NCBI RefSeq assembly: GCF_032854445.1
Contig: NC_088295.1
Location: 94,109,805 to 94,173,804, forward strand
Origin: Liolophura sinensis
Taxonomy: Eukaryota > Mollusca > Polyplacophora > Chitonida > Chitonidae
DNA length: 64,000 bases
Direction of reading: 5' to 3'
In this document: piece after piece, positions 1 to 64,000 of the stretch
Layout: each line of letters starts with the position of its first letter
How positions within the stretch are numbered: position 1 is the stretch's first letter
Made by a program: the position numbers and the translations under genes
The notes under the pieces: generated by a model
The model's input: the letters and a program-made list of their open reading frames with translations, nothing else
Told to the model about the DNA's origin: nothing
The model's database searches: none

Positions 1-204
1 ATCTGATATCAACGCGTTTGAATGGGTAAAATTATCAAGATGGCTGACTCGATTCACACCGGCCATTATCTCAGTATTGTCATTTTGTCTTACATTTTTT
101 GGCGAAATCTCATCGGAAAGATAAAGTATGATATTTTTTAGAAAGCTTGGGTATGCTGCTTTCGATTAAATTATTTAGGCCGGCGCTGTCGTTTCCTTTA
201 AGCC
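1..204. repeat. Dispersed repeat, copy 1 (cut by the window edge)
   Basis: This stretch aligns along its length, with moderate divergence, to 17288-17515. Shared blocks include GATTCACACC versus AATTCACACC, the segment around GAAATCTCAT, and AAAGTATAATA-like text followed by TAGAA(A/C)GCTTG. No coding potential is visible. It may be a fragment of an unidentified transposable element. Confidence 0.5.
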
Positions 205-258
205 ATGCTGTATTCTTCAGTACGGCGCAAAACATCAATCAGATAAACAAACCACGGT
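205..258 (+). mobile_element. SINE-A fragment (3' part)
   Basis: The text reading ATTCTTCAGTACGGCGCAAA, then ACATCAATCAGATAAA, matches the tail half of the SINE-A family described at 53219-53462. Only the 3' end is present. Confidence 0.5.
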
Positions 259-400
259 GCTAGAGGGGTGTAAGTTGCTACTGTTTTAACTATTTACATG
301 AACAATGAGAATAAACCCTAACAGGTAATATTTGTGACCATTTGCCAACTATCACTCTATCGTCGATGCTCTGGTTTCACTCTCTATACTATAGACTCAC

Positions 401-1516
401 ACACAGTCGACTCTCTTCAGGTCACATTCGCTGGGGTAGGTGAAGCCGTCACTTCCACAGACCGGAATGAGGCTGTAGGGACAGACAAACTCGCATGGGT
501 TAAGGGGCTCAGCTGAAGCTGGAGGAGAGAAAGACAAAAAAGAACACGGTAGGATTAGACTCACTATGAGTATCCGGTGGATTGATGAAGTCTTCGTTGG
601 TTTTGAATTTAAAGTCACTTTATCTCTATTCTCAACTCTACTGGACTGTGGTCAGATGCAACTGGAAGCTTGGTAAAATGGATTTACCAACAGACAAAGG
701 AAATTAGGACGTCACGTGACCTTTCGTTTCTTTATACCACACTCATTTTATAAATGAAAGTATTTTTACACCTGGTTTTTAGCTGTCCGTCTGATGAACG
801 TTACTTCATATATTATAGCTTTCTGTCACTTTACGTCTTTAGAATTGGCCACCTCTAGGAAGGCCCATTAATATGTAGAAATGCACATTTGCCGCAAATC
901 AACATAAACAGGGTAAATGGAAATAAAGTAGTGTTCATCTTCTACAGAAGGAAAATTGCCATTTCCGATTTTCAACATTTCGTGGCTTTGACTATCTTTC
1001 CACCTCTACTAGCAATGTGCGGGTTAACACCTGAACGAATCCCCACGGTCACTTTGTAGCAGACATGTCCCAATGTGATACCGACATTTCCCATCGTAAT
1101 GGAACGCCATGGGGGCGGGGAGAACTGACATGACACTCCATCCAATCGTGGTCGACTGACACCGGGACGACCACTACTTGGCCTCTATCCATCAACCAGA
1201 CATGACACCTCGCCTACTCGCGTACATAGAAATGTGGCAAGAGAGTGGAGAGTCGTCTGCAGGAATTACGCCCGGGTACATTACAAACCTTGGTCGCATA
1301 GAACATAGTACCCCCGCCGGAAAATGGCCCGAGTAAATCTACATGTAGGCGCTATACCTGACACTAGCTGCCATGGTTACCATTATAGCGATAAGATGAG
1401 GCTACTACAGATTTTGTTAAAACCATACTGTTGTGTAGTGAACTACGACTGAATGATACACTCTTACCAAAGGCCATGACGATGGCAACAGCGGTGAGGG
1501 CGAAGACGGTCTTCAT
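401..1516 (-). CDS. Secreted Kazal-type serine protease inhibitor, first two exons (partial gene)
   Basis: Exon 1 (1468-1516) encodes a classic signal peptide, MKTVFALTAVAIVMAF, and ends at donor GTAAGAG. Exon 2 (401-518) follows acceptor TTTCTCTCCTCCAG and completes the cleavage region as ASA|EPLNPC. It encodes most of one Kazal domain with cysteine spacing C-x3-C-x7-C-x10-C-x6-C and the hallmark PVCGSDGFTY. Exon phases agree (1/1), and exon 2 ends in phase 2 at GTGAGT. The sixth cysteine and the C-terminus must lie in an exon left of the window. Kazal domains block serine proteases with a loop just after Cys2; the P1 residue here would be Tyr, suggesting chymotrypsin- or elastase-like targets (inference). 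A hydrophobic stretch just upstream of exon 2 is the polypyrimidine tract of the intron, not a second signal peptide. The gene has its own TATA box at 1605-1612. Confidence 0.82.
519..1467 (-). other. Intron 1 of the Kazal gene
   Basis: About 950 bp between the signal-peptide exon and the Kazal exon. I see no repeats, ORFs or RNA genes in it. Confidence 0.7.
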
Positions 1517-1604
1517 GATGAGTTGTCCGAGGGCGAGGGTTCGCTTCTGGTTATGTACGTGTCAGCTAAGGCAGCGGCTGTGATTACGGTACCTCCTCGG
1601 ACTG

Positions 1605-1612
1605 TATATATA
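1605..1612 (-). promoter_or_regulatory. TATA box of the Kazal inhibitor gene
   Basis: TATATATA flanked by G/C, 89 bp upstream of the ATG at 1516. With the usual 25-30 bp to the start site, this predicts a 5' UTR of about 60 nt. A strong TATA box suits a highly expressed secreted protein (inference). Confidence 0.6.
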
Positions 1613-1619
1613 CCCGTGG

Positions 1620-2367
1620 TGTAAGGTCCTGGGGAGGGACAGGCCGTAAATCTTGGGGACAGGTACCCGGTACCATTTGTCACAAAGGCCCTCGTAAATC
1701 TGTCACGAGGAGCTGTTTGCTGAGGGGATGAGTATTTGGTCATAAACAGAATCAACAAGCAGCAATCCTGGTAGAGCTAGACTCTTGCTTCCGGATTTTA
1801 TTACACCTACTGGTTCCGGGTTTTCGGCACATTTACTTCACAAACTAGAATCCAAATGTCCGAAATACCCCCCTTCCGTTCGACATTTCCAAAAGTAAAA
1901 GAAACAAAACTATGAAAACCTTAAAAGAAATGAAGAGACGTCATGTTGCTTAGTTTTGCTTCATATACACATGGGTCATTCGTGGTTGGCACTGACTGCA
2001 CTACCATCCAATTTGAATGGAGTAATGTAACAATGAGAAGAGAATAGTGTGCGTGACATTTCATCCTTGCACTCATTGCACTCAGTACCTGAATGGGAGA
2101 AACTGTTACATTAATTAATAAAACTTAGGCATACACAAGTTTAGGTGATAGGGAAGAGGTGTGCTAAGTTTCATGGAAATACATGTAGTGCTTAGGGACA
2201 TGTAGTACTTAGGGAAGAGTTGTATGGACAAAACTTAAATCCATGGACACCACTGTTACGCTAAGTTCTAAATGTTGTCATAATGAAAACAAGTATGCAC
2301 AAGTTCAGATGATAGTCAAGTATCGTAAATATCAAGTATGGTAAATGTGTATATATTGTAGAATAAC
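1620..2367. other. Upstream flank of the Kazal gene, nothing recognised
   Basis: AT-rich single-copy-looking DNA with no supported exon, RNA gene or tandem repeat. Confidence 0.5.
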
Positions 2368-2628
2368 AAGAGGAGGAGTCGGTTTTACGCCGTACTTAAG
2401 AATATTTTACTTATACGACAGCGGCCAGCATTATGCTGAGAGGAAGCCGGACAGAGCCCGGAGGGAAAGACAGGACCATCTACTGGTTGCTGGCAGACCT
2501 TCCCACGTACGGCCGGAGAGGAAGCCAGCATGAACTGGACAACTCACAGCGACCGAATAGGTCCGAGGCTCCTGTGTAATTGCGCCATGTTGGCGTGCTA
2601 ACCCCTCGGCCACCGAAGCCCCGCCATG
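2368..2628 (-). mobile_element. SINE-A copy, nearly full length
   Basis: Read on the plus strand it runs tail to head: GGTTTTACGCCGTACTTAAG, then GGCCAGCATTATG, CCTTCCCACGTACGGCCGGA, and a tRNA-like head ending near 2625. Short reading frames on either strand here belong to the SINE. Confidence 0.75.
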
Positions 2629-3204
2629 TTTTACAACAGAACACAAGTACATACATGTACAAATCTCGCATTATATTCTTTCTCTTTCATGTGTATAAGG
2701 CACCACGGGTAAATTTTGTGATGAGTAACATCTTTGATGACACATACAGGACAGGCAGTAATCAGAGGTGAGCGGTGTGTGTATAGTTAGTTATGATTGG
2801 TGTTACCCTACAGCTGGCACCAGGAAACACCCGGGTAAACATAGCCGATGGATGCCACTTAAGTGGATAGCGTGTTACTGTGATCCTAGCAGTAAATCAA
2901 CTATTGAGGGTTATTCCCTTTGAAAAGCCAGCTGACACATTAATGTTACCCGATAACTCTATAAGGCTTTTATAAGTTTAACCAAAGAGCTTGATAAATT
3001 GCTTTATCCATTATGTACATGAAATTTAATTTTGGGGAAATTTTTTAAACTTTCGAGCGACTTGCCATGCGAGTGTTGCTCTACTCAGCTAAAATCCACC
3101 TTTGCATGTGCCTCGGTGACCCGTGTGCTTGTTACTCTTTATTACTAACGTATTCCATAAACATCTAAACGAAGACACATCCCCCGTCTCGAAACAGAAG
3201 AGAT
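2629..3204. other. Unassigned DNA
   Basis: Roughly 575 bp between SINE-A and the first minisatellite. No gene or repeat recognised. Confidence 0.5.
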
Positions 3205-4900
3205 CGGATATCAAAAAACAAGACAAAGACCACATCCTCGAGGGGGCTTTCTGATATCCGTCCAAAGAGACACACCATATGCTCTGGAAGTGTTATGATA
3301 TCTTGTCAAAGTCAAACACCACACACTCTGGAGGTGTTGTGATATCCCGTCAAAGTCAAACACCACACACTCTTGAGGTGTTATGATATCCCGTCAAAGT
3401 CCAACAGCACATCCTATTGAGGTGTTGTGATATCCCGTCAAAGTCAAACACCAAATCCTCTGGAGGTGTTATGATATCCTGTCAAAATCAAACAACACAT
3501 CCTATTGAGGTGTTATGATATCCCGTCAAAGTCCAACAGCACATCCTCTGGAGGTGTTATGGTATCCCATCAAAGTCATACAGCACATCCTCTGGAGGTG
3601 TTATGATATCCTGTCAAAGTCAAACAACACATCCTCTGGAGGTGTTATGATATCCCGTCAAAGTCAAACAGCACATCCTATTGAGGTGTTATGATATCCC
3701 GTCAAAATCAAACAACACATCCTATTGAGGTGTTATGATATCCCGTCAAAGTCCAACAGCACATCCTCTGGAGGTGTTATGATATCCTGTCAAAATCAAA
3801 CAACACATCCTATTGAGGTGTTATGATATCCCGTCAAAGTCCAACAGCACATCCTCTGGAGGTGTTAAGGTATCCCATCAAAGTCATACAGCACATCCTC
3901 TGGAGGTGTTATGATATCCCGTCAAAGTCAAACAACACATCCTCTTGAGGTGTTATGATATCCCAACAAAGTCAAACAGCACATCCTATTGAGGTGTTAT
4001 GATATCCCGTCAAAGTCAAACAACACATCCTCTGGAGGTGTTATGATATCCCAACAAAGTCAAACAGCAGATCCTATTGAGGTGTTATGATATCCCGTCA
4101 AAGTCAAACAACACATCCTCTTGAGGTGTTATGATATCCCAACAAAGTCAAACAGCACATCCTATTGAGGTGTTATGATATCCCGTCAAAGTCCAACAGC
4201 ACATCCTCTTGAGGTGTTATGATATCCCGTCAAAGTCAAACAAGACATCCTCTTGAGGTGTTATGATATCCCATCAAAGTCAAACAGCACATCCTCTTGA
4301 GGTGTTATGATATCCCGTCAGTCAAACAGCACATCCTATTGAGGTGTTATGATATCCCGTCAAAGTCAAAAAACACATCCTCTGGAGGTGTTGTGATATC
4401 CCGTCAAAGTCAAACACCAAATCCTCTGGAGGTGTTGTGATATCCCGTCAAAGTCAAACAGCACATCCTCTTGAGGTGTTATGATATCTCGTCAAAGTCA
4501 AAAAACACATCCTCTGGAGGTGTTGTGATATCCCGTCAAAGTCAAACACCAAATCCTCTGGAGGTGTTATGATATCCCGTCAAAGTCAAACAGCAGATCC
4601 TCTTGAGGTGTTATGATATCCCGTCAAAGTCAAACAGCACATCCTCTTGAGGTGTTATGATATCCCGTCAAAGTCAAACAGCAGATCCTCTTGAGGTGTT
4701 ATGATATCCCGTCAAAGTCAAACAAGACATCCTCTGGAGGTGTTATGATATCCAGTCAAAGTCAAACAAGACATCCTCTTGAGGTGTTATGATATTTCTC
4801 AAAGAGAAACACTACACCTTCTAGAAGTGTTCTGATATCTCGTCAAAAACAAACACTACACCCTATGAAAGAGTTCTCATATCTCGTCAAAGACACACAC
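3205..4900. repeat. Minisatellite, 44-bp unit, about 37 copies
   Basis: Each unit carries GAGGTGTTATGATATCCCGT followed by CAAAGTCAAAC and a CACATCCTCT block. Central units are nearly identical and the outer units at both ends are diverged, as expected when an array is homogenised from the middle. Variants such as TCTGGA/TCTTGA/TATTGA alternate without a fixed order. Every unit contains an EcoRV-type GATATC. Confidence 0.95.
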
Positions 4901-4943
4901 TATTCGTTTCTCTCTAACAGAATACAACAAAAGCAAAAAAGGT

Positions 4944-5142
4944 ACTGGTAAGTGCTTATATCAAAGCCGGTAAGTGGTTATATCAAAGCCGGTACATGGT
5001 TATATCAAAGCCAGTAAGGGGTTATTTAAAGCCGGTACGTGGTTATATCAAAGCCGGTAAGGGGTTATTTAAAGCCGGTACGTGGTTATATCAAAGCCGG
5101 TAAGGGGTTATTTAAAGCCGGTAAGTTGTTATATCAAAGCCA
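4944..5142 (+). repeat. Minisatellite, 22-bp unit carrying GTAAGT/GTAAGG, about 9 copies
   Basis: The unit reads GTAAGTGGTTATATCAAAGC plus CG; some copies have GTAAGGGGTTATTTAAAGCC. The start of the unit is identical to a 5' splice-site consensus on the plus strand. No adjoining exon is recognised. Confidence 0.9.
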
Positions 5143-5469
5143 CGTCACAATTTGAAGACTACTCGAACATGGATACACAATCACTAACGAAAATTAGTTT
5201 ATCTTGTATATGTATTACCCGCACAAGGTCTCAAGGGTCTGTATTTCGAATTCAAACAAATATCAACAGATTTATTCTGATCCGTCCTTTTCATTAGACT
5301 TATTATTGCATCTCTTTGGAAAACCGGATAAGAATCAGCAGTGTTTGTCCTATTGAATTTATTGGGATTGGAGTGTTTTGTGGGTTTGGGCATTGGTCTT
5401 GCGATTATTGACCTGCAACGCCCTTGTTGGATGCTGACTGGTATACGAATGTCTGTTTCTACGCATAGA

Positions 5470-6855
5470 TTTAGACGGCATTGGGGTGTTTTGAGAGTTT
5501 AGACAGTATTGGAGTATTTTGTGAGTTTAGAGAGTATCGGGGTGTTTTGTGAGGTTAGACAGTATTGGGTGTTTTGTGAATTTAGGCAGTATTGGGGTAT
5601 TTTGTGAGGTTAGACAGTATTGGGTGTTTTGTGAGTTTAGGCAGTATTGGGATATTTTGTGAGTTTAGACAATATTGGGAGTGTTTTGTGAGTTTAGACA
5701 GTACTGGAGTGTTGTGTGAGTTTAGGTAGTACTGGGGCACTTTGTGAGTTTAAACAGTAATGAGGTGTTTTGTGAGTTTAGGCAGTATTGGGTGTTTTGT
5801 GAGTTTAGACAGTATTGGGATTGTTTTATGAGTTTAGGCAGTAATCGGATCTTGTGTGAGTTTAGACAGTATTGGGGTATTTTGTGAGTTTAGACAGTAT
5901 TGGGGTATTTTGTGAGTTTAGACAGTATTGGGATGTTGTTTGAGTTTAGACAGTATTGGGGTATTTTGTGAGTTTAGACAGTATTGGGGTGTTGTGTGAG
6001 TTTATGCAGTATTGGGGTATTTTGTGAGTTTAGACTGTATTGGGTTGTTTTATGAGTTTAGGCAGTATTTGGGTGTTTTGTCAGTTTAAGCAGTACTGGG
6101 GTGTTTTGTCAGTTTAGACCGTATTGGGGTGTTTGTGAGTTTAGAGAGTATTGGGGTATTTTGTAAGTTTAGGCAGTCCTGGGATGTTTTGTGAGTTCAG
6201 ACAGTATTGGGAGTGTTTTATGAGTTTAGGCAGTATTGGGCTGCTTTGTGAGCTTAGAGTGTAATGGGGTGTTTAGTGAGTTTAGGCAGTATTGGGATAG
6301 TTTTATGACTTTAGGCAGTACTGGGGTGTTGTGTGAGATTATGCAGTATTGGGGTGCTTTGTGGGTTTAGAGTGTAATGGGGTGTTAAGTGAGTTTCGGT
6401 AGTATTGGGATTGCTTTATAAGTTTAGGCAGTACTGGAGCGCTTTGTGAGTTTAGACAGTGATTTTGTGAGTTTATGCAGTATTGGGGTGAGTTTAGGCA
6501 GTATTGGGGTATTTTGTGCGTTTAGACAGTATTGGGAGTGTTTTATGAGTTTAGTCAGTAATTGGGTGTTTTGAAGGTTTAAGCAGTATTGGGGTGTTTT
6601 TGAGTTCGGACAGTATTGGGGTATTTTGTGAGTTTAGACAGTATTGGGGTGTTTGTGAGTTTAGGCAGTATTGGGGTGTTTTGTGAGGTTAGACAGTATT
6701 GAGGTGTTTTGTGAGTTTAGGCAGTATTGGGTTGTTTTGTGAGTTTAGGCAGTATTGGGCTGTTTTGTGAGTTTAGGCAGTATTGGGGTGTTTTGTGAGT
6801 TTAGACAGTATTGGGGTGTTTTGTGAGTTTAGGCAGTATTGGAATGTTTTGTGAG
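5470..6855 (+). repeat. Minisatellite, 28-bp unit carrying GTGAGT, about 49 copies
   Basis: The unit is GTGAGTTTAGACAGTATTGG followed by GGTGTTTT. It is strongly strand-asymmetric (G/T on plus, almost no C). Many copies vary at GACAG/GGCAG. Each unit begins with a consensus splice-donor hexamer. Confidence 0.93.
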
Positions 6856-7390
6856 CGGTTTTGCCTGAGGCTCTCATGGTTGGCTTACAAGATTAGAGAA
6901 CTAGCTCGGTGCGACTACTTGGTTCTTCACCACTGAGGTCATCTGTGGATTTCAGTCGGAATGTTTGTCAGATACCAAGTGAAAGGCTATGGTTTACTCC
7001 GATTTCCTCCATCCATATCCCTGACAGTCGACTATTATAAATGTGAAAAAATACAACGTTAAACACAGATCAAATAAATAAATACATAAATAATTTACAT
7101 CCGTAAATTTAGTTGGCCAGTCGCAATATCACAGTAAGCCTACATATATCTACGTTACTGTGCAACAGGGGCGAACATAGCCAAGTGATGCGTCAAGGGC
7201 AATCTTGGTGTATAGGCCTACTGCAAGGAGAAACATGTTCATATACAAATGTGGCCAATAATAATTCGAAAATCTCTCCAGATTTTAACCACATCCTCAA
7301 TATTTATATCTTTTATATGGGGAGGGGAGCTAGTTTCTCACCACATATGTTATCCTTCCCATACACTCATTATACACCTGTTTGTTTACT
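6856..7390. other. Unassigned DNA
   Basis: No supported gene. A reading frame here has no splice signals or recognisable domain. Confidence 0.45.
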
Positions 7391-7515
7391 TATTTGATTG
7401 GTGTTTTACGCCGTAGTTAAGAACACTGATACCACGGCGGCCAGCATTATGGTGGGAGGAAGGCTCCAGCGTCATTGCGTCGCGCTGGCACGCTAATCAC
7501 CTCGACCACACTACT
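7391..7515 (-). mobile_element. SINE-A copy with internal deletion
   Basis: TTTGATTGGTGTTTTACGCC and GGCGGCCAGCATTATGGTGG are present, then the sequence jumps directly to the head-proximal CGTCATTGCGTCGCGCTGG. About 120 bp of the middle is missing. Confidence 0.7.
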
Positions 7516-9455
7516 GTTTATGCTTACTAGTGTTTGTACAGAGCTTGCACATGTACATAACAGTTTACAGCCATACTCTGTGAAGGTAAGGCTAGGTGAC
7601 GGGGGGGGGGAGGGGGGGAGAGAGAAATGATAATGAAGTTGAAAAATGTGTAAAAAGACGCATATACGAACATGAGAGAATATACTATTACATCGGCCGG
7701 TTTACGACCTATTCAGCAGATGTCGCGCAGAGCCCGTGCCCCGATCTCAGTCTCGAGGGGACAGTAAATACTCTGAGAACTGTCACACGGCCGGGTCATG
7801 GGGTAGGGATATCGCCGTAGTGTTTGGCGTTGTCCTTGTACCGTATTATGTTGTACTGAGTTTGATCATGAACAAACATTCGAGCTTTATTGCTGACAAA
7901 GATGAAAGGATAGTGAATATTAACTGCTGACGTTCCTATCCATATATATATATTGAAATCAACACGCCCTTGGTATATATACCACAAGTAGCGGTACCTA
8001 TATCTGTCCACAAATGTCAATCAGCGCAATGAGAGCATGTTTAAACCAAGAGGCTGTAAATGCTATTCCATCTTTAAGAAAATGAGGAAAAAGACAAGTT
8101 TACAGATTAAGGAAAAAATTATATTATATGTATTAATCTTTAGTATCATATTCTATGTTAAAGAAAATCTTGTTATTTGGATGAAGGGATTAGCATGTAA
8201 TAACCAATCTTCCGTAAGTAAGGGGGAACTGACAGGGGTGGGTGAGGGCTTCGGGGGTAGGGGGTGGTAGTAGTTCAACACGAAGACAAATCAACCTACG
8301 CATGATGATTATCCCTGATTGTGAGGGTGGGAGAGATATCATTATAGTCTATTTCGTTTGGAGAGTCGCCTATTTTCATCTGTCTGTAAAATCAGTCTTA
8401 CTGGCTTCCAAAATTGTCTTTAGTCAATGACACCTAACAAACTCTACACATTGATATGTTTGAAGTTCACATTATTGCCAGGAAAATAAAGTTAGAGCAC
8501 TTTTTTCTAATTCATACTGTTAAAGTTCATAAACTCGGTTTCAACAAGAGCCAATTGCCTCAAGTGACGTCATAATTATTAAGAAAACAGCGGCATGATA
8601 GATATTGGGCGGCGTTCAAAATGTTTTGACGGACGGCGACACCATTTACCAATATTGCTATCGATTTTACTGTAAGTTTTGTTTCTGACACTGCCATAAT
8701 TGAAACTGTTCACACGTTTTAGAATAATATAGCCTTAATAAATGAATTTAATTGTGTCTGTTGCAGTACATGATCTCACGGCAGTATGGTTTTAAAGCTG
8801 GATATTAGGAAATTTTGTTATAAATCTATTCGTAATCTATTCGCTGAGTGTGTAACGTAGGTGTATTACTGAGTGAAGTGTGTTTCCACCGCTTGTTGGT
8901 GCACCCACGGTAAAACAAATTACTCTTCACGCCCATTCCCCAGCACGACACTGTTTTTTTTTAAAACAATTGTGACCTCACCCGAGGTAATGAGTTCTTG
9001 GCGTTGAAACTGAGCTGATGCAGTTTAACATTATCAATTAGAAAAAGTGTTCTGAATTTTCTTTCGAAGAATATGGACTTCCAACATATCCACGTGTAAA
9101 GTTTGTGTTGTTACGTAGGCCTATCACTGACCAAACTGATTTTACAGACAGCTGGATATTGGCGTAAGAAATAGACTATAATAAAGTAAAGTTTTACACA
9201 ATATAATTAGAATCACGATGTTCAAGTTATTTCGGCAATTATACTTCACTGACCATATATAGGGAATGGAAAATAGGCCTTACTTATTACAATTTCTTGA
9301 CCTTATATTCCTCATCTAAACAGTACATCAAAAGAAAGTTCCCATCAAAACTGTGTTTGACATTTACCAAGATATTTGCCGAATCGTTGTGAAATTTTGC
9401 ACATTATTTCAGTAATCAACACACTGTAGCAAGGATTACCATGTAGTTACATATG
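7516..9455. other. Unassigned DNA with a G-rich run at about 7601-7625
   Basis: About 1.9 kb with no exon I can support. The purine run near 7601-7625 (G9-A-G7 then GA repeats) is the only compositional anomaly. Confidence 0.45.
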
Positions 9456-9812
9456 AGCATGCTCAAATGCATTATAGCTCGGATTTTGAAAATTTTACAA
9501 ACAAATTCAAGATGGCGATGTATTTCTTTTTATGGACTACAATGCACGTCCACATCGTGCCAGAGTGATAAATATCTTCTTTGAACATGAAGGCATTGAG
9601 CTCATGCAATGGGCCACCAATTACCCGGAACTCTTGAATGTTCAGATCACACCACTCGTTAACACGATGCGAGCTGGATGTCCCGATGTAATACGAAAGC
9701 TTGGTGGTTATACCAGATTTTAACATTATCTGGTCGTACAGGTAGTCACAATTATCTTCAGCCTGTTCGTAAAATTTTCAAAATCCGACCGATAATGTGT
9801 TTGCGCATGCTT
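9456..9812 (+). mobile_element. Tc1/mariner-type element, internally deleted
   Basis: Terminal inverted repeats of about 48 bp: both ends carry CGGATTTTGAAAATTTTAC and an outer AGCATGC. Between them, 9532-9720 on plus encodes the C-terminal end of a transposase, including YNARPHRARV (normally DNARPHRARV) and a closing GGYTRF. The first catalytic-block Asp is replaced by Tyr, and the region after ELL has lost the usual PDLNPIE motif. The N-terminal half is absent. This is a dead, MITE-like derivative. Confidence 0.75.
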
Positions 9813-9990
9813 GTTGGAGCACATCTGCATCTACAGGGTAATCCTTGCTACTGTGTGTTGGCATGAGTACTGAGATGCCGTGTGCAAAATTCCACAACGA
9901 TTGGGCAAATATATTGGTTAATGTCAAACAATGTTTTGTGGGGGAGCTTACTTTTGATACACTGTTTATATAATACACAAAATACCAATT

Positions 9991-12438
9991 CATGGTCATC
10001 AACTTCAGTACTGTACTGGGCCTCAGCGGTCATGGTCATCAACTTCAGTACTGTACTGGGCCTCAGCGGTCATGGTCATCAACTTCAGTACTGTACTGGG
10101 CCTCAGCGGTCATGTTTATCAACTTCACTACTGTATTGGGACTCAGCGGTCATGATCGTCAACTTCACTGCTGTACTGGGCCTCAGCGGTTATGGTCATC
10201 AACTTCACTACTGTATTGGGCCTCAGCGGTCATGGTTATCAACTTCACTACTGTACTGGGCCTCAGCGGTCATGGTCATCAACTTCATTTCTGTACTGGG
10301 CCTCAGCGGTCATGGTCATCAACTTCACTACTGTATTGGGCCCCACCGGTCATGGTCATCAACTTCACTACTGTACTGGGCCTCAGCGGTCATGGTTATC
10401 AACTTCACTACTGTATTGGGCCTCAGCGGTCATGGTCATCAACTTCATTGCTGTACTGGGCCTCAGCGGTCATGGTCATCAACTTCACTACTGTACTGGG
10501 CCCCACCGGCCATGGTCATCAACTTCACTACTGTACTGGGCCTCAGCAGTCATGGTCATCAACTTCACTACTGTACTGGGCCTCAGCAGTCATGGTCATC
10601 AACTTCACTACTGTACTGGGCCTCACCGGTCATGGTCATCAACTTCAGGACTGTACTGGGCCTCAGCGGTCATGGTCATCAACTCCACTAGTGTACTGGG
10701 CCTCAGCGGTCAGGGTTATCAACTTCACTACTGTACTGGGCCTCAGCGGTCATGCTCATCAACTTCAGGACTGTATTGGGCCTCAGCGGTCATGGCCATC
10801 AACTTCACTACTGTACTGGGCTTCACCGGTCATGGTTATCAACTCCACTACTGTACTGGGCCTCAGCGGTCATGCTCATCAACTTCAGGACTGTATTGGG
10901 CCTCAGCGGTCATGGCCATCAACTTCACTACTGTACTGGGCCTCACCGGTCATGGTTATCAACTTCACTACTGTACTGGGCCTCAGCGATCATGCTCATC
11001 AGCTTCAGGACTGTATTGGGCCTCAGCGGTCATGGTCATCAACTTCAGTACTGTACTGGGCCTCACCGGTCATGGTCATCAACTTCACTACTGTACTGGG
11101 CCTCAGCGGTCATGTTTATCAACTTCACTACTGTATTGGGACTCAGCGGTCATGATCATCAACTTCACTGCTGTACTGGGCCTCAGCGGTTATGGTCATC
11201 AACTTCACTACTGTACTGGGCCTCAGCGGTCATGGTCATCAACTACAGTACTGTACTGGGCCTCAGCGGTCATGGTCATCAACTTCACTACTGTACTGGG
11301 CCTCAGCGGTCATGGTCATCAACTTCACTACTGTATTGGGCCCCACCGGTCATGGTCATCAACTTCACTACTGTACTGGGCCTCAGCGGTCATGGTTATC
11401 AACTTCACTACTGTACTGGACCTCAGCAGTCATGGTCATCAACTTCACTACTGTACTGGGCCTCAGCGGTCATGGTCATCAACTTCAGGACTGTACTGGG
11501 CCTCAGCGGTCATGGTTATCAACTTCAGTACTGTACTGGGCCTCAGCGGTCATGGTCATCAACTTCATTTCTGTACTGGGCCTCAGCGGTCATGGTCATC
11601 AACTTCACTACTGTACTGGGCCCCACCGGCCATGGTCATCAACTTCACTACTGTACTGGGCCTCAGCAGTCATGGTTATCAACTTCACTACTGTACTGGG
11701 CCTCAGCAGTCATGGTCATCAACTTCACTACTGTACTGGGCCTCACCGGTCATGGTCATCAACTTCAGGACTGTACTGGGCCTCAGCGGTCATGGTCATC
11801 AACTCCACTAGTGTACTGGGCCTCAGCGGTCATGGTTATCAACTTCACTACTGTACTGGGCCTCAGCGGTCATGGCCATCAACTTCAGTACTGTACTGGC
11901 CCTCACCGGTCATGGTTATCAACTCCACTACTGTACTGGGCCTCAGCGGTCATGGTCATCAACTTCAGGACTGTATTGGGCCTCAGCGGTCATGGCCATC
12001 AACTTCACTACTGTACTGGGCCTCACCGGTCATGGTTATCAACTTCACTACTGTACTGGGCCTCAGCGGTCATGCTCATCAGCTTCAGGACTGTATTGGG
12101 CCTCAGCGGTCATGGCCATCATCTTCACTACTGTACTGGGCCTCAGCAGTCATGGTCATCAACTTCACTACTGTACTGGGCCTCAGCGGTCATGGTCATC
12201 AACTTCACTACTGTACTGGGCCTCAGCGGTCATGGCCATCAACTTCAGGACTGTACTGGGCCTCAGCGGTCATGGTCATCAACTTCACTACTGTACTGGG
12301 CCTCAGCGGTCATGGTCATCAACTTCACTACTGTACTGGGCCTCAGCGGTCATGGTCATTAACTTCAGGACTGTACTGGGCCTCAGCGGTCATGGCCATC
12401 AACTTTACTACTGTACTGGGCCTCACCGGTCATGGTCA
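9991..12438. repeat. Minisatellite, exact 40-bp unit, about 61 copies
   Basis: The unit begins CATGGTCATCAACTTCACTA and ends CTGTACTGGGCCTCAGCGGT. The spacing never departs from 40 bp over about 61 copies; all variation is by substitution. Shared variant combinations recur at offsets of 25, 28 and 32 units, so blocks of many units have been copied. Because 40 is not a multiple of 3 and the unit has no stop codon in any forward frame, three overlapping open frames of up to about 540 codons result. I regard these as by-products, with no start context or splice sites and no matching domain. Confidence 0.95.
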
Positions 12439-13190
12439 ACTCAACGTTATAAGTGTATGGTCTAAAACTTCACTTTTCACGGCATCAAGGTCACAAACGC
12501 ATAGCTAACTTCACTACTCGGCTTCAATGTCACAACTGCACACACTAATCGGGCTCCGTATCATAAGTGCATGGGCCTCCGTGTCACTACTCGACCTCTG
12601 TATGAGTGTCACTATTAGGTCCCACAGTCAGGTTATTAGGCTGCACATTTATATTATTGACCTCAGGCCTCAGTCGCAACTACAGAGACCTCGGCGACAG
12701 AACTACAAAGATCTCGGCATCACAACTGTACAGTTGTGCGTCACTATTTGGCCTGGCATCAACTGCAGACTTCGGCGTATCGGTGCACTATTAGGCGTCA
12801 GGGTCACGTCAGGCGTCAACTGCACAGATCTCAGCATGACTACTCGGCCTAGTCGTCAACTGCACAGACCTCGGCGTCAACTGCATAGACTTTGGCGCGA
12901 CTACTCGGCCTCACCGTCATTGCAAGGACTAAGCATCAAGTGTACACAACTCGGCATCAGTCACAACGGCACTGGCCTCTGTGCCAACTGTAGGGCCGAC
13001 GCGTCAACTGAACAGACCTCCACGACATCACAACTGCATGGGCCTCGACGGCAACTGTTGAGACTTCAGCGTCATTACCAGGTCTCAGCATCGTAACAGC
13101 ACAGACCTCGGCGGCACTACTAGGTCTCTAATAAGTCTGAGTGTCACTATTGTGTATTGCAGTCACTACATTTATATTGTCGCACACTGC
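12439..13190. repeat. Decayed continuation of the 40-bp array
   Basis: Blocks such as CACTACTCGGC, CATCAACTGCA and CAGACCTCGGCG recur at irregular spacing. They look like old, diverged units of the neighbouring array with indels. The left edge of the fresh array has no such halo. Confidence 0.6.
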
Positions 13191-13619
13191 ACAGATCACA
13201 TGGCCAATCTATTCATTTAGTATTTGGTTTATTTAGCAAATTTTCGTCGAATGCATAATGTAATATGAACGACCACACGTTCTCCAAAGGTATAGACTAT
13301 TATCACCCAAAATACTTGGGTTTGAGCGAACAGATAAATGAAAACCTTCAACACTAGGCCTATATAGTCCACTTTTGAATTCTAATATATTAATCTCTCT
13401 TATCCTGTTCAACACAAAATTGTCATTTTCTCCTAAAAAGAAAATAAAACTTTAAGGGATGTTCTTTGATGACTAGTTTATGTTGTCTTTTCCTTGAGTA
13501 CACTGACAGTCAGAGAGTAACCTATGGCTTTACAAAACGTAGAAACACAAAACATCACGAACACTAAGTCAGCATCATTCTTCATCTTTATAATGACATA
13601 TAATATGACAACGTTCAGA
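13191..13619. other. Unassigned DNA
   Basis: No gene, RNA or repeat recognised. Confidence 0.45.
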
Positions 13620-14031
13620 TTTAAAGTGCTGCTTCAGTGTTAAGAGACGCCAGGTGGAAATGTTAAACTGATATGAAAGTTACTCTATGGAATATAGCTA
13701 GCACCACGGTTCAACAAATTTATGCTGAATAAAGCCATTTAACCCCTATAAGTGAAGAGTCCTGAAAAACAAAACCTATAATATATCTATACTGCTATAA
13801 GTCAGTGATGGGTGACGTCAAATGTTCTTGCATGACGTCACACCAAGCAAAATTGCAAACGGCAGAAAACTTTTGTTTCCGTGTTATCCTCCCGAACTAA
13901 CAACAAGGGCTTTTAATTAATACAATCAACATTTTCTACAATTTAAGAAAGCAATTCCAACTATCTCAATCCTTATCCTTTAACCCTGCCTTTAGGACAT
14001 ACATGTCTTAACACTAAAGTAGCTCTTTAAA
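13620..14031. mobile_element. MITE family 1, copy A (412 bp)
   Basis: It begins TTTAAAGTGCTGCTTCAGTG TTAAGA and ends with the reverse complement of TTTAAAGAGCTACTTTAGTG TTAAGA: 26-bp terminal inverted repeats with four mismatches. It aligns in inverted orientation with 21919-22447, sharing a segment around AACCCCTATAAG and the CTGATATGAA block. There is no coding capacity. TTAA at the tips may be the target site. Confidence 0.65.
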
Positions 14032-14651
14032 CATTCATACACAAGGGCTATTCAAATACTCATGTTGTGAAATACAATCCTGTAGGTATTGAGTACGTGT
14101 AGCTGATAAACAGGTTAGAGCCATCACTAGAAATCCAGAATGGTGGACACTTCATTCGTTAAACTGCAGAAGTTCGTAATTCAACATAAAAGAAAAACAT
14201 GCAGTATTTTTGAGTCTCTTATTAAGTAAGTTTTTTGTGCCAGTTTTATGGTATCATTCTGGTTAACTGAACAATGGCAACAAGACTGGGTCACTGCCAT
14301 TAATATATACTGGAAATGTTTGTACAAATACACAGGAAACGACAGGAAATTTCTCCTAACTGTTTTATCTTGTAACACACCAAATGGACTTGACATAACA
14401 TATCGTTTGCTCCATTTTAAAACAGTAATGTCAGAGGCAGAGCTCCACTGCTTCCTGATCTCAAAACTCTTTTCAGCAAAGCTCCACTGACCCCTACTGA
14501 CTGTTGACTGGTCCCCGGTCAAGGAACGGGCAAGAGGGGAGAGAGTAGACAAGAACTAACCACTCTGTACAAAACAGTCATCTAGCTGGTGGTCAAGATC
14601 AGACAACTCTGTTCTCACACTGACAGATAACCTGTGCATGACCTGTCCGGG
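14032..14651 (-). other. 3' flank of TMEM147 (UTR expected here)
   Basis: Downstream of the TMEM147 stop. Reading frames on both strands lack domain similarity. No canonical AATAAA was spotted close to the stop on the minus strand. Confidence 0.4.
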
Positions 14652-17600
14652 TCAGTAGTAGGAGTTTGCGGTCTGCACAGACATACCCAGATAGATCTGT
14701 AATGCTATCAGTCCTGTACACAGCGTGAATAAGGCCTTGGCCAGCAACAACGTCCAGGAGCCCAGGCCCACAGCATGGATTAGAATCCTGAGGACAGATC
14801 AAAGATTTAATCCTCATTCGTTATGCTATGGTCTAAATGACAAGTTCTTCTACTGCCATTAAATCATTTAACCTTTACACTGAAGTCAGAGATTTTATAT
14901 CTCACACTAAGAACTAAAATAATTATGGAAAGAAATTTATTTATTTCTTTATTTGATTGATGTTTTACACTGTACTCAAGAATATTTCATTTATACGATG
15001 GTGGCCAGCATTATGGTGGGAGGAAACCAGGCAGAGCCCGGGGGAAACCCATCGCCATCAAAACACAAAAATAGGTTTGCGGGAGTTGAGTTCATAAGAG
15101 CTGATGAGCAAGATAATTGTTTGCTTAGCAGATTTGCTGATATTAAGTAAAAGGAAGTGGAATATTTCATTAAGGGTGCATAGCTCTAAAATACTATCTC
15201 ACAATCCTCATTTTCAATAGGTTTACCACTTCAGCAAACAAACGTTTCTTAAATTTGACAATCCAAGTTATACAAGATTTTGGTTTTGCGAACAGACGCC
15301 CATGAAAGCGACCTTTGCTCTGAACCAGTATTGCATGAGAATAATAATGCCACATGCCAGACTGTTGCTGTTGGCACAACATGTTATGACACAACAGGTG
15401 TATAAAATTCCAGACAAGATAGAAATGGCACATGATGACTTACTCTACTATGAGTGGCCTGAAAGATGTAAGCGCTAATAAGGACAGGACAACTGGTACC
15501 AGAGACTTCTGCAGGTCACTCCGGCTGTATAGCCAGACTAACATGGCCGTGCATATATGGTGTACCTACAACATCAACATGACACCTCTCAACAAATACA
15601 CAATCAAAATAGCAGTAGAGTTCAACCACTACCAATGTCAGAATACATATGATGAGTGATAAATTGTTTTCTCTGATGTCTAAACTAATTTCACCTGCTT
15701 CTAGCGATCTCTTTCCTAGCCTGATAAGGAAAAGTGCTGGTGGAAGCACCATCAACAAAGTGAATTCAAGATCTTCTTTGTACTCTACTGCTTTCATTTT
15801 ATTCAACTATTACACAAATAAGTGATAAAGTGTAACTTTGAGTTTGTACATTGAAGGCATCTTATTCATGTGTTGGCAGGAACTCTGTCAATGACTGGTA
15901 GTGGTCTCATATGGAATCATGCGAAAAAAATCACTGGTCATCACGGAAGATGCAGACAGGAACTAAATATTGTCATGACTTCACCAATGAAACACAGATT
16001 CCTACCTTTGGAAAGAATATATTAAAGTGAAAGACAGCGCCTGACAAATGTTTATGTCCAATGAAAGACTATCATTCAAAGAATCTTAACCCAGCATCAA
16101 ATACTTTTTTTTTAGCCAAAGTGAAAACTCTGTCTTGACACAGCTTCAACGTGCCTCCATTACCGACAGAAAGGTGATGTCAAGCTTACTCTAGCTCTTT
16201 TACCTCGAAGGTATTTTCCGAATTACAGCCAAAACAGTAGCCTAAGCTGTGAACTTCGGCGATGAAGGTCGAGGTGTTGAATAGCTTTCTTGGAAATTGG
16301 ACATGCTGGAAGGGTACTTCTTCCACTGCTTTAACTGTTGATACAGTAAGCCTGCTACATCATTTACAGTTTAAGTAGCATGCAGGTGCACGGCTGGGTT
16401 ACTCCTGGTTCAGGTCGTACCCTCTCGAGTGGTTGTGCTGGTGATTTTGAGCCCTATTGAATATTTACAAAATTACAATAGGATTGTTGTACGATTAGAT
16501 TCATGCTCAATTCTGAAACAAACGGAAATAAATCTATGCACCATTCAGTCTGATCTAGTCATCTGACTGTCACTGAAGTTTACGATTTGTGGCGGTGGTT
16601 TCTAAGATGACTGCAGAGCTGACCTAGTTATCGCAGACGTCAGAAAAACCACTCTGGCTTTAACACAGCGTTTCAATAATATTACTGTATTTTATGAAAA
16701 AAAAAACCAAAAAAAAAACCAGAAAAAAATCATTTTTTATATGCAAGAAAGACATAGGAGCAAAATCTAAATTCTTCAATTCTCACTTTAGAGAAGAAAC
16801 ATTATAGCCCTGTCATGAGATTTAATGTAAAGCATTGACCAGTGAGAGATGCCTTCTTCTCATTCCGATCAACCTACAGCATCCCCAACCAATTTTTCAC
16901 TGACTGATACTTATGCATTAGAAACTGCTGACTATGCGCTAAAATGAACGACAAAATATGTATTTATATAATCTGAACAGCGTGTCTAAGTAGGCCTAGT
17001 GTCTACTGGGAAGATGAATGCGGTTTGCGGCCAGACGGCATGCTACTGTCCGACATAATTTTCAATAACCTTGTTGAACATTACAAGGCTTGTAAATTGA
17101 CTAATTTCACATCTGTGGTGGTCCGTAAATGAGACGAGCTGTCCCACAACCCTGTGTGAAATGACCCCTTGGCTATAAGTAACCAAATCGTCGTAAACAA
17201 TCTCAAAACGATGTCTTATGAGGTAGTTCTGTGTTATCATATGTCACTTCATAGAGTGCATGGGTAATGGCTACGTCACATCTTAGGCCATGCAATCTGA
17301 TAGCAACATGTTTGATTGGATGAAAGTCTGAAGATGTCTTACCTCAATTCACACCAGTCATTTGTGCAGAACTGACATTTTGTTCTACATGTTTTTCAGT
17401 GAAATCTCATTAAAATAATAAAGTATAATACTTTGTAGAACGCTTGATAATAATCCTTTCCATCGAAATATACCTCAGCCAGGCACTGTCTTGTCCTTTA
17501 ACATATCGTGGAATCCGGTCAAAAGAATGTCACAACCACATGCTGTTTTGTCCATTATAAGCAGCTGATGTAAAAATGCATACAGGTTGTTCTAAAAACC

Positions 17601-20600
17601 TTTGGCAATGTGGTTTTCTTTAGAACAGATTCACACGCTATACATGAACAAAACCAGACATTTAGATCACGCTCTATAGGAGACCAGCGACGCATTTAGA
17701 TCACCCACTTAAGGGACCAGAGAGATATTTAGCTCATGTACTATACAAGACCAGAGAGATATTTAGATCACGTGCTACATGAGACCAGAGAGACATTTAA
17801 ATCATGCGCTATACGACACCAGAAACACATTTAGATCATGCATTATACGACACCAGAGAGACATCTAGATCATGTGCTATAGGAGACCAGAGAGACATTT
17901 AGATCATGCGCAATACAAGACCAGAGAGATATTTAGATCATGTGTTACAGGAGACCAGAGAGACATTTAGATCACGCATTATAGGAGACTAGAGAGACAT
18001 CTAGATCATGTGCTATAGGAGACCAGAGAGGCATTTAGATCACGCGCAATACAAGACCAGAGAGACATTTAGATCACGCTTTACAGGAGACTAGAGAGAC
18101 ATCTAGATCATGTGCTATAGGAGACCAGAGAGACATTTAGATCACGCGCTATACGACACCAGAGAGACATTCAGATCATGTGCTATAGGAGACCAGAGAG
18201 ACATTTACATCACATACTATAGGAGACTAGAGAAACATCTAGATCATGTGCTATAAAAGACCAGAGAGACATTTAGATCACGCCCTATACGAGACCAGAG
18301 AGACATTTAGATCACGCACTATGTGAGAACAGAGAGATATTTAAATCAGTCCAGCTGTCAATGTACAAGTAATCTACCAGCAGTTATGCATAATGATAAT
18401 TATCGTTCTATAGCAGGCATTATGGGAACCAACATCTTGTCCCAACATCTTTTGTTGATTCTTTGGATTAAGAGCAGTTATAACAAAAGTATTTGAACAC
18501 CAGTTGTGTCTCAATCAGGTCATTCTATACTCACCAGACTGACATTGGAATCAAAACTCATTAGGATGTATTTCCAATCAAACTCTATTCCACGGGCTCC
18601 AACCCACAAAGGTAAAAACCTAAATAAATAGATGTAGCAACATCAAATCTAACTGTACACTTCTCCCTCATTATAACGCTGTTGGACAAATCTTCCTATT
18701 CCGTTACAAATGCTGCATGCTATATATATACAAAACAGGAACAGATAGTGTGACAGTCCGTGGCTTTTATTAAACAATTACATAAAAGCCTCTTGAGTGC
18801 AAAGACAAAAAATATTTGCTGGAACTTTAAGTACCAATGTGTGCAACAACAGCTTGGTGCAAAAATTTGTGAAGGGGGGGGGGGGGGGGACACATGTTTG
18901 ACCATGTTACAGCATGTTGTTTCATGTTCTAATGAGAGAGAGGTGTACTATGTGGTCACAGCATCTGCTGAAGACCTGAGTTTGCAGACATGGTCAAAGC
19001 ACACACCCTTACTTTGTGAGTGAGTGAGTGAGTGAGTGCTTGGGGTTTAACATCGTACTCAACAATTTTTCAGTCATATGACGATGAAGAAATCATTAGG
19101 GTGCATGTACGTGTAATAAGCCTCCTTGTTGCAGGACGGATTTCCACCGCTCTTTTATTTAGTGCTGCTTCACTGAGACGACTTACCGAAGGCAAGTAAG
19201 CTGCCCTGCCCGAGCCATTATACTGATACGGGTCAACCAGTCGTTGCACTATCCCCTTCATGCTGAACGCCAAGCGAGGAAGTTACAACTTCCTCTTTTA
19301 AAGTCTTAGGTGTGACTCGATCAAGGATTGATCCTGGATCTACCGGTCCCGAAGCGGACACTCTACCAACTGTGCTATCCGGGCCGGTATCCCTGACTTT
19401 GTGAAAACGGTCAGTGACAACAAACAGCAGCAGGCACACTATGGTACGTGCTGCACAAATATGTCAGCCAAAAGTCAACATCTCAACAAATGGATGTTGT
19501 TGTAGCAATCTCACTTTTTTTCCTCATTGTTAGAGGCTATGTGATTGATGTAAAATTGTATCCAAGGAATATTTTCCAATAAATCTGATGTATTTATTGT
19601 TCTATTATCAGCCAATGCCCTACTCTAGAATTTTTCACTTAAACGATGGCAGTCAGTGTATAGTTGGAGGAAAATGAAGTAATCCACCCACCTTTCAGTG
19701 ACAATTCAGTGATCAACTTTACCATATGTGACACATAGGTATACGCACCATATTGGTGGAAGACACATGGTCTTCACCAGAAGACTGTGTAAACAGCCAC
19801 ATGTGCGTTGTCACCCACTTATTGCCAATAAGGCCCCCAAAGCACAGAGTCCTTAGATTTGATATGTCATGTGAGTTGAGCCATGGCCCATCCCATACTG
19901 GCATGATTGCTTACTTTATCATGATGAGTTGAGCCATGACCCATCCCATACTGGCATGATTGCTTACTTTATCATGATGAGTGCAGCCTCGGCCCATCCC
20001 ATACTGGCATGATTGCTTACTTTATCATGGTGAGTACAGCCTTGGCCCATCCCATACTGGCATGATTGCTTACTTTGTCATGGTGAGTACAGCCTTGGCC
20101 CATCCCATACTGGCATGATTGCTTACTTTATCATAGTGAGTACAGCCTTGGCCCATCCCATACTGGCATGATTGCTTACTCTGTCATGATGAGTTGAGCC
20201 ATGACCCATCCCATACTGGCATGATTGCTTACTCTGTCATGATGAGTTGAGCTGAGGCCCATCCCATACTGGCATGATTACTCACTCTGTCATGAGATGA
20301 GCCGTGGCCCATTCCAAACTGGCATGATTGCTCACTCTGTCATGATGAGTTGAGCCGTGGCCCATCCCATACTGGCATGATTGCTCATTCTGTCATGATG
20401 AGACGAGCCGTGGCCCATCCCATACTGGCATGGTTGCTCATTCTGTCATGAGATGAGCCGTGGCCCATCCCATACTGGCATGATTGCTTACTCTGTCATG
20501 ATGAGTAGAGCTGTGGCCCATCCCATACTGGCATGATTGCTTACTCTGTCATGATGAGTTGAGCCGTGGCCCATCCCATACTGGCATGATTGCTTACTCT

Positions 20601-23600
20601 GTCATGATGAGTTGAGCCGTGGCCCATCCCATACTGGCATGATTGCTTACTTTGTCATAATGAGTTCAGCTGTGGCCCATCCCATACTGGCAGCCATGAA
20701 CTTAAGCTGACCTTTGCCAGCAATCTTTGTCATGACAAAATAGAGTCCGACCAAATCCGTGAGATCTACTGTAGATTTCATGAATTCCTGGAACAGATAA
20801 ACATACACATCCTGTAGAGCTTCCCACTACAACACATTTTACATCACGCCTCTTTCCACTTTTCACATGCACAGCATTTCATTTACTTTGTTGTAACAGA
20901 AATACCATGTCATTTAAAGGATACATGACAAGGTACTATAAATAAGCTAAGAGTATGGTTTTAAAGAAAATAAAGATATACATAACCAGAAATGAGAAAA
21001 AATTTAATTTATCAGGTGTATTTTCTATTTCTTAATAATCCCAATTTTTTACATGTGTATGTGTATTTTTTTAGTTGCATTTTTCCATACATGTTTATGG
21101 CCATATTAATGCCTCAAGAAGTTGTTTTTCACACAAGCTATTCCAACCAAAAGCTATTCCAACCAAAAATCAAACTGCAAGATTATCCGCTACTTCTGTG
21201 GTGCTGTTCTTTGTGCATTATAGATATCCTGACTGACTTCATAGTGAACAGGGCAGGAAGTCTGAGCTGGACTTAATCAGAGAGCAGCTTAAAATTAATG
21301 GAGTTCAGAAGAGTCGGACAACGCCATGTTACCTTGAAGGAAATGGTATGTGCGAGAGGTTCAATCAGCCTCTGCTACATAAGCTGGGTACTCTAACAGA
21401 TAAATAAAAATCATACTGGAAAAGCTTTGTTCCTTCTCTTGTCCATGCATATAATGCTATAAGTCATGAGTCGACAGGGTACATCCCTTATTACCTGGCG
21501 TTTGGCAGGCACACTTGTTTGATCATCGATGCCTTACTAGGCACTAACCCAATGATACTGCGAAAGGCCCGAGAACACTATACGCATCTGAACTGCAGAA
21601 ACGGTCACATTGTACATAACCAGTTGAAATAAAGCATTCTACATGTCACCAGCCTGTCGTCCCAAGTTATTCCCAGCATAACGTGATACATAGAAGTACC
21701 CCATTGGTGACTTTATTAGCCACATATTCACATAACCTATTTGCCCCAACTACATGTATTGGTCTGTTTTCACATCGTGGTGAAACAGAACAATTGGTTA
21801 TTCAAGGCTTAAAACCCATAACTGATTTTTTGTTCTAGTTTTTTAAGTCAACCACCCAAATTTAATAGCTTGATAACCGTTTCTATCCTAATATTACATG
21901 AAAGTCAATCTAGCATGCTTAAAGAGCTGCTTCAGTGTCAAGATTTGTATGTCCTTAAAGCAAGCCTAGATGATATGGATCGAGATAGTTGGAATTGCTT
22001 TCTTAAATTGCAGAAAAAAAATTGTATTGTATTAAAGCCACTGTCAGTTTGGGAGAATAATACGAAAACAAAAGTTTTCTGTTGTGTCCAATTTTGCCTG
22101 TTGTGACGTCATGCAAGAACACTTGACGTCATCGATCACTGATGTACAGCCACAAAAGACATCATACTCACAAACGTACATGATGTCATTCCAGCGTAAC
22201 TGCCTTTCCAGGCGTCATATCCGCCTGATGCATCATCACACAGGGAATATTATCACCTCGCATCAGAAAAATTTTATGGGAACTGCCAAAGGTTTTGTTT
22301 TTGAGGACTTTCGCTTATAGGGGTTAAATAATGTCATTCATTAAAAAATCTTTTGAACAGTGGTGCTAACTATACTCCATGGGGCATCCTTCATATCAGT
22401 TTAATATTTCCGCCTGATCTCTCTTGCGACCAGACTAGCTCTTTAAAAGATGCCAATGATGTTGTTGTACCTGTACTACTGCTTCCCTTAGACTTGACAT
22501 GCCATTCCTGAATTCCTACACATCATGTGACGTTGTCTACTCTTTACCACCGTGTGCATCAAACACTCACCCCAACAACATCGAGACTTCCCGTCGGTAC
22601 ATCAGAGGCAGGGAAGAAGGTAGCCAACACCAACATCTTGCACAGCTGTGTGAACAGGTAGGCAGCCGCAGCCTGGGCACATTTCCAAAAGGCACTGTAC
22701 TCAGCCCTAGAATATTGTAACAACACATGACTGAATGCTCTTATCCTCTTTGTACAGAGATGTTTGTCAGTGCAATCTTTTCATCAAAGGTTTACGCCCT
22801 GGCATTCTATCACTTTACTTAAAACTGTATCTCAAACACATTCAATTATACCGGTATTTTAAAACAATCAGAATTCAATACATTTAAATACGTCTAAGAT
22901 GGTTTTATAGATGGAATTACAGTGCTCCGAATAAGCCAGACCACTGGCAAGTTGGTGATGAACTTTTCCTTTGTGTGATGTACAAAACGCGTACCATGGC
23001 CAAGGTGAAACTGGCTCTCTCGGGGTATTGCTGGGCCATTATTTGGCACATTCAAACAAGGCACCATCAGATGTGCCACAGTGCACGGAGTCCTGTACAT
23101 GGAGATATTTGGTCCTGTACACATTTGCAAGATAAAGCACCATACAAAAAACTAACTGAAATAAATCAGCTGCGGAGAGGGACAATCCACAGGTTGCTGC
23201 AGACCTTCACACATATGCCTTCGCTGGCATACTAACATCCCCGTCATGGAAGCATCGGACACCACTGTGGTTACAATAAATATAGCCCCAGGTGGCTATT
23301 TCAACCCCTCTCTTTAGACTGAGCTGGCACGGTCTCATAGCCACAGTGGCAACCAGTCATAAAATACTAGAAATAATCGTGTACCATTCCAAACCGAGTC
23401 AGAATAGTATTTTCTAAACGATGCCCATAGTCAAAGACAGGCTTCACGTTAGCCCTATGGTGATATGTTTATTAATGTGTAAATTTTAAACTTGGTGAAT
23501 GACAGATGATGTTTTTAAAGGAGAAGAAAATTTAAATATCAAACAAATACCAATGAAAAGAGTATGCATTTCCTTGCAGGTGCATGCTATAAAAAAAATT

Positions 23601-25895
23601 CTAATATGTACCTCAAGTTAATAAATTATAAATAAAGTCAGCGCCAAAATCCGTTGTGGGCGACTCCATTTTGCCTAAGAACTAGTCTTGAAGTCTTCTG
23701 TGTTAGGAGGAGAATTGCCGTCGGAAACCACGGAAGTGCAGTTCGTACATTTCCGGTAGAACTCTTCTTCCCAGAAGGTAGCGAACAGTACAGTTCGTTT
23801 TCCGATTGCCGATCGTGAAACCGGAATGTTGGACATAGGTTCCAAGTTTACACAAACAAGCCGGCAGTTTTAATGACTTATTGGCTGAGAGGCAACACAC
23901 CCTCCGCAAGGCGTTAAAGATTGAGGACGCAATAGACTCAGCGATTTACGCCAGCTTTGCTGTTTTCAGGCTTTACATGTATGGTGAGGAAAAATCGCAA
24001 ACTTATGCAGCAGGCACCACCAGATAGAAAAAGATGTGCTCTTTCCAGCCTATAGTGTCATTTTGTAAAGTTTTCTTCTCCTTTAAGTCATGTACGCAGA
24101 GAAGTACTGTCTAGGGCATGTTTTCAAGGTGACGCACGTACCTCTGACACATCGGACGCAGAAAAGGTCAGGGATAATTGGACGCCGTCAAACAGCGGAC
24201 AACACAGGATCTTCAGGGTCGGCCTAAAAGCCAGTATAAGCTCCGGTATGCCAGCCTGGCATTGCAGCCGAACGGCAATGAGTATGTACACAAAACTGAT
24301 CGAATATAGATCAAATGTTATTGTCTTTCTCTATACAGCAGTGTATAAGAAGTCAAGACTGAAGCATTATTTACTAAGTTATCGTATTTTTATGACACAC
24401 ATCGGAGACATCCGCTCAATTGCCAGCTTTTTCATGATGCCGGATGACGGGTAATGTAAATATCTATATAAAATCCAAGAATAGACTGTACTGTTGTTTT
24501 ATGGTATACATATAAAGCCACACGTTAGCATTCATGTTTATAATATACAATTTTAAACTTCTAGAGTGCAGCACCTTGTTAATGAATGCCAATACATATA
24601 TGTGCCTTTTATGTATACCATAAAATAACAGTGTAGTGCATTTTGGATTTTCTATAAATTTTTACATTACCTGTCATCTGGCATCAAGGAAAAGCCGGCA
24701 ATCAAGCAGAGATCTCTCATGTGTGTCATGAAAATATGCTAGCTCGGTAAATACTGCTCGAGTCTTGAATTGTTATACACTATTGAGAGACAGACGATAT
24801 CATTCAATATTTGTCAATTTTGTGTCAATACTCATTGCCGTTTGGCCTCAATGCCCACACTGAATACTGGGTTTGTAAATTACCCCATTAGAGCTAGTTT
24901 CAACTTCTCAGCTCACTCTACACCTACTGTATATTCAACTTGGTAATGGCATGCCAGCACCAAATTCAAGACTTAGCCACAAATGCTTTGCATTAACCAC
25001 TGGTATGGATTTTTACAGAAATTGTTTAAAATGGATGTCAACGTTTAATTTAATTGCACTATAATACTCGTGAGTTGTAAAGACTAATTGGTTTTTCATT
25101 GGTTACAACTGAATGGAGAAATGTTCAATTTGCATACAAACAAAAATGGCGGACATAAGATGCTTATCATTTTAGATACTGTCACGTGTCACCTTTACAT
25201 AGCTACTGTCACGTGTCACCTTTACATAGCTACTGTCACGTGTCACCTTTACATAGGAGATTTCTGCACTGTATTATTCGCGCCAGGATTTCTGTAGTCT
25301 GTCATGAAACCCTCTGAATTGGAACTTCCATCAGACAGCCTGTCAGGTCCATAGCTGTTGCTTATACCACTACACCACTCGAGTTGATGTGCTCGAATGT
25401 GGGTTTTAGACATCTTAAGAGAGATGTACATGGTAAGAGTTGAATGCACATGTGCGTGTGTCACATGTTTTTGTCATGTGGACTACATCTGAACAGAGTT
25501 TCCTCCACATTTAGCCAGGCTCATCCAGGGAAACATGAATGAATTGACGTAAGAAGTGACGTAGAAAGTTACAAGCAAGTATCACCCTAGTCTTTACAAC
25601 TTCCTAGTACTCCATCTGACCAGTCTGAAGATAGGAATTGAAATAGCCACATGAGGCTACTGTCATCCCGGTCTGTTGGTCCGGTAACGAGGAGAGGGAT
25701 AGTTCAGATGAACAGGTTGTCTCCCCTGTGTGCAATCAACAAGCCGACATGCCCGTTAAAAGGCGTTACCGCTCTAACGATACTATTCGTTTTTCAACTC
25801 ACAAAACATTTCACTTACAATCCTGAGCATCTGTACACAATAACGTAAGGCACATAAGACAACGCTACGCAGTTCCCAAAATGAAAGAACGTCAT
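14652..25895 (-). CDS. TMEM147: TMEM147, ER translocon-associated membrane protein, six exons
   Basis: Exons in transcript order: 25819-25895, 22571-22706, 20651-20787, 18535-18619, 15444-15565, 14652-14787. All junctions are GT-AG and the phases agree throughout, giving 693 nt or 230 aa (human protein about 224). Family landmarks: N-terminal [25 protein letters not shown] and [12 protein letters not shown] in exon 2; [20 protein letters not shown] and [10 protein letters not shown] in exon 3; [16 protein letters not shown] in exon 4; [14 protein letters not shown] in the last exon. It is a multi-pass ER membrane protein. In vertebrates TMEM147 binds Nicalin and NOMO in the back-of-Sec61 (BOS) complex, which helps insert multi-pass proteins; that role is from family knowledge. 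It starts head to head with CFAP126. Exon 3 is followed by a minisatellite made of its own tail plus donor. Intron 1 holds a MITE and a fold-back element; intron 2 holds a Gypsy fragment and a MITE. Confidence 0.93.
14936..15075 (-). mobile_element. SINE-A fragment in TMEM147 intron 5
   Basis: It starts at the A/T-rich tail (TTTATTTATTTCTTTATTTG), continues GATTGATGTTTTACACTGTA and GGCCAGCATTATGGTGGGAG, then stops after the GGGGGAAACCCA block. The tRNA-like head is missing. Confidence 0.7.
15566..17287 (-). other. TMEM147 intron 4, proximal part
   Basis: No further exon. An A-rich low-complexity patch sits at about 16697-16735. The open frame at 15516-15806 runs through the exon 5 acceptor in the wrong frame and is not coding. 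Confidence 0.55.
17288..17515. repeat. Dispersed repeat, copy 2
   Basis: Same family as window positions 1-204, with moderate divergence. It lies inside TMEM147 intron 4. Confidence 0.5.
17653..18345. repeat. Minisatellite, about 34-bp unit, about 20 copies, TMEM147 intron 4
   Basis: The unit contains GAGACCAGAGAGACATTTAG followed by ATCA(C/T)G and a variable GCTATA block. It begins about 190 bp downstream of exon 4 and shows no similarity to the exon tail. Confidence 0.9.
18873..18890. repeat. Poly-G run
   Basis: An uninterrupted G run of about 17 bases in TMEM147 intron 3. Such runs are prone to length error. Confidence 0.8.
19015..19389 (-). mobile_element. SINE-B copy, full length
   Basis: Read in reverse it starts with a tRNA-like head: GGCCCGGATAGCACAGTTGG (A box), then GGTAGATCCAGGATCAATCC (B box). 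It runs through a conserved body to a (TCAC)n tail, seen on plus as GTGAGTGAGTGAGTG. Two more copies are at 32177-32535 (same orientation) and 45944-46268 (opposite). Confidence 0.85.
19730..19800. repeat. Short dispersed segment related to the 59-63 kb array
   Basis: Contains CACCATATTGGTGGAAGACA. A similar stretch lies at 28650-28720. Reverse-complemented, both resemble the 52-bp unit of the array at 59118-63345 over about 45 bp. Confidence 0.5.
19860..20695 (-). repeat. Minisatellite made of TMEM147 exon 3 tail plus splice donor, 53-bp unit, about 15 copies
   Basis: On the minus strand the exon ends GGGATGGGCCACAGCTGAAC...ATGACAAA and the intron begins GTAAGCAATCA. The 53-bp unit is 42 bp of this exon tail (TGCCAGTATGGGATGGGCCA onward) plus the first 11 intron bases, repeated toward the 3' side. 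Every copy keeps GTAAGCAATC. Copies differ from the exon mainly at ACAGCTGAAC versus ACGGCTCAAC. In the exon's own frame a TAA stop spans the donor, so unspliced read-through ends at once. Confidence 0.95.
20788..21250 (-). other. TMEM147 intron 2, distal part
   Basis: AT-rich intron sequence with an A/T-biased open frame (20992 onward) of no recognisable family. Confidence 0.5.
21251..21632 (+). pseudogene. Ty3/Gypsy-type retrotransposon integrase fragment
   Basis: The plus-strand frame shows the C-terminal end of an integrase core: [19 protein letters not shown], then after an in-frame TAA the W...[20 protein letters not shown] block. The upstream catalytic part and all other retrotransposon domains are missing. 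It lies antisense in TMEM147 intron 2 and is dead. Confidence 0.75.
21919..22447. mobile_element. MITE family 1, copy B (about 529 bp)
   Basis: Inverted relative to copy A at 13620-14031. It starts TTAAAGAGCTGCTTCAGTGT and ends AGCTCTTTAAA. It has about 100 bp more internal sequence than copy A. It lies in TMEM147 intron 2. Confidence 0.6.
23515..24086. mobile_element. MITE family 2 (572 bp)
   Basis: Terminal inverted repeats: TTAAAGGAGAAGAAAATTTA at the left, and the reverse complement of TTAAAGGAGAAGAAAACTTTA-like text at the right (TTTTCTTCTCCTTTAA). There is no transposase. The open frame inside (23703-23909) has no family resemblance. It lies in TMEM147 intron 1. Confidence 0.6.
24230..24870. 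repeat. Fold-back element: long inverted repeat, arms about 295 bp, loop about 60 bp
   Basis: The left arm (24230-24525) and right arm (24585-24870) are imperfect reverse complements. Shared landmarks include AACGGCAATGAGTAT, ATGACACACAT, GGTAATGTAAA and TTTTATGGTATACAT. The spacer is short. In the TMEM147 pre-mRNA (intron 1) it would form a long imperfect hairpin. Confidence 0.8.
25178..25257. repeat. Three tandem copies of a 27-bp unit with CACGTG
   Basis: TACTGTCACGTGTCACCTTT plus ACATAGC repeated three times with no changes, in TMEM147 intron 1. Each copy contains the palindromic E-box CACGTG. Confidence 0.9.
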
Positions 25896-26293
25896 CTTGC
25901 TTAGAAATTAACAGAAAATACTGCCAAGTTTGAAGGCAACCAGGCAGGTTGGAAGGAGCTTGAACTATCAACTTCCGGTATGCTATTCGCACCGAATATT
26001 TATTATGGAACCATCATTTGCAAACTGGTCCCATATTCAACTTTGTTTGTTAATACCATTGTCGTGAATTTAAATTTGGGTGGAAATGGACATTTTTCCA
26101 TGCATATATTTTGGACCAGTTATAATGCCAAATGCTGTACAACCCCGATATCACTTGGCAACAGCGTCAGTCTGTGATAACAGCGGATCAGCAATTAAGA
26201 AGGAACACATTTATAAATTCCAGCCTTTGGGGACATTTAAGTCGAACATAGCGGACTTAATCAACGTAAAGCAAGAGGAAAAGGAGTGACACA
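25896..26293. promoter_or_regulatory. Shared bidirectional promoter region, TMEM147 / CFAP126
   Basis: The TMEM147 start codon (25895, minus) and the CFAP126 start codon (26294, plus) face away from each other across 398 bp. No TATA box is evident on either side. Both transcripts must begin within or just beside this stretch unless undetected non-coding first exons exist. Whether they are co-regulated is inference. Confidence 0.6.
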
Positions 26294-29252
26294 ATGTCGC
26301 TAAACTTCAGCGCAAATCAGGTAAAATTCAAGTTTGTTTTCTGGTAAAAGGTGGGCCTACTTTATGGTACATTCACCAGCCCAAAGCTAAGCTGGACATT
26401 CCTACCGTAACGCCGAGCTCCGGTCGGCTTCCACGCGGACAATTTCACAAAAAAAAAAAAAAACCCGACTGGAAACCTACCTCATTTTTGCTATCCACCC
26501 ATTCCGTAAACGCCCGAAACGTAATGTGTCAAAGCCAGCATTGGTAAAGCATCGTTCAATAGTAATCCGTTTAAACTTTCGAAGCGGACTCAAATCAATG
26601 TCTGCCATGTTTGGAATATTTTTTTTCATCTTCAGGCAGGGTGATAGGCCGTGAAAATTTTATCCAACCCAACATTCTCTTTAAGAATTGCATGCTCTGT
26701 ACAAACAGAATGTTAGGTGGGATAACATTTTCGCGGCCCATCAACATGCCCGAAGATAAAAAAAATTCCAAAGATGGCAGACGAGATTTCAGTTGTCCAA
26801 TTCGAAAGTTTACACGGCTGGATTACTGTTTAGAGATGCTTTACCAATGCTGGCTTTGACATAATATTTGTGTTTTAGAGAATCGGTGGATAGAGCCGTT
26901 ATTTTTTTATTTTTTTTTAGTGAAATTGTCTGCGTGGAAGTGTATATGACCGAAGCTGGGCATTACGGTAGAAATGTCTAGCTTAGCTTTGGACTATACA
27001 TCTACATGCACTACAAATGATACTGTTCTTAAATTGTTAAATTAGTATTTTTTTTCTTAAAGATTTTTCAGCTAGCCTGAAGACCAAATAATATTTATTA
27101 CCAAATTAAAATGATACTGAGTTTCACAAATCAAAAGCAACAGAGAAAAGTTCTTTCCAATTATCATTACATATATATTTACATATATTACAACGCCTTC
27201 ATATACATGATATTTTGCACTATAAAGTCCTAATTTTCATTGACCACGAACCAAATATGCTTGTTTGTTTCAGTACAACAAAGCGTTTAGCCCCTACAAC
27301 CTTCAGAACTGGGAGATACCAAGAGAACATAAAGAGGTACAGAAGAGTATAGTATACACAGTAGATTGTGTTGCTTAGGCCTACATTGTCACACTGAATA
27401 GACAGGCTACATTTAGATTGGTCTCAGGTTGTCAACTATGCTCCTAACAGTGAAGCAATTTCAAGGCCTGTGCCCACCCTCCTAATTTTTGTCAAGTGGT
27501 AAAGCATAACAGGTGCCTTGCATATGGCTCAGTGCATTCACTAATGAACTGGGATCAGATTTTACCGATATTGTATTAGCGTCCAATAAACATTGTTTGT
27601 TGGAAAAAGACATTGACTTAATGTCTGTTACTTTTTTCTTTTTTTTTTTTGCCATTTTAGCGACCAATTCAGCATGACGGTTTCACGCAGTTTATTGCCA
27701 ATGATCAAGGCCATTTGATGGAAGGTGTTAAACGGTCGCGAGAATCTCCTTGGGGAAACTTTGTAGGCACATGGGACCTTCCTCTAAAAATACCAGGTAA
27801 CCTTACAGGCATTTGTACAGCATCACTTGTAAATACATGTACTGGTATTCAAAAACATACCCTATACTGTTGTGAATACAGATTCTGACGAAAGCGAAAA
27901 CGCAAAGGTTCAACATATCTAAAGCAGGGCTATTGCTACCACTGCCATATTGCTATCCATTTTTCTTGGCTTTTGAAAATCTAGTTATATAATCTAGTCT
28001 GGTGTAGTGATACCAGAGTTTGGTTTGCATTAAAACTTTGACTTTTGACGTGAAACATGCATACAGTAGGACATGGCCCATCGTGTTATATATAGCTTTA
28101 ATTTACAGGTAACAAAATATCAAATCCGACAGCAAGACGGAGCACAGTGGCAGTAGATCTTCAGCAACAGAAGTGTGAAGGAGATGAAATTATCAGTGGA
28201 CAAACTAAACATGTTGAGGTAATGTCACATTGTTTTTGAGGGGTTCATTTGATTTTGTACTTCTGAAGACATTTCATCTGATTAAAGTTTTCTGGCTATT
28301 CCAAACAAGGGCCTCTTGGGGGCAGTCTGCACCTTGAATCTATCAGAAATGATAAATGTAGAGTGATGATTTAGATCTGATCACCATAGCCTACGTGATG
28401 GAAGCATCATTGTGACAAGTTAGTAAAACAGACCTTAATCTATTCTGAGCCAAACTGATGACCACTTTGGGTTTGGCGACAGTGTACATTTCGCAGTTTA
28501 CATATATTTCATTGTTGATTTGGTCATTAACATAAAAACAAAATGAACAAATACTTCAGAATTGATCACATATACAATGGCAAGCAGTTTTATGGGTGGG
28601 CGAAACCAGAGTGCAGGCCTTGCTGTGGTCAACCACTGATCTTCGCAAATTACTGATGAGCACAGATATGCACCATGTTGGTGGAAGACAAGTGGTTTTC
28701 AATGAAAACAAACTTTAGAACGCCCATAGAGATGTCATTGGCAGCTTATTTTCATCAAGAGATCGCGGAAATCTACATATTCTGTCGAAGGGCAGGCTTG
28801 AAGCCACACCTAATGCTTGAAAGGCAAACTATTAGACCACAGCCTACTCCCCAGGCAGACACAGAGGTGTATGACCTGGATTAGTTTCTATTCAACAGCT
28901 TACCAGTACATGTATTATACAAATTGAAGGTGTATTAACTGGCATTTGCTACATTAGTGCTGATTCTTGACCTGTCGTATGTTAACTGAGTAATGGTGAT
29001 AACTTTCAGGTACCTGACGCGCTGCCCATCAAAGAGGATCAGACAGCAGACTTGGCAGTAACATCCCGCTCACCTGCCCCAGGATGCATGATCCATAGCC
29101 CTGCCCAGGCCGGACCTGCTAGCCAAAGGGCCTTCTCAACGTGCCCTGTCCACCCACCCACAAAAGCTCCTTCACCGGATGTCAACTTACAGGATGCTAA
29201 CCAGTCCAAATCACCCATCAACTGGCCATCTAATAATGCTGACACAGAATAA
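26294..29252 (+). CDS. CFAP126: CFAP126 (Flattop), ciliary microtubule inner protein, five exons
   Basis: Exons: 26294-26320, 27274-27336, 27661-27796, 28109-28218, 29010-29252; GT-AG junctions throughout with consistent phases, 192 aa (human about 177). The N-terminal half carries the family signature: MSLNFSANQ|YNKAFSPYNLQNWEIP, then GFTQFIANDQGHLMEG and ESPWGNFVGTWDLPLKIP. The C-terminal half, rich in Pro and Ser, is poorly conserved, as usual for the family. Flattop binds inside axonemal doublet microtubules and, in mouse, helps basal-body positioning in multiciliated cells (family knowledge). The gene starts 398 bp from TMEM147 on the opposite strand and converges on SMG9. Intron 1 contains a 630-bp fold-back repeat. 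No exon here is followed by a minisatellite, unlike the two neighbours. Confidence 0.93.
26375..27005. repeat. Fold-back element in CFAP126 intron 1, arms about 310 bp
   Basis: The arms meet near 26697. CCAAAGCTAAGCTGGACATT at the left end is matched by the reverse complement at about 26970-27000. Other paired blocks are TCAAAGCCAGCATTGGTAAA and the AACATTCT-GCATGC region. Poly-A/poly-T interruptions differ in length between the arms. Open frames inside are by-products. Confidence 0.8.
28650..28720. repeat. Short dispersed segment related to the 59-63 kb array, second copy
   Basis: GCACCATGTTGGTGGAAGAC here matches 19730-19800 and, reverse-complemented, the 52-bp array unit on the right of the window. 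It lies in CFAP126 intron 4. Confidence 0.45.
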
Positions 29253-29571
29253 AGTTTCACACAGGACATTATACAGATATTTAGATTTAAAAAAAAATAT
29301 CATTTGAGGAACCATTCTCTTGCAACACAGTCTCAACCCAATTCAGTGAGTAGATACTAGCAGCATTACATTTTCAGCTGTGGTACAATATGGTGCACAG
29401 ATGTCTAATCATGATTTATACTTTAATAGCAAATATGCTCACAATTACTGTCTTATTTATTACTACTCTACATTTGTCTTACAGATTTTATCTATTAACA
29501 AATGTTATCAAAGAAATAAGTACATTTCTTAGTAGCTTTACTGCATTCACTGAAACGTATGACTTTTAAAA

Positions 29572-29577
29572 AATAAA
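29572..29577 (+). terminator. Candidate polyadenylation signal of CFAP126
   Basis: AATAAA about 320 bp after the stop. Another AATAAA overlaps the stop codon itself (29248-29253), too close to leave a normal 3' UTR, so the distal one is preferred. Confidence 0.4.
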
Positions 29578-29834
29578 AATATGGCCTATGTATTACTTAT
29601 GTTTTTTCTCACTTACATTGTTAATGTATTTCGTACATGTAACTGGGAAGTCAAGTGTTACTGGAGTTACACAGCACAGCCACATGGTACTGCTCAGAAA
29701 CTGTAACTTATTGGCCCGCTCTGTCGGTGTATCAGCTTTTCAGTACTGTGTGCCAGTTTTACTTTGGTACCACAAAGTCAATAACTGTACAGTACAAGGC
29801 AGTCACAAATCTTGTTGCTGCATCATGGTACGTA

Positions 29835-31330
29835 CACTGTAGATAAGCACACTGTCATGCTACACGCACCTGTAAAGTATTGAAAGTTTAACAAGCCGTA
29901 ACTTGGCTGCAGCATGGTACAGTGCAGCTGAGAAGCACACTGTACCATGAAGCCGTGAAGCACACTGTACTGTGATGCTGTGAAGCACACTGTACCATGC
30001 ATCTGTGAAGCACACAATACCGTGCAGCACCTGACAGTGCCAAATGCTTATCACACCGTACCTTGGCTACAGCATGGTATAGTGCAGCTGTGAAGCACAC
30101 TGTACTGTGTAGTGGTTAAGTGCACTGTACTGTGAAGCTGTGAAGCACACTGTATGGTGCAGCTGTGAAGCACACGGTACCGTTCAGCGGTGAAGCACAC
30201 TGTACCTTGCAGACGTAAAACCATATTGTACGGTGCAGCTGTGAAACATATTGTATGGTGTAGCTGTGAAGCACACAATACCTTGCAGCTGTGAAACACA
30301 CTGTACTGTCCCGGCGGTGAAGCACACTGTACTGTGAAGCTGTAAAGCACACTGTATGGTGCAGCTGTGAACCACACTGTACCATGCAGCACCTGTACAG
30401 TATCAAATGTTTATCACGCCGTGCCTTGGCTACAGCATGGTACAGTGCAACTGTTAAGCAAACTGTACCATGCAGCAGTGAAGCACACTGTACCGTGCAG
30501 CTGTGAAGCACACTGTACTCTGTAGCAGTGAAGTGCACTGTACTGTGAAGCTTTGAAGCACACTGTATGGTGCAGCTGTGAAGCACACTGTACCGTTCAG
30601 CGGTGAAGCACATTGTACCTTGCAGCTGTGAAACATATTGTACGGTGCAGCTGTGAAACATATTGTATGGTGCAGCTGTGAAACACACTGTACGATGCAG
30701 CTGTGAAGCACACTGTACCGTGCAGCTGTGAAACACACTGTACGGTGCAGCTGTGAAGCACACTGTACTGTGAAGCTGTAAAGCACACTGTACTGCGCAG
30801 CGGTGAAGCACACTGTACTGTGAAGCTGTAAAGCACACTGTACGGTGCAGCTGTGAAGCACACTGTACTGTGAAGCTGTAAAGCACACTGTACGGTGCAG
30901 CTGTGAAGCACACTGTACTGTGAAGCTGTAAAGCACACTGTACTGCGCAGCGGTGAAGCACACTGTACTGTGAAGCTGTAAAGCACACTGTACGGTGCAG
31001 CGGTGAAGCACACTGTACTGTGAAGCTGTAAAGCACACTGTACGGTGCAGCTGTGAAGCACACTGTACTGTGCAGCAGTGAAGCACACTGTACTGTGAAG
31101 CTGTAAAGCACACTGTACTGTGCAGCGGCAAAGCACACTGTACTGTCCAGCTATGAAGGACACTCTACAGTGCAGCTGTAAAGCATATGGTACCATGCAA
31201 GTGTAATGCAGACTGTACCATGCAGGTGTAATGCAAACTGTACCATGCAGGTGTAAAGCAGGCTGTATCATGTAGGTGTAAAGCAGGCTGTATCATGCAG
31301 GTGTAAAGCAGGCTGTACCACAGAGCACGT
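29835..31330. repeat. Minisatellite, 25-bp unit, about 59 copies
   Basis: The unit is AAGCACACTGTACGGTGCAG plus CTGTG. Most copies hold a near-palindrome CAC(T/C)GTAC(A/G)GTG and a CAGCTG hexamer. The right end (31190-31330) changes to a diverged GTGTAA(A/T)GCA(G/A) type. Open frames up to about 340 codons on the minus strand arise because 25 is not a multiple of 3 and the unit lacks stops. Confidence 0.93.
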
Positions 31331-31439
31331 ATATGGTACCAAATGGCAATCAAGCAATGCCTTGCGACAGTTTCGAACCCAGTGAGGTAAAGCCACCATC
31401 GTAGGTAGCTGACATTAAACTGCCGTTACTTGACATACA

Positions 31440-32176
31440 TCCCGACATATAGCCACACCTGTTCACAAGGCACCGGACAGACCTCCTGACGTAAAGCCAC
31501 ACCTGCTCACAAGGCACCTGACAAACCTCCTGACGTAAACCTGTTCACAAGATACCTGACAAACCTCCTTATGTAAAGCCATCCCCATTCACAAGGTGCA
31601 CATGTACCTGACAAACCTCCTGATGTAAGGCCACACCAGTTCACATGGTACACGTGCACCTGACAAGTCTACTGTTGTGAGGCCACACCTGTTCATATGT
31701 ACCCGACAAACCTCCTCATTTAAAGCCATACCCATTCAGAAGGTACACATGGACCTGACAAACCTCTTTGATGTAAGGCCACACATTTTCACAAGGTACA
31801 CATGCACCTGACAAACCTCCTGATGTAAGGCCACACTTGTTCACAAGGTACACATGTACCTGACAAACCTCCTGATGTAAAGCCACGCCAGTTCACAAGG
31901 TCCACACATACCTGACAAGCCAACTGATGTGAGGCCACACCTGTTCACAAGTACCTGATAAATCGCCTGATGTAAGGCCACACCTGTTCCCAAGGTACAC
32001 ATGCACAAACAAACCTCTTGACATAAGGCCACACCTGTTCACAAGGTACCTATGCTGCTGAGAAACCTCCTGATGTAAGGCCACACCAGTTCACAAGGTC
32101 CACACGCACCTGACAAACCTCTTGATGTAAAGCCACACCTGTTCAAAAGGTACACATGGACCTGAGAAACCTCCTG
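31440..32176. repeat. Minisatellite with 44-52-bp units, left part
   Basis: Units of about 52 bp contain CACAAGGTACACATGCACCT, GACAAACCTCCTGATGTAA and GGCCACACCTGTT. The array continues after the SINE insertion at 32177-32535. Confidence 0.92.
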
Positions 32177-32535
32177 GGAGTGAGTGCTTGGGGTTTAACA
32201 TCGTACTCAACAATTTTTCAGTCATATGACGAAGAAGGAATCATTAGGGTGCATGTACGTGTAATGTGCCTCCTTGTTGCAGGACGGATTTCCACCGCTC
32301 TTTTATTTAGTGCTGCTTCACTGAGACGACTTACCGAAGGCAAGTAAGCCGCCCCGCCCGAGCCATTATACTGATACGGGTCAATCAGTCGTTGCACTAT
32401 CCCCTTCATGCTGAACGCCAAGCGAGGAAGTTACAACTTCCTCTTTTAAAGTCTTACGTGTGACTCAATCAAGGATTGATCCTGGATCTACCGGTCCCAA
32501 AGCGGACGCTCTACCAACTGTGCTATCTGGGCCGG
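32177..32535 (-). mobile_element. SINE-B copy inserted inside the minisatellite
   Basis: Full-length SINE-B with the tRNA-like head at the right end (GGCCGGTG region). It is flanked by TGAGAAACCTCCT on the left and TGAGAAACATCCT on the right: a 13-bp target-site duplication with one mismatch. Array units resume immediately on both sides. Confidence 0.88.
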
Positions 32536-33640
32536 TGAGAAACATCCTCCTAAGGCCACACCTATTCACAAGATACACATGCACCTGACAAACCTGTTGA
32601 TGTAAGGCCACACCTATTCACAAGGTACACATGTACCTGACAAACCAACTGATATAAAGCCACACCCATTCACAAGGTACACATGTACCAGACAAACCTC
32701 CTGATGTGCTGAAAAACCACACCTGACAAACCACTTGATATCATGCCACACCTGTTCACCAGGTACACATGCTCCTGACAAACCTCCTGATGTAAGGCCA
32801 CACCTGTTCACAAGGTACACATGGACCTGACAAGCTGATCGATGTGAGGCCACACCTGTTCACAAGTACCTGACAAATCTCCGGATGTAAAGCCATACCT
32901 GTTCACAAGGTCCACATGCACCTGACAAGCTGACCGATGTGAGGCCACACCTGTTCACAAGGTACACATGCACCTGGCAAGCCGACCGATGTGAGGCCAC
33001 ACTTGTTCACAAATACCTGAAAATCTCCTGATGTAAAGCCACACCTGTTCACAAGGTCGACATGCACCTGACAAACCTCCTGACATAAAGTCATACCTAA
33101 TCACAAGGTACCTGACAAACCTCCTGATGTAATGTCACACCTAATCACAATGTACCTGACAAACCTCCTGATGTAAAGCCACACCTAATCACAATGTACC
33201 TGACAAACCTCCTGACATAAAGTCATACCTAATCACAAGGTACCTGACAAACCTCCTGACATAAAGCCACACCTAACCACAAGGTACCTGACAAACCTCC
33301 TGATGTAAAGCCACACCTAAACACAAGGTACCTGACCAACCTCCTGACATAAAGTCATACCTAATCACAAGGTACCTGACAAACCTCCTGACGTAAAGTC
33401 ACACCTAATCACAAGGTACCTGACTAACCTCCTGATGTAAAGTCACACCTAATCACAAGGTACCTGACAAACCTCCTGATGTAAAGTCACACCTAATCAC
33501 AAGGTACCTGACAAACCTCCTGATGTAAAGTCACACCTAATCACAAGGTACCTGACTAACCTCCTGATGTAAACTCACACCTAATCATAAGGTACCTGAC
33601 AAACCTCCTGACGTAAAGCCACACCCAATGTATTTAGTGA
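32536..33640. repeat. Minisatellite with 44-52-bp units, right part
   Basis: The same array continues. From about 33060 on, the unit drops to 44 bp: it lacks the ACACATGC found between GGT and ACCTGAC in the longer units. The 44-bp copies are more homogeneous. Confidence 0.92.
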
Positions 33641-33664
33641 AGGCTGAATGCCTTAAATGATAAC

Positions 33665-35070
33665 TCACAAGATGCCATGTGTCCAGTCATTCCCACCTTT
33701 CACAAGATGCCATGTGTCCAGTCATTCCCACCTTTCACAAGATGCCATGTGTCCAGTCATTCCCACCTTTCACAAGATGCCATGTGTCCAGTCATTCCCA
33801 CCTTTCACAAGATGACATGTGTCCAGTCATTCCCACCTTTCACAAGATGCCATGTGTCCAGTCATTCCCACCTTTCACAAGATGCCATGTGTCCAGTCAT
33901 TCCCACCTTTCACAAGATGCCATGTGTCCAGTCATTCCCACCTTTCACAAGATGCCATGTGTCCAGTCATTCCCACTTTTCACAAGATGACATGTGTCCA
34001 GTCATTCCCACCTTTCACAAGATGCCAAATGTCCAGTCATTCCCACCTTTCACAAGATGCCAAATATCCAGTCATTCCCACCTTTCACAAGATGCCATGT
34101 GTCCAGTCATTCCCACCTTTCACAAGATGCCATGTGTTCAGTCATTCCCACCTTTTCTCAAGATGCCATGTGTCCAGTCATTCCCACCTTTCACAAGATG
34201 CCATGTGTCCAGTCATTCCCACCTTTCACAAGATGCCATGTGTCCAGTGGGCATCATTCCCACCTTTCACAAGATGCCATGTGTCCAGTCATTCCCACCT
34301 TTCACAAGATGCCATGTGTCCAGTCATTCCCACCTTTTACAAGATGCCATGTGTCCAGTCATTCCCACCTTTTACAAGATGCCATGTGTCCAGTGGGCAT
34401 CATTCCCACCTTTCACAAGATGCCATGTGTCCAGTCAATCCCACCTTTTACAAGATGCCATGTGTCCAGTGGGCATCATTCCCACCTTTCACAAGATGCC
34501 ATGTGTCCAGTCAATCCCACCTTTCACAAGATGCCATGTGTCCAGTCATTCCCACCTTTTACAACATGCCATGTGTCCAGTCATTCCCACCTTTTCTCAA
34601 GATGCCAAATGTCCAGTCATTCCCACCTTTCAAAAGATGCCATGTGTCCAGTCATTCCCACCTTTCACAAGATGCCATGTATCCAGTCATTCCCACCTTT
34701 CACAAGATGCCATGTGTCCAGTCATTCCCAACTTTCACAAGATGTCAAATGTCCAGTCATTCCCACCTTTCACAAGATGCCATGTGTCCAGTCATTCCCA
34801 CCTTTTACAAGATGCCATGTGTCCAGTCATTCCCACCTTTTACAAGATGCCATGTGTCCAGTCATTCCCACCTTTCACAAGATGCCATGTGTCCAGTCAT
34901 TCCCACCTTTTACAAGATGCCATGTGTCCAGTCATTCCCACCTTTCACAAGATGCCATGTGTCCAGTCATTCCCACCTTTCACAAGATGCCATGTGTCCA
35001 GTGGGCATCATTCCCACCGTTCACAAGATGCCATGTGTCCAGTGGGCATCATTCCCACCTTTTATGAGAG
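33665..35070. repeat. Minisatellite, 35-bp unit, about 40 copies
   Basis: The unit is CACAAGATGCCATGTGTCCA followed by GTCATTCCCACCTTT. Some copies contain a 5-bp longer GTGGGCATCATTCCC variant, which appears in clusters. Three open frames of up to 480 codons are by-products of a stop-free unit. Confidence 0.95.
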
Positions 35071-35437
35071 CAACATTTATGGTAAACAACAAATGGTTCA
35101 ATATTCTGCATGTATTTATTATTGATATCACAACAAAAGGATTTTGTGCATTTGAACATATTTATGTTAAATGTTGAACATTAGCTGTAGGCCTTTGCAC
35201 AATCATACATGAACTGTTGTATGATGATGTATCTTGTTGCATGCTGTAGGAATGTTAAAGGTGGCCACACTTGCTTTATGACATCATCCCAGCTCACATT
35301 GGATCATTATAAAACAAAATGTTTCTTTTTTGACATCCTGGAGTTTGGATGTGAAATATAAAAATGTAAGAAGAAAAGTGATATCTGACTTAGTGAAATA
35401 ACACTTTTTCTGTGAAAGAAATCCTGATATATAACTT
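35071..35437. other. Unassigned DNA
   Basis: No gene or repeat recognised between the 35-bp array and the SINE-A copy. Confidence 0.45.
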
Positions 35438-35702
35438 ATTTATTTATTTATTTGATTGGTGTTTTACGCCGTAGTCAAGAATATTTCACTTATACGACGG
35501 GGGCCAGCATTATGGTGGGTGGAAACCGAGCACAGCCCGGGGGAAACCCACAACCATTCGCAGATTGCTGTCAGACCTTCCCACGCACAGCCGGAGAGGA
35601 AGCCAGCATGAGCTGGACTTGAATTCACAGCGACCGCATTGGTGGAAGACTCCTGGGTCATTACGATGCGCTAGTGTGCTAACCATCTGCGGAGGCCCCA
35701 GA
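35438..35702 (-). mobile_element. SINE-A copy, full length
   Basis: The (TTTA)n tail at the left, then GATTGGTGTTTTACGCCGTA, the GGCCAGCATTATGGTGGGTG core, CCTTCCCACGCACAGCCGGA, and the tRNA-like head (reverse of TGAATTCAAGTCC-type B box) toward 35700. Confidence 0.85.
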
Positions 35703-36284
35703 TATATAACTTAAGAACTGACTGTAATATTTCTTAGGTTTATTGGGGTATAAACAAAAAAACTGCTCTGCAAACTGTATAAATCCATGCAGCAGTTCAT
35801 ACGAAGTTTGCACAGCGTTTTTTTTTTTTACACCCCAAAAAACATTACAGTCAATACTAATAATTTAATTTAAGGAATAAAAGAATGTTTTGAAAAAGGG
35901 AATGCCACGGGCTCTTGAACACACATTTTATGAACGAGATGCTTTGAAACTGGTGATTGAAGTTACTAAGTAACGTCATGTACCCCACGAGGGAATGATG
36001 AGGGAAAGTTTACATCTGGTTGGATGGTTTCAAAAAGAATCGCAAATAACTTAACCTTACAAGCGTACATTCAGGAAAATTAAATTACTTGTATATAATC
36101 AAGTACATATATAATCAAGTACATATATACTCTGGCATGGACTACAACAAATCGCATAAAATTACATGGATTGTTCCACGTACTAATTGCCATGCTGTAC
36201 AGAAGGGAGACTGGTTTGCGAAATCGAAAAATCAAGTGAAGTAATATGTGATCTGCTGTGAATTACATAAAATATGAGGCCAGT
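35703..36284. other. Unassigned DNA, possible SMG9 3' end
   Basis: Single-copy-looking AT-rich DNA. A minus-strand AATAAA (about 35738-35743) could serve SMG9 if its 3' UTR spans the 85-bp array; this is weak. Confidence 0.3.
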
Positions 36285-37430
36285 GTGTCAGTAAGATCAG
36301 AGTCGTTATACTCTGTCATCACCTGGGATTTTTTACCTTGGGCCCATGTACAGACACCCTGTGTGTCAGTAAGATCAGGGTAACAGTCTGTTATACTCTG
36401 TCATCACCTGGGATTTCTTCACCTGGTCTCATGTACAGACACCCTGTGTGTCAGTAAGATCAAGGTAACAGTCTGTTATACTCTGTCATCACCTGGGATT
36501 TCTTCACCTGGTCTCATGTACAGACAGCCTGTGTGTCAGTAAGATCAAGGTAACTGTCTGTTATACTCTGTCATCACCTGGGATTTCTTCACCTGGTTTC
36601 AAGTACAGACAGCCTGTGTGTCAGTAAGATCAGAGTCGTTATACTCTGTCATCACCTGGGATTTTTTCACCTGGTCCCATGTACAGACAGCCTGTGTGTC
36701 AGTAAGATCAGACTCGTTATACTCTGTCATCACCTGGGATTTCTTCACCTGGTCTCATGTACAGACAGCCTGTGTGTCAGTAAGATCAAGGTAACAGTCT
36801 GTTATACTCTGTAATCACCTGGGGTTTCTTCACCTGGTCCCATGTACAGACAGCCTGTGTGTCAGTAAGATCAAGGTCACAGTCTGTTACATTCCCTCAT
36901 CACCTGGGATTTCTTCACCTGGTCCCATGTACAGACAGCCTGTGTGTCAGTAAGATCAGAGTCGTTATACTCTGTCATCACCTGGGATTTCTTCACCTGG
37001 TCTCATATACAGACAGCCTGTGTGTCAGTAAGATCAAGGTAACAGTCTGTTATACTCTGTAATCACCTGGGTTTCTTCACCTGGTCCCATGTACAGACAG
37101 CCTGTGTGTCAGTAAGATCAAGGTCACAGTCTGTTACATTCCCTCATCAGCTGGGGTTTCTTCACCTGGTCCCATGTACAGACATCCTGTGTGTCAGTAA
37201 GATCAAGGTAACAGTCTGTTATACTCTGTCATCACCTGGGATTTCTTCACCTGGTCCCATGTACAGACAGCCTGTGGTCAGTAAGATCAAGGTCACAGTC
37301 TGTTACATTCTGTCATCACCTGGGATTTCTTCACCTGGCCTCATGTACAGACAGCCTGTGTGTCAGTAAGATCAAGGTAACAGTCTGTTATAACTCTGTC
37401 ATCACCTGGGATTTCTTCACCTGGTCCCAT
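36285..37430 (-). repeat. Minisatellite made of SMG9 exon 13 coding end plus 3' UTR, about 85-bp unit, about 13 copies
   Basis: On the minus strand each unit repeats ACATGGGACCAGGTGAAGAA, ATCCCAGGTGATGACAGAGT, ATAACAGACTGTTACC and a UTR stretch ending ACAGACAGGCT-like text. The first two blocks are the last coding bases of SMG9. Most copies read on to a stop as ...VMTEYNRLLP, which resembles the normal SMG9 C-terminus better than the exon copy itself. Some copies are about 6 bp shorter. Confidence 0.93.
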
Positions 37431-40400
37431 GTACGGGCAGCATAATGAAACCTGTCACAAAGGAGAGTCAGTTTCATATGTAATTTACATCATATGTCCC
37501 ATGGCATATTAAAAATATTGGTTACATTATAATTAGCCTGGAATTAAGCTAACTGTTTCGCAAATAGTTGCAGCAATTACATCCACTATACAGGTGGCAT
37601 ATGATATGACATGACATGGTCATGCGCAAAAGAGTCAGGGTACACACAGTTTATTTGTGATACATGTACAACTGCCACTTCATGGTAGCAGTCCCGACAA
37701 CTCACCAGTTTTCTCAGACAGAGTGACAACTGAATTCACCCAGTTTTCTCAGACAGATTTGTGTGTGTGTGACAACTCACAAGGTTTTCTCAGACAGAGT
37801 TGTGTGCGTTTGTGTGTGTGACAACTGACCAGTTTTTCTCAGAATTGTGTGCATGTGAGAACTCACCAGTTTTCTCAGACAGAGTTGCATGTGTGTGACA
37901 ACTCACCAGGTTTTCTCAGAGTTGTGTGTTTGTATGTGACAATTCACAAGGTTTTCTCTGACAGAGCTGTGTGTGTGTATGTGTGACAACTCAAGTTTTC
38001 TCAGACAGAGTTGTGTGTGTGTATGTGTGACAACTCAAGTTTTCTCAGACAGAGTTGTGTATGTGACAATTCACAAGGTTTTCTCTGACAGAGCTGTGTG
38101 TGTGTATGTGTGACAACTCAAGTTTTCTCAGACAGAGTTGTGTGTGTGTATGTGTGACAACTCAAGTTTTCTCACACAGAGTTGTGTGTGTGTATGTGTG
38201 ACAACTCAAGTTTTCTCAGACAGAGTTGTGTGTGTGTATGTGTGACAACTCCAAGTTTTCTCAGCCAGAGTTTGTGTGTGTGTATGTGTGTGTGTGTGAC
38301 AACTCACAAGGTTTTCCCAGACAGAGTTGTGTGTGTGTGTGTGTGACAACTCACAAGGTTTTCCCAGACAGAGTTGTGTGTGTGTATGTGTGTGTGTGTG
38401 ACAACTCACAAGGTTTTCTCTGACAGAGTTGTGTGTGTGTGTGTGTGTGACAACTCACCAGTTTTTTCTCAGACAGAGTTGTGTGTGTCAGAAGGTAGCG
38501 TGGGACTCCATACAACTGTCCTCTGAGCGACCTGAGCAGAGTGTTGAAGCTGGGGAACCCTCTGTACTCTGGCAGCAGAGTCAGTATGCTATCTGAAACA
38601 TGACAGTGGCAAGAAATAACAGCCTACCATGCTGCACTTGTTCAAAGCTAGCCTGTGTATCACACTACATGTATTTGCTTATTTTATTGGAATATTTAAC
38701 TTATACAACAGGATGCAGCATTATGGTGGGTGGAAAACAGACCGAGCCCGGAGACACCCACTACCGTGCTCTGGCAGACTCAAGAGTGAAAGGCCCCTGG
38801 GTCAATGTGCTGCGATAGTATACTAACTACTTGGTCACAGAGGTTCCTGAATTATATGAAAAATCATTATGAAAGATTCATTATAAATTTTGAGATTTAT
38901 TTAACAATTCCAGAGCATCCCACACCTTGCACATGAAATCTACAGGACCACCATCTGCCAATCCTACACTTCTTATTTCCACATCCCCTGGGCTCTGCCC
39001 GGTTTTCACCCACCATAATGCTGGCCGCTGTCGTATACGTGAAGTGGTACTGGTTGTGTGCCTTTAAGTACTTATCACATTCACAAGGTGGAATGAAACA
39101 ATTTCTAATCAGCAGTAATTTTTCATTATCAAATATAATTGCATCTAATGCACGAGACTTGCATTCAAACGTCGCTATTACAAAAAGTATGGCACCCATG
39201 TCTCTTAGAGAGGTAATCTCACCGGAGGCAGTAGGTACGTCTCTATTATAGAACACAGTGACATCTCAGAAGGGGCCTTCTAGCGGAGACTTATTCTTTT
39301 CTGCTGTCAAGCACAACCAAGCTTTCTAAGATGTTACAACTATGCCTACCAATGATAGACAACATTCCTACCACACCATTTGACCTCTATCAATCCAGTC
39401 ATCTCTCTTTGTATTTCAATTCATTTACCCAAATTTGGGGTAGCTCCAAAAATTGCACATCAAATCCTATCAGATCTGTGTGCTGGTAAATTGTGTTTCT
39501 TGTTGTTAGCAGTCTTACCCTCACTTAACGTTCCTTGGGCAAGCTCGCAACCCCAAGATAAGGACAGTTACTGACATCTTGTGTAGCAACTGTACAAACT
39601 CACCTGTGTCCATGAACACACTGTGGGTTTTCCCTTGATGGTCAATGTTTGTCGCATATTTATCCATAATATTTCAGATACAAGTCACTAAAAATGTTTT
39701 AAAAACTGTAGATTTTCACACCTTGCACATTGTTAATTGATCACTCAGGAGATTTCATATAAGAATTAATCAACCCCTCTCTGGGAAAAAGTTAAGCTAT
39801 GTACACCAAACTAAAAGGTCTAAGGGAGATAACTCTGCTCCACTTGTCACACGGAAATTCACACTGATGAAGAGGTGTCCAAATATGGCAGCCAGTGATC
39901 ATCACCAACATAAAGGCCTTCCTAGCATATATAATGATTGGTCCCAGGAATCACATTATGTTATAATCATAAAGGAATAACAAGAGAGGAAAGACTGGAC
40001 AAAAACCAATTATCTCTGGAATGAGAATGAAAGATTGGACTAAACTGTTGATGTTAAATCATTAAAATTGATATTTAATAATATTTTCTGCAGTTTTTCC
40101 TATACCACGCACTAAATCTGTAGTCTGAACAATATCCAAGCAGAGCAGAGTGTAGTCTAACCTACATGTACACGAGGTTAACAATGCCTGATGGCTGTTT
40201 ACCTCTGTCAAAGGAGGTGGCTGTATCATATGATGGCAGGAGAAACAGGTTCACATCTGACCGAATGGTTTTCCTGTTAAGTCCTGAGATCACAGAGCCA
40301 TTAGCCAGTGTCAAGGAACCTGCAAATATAAGAATTAAACACTACTCTTAAAAGCGCAAGGTTCCTTTATTTCATGATAATGACCATTAAAGCTTCATTT

Positions 40401-43400
40401 CACAAAGGCGATTAAAATGAAATAAGTTTACTTAATCTGTCTTAGTCACCTGATTTTTACTGGGGACTTCAAAAGATTGCTTTTTTCATTTTACTTTACT
40501 CACTAACCACATAGTTCAGTACATGAGTAGGTAAATATCTTTCAAAGCTGGGGGACGTGACTAAAGAATTAAATCCTATGGACTTCCTCTATGCCAACAC
40601 TTATACAAAATGAATTGTTCTGAGGAGGTACATGTAGTCATATATGTACCGTAAGAGATTTGAAAACAACAACAAAACAATAAAAAATAGAAAGAAAATA
40701 GATCCACAAGAAACCACAAAATAGCCACAACACGTACATAAATACAAAAGGCATAATGTTCTCTGACAGCACAAGAAATCGATATACAGTACATGTCGAC
40801 CAGACAAGAACAAACACACTGTGCACATTAAAGGATCATCAAACATAGTCAATGACATGAAATTTTAAAACATACATCATGTCACTGAACAACATGCTCA
40901 GTGATTTCTGATAGGACCAGAATGTATCCACACTGGAGTCAACCCTGGACTTCACTTCCACTCACCTTTACAGCGAAGCTTAGAGTCCCTGAACGGCATG
41001 CTCAGTGATTTCTGATAGGACCAGAATGTATCCACACTGGAGTCAACCCTGGACTTCACTTCCACTCACCTTTACAGCGAAGCTTAGAGTCCCTGAACAA
41101 CATGCTCAGTGATTTCTGATAGGACCAGAATGTATCCATGCTGGAGTCAACCCTGGACTTCACTTCCACTCACCTTTACAGCGAAGCTTAGAGTCCCTGA
41201 ACAACATGCTCAGTGATTTCTGATAGGACCAGAATGTATCCACACTGGAGTCAACCCTGGACTTTACTTCCACTCACCTTTACAGCGAAGCTTAGAGTCC
41301 CTGAACAGCATGCTCAGTGATTTCTGATAGGACCAGAATGTATCCACACTGGAGTCAACCCTGGACTTCACTTCCACTCACCTTTACAGCGAAGCTTAGA
41401 GTCCCTGAACAGCATGCTTAATGTCTGTTGATAAGACCTGAATGTGTCCATGCTAAAGTCCTCCCTGGAAGCTTGGTTCTGTACAAACACTGAATGTAAC
41501 ACAATATAACTCAACATTTTCCTTGTTCTATCACATAAACAAAGTATCCACAGAGGGATTCTGGCAATGAAAAATTATTTGCTCACAAAGCTGTACTTGT
41601 ATATATGAAGTGGGCTGCAGAAAAACTGCAAAGTAATTCAAATTAGATCACATTTAAAGCTATATTGAGTCCTCGCTGGCTCATCTGGATAAAGCTGTAC
41701 TGGGCCTTTGCTGGTTCATCTGGATAAAGCTGTACTGGGATAAGATTGGTGGATTACTCTGGCAACTCAGATTCCTGGTTAAGGTTGGTAGTTTGCTCTG
41801 GGCACTCAGGTTCCTGGTTAAGCTTCGTGGTTTGCTCTGGGCCCTCACGTTCCTGCTTAAGGTTGGTGGTTTGCTTGGGGCACTCAGGTTCCTGGTTAAG
41901 GTTGGTGGTTTGCTCGGGGCACTCAGGTTCCTGCTTAAGGTTGGTGGATTGCTCTGGGCACTCAGGTTCCTGGTTAAGCTTCGTGGTTTGCTCTGGGCCC
42001 TCATGTTCCTGGTTAAGGCTGGTGGTTTGCTCTGGGCACTCAAATTCCTGGTTAAGGTTGGTGGTTTGCTCGGGGCACTCAGATTCCTGGTTAAGGTTTT
42101 CGTGGTTTGCTCTGGGCACCCACATTCCTGACTGAGGTTGGTGGTTTGCTCTGGGCACTCAGATTCCTGCTTAAGGTTTCCGTGGTTTACTCTGTGCACT
42201 CAGACTTCTGGTTAAGGTTTTCGTGGTTGCTCTGGGCAATCAGGTTCCTGGTTAAGGTTTTTGTGGTTTGCTCTGGGCACTCAGATTCCTGCTTAAGGTT
42301 GGTGGTTTGCTCTGAGCACTCAGATTCCTGCTTAAGGTTGGTGGTTTGCTCGGGGCCCTCACATTCCTGACTGAGGTTGGTGGTTTGCTCTGGGCACTCA
42401 GATTCCTGCTTAAGGTTTCCGTGGTTTACTCTGTGCACTCAGACTTCTGGTTAACGTTTTCGTGGTTGCTCTGGGCAATCAGGTTCCTGGTTGAGGTTTT
42501 TGTGGTTTGCTCTGGGCACTCAGATTCCTGCTTAAGGTTGGTGGTTTGCTCTGGGCACTCAGATTCCTGGTTAAGGTTTTCGTGGTTTGCTCTGGGCACT
42601 CAGATTCCTGTTTAAGGTTTTCGTGGTTTGCTCTGGGCACTCAGATTCCTGTTTAAGGTTGGTGGTTTGCTCTGGGCACTCAGATTCCTGGTTAAGGTTG
42701 GTGGTTTGCTCGGGGCACTCAGATTCCTGGTTAAGGTTTTCGTGGTTTGCTCTGGGCACTCAGATTCCTGCTTAAGGTTTCTGTGGTTTACTCTGGGCAC
42801 TCAGGCTCCTGGTTAAGGTTTTCGTGGTTCGCTCTGGGCATTCACATTCCTGACTGAGGTTGGTGGTTTGCTCTGGGCACTCAGATTCCTGCTTAAGGTT
42901 TCCGTGGTTTACTGTGGGCACTCAGATTCCTGGTTAAGGTTTTCGTGGTTGCTCTGGGCACTCAGGTTCCTGGTTAAGGTTTTTGTGGTTTGTTCTGGGC
43001 ACTCACATTCCTGGCTGAGGTTGGTGGTTTGCTCTGGCCACTCAGATTCCTGGTAAAGGTTTCAGTGGTTTGCTCTGGGCACTCAAATTTCTGGTTAAGG
43101 TTTTCGTGGTTTGCTCTGAGCACTCAGATTCCTGACTGAGGTTGGTGGTTTGCTCTTGGTACTCAGATTCCTGGTTAAGGTTGGTGATTTGCTCTCGGCA
43201 CTCAGGTTCCTGGTTAAGGTTTTCGTGGTTTGCTCTGGGCACTCACATTCATGACTGAGGTTGGTGGTTTGTTCTGGGCACTCAGATTCCTGGTTAAGGT
43301 TTCCATGGTTTGCTCTGGGCACTCAGATTTCTGGTTAAGGTTTTCGTGGTTTGCTCTGAGCACTCAGATTCCTGACTGAGGTTGGTGGTTTGCTCTTGGT

Positions 43401-46400
43401 ACTCAGATTCCTGGTTAAGGTTGGTGGTTTGCTCTGGGCACTCAGGTTCCTGGTTAAGGTTTTCGCGGTTTGCTCTGGGCACTCACATTCATGACTGAGG
43501 TTGGTGGTTTGCTCTGGGCACTCAGATTCCTGGTTAAGGTTTCCATGGTTTGCTCTGGGCACTCAGATTTCTGGTCACGGTTTTCGTGGTTGCTCTGGGC
43601 ACTCAGGAGCTTAATTAAGGTTTTTGTGGTTTGCTCGCGGCACTCAGATTCCTGACTGAGGTTGGTGGTTTACTCTGGGCGCTCAGATTCCTGGTTAAGA
43701 TTTCCGTGGTTTGCTCTGGGCACCCAGGTTCCTGGTTAAGGTTTTCGTGGTTGCCCTGGGCACTCTGGTTCCTGGTTAAGGTTTCCCGTGGTTTGCTCTG
43801 GGCACTCAGATTCCTGACTGAGGTTGGTGGTTTGCTCTGGGCGCTCAGATTCCTGACTGAGGTTGGTGGTTTGCTCTGGGCGCTCAGATTCCTGGTTAAG
43901 ATTTCCGTGGTTTGCTCTGGGCACCCAGGTTCCTGGTTAAGGCTTTTGTGGTTGCCCTGGGCACTCTGGTTCCTGGTTAAGGTTTCCGTGGTTTGCTCTG
44001 GGCACTCAGATTCCTGACTGAGGTTGGTGGTTTGCTCTGGGCGCTCAGATTCCTGACTGAGGTTGGTGGTTTGCTCTGGGCGCTCAGATTCCTGGTTAAG
44101 ATTTCCGTGGTTTGCTCTGGGCACCCAGGTTCCTGGTTAAGGTTTTTGTGGTTGCTCTGGGCACTCTGGTTTGTTTCCTACTGCTTCCTAAATCCATAAA
44201 CCTGACCCTATATATATTTATGAAAAATATCTTGAGGGCTTTGCTAAAAAAACACTACTATGTCCCATAGCAGACCTGAAATAAGCTACGCAAGATTGAA
44301 CAACAAAGCTACAATCTCTGAACAAGTCAGGTACAAGTCAGACAATCCCTTGCAGTTAGCAAGCACACTTATTTCAACTAGATTATTGGAAATGCAGAAT
44401 AAATCCTTTAGCTTAATCTTTCGTAAGATGCTTGTTACAGAACCAGGAAAATAACAGGATTGTGCAAACAAAACCCTCTCTTTCAATTGTCAACAACTGC
44501 TGAGGAAAATCACTGAATACAAAAAGACAGAACTCATGGTAGGAATGACAAGGATAAGTGGTGTATGGGGATAAATGGTGTTTTTGCTGCTGCATACCCA
44601 GGTGGGGGTGGTAGTCGTCAGAATCCTCAGGGTTAGACCCAGACTCCTGGCTGCTGCCTGATGGGGAGGCTGGCTTCAGCATCTCGGCTGTTAGGAGAAA
44701 CCTGTAAAAACAACAGCCCAGGGTTTGATTACCACCTCAAATATCCTCAAGTTTGTACCCTGATAGGTATTGTTTAGACACAGGTACAGATGTATTACAG
44801 GACAAGTGGTGACTGTCCATGAATGCACCCCATATTTCTAACTGGTCACTGTCCATGTATACATCCCATATTTCTAACTGGTCACTGTCCATGTAGGCAT
44901 CCCATATTTCTAACTGGTCACTGTCCATGTATACATCCCATATTTCTAACTGGTCACTGTCCATGTATGCACCCCATATTTCTAACTGGTCACTGTCCAT
45001 GTATACATCCCATATTTCTAACTGGTCACTGTCCATGTATGCACCCCATATTTCTAACTGGTCACTGTCCATGTAGGCATCCCATATTTCTAACTGGTCA
45101 CTGTCCATGTATACATCCCATATTTCTAACTGGTCACTGTCCATGTATGCACCCCATATTTCTAACTGGTCACTGTCCATGTATGCATCCCATATTTCTA
45201 ACTGGTCACTGTCCATGTATACATCCCATATTTCTAACTGGTCACTGTCCATGTATACATCCCATATTTCTAACTGGGGCATGTCCATGTATGCACCCCA
45301 TATTTCTAAACATGCCTGTACAGGCGTTTTAATTGGCCTATGACTTTACCTGAGGAAGTTGAGATCTGCAAACCAATCCTGTACCACAAGGACCACATTG
45401 CACACTGTCATCAGGAAGGCGGCCAGCTGTAATGACTACAAATGAAATCAGATTATCTTCAGCCATATGCTAAATGACCTCAAATTTTGCTCATGACTAA
45501 GCTGCACATCAGGCTACCTGATTATACCAGTGCTTTTAACACTACAGAAAGGTGATCTGAGGTTTGCAGGATGATATCGTAGCAGAAACATATAAGTTTC
45601 AGCTCCAAAAGTAATGTTGAATGATGTTTAATTGCCTCTAAAAATGTAATTTTTCAGGTGAATTTTTTTATCATTCAGGCTAACTATACATATTCTAAAA
45701 CAAAAAGAAGTTTAATGCTATAAAATCAAACTTTGCTTTTTTCACAGACTCAAGGAAAAATGTCTATTGTCTATCAACAAGCAAATATTTGTCGTGAAAC
45801 AGGTACATTGGGGCTTAACAGATTTCTCTGCGTTGTGCACGTTTAGGAGAGTGAGCCCTCCTTGACTCATATCAATAACCTTCAAATCAAGCATTCACTG
45901 ATTTGGTGATAGCTTTACTTCCGCTAGAACTCAAATACCACTGACCAGCCCCGATAGTACAGTTGGTAGAGTGTCCCCTTTGGGAGCGGTAGATCCAGGA
46001 TCAATCCTGGGTTGAGTCACACCTAAGACCTTGGCATTCAACATGAAGTGGATAGTGCAATGACTGGTTGACCAGTATCAGTATAATGGCTCGGGTGGGC
46101 AGCTTACTTGCCTTCGGTAAGGCGTTTGAGTGAAGCAGCACTAGATAGAAGAGCGGTGGAAATCCGTCCTGCAACAAGGAGGCACATTACATGCACTCTA
46201 AGGATTCCTTCATCGTCACATGACTGAAAATGTGTTTAGCTCGACATTAAACCCCAACCACTCACTCATTCCCTCAAATATCACCAGGATTTGGCACCAC
46301 AAACACCATGATGATTTGTCAACGTTTCCTTCTACAGACATCATGATGATTTGCCAGTGTTTACTTCCACGAACATCCTGACGACGTGCCAATGTTTACT

Positions 46401-49400
46401 TCTACAAATATTATGGTGATTTCCCAATGTTTACTTTTACAAATATCATGGTGATTTACCAATGTTTACTTTTACAAATATCATGGTGATTTACCAATGT
46501 TTACTTTTACAAATATCATGGTGATTTACCAATGTTTACTTTTACAAATATCATGGTGATTTACCAATGTTTACTTCCACGAACATCATGGTGATTTACC
46601 AATGTTTACTTCCACGAACATCATGGTGATTTACCAATGTTTACTTTTACAAATATCATGGTGATTTACCAATGTTTACTTTTACAAATATCATGGTGAT
46701 TTACCAATGTTTACTTCCACCAACATCATGGTGATTTGCCAATGCTTACTTTTACAAATATCATGGTGATTTACCAATGTTTACTTTTACAAATATCATG
46801 GTGATTTACCAATGTTTACTTCCACGAACATCATGGTGATTTGCCAATGTTTACTTTTACAAATATCATGGTGATTTACCAATGTTTACTTCCACGAACA
46901 TCATGGTGATTTGCCAATGTTTACTTTTACAAATATCATGGTGATTTACCAATGTTTACTTTTACAAATATCATGGTGATGTACCAATGTTTACTTTTAC
47001 AAATATCATGGTGATTTGCCAATGTTTACTTCCACGAACATCATGGTGATTTGCCAATGTTTACTTCCACAATTATCATGAGAATTTACCAAGTTTTTAC
47101 CTGCATGTGAACACAATTCTCCACGCTAGTGAATTCTGTCGGGTATTTCTTTTCATGATGGATCAGATGATCCATTACGGAGGCACTCAACACAGGCTGG
47201 TAGGGCAGAAAAACAACACCATTACAACCCACGTATAAATATATGCTTATCGGTAAGCTTATTCGAGCACCACATTGCCATCTGTGACTGACAGTTATTA
47301 TTTACTTTATTCATAACACAAATACATACATCCACTTGAACTTCATTAAACTTTATAAACATCATATTTATTAGGCATATCTATTTCAGAAATCTTTTAA
47401 TAGCCACTTGAAGTGTCATTTCATTCTATTCATATATCTCCAATGTTCAGTTTTAAAGTAAAAAAAAAAAAAAAAAAGTCATGCATTGAAACCACTAAAA
47501 ATTTTATATGGAACCTTTCCTACCTATTTATTCATAATGTTTATGATTTAAATAAATTCAATCCAAATATTTAATGACTTTCTCCAGCCTAGCACACAAT
47601 ACATGTCACCCTTTTCTGATGACCTTCACGTATCACCTGTCTGTCCAAGTAGATGATCCCCTCCCCTGTGACATATATTTGTACATGTCAATTCCTCTTG
47701 TCTGATGACCTCCACCTCCCAGCCCCTCACCTGTGTGTCCAGGTAGATGATTCTCTCCACCTGTCACACATGTCAATGCCTCTTGTCTGATGACCTTCTC
47801 CTCCCAGCCAATCACCTGTTCAGGTAGATGATTCTCTCCCCCGTCACATATGTCAATGACTCTGGTCTGATGACCTCCACCTCTCAGCCCCTCACCTGTG
47901 TGTCCAGGTAGATGATTCTCTCCCCTGTCACACATATCAATACTTACTGTCTGATGACTTCTACCTCCCAGCCACTCACCTGTGTGTCCAGGTAGATGAT
48001 TCTCTCCCCTGTCACACATATCAATACCTACTGTCTGATGACTTCTACCTCTCAGCCCCTCACCTGTGTGTCCAGGTAGATGATTCTCTCCCCTGTCACA
48101 TATCAATGCCTCTTGTCTGATGACCTCCACCTCCCAGCCACTCACCTGTGTGTCCAGGTAGATGATTCTCTCCCAAGTCAAACACATATCAATACCTACT
48201 GTCTGATGACTTCTACCTCTCAGCTACCTCACCTATGTGTCCAGGTAGATGATTCTCTCCACCTGTCACACATATCAATACCTACTGTCTGATGACTTCT
48301 ACCTCTCAGCCACTCACCTGTGTGTCCAGGTAGATGATTCTCTCCACCTGTCACACATATCAATACCTACTGTCTGATGACTTCTACCTCTCAGCTACCT
48401 CACCTATGTGTCCAGGTAGATGATTCTCTCCCCTGTCACACATATCAATACCTATTGTCTGATGACTTCTACCTCTCAGCTACCTCACCTATGTGTCCAG
48501 GTAGATGATTCTCTCCACCTGTCACACATATCAATACCTACTGTCTGATGACTTCTACCTCTCAGCCCCTCACCTGTGCCCGGGTAGATGATTCTCTTCC
48601 CGGTCACACATATCAATACCTCTTGTCTGATGACCTCCGCCTTTCAGCTACCTCACCTATGTGTCCAGGTAGATGATTCTCTCCCCTGTCACACATATCA
48701 ATACCTCTTGTCTGATGACCTCCACCTCTCAGCTACCTCACCTATGTGTCCAGGTAGATGATTCTCTCCACCTGTCACACATATCAATACCTACTGTCTG
48801 ATGACTTCTACCTCTCAGCCCCTCACCTATGTGTCCAGGTAGATGATTCTCTCCCTTGTCACACATATCAATACCTACTGTCTGATGACTTCTACCTCTC
48901 AGCTACCTCACCTATGTGTCCAGGTAGATGATTCTCTCCACCTGTCACACATATCAATACCTACTGTCTGATGACTTCTACCTCTCAGCTCCTCACCTAT
49001 GTGTCCAGGTAGATGATTCTCTCCACCTGTCACACATATCAATACCTACTGTCTGATGACTTCTACCTCTCAGCTACCTCACCTATGTGTCCAGGTAGAT
49101 GATTCTCTCCACCTGTCACACATATCAATACCTACTGTCTTATGACTTCTACCTCTCAGCTACCTCACCTATGTGTCCAGGTAGATGATTCTCTCCCCTG
49201 TCACACTTATCAATACCTACTGTCTGATGACTTCTACCTCTCAGCCCCTCACCTACATGTATGTGTCCAGGTAGATGATTCTCTCCCTTGTCACACATAT
49301 CAATACCTACTGTCTGATGACTTCTACCTCTCAGTTACCTCACCTATGTGTCCAGGTAGATGATTCTCTCCACCTGTCACACATATCAATACCTACTGTC

Positions 49401-52400
49401 TGATGACTTCTACCTCTCAGCTACCTCACCTATGTGTCCAGGTAGATGATTCTCTCCCCTGTCACACATATCAATACCTACTGTCTGATGACTTCTACCT
49501 CTCAGCTACCTCACCTATGTGTCCAGGTAGATGATTCTCTCCACCTGTCACACATATCAATACCTACTGTCTGATGACTTCTACCTCTCAGCTACCTCAC
49601 CTATGTGTCCAGGTAGATGATTCTCTCCACCTGTCACACATATCAATACCTACTGTCTGATGACTTCTACCTCTCAGCTACCTCACCTATGTGTCCAGGT
49701 AGATGATTCTCTCCCCTGTCACACATATCAATACCTACTGTCTGATGACTTCTACCTCTCAGCCCCTCACCTACATGTATGTGTCCAGGTAGATGATTCT
49801 CTCCCTTGTCACACATATCAATACCTACTGTCTGATGACTTCTACCTCTCAGCTACCTCACCTATGTGTCCAGGTAGATGATTCTCTCCACCTGTCACAC
49901 ATATCAATACCTACTGTCTGATGACTTCTACCTCTCAGCTACCTCACCTATGTGTCCAGGTAGATGATTCTCTCCACCTGTCACACATATCAATACCTAC
50001 TGTCTGATGACTTCTACCTCTCAGCCACTCACCTGTGTGCCCACGTAGATGATTCTCTCCCCTATCACACAAATCAATACCTACTGTCTGATGACCGCCA
50101 CCTCTCAGCCCCTCACCTGTGTGTCCAGGTAGATGATTCTCTCCCTTGTCACACATATCAATACCTACTGTCTGATGACCTCCACCTCTCAGCCCCTCAC
50201 CTGTGTGTCCAGGTAAATGATTCTCTCCCCTGTCACACACGTCAATACATCTTGTTTGATGACTTCCACCTCTCAGCCACTCACCTGTGTGTCCAGGTAG
50301 ATGATTCTCTCCCCTGTCACACATATCAATACCTCTTGTTTGATGACTTCCACCTCTCAGCCCCTCACCTGTGTGTCCAGGTAGATGATTCTCTCCCCTG
50401 TCACACATATCAATACCTACTGTTGATGACTTCTACCTCTCAGCCCCTCACCTGTGTGTCCAGGTAGATGATTCTCTCCCCTGTCACACATATCAATACC
50501 TACTAACTGATGACCTCCACCTCTCAGCCCCTCGCCTGTGTGTCCAGGTAGATGATTCTCTCCCCTGTCACACATATCAATACCTACTGTTGATGACTTC
50601 TACCTCTCAGCCCCTCACCTGTGTGTCCAGGTAGATGATTCTCTCCCCTGTCACACATATCAATACCTACTGTCTGATGACCTCCACCTCTCAGCCCCTC
50701 ACCTGTGTGTCCAGGTAGATGATTCTCTCCCCTGTCACACATATCAATACCTACTGTCTGATGACCTCCACCTCTCAGGCCCTCGCCTGTGTGTCCAGGT
50801 AGATGATTCTCTCCACCTGTCACACATATCAATACCTACTGTCTGATGACTTCTACCTCTCAGCCACTCACCTGTGTGCCCACGTAGATGATTCTCTCCC
50901 CTATCACACAAATCAATACCTACTGTCTGATGACCGCCACCTCTCAGCCCCTCACCTGTGTGTCCAGGTAGATGATTCTCTCCCTTGTCACACATATCAA
51001 TACCTACTGTCTGATGACCTCCACCTCTCAGCCCCTCACCTGTGTGTCCAGGTAAATGATTCTCTCCCCTGTCACACACGTCAATACATCTTGTTTGATG
51101 ACTTCCACCTCTCAGCCACTCACCTGTGTGTCCAGGTAGATGATTCTCTCCCCTGTCACACATATCAATACCTCTTGTTTGATGACTTCCACCTCTCAGC
51201 CCCTCACCTGTGTGTCCAGGTAGATGATTCTCTCCCCTGTCACACATATCAATACCTACTGTTGATGACTTCTACCTCTCAGCCCCTCACCTGTGTGTCC
51301 AGGTAGATGATTCTCTCCCCTGTCACACATATCAATACCTACTAACTGATGACCTCCACCTCTCAGCCCCTCGCCTGTGTGTCCAGGTAGATGATTCTCT
51401 CCCCTGTCACACATATCAATACCTACTGTTGATGACTTCTACCTCTCAGCCCCTCACCTGTGTGTCCAGGTAGATGATTCTCTCCCCTGTCACACATATC
51501 AATACCTACTGTCTGATGACCTCCACCTCTCAGCCCCTCACCTGTGTGTCCAGGTAGATGATTCTCTCCCCTGTCACACATATCAATACCTACTGTCTGA
51601 TGACCTCCACCTCTCAGGCCCTCGCCTGTGTGTCCAGGTAGATGATTCTCTCCCCTGTCACACATATCAATACCTACTGTCTGATGACCTCCACATCTCA
51701 GCCCCTCACCTGTGTGTCCAGGTAGATGATTCTCTCCCCTGTCACACATATCAATACCTACTGTCTGATGACTTCTACCTCTCAGCCACTCACCTGTGTG
51801 CCCACGTAGATGATTCTCTCCCCTATCACACAAATCAATACCTACTGTCTGATGACCTCCACCTCTCAGCCCCTCACCTGTGTGTCCAGGTAGATGATTC
51901 TCTCCCTTGTCACACATATCAATACCTACTGTCTGATGACCTCCACCTCTCAGCCCCTCACCTGTGTGTCCAGGTAAATGATTCTCTCCCCTGTCACACA
52001 CGTCAATACATCTTGTTTGATGACTTCCACCTCTCAGCCACTCACCTGTGTGTCCAGGTAGATGATTCTCTCCCCTGTCACACATATCAATACCTCTTGT
52101 TTGATGACTTCCACCTCTCAGCCCCTCACCTGTGTGTCCAGGTAGATGATTCTCTCCCCTGTCACACATATCAATACCTCTTGTTTGATGACTTCCACCT
52201 CTCAGCCCCTCACCTGTGTGTCCAGGTAGATGATTCTCTCCCCTGTCACACATATCAATACCTACTGTCTGATGACCTCCACCTCTCAGCCCCTCACCTG
52301 TGTGTCCAGGTAGATGATTCTCTCCCCTGTCACACATATCAATACCTACTGTCTGATGACCTCCACCTCTCAGGCCCTTGCCTGTGTGTCCAGGTAGATG

Positions 52401-55400
52401 ATTCTCTCCCCTGTCACACATATCAATACCTACTGTCTGATGACCTCCACCTCTCAGCCCCTCGCCTGTGTGACCAGGTAGATGATTCTCTCCCCTGTCA
52501 CACATATCAATACCTACTGTCTGATGACCGCCACCTCTCAGCCCCTCACCTGTGTGTCCAGGTAGATGATTCTCTCCCCGTCACAAATATCAATACCAAC
52601 TGTCTGATGACTTCTACCTCTCAGCTACCTCACCTGTGTGTCCAGGTAGATGATTCTCTCCCCTGTCACACATATCAATACCTACTGTCTGATGACTTCT
52701 ACCTCTCAGCTACCTCACCTGTGTGTCCAGGTAGATGATTCTCTCCCCTGTCACACATATCAATACCTACTGTCTGATGACTTTTACCTCTCAGCCCCTC
52801 ACCTGTGTGTCCAGGTAGATGATTCTCTCCCCTGTCACATACATGTCAATACCTCTAGTCTGATGACATCCATTTTCACGTCCATCCTTACTCTCAGGAG
52901 GAAATGTAAATGACCTGCAAAATGAAGAACAATATTAGTGAACTATACAATAAAAACAAGTTATGTGAATTATTTTTTAATCAAAAGTAATGTGTAACGT
53001 CAACTTTTACACATCTAGCATATAATCAGGTCCAGCATTAACAATGATATACTATGCATGATCCCAACACAATAACAAAATCGTTAATTTACTCCTGGAA
53101 TTCCAATATGAATAGACTGACATGTCAACTTCATGTACTTCTATGAGAGCAAATGAACAGATGAGCATGTAAAATATACGCGCAATGCTTACATTTACAC
53201 ATAGTTAAGCTTTGTCAGGGGCCTCTGTGGCTCAGTTGGTTAGCGCGCTAGCGCAGCATAATGACCCAGGAGTCCTCACCCCTGCGGTTGCTGTGAGTTC
53301 AAGTCCAGCTCATGCTGGCTTCCTCTCTGGCCGTACATGGGAAGGGCTGCCAGTAACCTGTGGATTGTCATGGGTGTCTCCTGGCCACCATAATGCTGGC
53401 CGCTGTTGTAGTGAAATATTCCTGAGTGCAGAGTAAGACACCAATCAAATAAATAAATAAATTAGGCCTTGTCATAGCCCCAAAATGCAGGTCCATGAAA
53501 GGAGAGATGAAATCTGTAAAACACTGGGTTTCCCATTCTATATTTTTTAATGTCAGCACAGATTAGATTCTGCTGTGTGGCCTTCACAGACTTCACAGAT
53601 CTCCTTACCTGGGAGAGTCAGATGTAGAATTCCCCACAAGAAGAGAGAGGAGTGTAGATTTCCCCACCCCTTGCAAGCCCACAACACCAACCACCAAGTA
53701 ATCTGTTTGATCCAGGAGCATCTGCATTAAACAGAAAAAATCAAATCTATAAATGATTATCAAAAAATTATGGAAAATTATATTTTCTGGAATCAAAATG
53801 TCAATAAAAAGTTCAAACTATAAAAGTTGTATCAGAATGAAATAGAAGTCAAGCATTTTGACATGCTTAATTCCCCCTTCATCCTATCTCCATATCTGTG
53901 TCACACCACCTACCTCCATGCCTGTGTCACACTTCTGTCAGGGTAACCTACCTCCATGCCTGTGTCACACCACTGTCAAGGTTACCTACCTCAATGCCTG
54001 TGTTACACCGCCATCAGGGTAACCTACCTCAATGTATGTGTCACACCACTGTCGGGGTAACCTACCTCCATGTCTGTATCACACCATTGTCAGGGTAACC
54101 TCCCTCAATGTCTGTGTTACACCACCATCAGGGTAACATACCTCAATGTATGTGTCACACCATTGTCAGGGTAACCTACCTCCATGTCTGTATCACACCA
54201 TTGTCAGGGTAACCTCCCTCAATGTCTGTGTTACACCACCATCAGGGTAACCTACCTCAACGTCTGTGTCGCACCACTGTCAAGATAACCTACCTCCATG
54301 TCTCTGTCACACCAATGTCAGGGTAACCTACCTCCATGCCCGTGTCACACCACTGTCAGGGTAACCTACCCCCATGCCCGTGTCACACCAATGTCAGGGT
54401 AACCTACCTCCATGTCTGTGTCACACCACTGTCAGGGTAACCTACCTCCATGCCCATGTCACACCACTGTCAGGGTAGCCTACCTCCATGCCCGTGTCAC
54501 ACCACTGTCAGGGTAACCTACCTCCATGTCTGTGTCACACCACTGTCAGGGTAACCTACCTCCATGTCCGTATCACACCACTGTCAGGGTAACCTACCTC
54601 CATGCCTGTGTCACACCACTGTCAGGGTAACCTACCTCCATGCCCTGTCATACCACCATCACGCTAACCTATCTGCATGCCTGTGTCACACCAATGTCAG
54701 GTAACCTACCTCCATGCCCGTGTCACACCACTGTCAGGGTAACCTACCTCCATGCCTTTATCACACCACTGCCAGTTCTCATCCACCAGTTTCACAGAGC
54801 CTTGTACGTCCGGGAGGTTCAGAGGCCGGCTTGATTGTGCTCCTGTATGGATGGACAAAATGCTCAGGAATACCAGGCAGTCAGAAGTGTATAAGATGTG
54901 TAGAATATATTTTGATCAACTATACAAGGTTTTCTAATACAAGGTTTATAGCAAACCTGATGTGTCAGTTCTTATGGAAGATGTTTTTGCTTACTATTTT
55001 GCACTTGATACTTAATCAAATTTAGTGTGTTAACATCTCCACAATCAATCTCTATTTGTCTATTTCTGGTTTAGCCTGATTCTGCAAAGGGCAGTAATGT
55101 GTTGATTCTGTTATGAGTAACGTGTGTCTTCCTTTGCCTGATTAAATTATGAGTATATTGTGCCTATAAAGTGTGGTTTTGCTTGATTGTGTTATGAGTA
55201 TATTGTGCCTATAAGGTTTAACTTTGCTTGATTGTGTTATGAGTATATTGTGCCTATAAGGTGTAGTTTTGCTTGATTCTGTTATGAGTATATTGTGCCT
55301 ATAAGGTGTAACTTTGCTTGATTGTGTTATGAGTATATTGTGCCTATAAGGTGTAGTTTTGCTTGATTCTGTTATGAGCATATTGTGTCTATAAAGTGTG

Positions 55401-57203
55401 GCTTTGCTTGATTGTGTTATGAGTATATTGTGCCTATAAGATGTAACTTTGCTTGATTCTATTTGGAAAAATCACTTTGACTTTTATTTATGCAAACTTC
55501 ATCAGTTACATGCTTCTCAAATTTCTCTGTTAGTAGTGCTTAATCTATAGGGATTAGCCCATACCATGCAGTTAGGTGCACTATTAGCTTTTCTCAACCA
55601 CGGTTATGTGAAAAATACCTAACTTGTTCTATGGCAGTGGCTCAAGGAGAGTCACAGTGTAAATGGCATATTTCCAAATCAACCTCCATAGACAATGTAT
55701 CTTCAGATCTTAGTTGAAATATAAATTACACATAGGCTAACTAACACCGACTAGGATGACTATATGGAAATCATAATGATTAATCCTAATCATAAGTGTT
55801 TTGTGTGATTCTTTGAGTGTGCTTTAGGTCTACTTACATGTAGGTTATTGTGATACACAACTGGCAATACATCCAAGGCTAATGTAAGGTGATCACTAAG
55901 CACACTCTATATGTAAGACCTACCTTCTCTGACAGTGGGATGCCCGGAGATCACCGACCTTGGATGGCCATGGTAACCTTGGCCAACATGCATCTCTCCT
56001 GACAACAGTGCACTGGGAATGCTGGGAAGGTTGGCAGAGGGCATGGAGCGTCCTTCGTCACGTGACCTCAGCATGACAACAGGTTTGTCTGCAGATCTGT
56101 GGGTTGTGGTCATCATGGAGGATGACAGAGTACTTGATCCAGAAGAGGGAGAATCATCCAGACCCTGAGCAAATAATGTCTACTTTTAATTACAGCTCTG
56201 TCTCTAATTGAGAGATAATAGTAAATTAGAATGCTAAATAGTTGCTGCAGGGATAAAGTTCCCTTGACTGCAGATAATAGAGTTCAAGGGACCATTCTGT
56301 GAAATGTGTCTAATTTTATGGCAGGCACAACCTATCAAGTCAGTATGTGTTATCGTTCGATAGCTACGCTTGCACAAATATGACGATGTTCGTTTTGTAA
56401 ATCAGCCCCTGGAGTTTAAATCTAGGTGAGGCCCATGGTGTAAATTCTTTAGCCATTACAGAAATATGTATAAATGTATCATTTCAATGACATCTCTAAT
56501 GAATAATGTAATAATCAATATGGAAACACTTACCCGCTCACTCGGAGGCTTGGCCAAAATGATCGGCGGTTTGCTAGGAGTAGTTACCGAGACAACTGAA
56601 CCTTCATCTACCTCTCTTTCCCCTGGGCGTTCCTGCAGTGAAGAAAATTTCGAGTTTCACCTTCTTGATAAACTTTAAATATAATGTAGCCTATCGCCAC
56701 ACTGGCAAACATTCGTGCGCACGTCAGTAGACCTGTGATAAAATTGTTATTTCAACCCCAAGCAACATAAAACTACTCCATTGCTGCCTTCATTGAAAAT
56801 AAATTTTTACTTACGAATATTTAATTTTTCATTCAACACTCATCCATTTTTAGTTTTATCTGAACCATAACACAAGCGTTTTCAAATACAAGCCCCAGTC
56901 TAGGCACCCTCTACACCACCACCCCCATCCCCACCTCCGCACACACACATTTCCAACTACATTTATACAATTTCATATTTGCTCTTGATATATATGTTCT
57001 TTTCTGCTTTAGATAGAGCAACATAATCTTAAATATGTACTCAGATCAGCTGTGATTGCAGACAGTTATACTAATTCATCTTGAGCTCGGACACGAAAAT
57101 TGCGCCTTCAGTGATCCCAAAGCTCATTCTTCTGTAGACTTACCCTTCGCCTCCCTCGATGTCTGCGTCTCCGACCACCTCTGTCCCGATCTGAATCGGC
57201 CAT
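37388..57203 (-). CDS. SMG9: SMG9, nonsense-mediated mRNA decay factor, thirteen exons
   Basis: Exons in transcript order: 57144-57203, 56534-56632, 55924-56164, 54748-54842, 53609-53721, 52803-52914, 47101-47196, 45350-45435, 44598-44701, 41382-41489, 40203-40319, 38459-38592, 37388-37451; about 475 aa (human 520). All introns are GT-AG and phases agree except 12-13. Landmarks: KPPIILAKPPSER (exon 2), KPVVMLRSRDEGR (3), VKLVDENWQWCD (4), LLDQTDYLVVGVVGLQGVGK (5, P-loop near residues 180-187), GERIIYLDTQ (6), SVMDHLIHHEKKYPTEF (7), VVLVVQDWFADL (8), TAEMLKPASPS and DDYHPHL (9), SDVNLFLLPS (11), FHYAARTWDQVKKS (13). SMG9 forms SMG1-SMG8-SMG9, which controls UPF1 phosphorylation (family knowledge). 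Two apparent 1-base insertions (A-run ending exon 12; TTATAA in exon 13) suggest sequence error or a damaged allele. Exons 4, 6, 7, 10, 12 and 13 are each followed by an array starting at their 3' end. Confidence 0.92.
37690..38458 (-). repeat. Minisatellite made of SMG9 exon 12 tail plus donor with (CA)n, about 14 copies
   Basis: On the minus strand the exon ends ACACACAACTCTGTCTGAGA AAA...CTG and the intron begins GTGAGTTGTCAC. The array repeats ACAACTCTGTCTGAGAAAAC...(G)TGAGTTGTCACAC with a CA-dinucleotide run of changing length, so units vary from about 45 to 65 bp. Several copies have lost the GT of the donor (ACTTGAGTTG). Confidence 0.9.
38680..38835 (-). mobile_element. SINE-A fragment, SMG9 intron 11
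   Basis: Contains GCAGCATTATGGTGGGTGGA, the GAGCCCGGAGACACCCAC block and a diverged head-side region. It has internal deletions. Confidence 0.65.
38985..39050 (+). mobile_element. SINE-A fragment, SMG9 intron 11
   Basis: GGGCTCTGCCCGGTTTTCAC followed by CCACCATAATGCTGGCCGCT, opposite in orientation to its neighbour at 38680. Confidence 0.65.
39051..40202 (-). other. SMG9 intron 11, remainder
   Basis: No exon or tandem repeat. An open frame on the minus strand (38897-39256) is partly SINE and partly unassigned. Confidence 0.5.
40320..40880 (-). other. SMG9 intron 10, part
   Basis: AT-rich intron sequence between exon 11 and the 104-bp array. Nothing recognised. Confidence 0.5.
40893..41412 (-). 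repeat. Minisatellite made of SMG9 exon 10 tail plus donor, exact 104-bp unit, 5 copies
   Basis: Identical landmarks recur at 40893, 40997, 41101, 41205, 41309 and, in the exon itself, 41413: spacing exactly 104. On the minus strand a unit is 79 bp resembling exon 10 (ending TTCGCTGTAAAG) plus 25 intron bases beginning GTGAGTGGAAGTGAAGTCCA. Copies are almost identical to one another. They stay open in the SMG9 frame and encode a variant of the exon (DSSVDTFWSYQKSLSMLFRD versus DFSMDTFRSYQQTLSMLFRD). Confidence 0.95.
41715..44170. repeat. Minisatellite, 39-41-bp unit, about 61 copies, SMG9 intron 9
   Basis: The unit contains CTCAGATTCCTGGTTAAGGT, then TGGTGGTTTGCTCTGGGCA or a TTTCGTGGTT variant. 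Two main types alternate in blocks, and stretches of several units recur (43040-43330 matches 43280-43570). It starts about 430 bp after exon 9 and does not resemble it. Open frames on both strands are by-products. Confidence 0.93.
44171..44597 (-). other. SMG9 intron 9, proximal part
   Basis: Single-copy-looking intron between exon 9 and the array; no other feature. Confidence 0.5.
44815..45305. repeat. Minisatellite, 36-bp unit, about 13 copies, SMG9 intron 8
   Basis: The unit is CATATTTCTAACTGGTCACT followed by GTCCATGTATACATCC, varying at TACATCC/GCACCCC/GGCATCC. It begins about 50 bp into the intron, close to but not overlapping exon 8. The unit length is a multiple of 3, so each strand has one long open frame. 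Confidence 0.95.
45436..45943 (-). other. SMG9 intron 7, distal part
   Basis: No feature other than ordinary AT-rich intron sequence. Confidence 0.5.
45944..46268 (+). mobile_element. SINE-B copy, SMG9 intron 7
   Basis: The tRNA-like head is at the left: CCCCGATAGTACAGTTGGTA (A box), then GGTAGATCCAGGATCAATCC (B box), body GTATCAGTATAATGGCTCGG, and tail ACCCCAACCACTCACTCATT. It is more diverged than the other two copies and lacks about 30 bp after the head. Confidence 0.85.
46290..47100 (-). repeat. Minisatellite starting at the SMG9 exon 7 donor, 35-bp unit, about 23 copies
   Basis: On the minus strand the intron starts GTAAAAACTTGGTAAATTCT, and the next units start GTAAACATTGG(T/C)AAATCACC. 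The first unit therefore begins at the donor GT itself. Every copy retains GTAAAC in phase with the donor. No exon bases are included, unlike the arrays at exons 4, 6, 10 and 12. Confidence 0.93.
47197..47632 (-). other. SMG9 intron 6, distal part
   Basis: AT-rich with an 18-base A run near 47461. It supplies the acceptor of exon 7. Confidence 0.5.
47633..52802 (-). repeat. Minisatellite made of SMG9 exon 6 tail plus donor, 84-86-bp unit, about 60 copies
   Basis: The true exon 6 ends GAGAATCATCTACCTGGACA CACAG and the intron begins GTGAGGGGCTGAGAGGTGGA. Each unit is about 61 bp of exon tail (from CATCAGAC) plus about 23 bp of intron start, repeated for 5.2 kb downstream. Nearly all copies have GATATGTGTGACA where the exon has GACATGTATGTGACA, a 2-base loss that breaks the SMG9 frame. 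Two types are spatially sorted: CACATAG|GTGAGGTAGC dominates 48.2-50.0 kb and CACACAG|GTGAGGGGC dominates 50.0-52.8 kb. The open frame of 360 codons is a by-product of an 84-bp unit. Confidence 0.96.
53219..53462 (+). mobile_element. SINE-A copy, full length, SMG9 intron 5
   Basis: The tRNA-like head GGGGCCTCTGTGGCTCAGTT GG (A box), GAGTTCAAGTCC (B box), body GGCCACCATAATGCTGGCCG, and tail CCAATCAAATAAATAAATAA. This copy defines the orientation of the family. The head resembles a tRNA but lacks a foldable acceptor stem partner, so it is not a tRNA gene. Confidence 0.85.
53722..53889 (-). other. SMG9 intron 4, distal part
   Basis: Short stretch with the exon 5 acceptor; an apparent open frame upstream of the P-loop exon reads through this intron and is not coding. 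Confidence 0.6.
53890..54750 (-). repeat. Minisatellite made of SMG9 exon 4 tail plus donor, 38-bp unit, about 22 copies
   Basis: The exon ends CAGTGGTGTGATAAAGGCAT GGAG and the intron begins GTAGGTTACCCTGA. The unit CAGTGGTGTGACACAGGCAT GGAG|GTAGGTTACCCTGA is 24 exon bases plus 14 intron bases. Almost every copy keeps ATGGAG|GTAGGT or ATTGAG|GTAGGT. Copies near the exon are closest to the consensus; those toward 53.9 kb are more diverged. Confidence 0.95.
55140..55460. repeat. Minisatellite, 45-bp unit, about 7 copies, SMG9 intron 3
   Basis: The unit is GCTTGATTGTGTTATGAGTA, TATTGTGCCTATAAGGTGTA, ACTTT. Unit spacing is 45 bp. An 11-base overlap in sequence with the start of exon 4 (CACAATCAAGC) is probably chance. 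Confidence 0.92.
55461..55923 (-). other. SMG9 intron 3, proximal part
   Basis: Ordinary intron sequence; nothing recognised. Confidence 0.5.
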
Positions 57204-58257
57204 TCTAGAGAAACAACGTAAGTCTTTCTCAAGTTATGATGAAAAATTGAAAGTATCCGCTTGTATAAAACGAACGCTAAGCTGCATGATAGATGGTAAC
57301 ACAGCGCCGTACATGACTTGCCTCCCCTTCTAACTGCATTATCTCTACTGGCACTGTGTGATGTCCCCTCAGCGACGCTTGACACGATAGGACTAGCGAT
57401 CCGTACAACTCTTAATTTAAACTCGCGTGTACTCTTTACACTGTTTAAACGTTCATTTTTCCCCTAAATCTGTTTCCTCGACGAGATAAAGGAAAATTAA
57501 AAAGTGGACGCTCGATATATTTTTTTCCTATTTTAGGCTAAGCCATTGATACAGTGTACTCAATCCACCAATCAAAAATATAAACAAAAAAATGAAACCC
57601 ACACCCATAATGATGACATTTTGAAGTTAGAGAATGTTTAACGTATAAGACATCCATGTTTACATAACAGCTCAGTGCATTGTAAGGTTGATTAATTCAC
57701 TTCACCCAATGTGCACCATAATGCTGATCGCATCGGTGTCCCAGATCTTGCCATTTCAAACGAGTCTTAAAAAAACACAACTGTCCAAGACGCCTTTGAA
57801 GACTTCCTTTTAGAAATATGTTCCCGGTGACAAAGCATCAAATAATATACTATTTGTATGCAAAACGTATTATCACAAAGTATAGGAGAGCTCTCCTTCG
57901 GTCCAGAATTCCGCGAATTAACTCTGTGGCTGGGATCACATTAGACATCATGCCAAGAGAACATCAAATGTTTCTCAAGAAGGGGGATATTTAAGTCCGA
58001 CAGAGATGATTTGCCAAACATATTGGATACCCATAATGTACTAAATCATCCTGTCAGGGTAGATTTACACCTGGGTGTAGAAAATGTGGGGCAAACTCCC
58101 GTTAACGTCATTAAGACAAACTCTGTACAGGAAGTTAAAATATTTTGATAAAGGTATTGTTCAGTTATTCCCCAAATTTCCGATGTGTATACATTACATG
58201 TGGATAGAACACAGTCATAGACATTGGCCGAAGAATAAGAATTTAAAGGACCATTGC
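57204..58257 (-). promoter_or_regulatory. Upstream region of SMG9
   Basis: About 1 kb upstream of the SMG9 ATG. No TATA box near the start. No other exon is supported; the open frames around 58046-58323 have no recognisable family. Confidence 0.35.
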
Positions 58258-59112
58258 TGTATAAACATGTATCCACGTGGGACTCCTCGACTCTCTACGC
58301 TACAATCCCTCATCAATATATAAACATGTATCCACGTGGGACTTCTCGACTCTCTACACTACAATCCCTCATCAATATATAGACATGTATCCACGTGGGA
58401 CTTCTCGACTCTCTACGCTACAATCCCTCATCAATATATAAACATGTATCCACGTGGGACTTCTCGACTCTCTACACTACAATCCCTCATCAATATATAA
58501 ACATGTATCCACGTGAGACTTCTCGACTCTCTACACTACAATCCCTCATCAGTACATAGACATGTATCCACGTGGGACTTCTCGACTCTCTACGCTACAA
58601 TCCCTCATCAATATATAAACATGTATCCACGTGGAACTTCTCGACTCTCTACACTACAATCCCTCATCAATACATAGACATGTATCCACGTGGGACTTCT
58701 CGACTCTCTACGCTACAATCCCTCATCAATATATAAACATGTATCCACGTGGGACTTCTCGACTCTCTACACTACAATCCCTCATCAATATATAAACATG
58801 TATCCACGTGGAACTTCTCGACTCTCTACACTACAATCCCTCATCAATAAATAAACATGTATCCACGTGGGACTTCTCGAATCTCTACACTACAATCCCT
58901 CATCAATATATACACATGTATCCACGTTGGACTTCTCGACTCTCTACACTACAATCCCTCATCAATATATAGACATGTATCCACGTGGGACTTCTCGACT
59001 CTCTACACTACAATCCCTCATCAATATATAGACATGTATCCACGTGGGACTTCTCGACTCTCTACCCTACAATCCCTCATCAACATATAAACATGTATCC
59101 GCGTAGTGCTTC
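58258..59112. repeat. Minisatellite, 59-bp unit with an E-box, about 14 copies
   Basis: The unit is AACATGTATCCACGTGGGAC, TTCTCGACTCTCTACACTAC, AATCCCTCATCAATATATA. Nearly every copy has the palindrome CACGTG. Copies differ by a few substitutions (CTACGC/CTACAC). It lies about 1.05 kb upstream of the SMG9 start codon. Confidence 0.95.
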
Positions 59113-59117
59113 TCGAC

Positions 59118-62100
59118 TGCTAACCACTTGTCTTACACCAGTATGGTGTGTATGTCTGTACGTCACTGGTGATGACCACTTGTCTTACACCAGTATGATG
59201 TGTATGTCTGTACGTCACAGGTGATGACCACTTGTCTTACACCAGTATGGTGTGTATGTCTGTACGTCACAGGTGATGACCACATGTCATCCACCAGTAT
59301 GGTGTGTATGTCTGTACGTCACTGGTGATGACCACTTGTCTTACACCAGTATGGTGTATATGTCTGTACGTCACAGGTGCTAACCACTTGTCTTACACCA
59401 GTATGGTGTGTATGTCTGTACGTCACAGGTGCTAACCACTTGTCTTACACCAGTATGGTGTGTATGTCTGTACGTCACAGGTGATGACCATTTGTCTTAC
59501 ACCAGTATGGTGTATATGTCTGTACGTCACTGGTGCTAACCACTTGTCTTACACCAGTATGGTGTGTATGTCTGTACGTCACTGGCGATGACCACTTGTC
59601 TTCCATCAGTATGATGTGTATGTCTGTACGTCACAGGTGATGACCACTTGTCTTACACCAGTATGGTGTGTATGTCTGTATGTCACAGGTGATGACCACT
59701 TGTCTTACACCAGTATGATGTGTATGTCTGTACGTCACAGGTGCTAACCACTTGTCTTACACCAGTATGGTGTGTATGTCTGTACGTCACTGGTGATGAC
59801 CACTTGTCTTACACCAGTATGGTGTGTATGTCTGTACGTCACTGGTGATGACCACTTGTCTTACACCAGTACGGTGTGTATGTCTGTACGTCACAGGTGA
59901 TGACCACTTGTCTTACACCAGTATGGTGTGTATGTCTGTACGTCACAGGTGCTAACCACTTGTATTACACCAGTATGATGTGTATGTCTGTACGTCACTG
60001 GTGATGACCACTTGTCTTACACCAGTATGGTGTGTATGTCTGTACGTCACAGGTGATGACCACTTGTATTACACCAGTATGATGTGTATGTCTGTACGTC
60101 ACAGGTGATGACCACTTGTCTTACACCAGTATGGTGTGTATGTCTGTACGTCACAGGTGCTAACCACTTGTCTTACACCAGTATGGTGTGTATGTCTGTA
60201 CGTCACTGGTGATGATCACTTGTCTTCCACCAGTATGATGTGTATGTCTGTACGTCACTGGTGATGACCACTTGTCTTACACCAGTATGATGTGTATGTC
60301 TGTACGTCACTGGCGATGACCACTTGTCTTACACCAGTATGGTGTGTATGTCTGTACGTCACTGGTGATGACCACTTGTCTTACACCAGTATGATGTGTA
60401 TGTCTGTACGTCACTGGTGATGACCACTTGTCTTCCACCAGTATGATGTGTATGTCTGTACGTCACAGGTGCTAACCATTTGTCTTACACCAGTATGGTG
60501 TGTATGTCTGTACGTCACTGGTGATGACCACTTGTCTTACACCAGTATGGTGTGTATGTCTGTACGTCACAGGTGCTAACCATTTGTCTTACACCAGTAT
60601 GGTGTGTATGTCTGTAAGTCACTGGTGATGACCACTTGTCTTACACCAGTATGATGTGTATGTCTGTACGTCACTGATGATGACCACTTGTCTTCCACCA
60701 GTATGATGTGTATGTCTGTACGTCACAGGTGATGACCACTTGTCTTACACCAGTATGGTGTGTATGTCTGTACGTCACTGGCGATGACCACTTGTCTTAC
60801 ACCAGTATGGTGTGTATGTCTGTACGTCACTGGTGATGACCACTTGTCTTACACCAGTATGATGTGTATGTCTGTACGTCACTGGTGATGACCACTTGTC
60901 TTACACCAGTATGGTGTGTATGTCTGTAAGTCACTGGTGATGACCACATGTCTTACACCAGTATGATGTGTATGTCTGTACGTCACTGGTGATGACCACA
61001 TGTCTTACACCAGTATGATGTGTATGTCTGTACGTCACTGGTGATGACCACTTGTCTTACACCAGTATGATGTGTATGTCTGTACGTCACTGGTGATGAC
61101 CACTTGTCTTACACCAGTATGATGTGTATGTCTGTACGTCACTGGCGATGACCACTTGTCTTACACCAGTATGGTGTGTATGTCTGTACGTCACAGGTGA
61201 TGACCACTTGTCTTACACCAGTATGATGTGTATGTCTGTACGTCACAGGTGATGACCACTTGTCTTACACCAGTATGGTGTGTATGTCTGTAAGTCACTG
61301 GTGATGACCACTTGTCTTCCACCAGTATGATGTGTATGTCTGTACGTCACAGGTGATGACCACTTGTCTTACACCAGTATGGTGTGTATGTCTGTACGTC
61401 ACAGGTGATGACCACATGTCATCCACTAGTATGATGTGTATGTCTGTACGTCACTGGTGCTGACCACTTGTCTTACACCAGTATGGTGTGTATGTCTGTA
61501 CGTCACAGGTGCTAACCACTTGTCTTACACCAGTATGGTGTGTATGTCTGTACGTCACAGGTGCTAACCACTTGTCTTACACCAGTACGGTGTGTATGTC
61601 TGTACGTCACAGGTGATGACCACTTGTCTTACACCAGTATGGTGTGTATGTCTGTACGTCACAGGTGCTAACCACTTGTCTTACACCAGTATGGTGTGTA
61701 TGTCTGTACGTCACTGGTGATGACCACTTGTCTTACACCAGTATGGTGTATATGTCTGTATGTCACAGGTGATGACCACATGTCATCCACCAGTATGATG
61801 TGTATGTCTGTACGTCACAGGTGCTAACCACTTGTCTTACACCAGTATGGTGTGTATGTCTGTACGTCACTGGTGATGACCACTTGTCTTACACCAGTAT
61901 GGTGTGTATGTCTGTACGTCACAGGTGATGACCATTTGTCTTACACCAGTATGGTGTGTATGTCTGTACGTCACAGGTGATGACCACTTGTCTTACACCA
62001 GTATGGTGTATATGTCTGTACGTCACAGGTGCTAACCACTTGTCTTACACCAGTATGGTGTGTATGTCTGTACGTCACTGGTGATGACCACTTGTCTTAC

Positions 62101-63345
62101 ACCAGTATGGTGTGTATGTCTGTACGTCACAGGTGATGACCACTTGTCTTACACCAGTATGGTGTGTATGTCTGTACGTCACAGGTGATGACCATTTGTC
62201 TTACACCAGTATGGTGTGTATGTCTGTACGTCACAGGTGATGACCACTTGTCTTACACCAGTATGGTGTATATGTCTGTACGTCACAGGTGCTAACCACT
62301 TGTCTTACACCAGTATGGTGTGTATGTCTGTACGTCACAGGTGCTAACCACTTGTCTTACACCAGTATGATGTGTATGTCTGTACGTCACAGGTGATGAC
62401 CACTTGTCTTACACCAGTATGGTGTGTATGTCTGTACGTCACAGGTGCTAACCACTTGTCTTACACCAGTATGGTGTGTATGTCTGTACGTCACTGGTGA
62501 TGACCACTTGTCTTACACCAGTATGGTGTGTATGTCTGTACGTCACAGGTGATGACCATTTGTCTTACACCAGTATGGTGTGTATGTCTGTACGTCACAG
62601 GTGATGACCACTTGTCTTACACCAGTATGGTGTATATGTCTGTATGTCACAGGTGATGACCACATGTCATCCACCAGTATGATGTGTATGTCTGTATTTC
62701 ACTGGTGATGACCACTTGTCTTACACCAGTATGGTGTGTATGTCTGTACGTCACAGGTGCTAACCACTTGTCTTACACCAGTATGGTGTGTATGTCTGTA
62801 CGTCACTGGTGATGACCACTTGTCTTACACCAGTATGGTGTGTATGTCTGTACGTCACAGGTGATGACCATTTGTCTTACACCAGTATGGTGTGTATGTC
62901 TGTACGTCACAGGTGATGACCACTTGTCTTACACCAGTATGGTGTATATGTCTGTACGTCACAGGTGCTAACCACTTGTCTTACACCAGTATGGTGTGTA
63001 TGTCTGTACGTCACAGGTGCTAACCACTTGTCTTACACCAGTATGATGTGTATGTCTGTACGTCACAGGTGATGACCACTTGTCTTACACCAGTCTGGTG
63101 TGTATGTCTGTACGTCAGAGGTGCTAACCACTTGTCTTACACCAGTATGGTGTGTATGTCTGTACGTCACAGGTGATGACCACTTGTCTTACACCAGTAT
63201 GGTGTGTATGTCTGTACGTCACAGGTGCTAACCACTTTTCATACACCAGTATGATGTGTATGTCTGTACGTCACAGGTGATGACCACTTGTCTTACACCA
63301 GTATGGTGTACATGTTTGTACCTCACAGGTTCTGACCTCTTGTCT
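59118..63345. repeat. Minisatellite, 52-bp unit, about 81 copies
   Basis: The unit is GATGACCACTTGTCTTACAC, CAGTATGGTGTGTATGTCTG, TACGTCACAGGT. Variants (GATGACC/GCTAACC, ATGGTG/ATGATG, CACAGG/CACTGG) are shuffled, and blocks of several units recur. The unit resembles the reverse complement of dispersed segments at 19730-19800 and 28650-28720. Confidence 0.96.
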
Positions 63346-64000
63346 TACACCAATAAGGTGTATGTCTTGTGTGAGAATGTTTGACAGTATGTGTTGCCAT
63401 GGATCGGTATAGCTGGTACTAGGCAAACAGATTTCGTCAACCGATAAAACTCATTGTCCTTACATCATCCGTGACTCTTGATTGATACTGGCTCATCAGG
63501 CGGGTTAAGATGTTGACATACACTTGTCATAGATGCAGGCCATGCCCACAAAGGTAAATGAGATTTAAACCCTACGCTGCTGATCTGCTGCACGGGCTGA
63601 CTTCATTTTTTTTTTCTGGGGGAGGGGGGGTTGTTTTTGACTTCACGCCACTATACCAGTGTTGTCTCCAGCTAGAATGTTTTTTTTTCTTAGCTCAGCT
63701 TTATATATAAGTAGGACTGGCTTCTGTTTGATAAATATTGTAGGGACAAAATCGTTATCTGCGTATTGAGAAGGGTATGTGGGGATTCACGGTTAAAATT
63801 TCACACCAAGGTCTTAAATCCCCTTATACCCTTCTCAACTTATGATGTCGTCGTGAAAGTGAACGTTTCTTGAGTATGGCGTTAGACGATATCAGATATG
63901 AATCACAAAGACCAACAACTGAATGGACATTGAATTGAGATTAAGCCATAGTGCTAGGGGCGTTTAGGTTGCTACTATTACTGCATTTAGGTGAACAGTC
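63346..64000. other. Unassigned DNA at the right edge
   Basis: No gene recognised. The last 50 bp resemble positions 258-305 moderately (TGCTAG-GGG, GTTGCTACT, GAACA), perhaps part of a dispersed repeat. Confidence 0.4.

What the first reader, a model, noticed from the sequence alone, without database searches (positions are those of the whole stretch)
19860..54750. Minisatellites repeatedly grow from 5' splice sites in two neighbouring genes
Of about 23 donors identifiable in the window, six are the exact starting point of a tandem array (TMEM147 exon 3; SMG9 exons 4, 6, 7, 10, 12), and the SMG9 coding end behaves the same way. In five, the unit is exon tail plus donor plus the first intron bases; in one it starts at the donor GT. 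Unit lengths differ (35-104 bp) and the sequences are unrelated, so no single repeat family is spreading; the shared property is position. None sits at an acceptor. Two explanations fit: duplications spanning a donor are tolerated because an intact donor always remains beside the exon, or something about donors (R-loops, co-transcriptional breaks) promotes slippage. From memory, 'mirage' minisatellites of amphioxus are similar; I cannot verify this.
Basis: partly seen in the sequence, partly recalled or inferred. Interest (0 to 1): 0.95.

Follow-up and report, generated by a model that had tools for sequence, protein, structure and literature searches.

The report
Repeats copied from exon ends
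In a chiton genome, short tandem-repeat arrays often consist of copies of an exon's last bases together with its splice donor; a wider sample suggests that the donor side of an exon tolerates such repeats better than the acceptor side does, rather than attracting them.

Summary
The window comes from the chiton Liolophura. Of 22 splice donors placed here, five lie inside a tandem array whose unit is exon tail plus donor plus first intron bases; a sixth array starts at a donor, and another runs over the SMG9 coding end. None of 22 acceptors lies in an array. NCBI's TMEM147 and SMG9 proteins fit use of the exon-attached copy at all six donors. I then took 148 exons elsewhere in the genome, not chosen for repeats: own-junction copies lie beside 11 donors and 3 acceptors, so the effect is genome-wide and donor-biased, not donor-only. 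Array edges are about as dense in the last 120 exon bases before donors as in the intron just after (5.1 against 4.5 per 10 kb), but sparser at acceptors (1.7 against 3.4-5.6). That favours tolerance over a donor hotspot, on small counts. The window stands out because arrays cover 47% of it against 11.6% of sampled loci. The kind is in print: amphioxus "mirages", and boundary repeats in some human duplicated genes. I found no mollusc case and no genome-wide donor/acceptor rate in the papers I could search.

The parts
19865..20692 (-). 53-bp array, 15.6 copies, spanning TMEM147 exon 3 end (exon 20651-20787) and its donor; 42 exon bases in the array
17656..18348 (-). 34-bp array, 20.4 copies, in TMEM147 intron 4, 186 bp from the exon 4 donor (exon 18535-18619); unit resembles that donor, possibly a decayed case
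   Evidence: 12 of 14 bases, p = 0.019, five arrays tried
53908..54775 (-). 38-bp array, 22.8 copies, spanning SMG9 exon 4 end (exon 54748-54842)
47683..52872 (-). 84-bp array, 61.8 copies, spanning SMG9 exon 6 end (exon 52803-52914); 55 of 61 copies keep GT
46299..47096 (-). 35-bp array, 22.8 copies, starting at the SMG9 exon 7 donor (exon 47101-47196)
40881..41450 (-). 104-bp array, 5.5 copies, spanning SMG9 exon 10 end (exon 41382-41489)
   Evidence: exon start read and P0121
37742..38488 (-). 44-bp array, 17 copies, spanning SMG9 exon 12 end (exon 38459-38592); many copies have lost the GT
36301..37434 (-). 85-bp array, 13.3 copies, starting 17 bp into SMG9 exon 13 (begins 37451) and running past the stop codon
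44807..45309 (-). 36-bp array starting 40 bp after the SMG9 exon 8 donor; unit does not resemble that donor
   Evidence: p = 0.95
41741..44166 (-). about 40-bp array wholly inside SMG9 intron 9; no match to either splice site
   Evidence: donor p = 0.11, acceptor p = 0.25
55132..55458 (-). 45-bp array wholly inside SMG9 intron 3; no donor match, a weak match to the exon 4 acceptor
   Evidence: donor p = 0.27, acceptor p = 0.009

Best explanation
These are 'mirage'-type minisatellites: local tandem duplications that happened to straddle an exon's 3' boundary and then expanded. Shown: the units are exon tail plus donor plus intron start; the annotated proteins fit use of the exon-attached copy; the pattern recurs elsewhere in the genome at both kinds of splice site, more often at donors; array edges are about as frequent across donors as in the intron next to them, and rarer at acceptors. 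Inferred: new duplications arise all over the exon-near introns of this repeat-rich genome. One that covers a donor or a stop codon leaves the intact exon end in place upstream and so survives selection; one that covers an acceptor puts extra AGs between the branch point and the true acceptor and is removed more often. Copies then multiply and homogenise by unequal exchange or replication slippage.
For: 148 unselected exons. Donor side: 9 array edges in the last 120 exon bases (5.1 per 10 kb), 8 in the first 120 intron bases (4.5), 8 in the next (4.5). Acceptor side: 3 (1.7), 6 (3.4) and 10 (5.6). Donor-spanning arrays 9, acceptor-spanning 3 of 148; junctions read by eye. Own-junction copies: 11 donors in 9 gene clusters, 3 acceptors in 3; none of 989 mismatched donor pairings and none of 989 acceptor pairings reach the threshold in the first 128 exons. 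Gene-wise bootstrap of the donor-acceptor difference: 5.4 points, 95% interval 0.7-9.9. The stop-codon array shows the same logic without a donor. In 5 of 6 window arrays the unit is not a multiple of 3, and one extra unit brings a stop in 4 of 6, so use of later copies should be harmful; P0001 and P0121 contain no such additions at the six donors. Window donors are spanned 3.7 times as often as sampled ones (5 of 22 against 9 of 148) where array coverage is 4 times as high (47% against 11.6%). [quoted passage not shown]
Against: Counts are small: donor against acceptor 11 to 3, p = 0.057; TRF-spanning 9 to 3, p = 0.15; the drop at acceptors, 3 against 6, p = 0.51, and within 60 bp it is only 3 against 5. 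Edge density is level only near the exon: it falls to 2.8 per 10 kb at 240-360 bp on the donor side and to 1-3 per 10 kb beyond 250 bp there (first 128 exons). Acceptor-side introns fall likewise (3.7 at 250-500 bp, below 2 beyond), so it is not donor-specific, but against the far intron donors are richer. In the window itself edges do cluster at donors (5, 2, 1). Sampled exon ends rest on profile matches and a splice-site score, not on transcripts, and the families are conserved housekeeping-type ones. Tandem pairs of a strong donor motif outnumber the reversed motif 516 to 256 genome-wide, which a hotspot would also predict, although the single motif is itself commoner (6 against 1 in 360 kb). 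Duplicated donors in minigenes often favour the downstream copy (recalled), which tolerance alone does not explain.
Confidence: 0.65

Rival explanations
1. Donors are hotspots: something tied to transcription or splicing at the 5' splice site (R-loop, co-transcriptional break, U1-bound RNA) promotes slippage there, so arrays are born at donors.
For: 6 of 22 donors and 0 of 22 acceptors in the window; window edges concentrated at donors (5, 2, 1); donor-side edge density falls with distance from the exon; donor-motif pairs 516 against reversed control 256.
Against: Edge density is level from the last 120 exon bases to 240 bp into the intron at 148 unselected donors (9, 8, 8). The fall with distance is seen on the acceptor side too. 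No difference in coding-strand GC skew between donor-spanning and other arrays (p = 0.64). Arrays also occur at acceptors and at a stop codon.
Confidence: 0.2
2. The extra donor copies have a function, for example as decoy U1 sites or poison-splice sites that tune expression (SMG9 being an NMD factor), and are kept by selection.
For: GT is intact in 55 of 61 copies of the exon 6 array; one extra unit brings a stop in 4 of 6 arrays, and donor columns are somewhat better conserved than the middle of the unit in exon 4 (0.964 against 0.925) and exon 10 (1.0 against 0.984).
Against: Donor columns are no better conserved than the rest in exon 6 (0.951 against 0.956) and TMEM147 (0.922 against 0.941) (the exon 7 figure there is for an offset column). 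Most aligned exon 12 copies have lost the GT. The same kind of array sits in myosin and chaperonin genes.
Confidence: 0.06
3. Assembly artefact: the arrays, or their position, come from misassembled repeats.
For: SMG9 exon 12 has one A too many for the conserved reading frame and exon 13 an extra T, so small errors near arrays are possible.
Against: The assembly size, 609 Mb, matches a HiFi-based assembly of Liolophura japonica (passages of PMC11068029). Copies differ from each other (mean pairwise 0.86-0.97 in six arrays), and the pattern recurs in 9 gene clusters elsewhere.
Confidence: 0.03

Closest known systems
Amphioxus 'mirage' minisatellites (Adh3, TnC, globins BflGb6 and BflGb9, PGBD5)
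   Same: Tandem units that cross an exon-intron boundary and carry splice sites; unit lengths of 10 to about 160 bp; both boundary types affected; cluster-boundary copies escape homogenisation (passages of PMC3087553 and PMC3902484).
   Different: Another phylum (chiton, Mollusca). Larger than the examples in those passages: up to about 62 copies, six donors plus a coding end in two neighbouring genes, and 7% of 148 sampled donors. A donor-over-acceptor bias is measured here; the passages I read give none. Length instability and spliced RNA were shown there, not here.
Variable internal tandem repeats in human genes of segmental duplications (PMC2812944)
   Different: Reported in recently duplicated primate genes, half of them in coding sequence; the passages give no donor-spanning ladders and no donor-acceptor comparison.
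Intron gain by tandem duplication of AGGT-containing exon sequence
   Same: Local tandem duplication that copies a splice donor.
   Different: There the new intron takes both splice sites from the copies. Here none of 22 acceptors in the window lies in an array.

Membership tests
Mirage minisatellites | Tandem repeat units that span an exon-intron boundary | tested here: met
   Five arrays in the window; 9 donors and 3 acceptors of 148 sampled exons
Mirage minisatellites | Both 5' and 3' boundaries can be duplicated | tested here: met
   Not in the window (0 of 22 acceptors); met in the sample: L054, L089, L092
Mirage minisatellites | Regular splicing is not disturbed | tested here: inconclusive
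   NCBI proteins fit use of the first donor copy at all six window donors, but whether RNA supports each junction was not visible; the annotated SMG9 C-terminus is read from array copies
Mirage minisatellites | Copies homogenised inside the cluster, boundary copy excluded | tested here: inconclusive
   Mean identity among copies and to the exon copy: exon 10 0.974 and 0.843; exon 7 0.899 and 0.753; exon 4 0.861 and 0.808; TMEM147 0.887 and 0.871; exon 6 0.930 and 0.923; coding end 0.907 and 0.942 (reversed). Clear in two or three of six; exon 12 not computed
Mirage minisatellites | Length instability between alleles or cells | not testable with these tools
   One assembled haplotype only
Intron gain by tandem duplication | Both splice sites of the intron come from the duplicated copies | tested here: not met
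   No acceptor in the window lies in an array; the nearest array edge on the intron side is 106 bp away among the 18 minus-strand acceptors. Only the weak intron 3 match points the other way

The most novel reading that the evidence does not exclude
In this chiton, splice-boundary minisatellites are a genome-scale force: if the sampled rate holds, more than one donor in twenty carries a ladder of its own exon end, and some ladders are already used as coding sequence. The annotated SMG9 protein ends in residues spelled by array copies (VKKSQVMTEYN...) in place of the conserved C-terminus, so the arrays may be a running source of new exons, C-termini and introns.
Probability: 0.15. Interest if true: 0.8.

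Novelty: new member of a known kind. Interest (0 to 1): 0.5.

Why it matters
It takes a curiosity described in a handful of amphioxus genes to another phylum and gives an estimate of how common it is, with its own controls (acceptors and adjacent intron). It offers a direct test of whether splice donors promote or merely permit tandem duplication, and a natural set of exons with tens of near-identical competing donors in which to study donor choice. It also warns that gene models and alignments in such genomes can pick up array copies.

Tried and rejected
Donor hotspot: tested by edge density against the adjacent intron in 148 exons and not supported. R-loop signature: coding-strand GC skew gives no difference. 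Selection on donor copies: no consistent excess conservation. A first look at the sample seemed to show acceptor arrays until I checked orientation: the fetched loci are not turned, so minus-strand matches were reverse-complemented before the counts used here. Origin of the other intronic arrays: among five tried, one hint at a donor and one at an acceptor. Genome-wide pattern pairs: donor motif 516 against 256 reversed, acceptor motif 311 against 200 reversed. On the first chromosome I count by eye 20 separate donor clusters (listing cut at 93.39 Mb) and 6 acceptor clusters; these are motif counts, not placed junctions, and a cluster count for the reversed control did not complete. Microhomology at breakpoints cannot be separated from the repeat start and was not tested. 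SMG9 gave no Pfam family with the piece used. PMC12005716 (passages) was not used.

What was left out of counts: of listed matches I fetched 9 of 10, 70 of 81, 49 of 50, 20 of 24 and 0 of 132. All 148 fetched exons were counted. The donor of L054 was corrected by eye before the final count; its automatic position lay inside an array and had counted as a tenth spanning donor. The first 68 loci have 1500-bp flanks and partly overlap, the other 80 have 400. The 249-aa SMG9 piece lacks exon 3 and everything after exon 9. Intron lengths printed use provisional acceptors and are not used.

After the filing check: I added the weak acceptor match in intron 3, the fall of edge density away from exons, the exon 10 conservation figure and the human boundary repeats, and withdrew the statement that nothing outside amphioxus is in print. 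Confidence in the best explanation went from 0.68 to 0.65 and in the hotspot from 0.18 to 0.20 because.
Full report
What the window is. The window lies on contig 1 of a 609,464,459-base assembly, C1:94109805-94173804. TMEM147 is identical over its whole length to the NCBI protein of the chiton Liolophura sinensis, SMG9 is 99% identical to that species' protein, and contig 1 has the length given for both proteins' contig (96,433,062). A Liolophura japonica assembly of about 609 Mb is in print (PMC11068029, passages); that it is the same assembly is my inference. Genes: a Kazal inhibitor, TMEM147 and Flattop (Pfam) and SMG9 (PDB match 6l54).

The observation. I placed 22 donors and 22 acceptors. 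Five donors lie inside arrays that take in 28-70 exon bases (TMEM147 exon 3; SMG9 exons 4, 6, 10, 12), one array starts at a donor (SMG9 exon 7), and the coding-end array starts 17 bp into the last exon. Unit lengths at donors are 35, 38, 44, 53, 84 and 104 bp, as reported. No acceptor lies in an array: 6 of 22 against 0 of 22, p = 0.021. The match between unit and junction is far beyond chance for exon 4 (score 116, maximum 22 over 930 background stretches); exon 7 is weaker (38 against 33). A 45-bp array in SMG9 intron 3 has a weak match to the exon 4 acceptor (p = 0.009), which would be an exception if real.

What the copies say. In exons 10 and 7 the exon copy is clearly the odd one out (copies 97% alike but 84% like the exon; 90% and 75%), in exon 4 moderately, in exon 6 and TMEM147 hardly, and in the coding-end array the reverse. 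GT is kept in most copies of four arrays and lost in many exon 12 copies. One extra unit would shift the frame in 5 of 6 and add a stop in 4 of 6. The NCBI proteins carry no such additions at the six donors; their RNA support was not visible to me.

Beyond the window. I took 148 exons from SMG8, myosin-head, TCP1-chaperonin and class I tRNA-synthetase matches, chosen by protein profile and not by repeats, in 36 gene clusters. TRF arrays span 9 donors and 3 acceptors. A separate test, whether a junction has a copy of itself within 385 bp, gives 11 donors and 3 acceptors; in the first 128 exons none of 989 mismatched pairings on either side reaches that score. I read the junctions: L056, L103, L045 and L120 repeat exon tail plus donor closely, while L089 repeats 48 bp of exon head with its acceptor. 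So this is a property of the genome and not of two genes. It leans to donors (bootstrap interval of the difference 0.7-9.9 points) but is not exclusive to them.

Hotspot or tolerance. If donors attracted arrays, array edges should pile up there. In the sample they do not: 5.1 per 10 kb in the last 120 exon bases, 4.5 in the first 120 intron bases and 4.5 in the next. At acceptors the figure falls from 5.6 and 3.4 in the intron to 1.7 in the exon. Farther than about 250 bp from exons edges thin out on both sides, so arrays favour exon-near intron in general. The simplest reading is that donors are transparent to duplication and acceptors are a partial barrier. [quoted passage not shown] All these counts are small, and no single contrast is decisive (p = 0.057, 0.15, 0.51). 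In the window itself the edges do look concentrated at donors, and a motif-pair count leaves room for a mild excess.

Arrays cover 47% of it against 11.6% of 68 sampled loci, and donor-spanning arrays are correspondingly more frequent: 5 of 22 against 9 of 148, p = 0.021.

Relation to known work. Tandem repeats across exon-intron boundaries were named mirages in amphioxus, with Adh3, TnC, globin and PGBD5 examples, at both boundary types and apparently without disturbed splicing (PMC3087553 and PMC3902484, passages). Variable minisatellites at exon-intron boundaries are also reported in human genes of segmental duplications (PMC2812944, passages). I found no mollusc case and no genome-wide donor and acceptor rate in searches, of which I saw listings and the passages named here; the held library lacks most subscription journals.

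Noticed in passing
39442-39568, minus strand: A full-length U4atac minor-spliceosome snRNA (86.5 bits, gathering score 53), with the AAUUUUUGGA Sm-like stretch, lies inside SMG9 intron 11 on the same strand.
   Followed up: partly
36880-36996, minus strand: The annotated SMG9 C-terminus (P0121) is read from copies of the coding-end array instead of the conserved WFHYAAR exon.
   Followed up: partly
38459-38475 and 37390-37420, minus strand: SMG9 exon 12 has one A too many for the conserved frame and exon 13 an extra T; real variants or assembly errors.
   Followed up: no
whole window: Minisatellites cover 47% of the window, about four times the share in 68 sampled gene loci.
   Followed up: yes
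55132-55458: The unit of the array in SMG9 intron 3 weakly matches the exon 4 acceptor (p = 0.009), a possible decayed acceptor case.
   Followed up: no
29896-35043: Long arrays fill most of the space between the 3' ends of Flattop and SMG9.
   Followed up: no
58260-63361: Two arrays (59-bp and 52-bp units, 5.1 kb together) lie upstream of the SMG9 start.
   Followed up: no
26290-29252, plus strand: Flattop (CFAP126) has four introns and no array within 500 bp of any of its donors, unlike both of its neighbours.
   Followed up: partly
sampled loci L001-L148: Arrays in genes lean G-rich on the coding strand wherever they lie (mean skew 0.113 in 61 non-boundary arrays); not tested against zero.
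   Followed up: no
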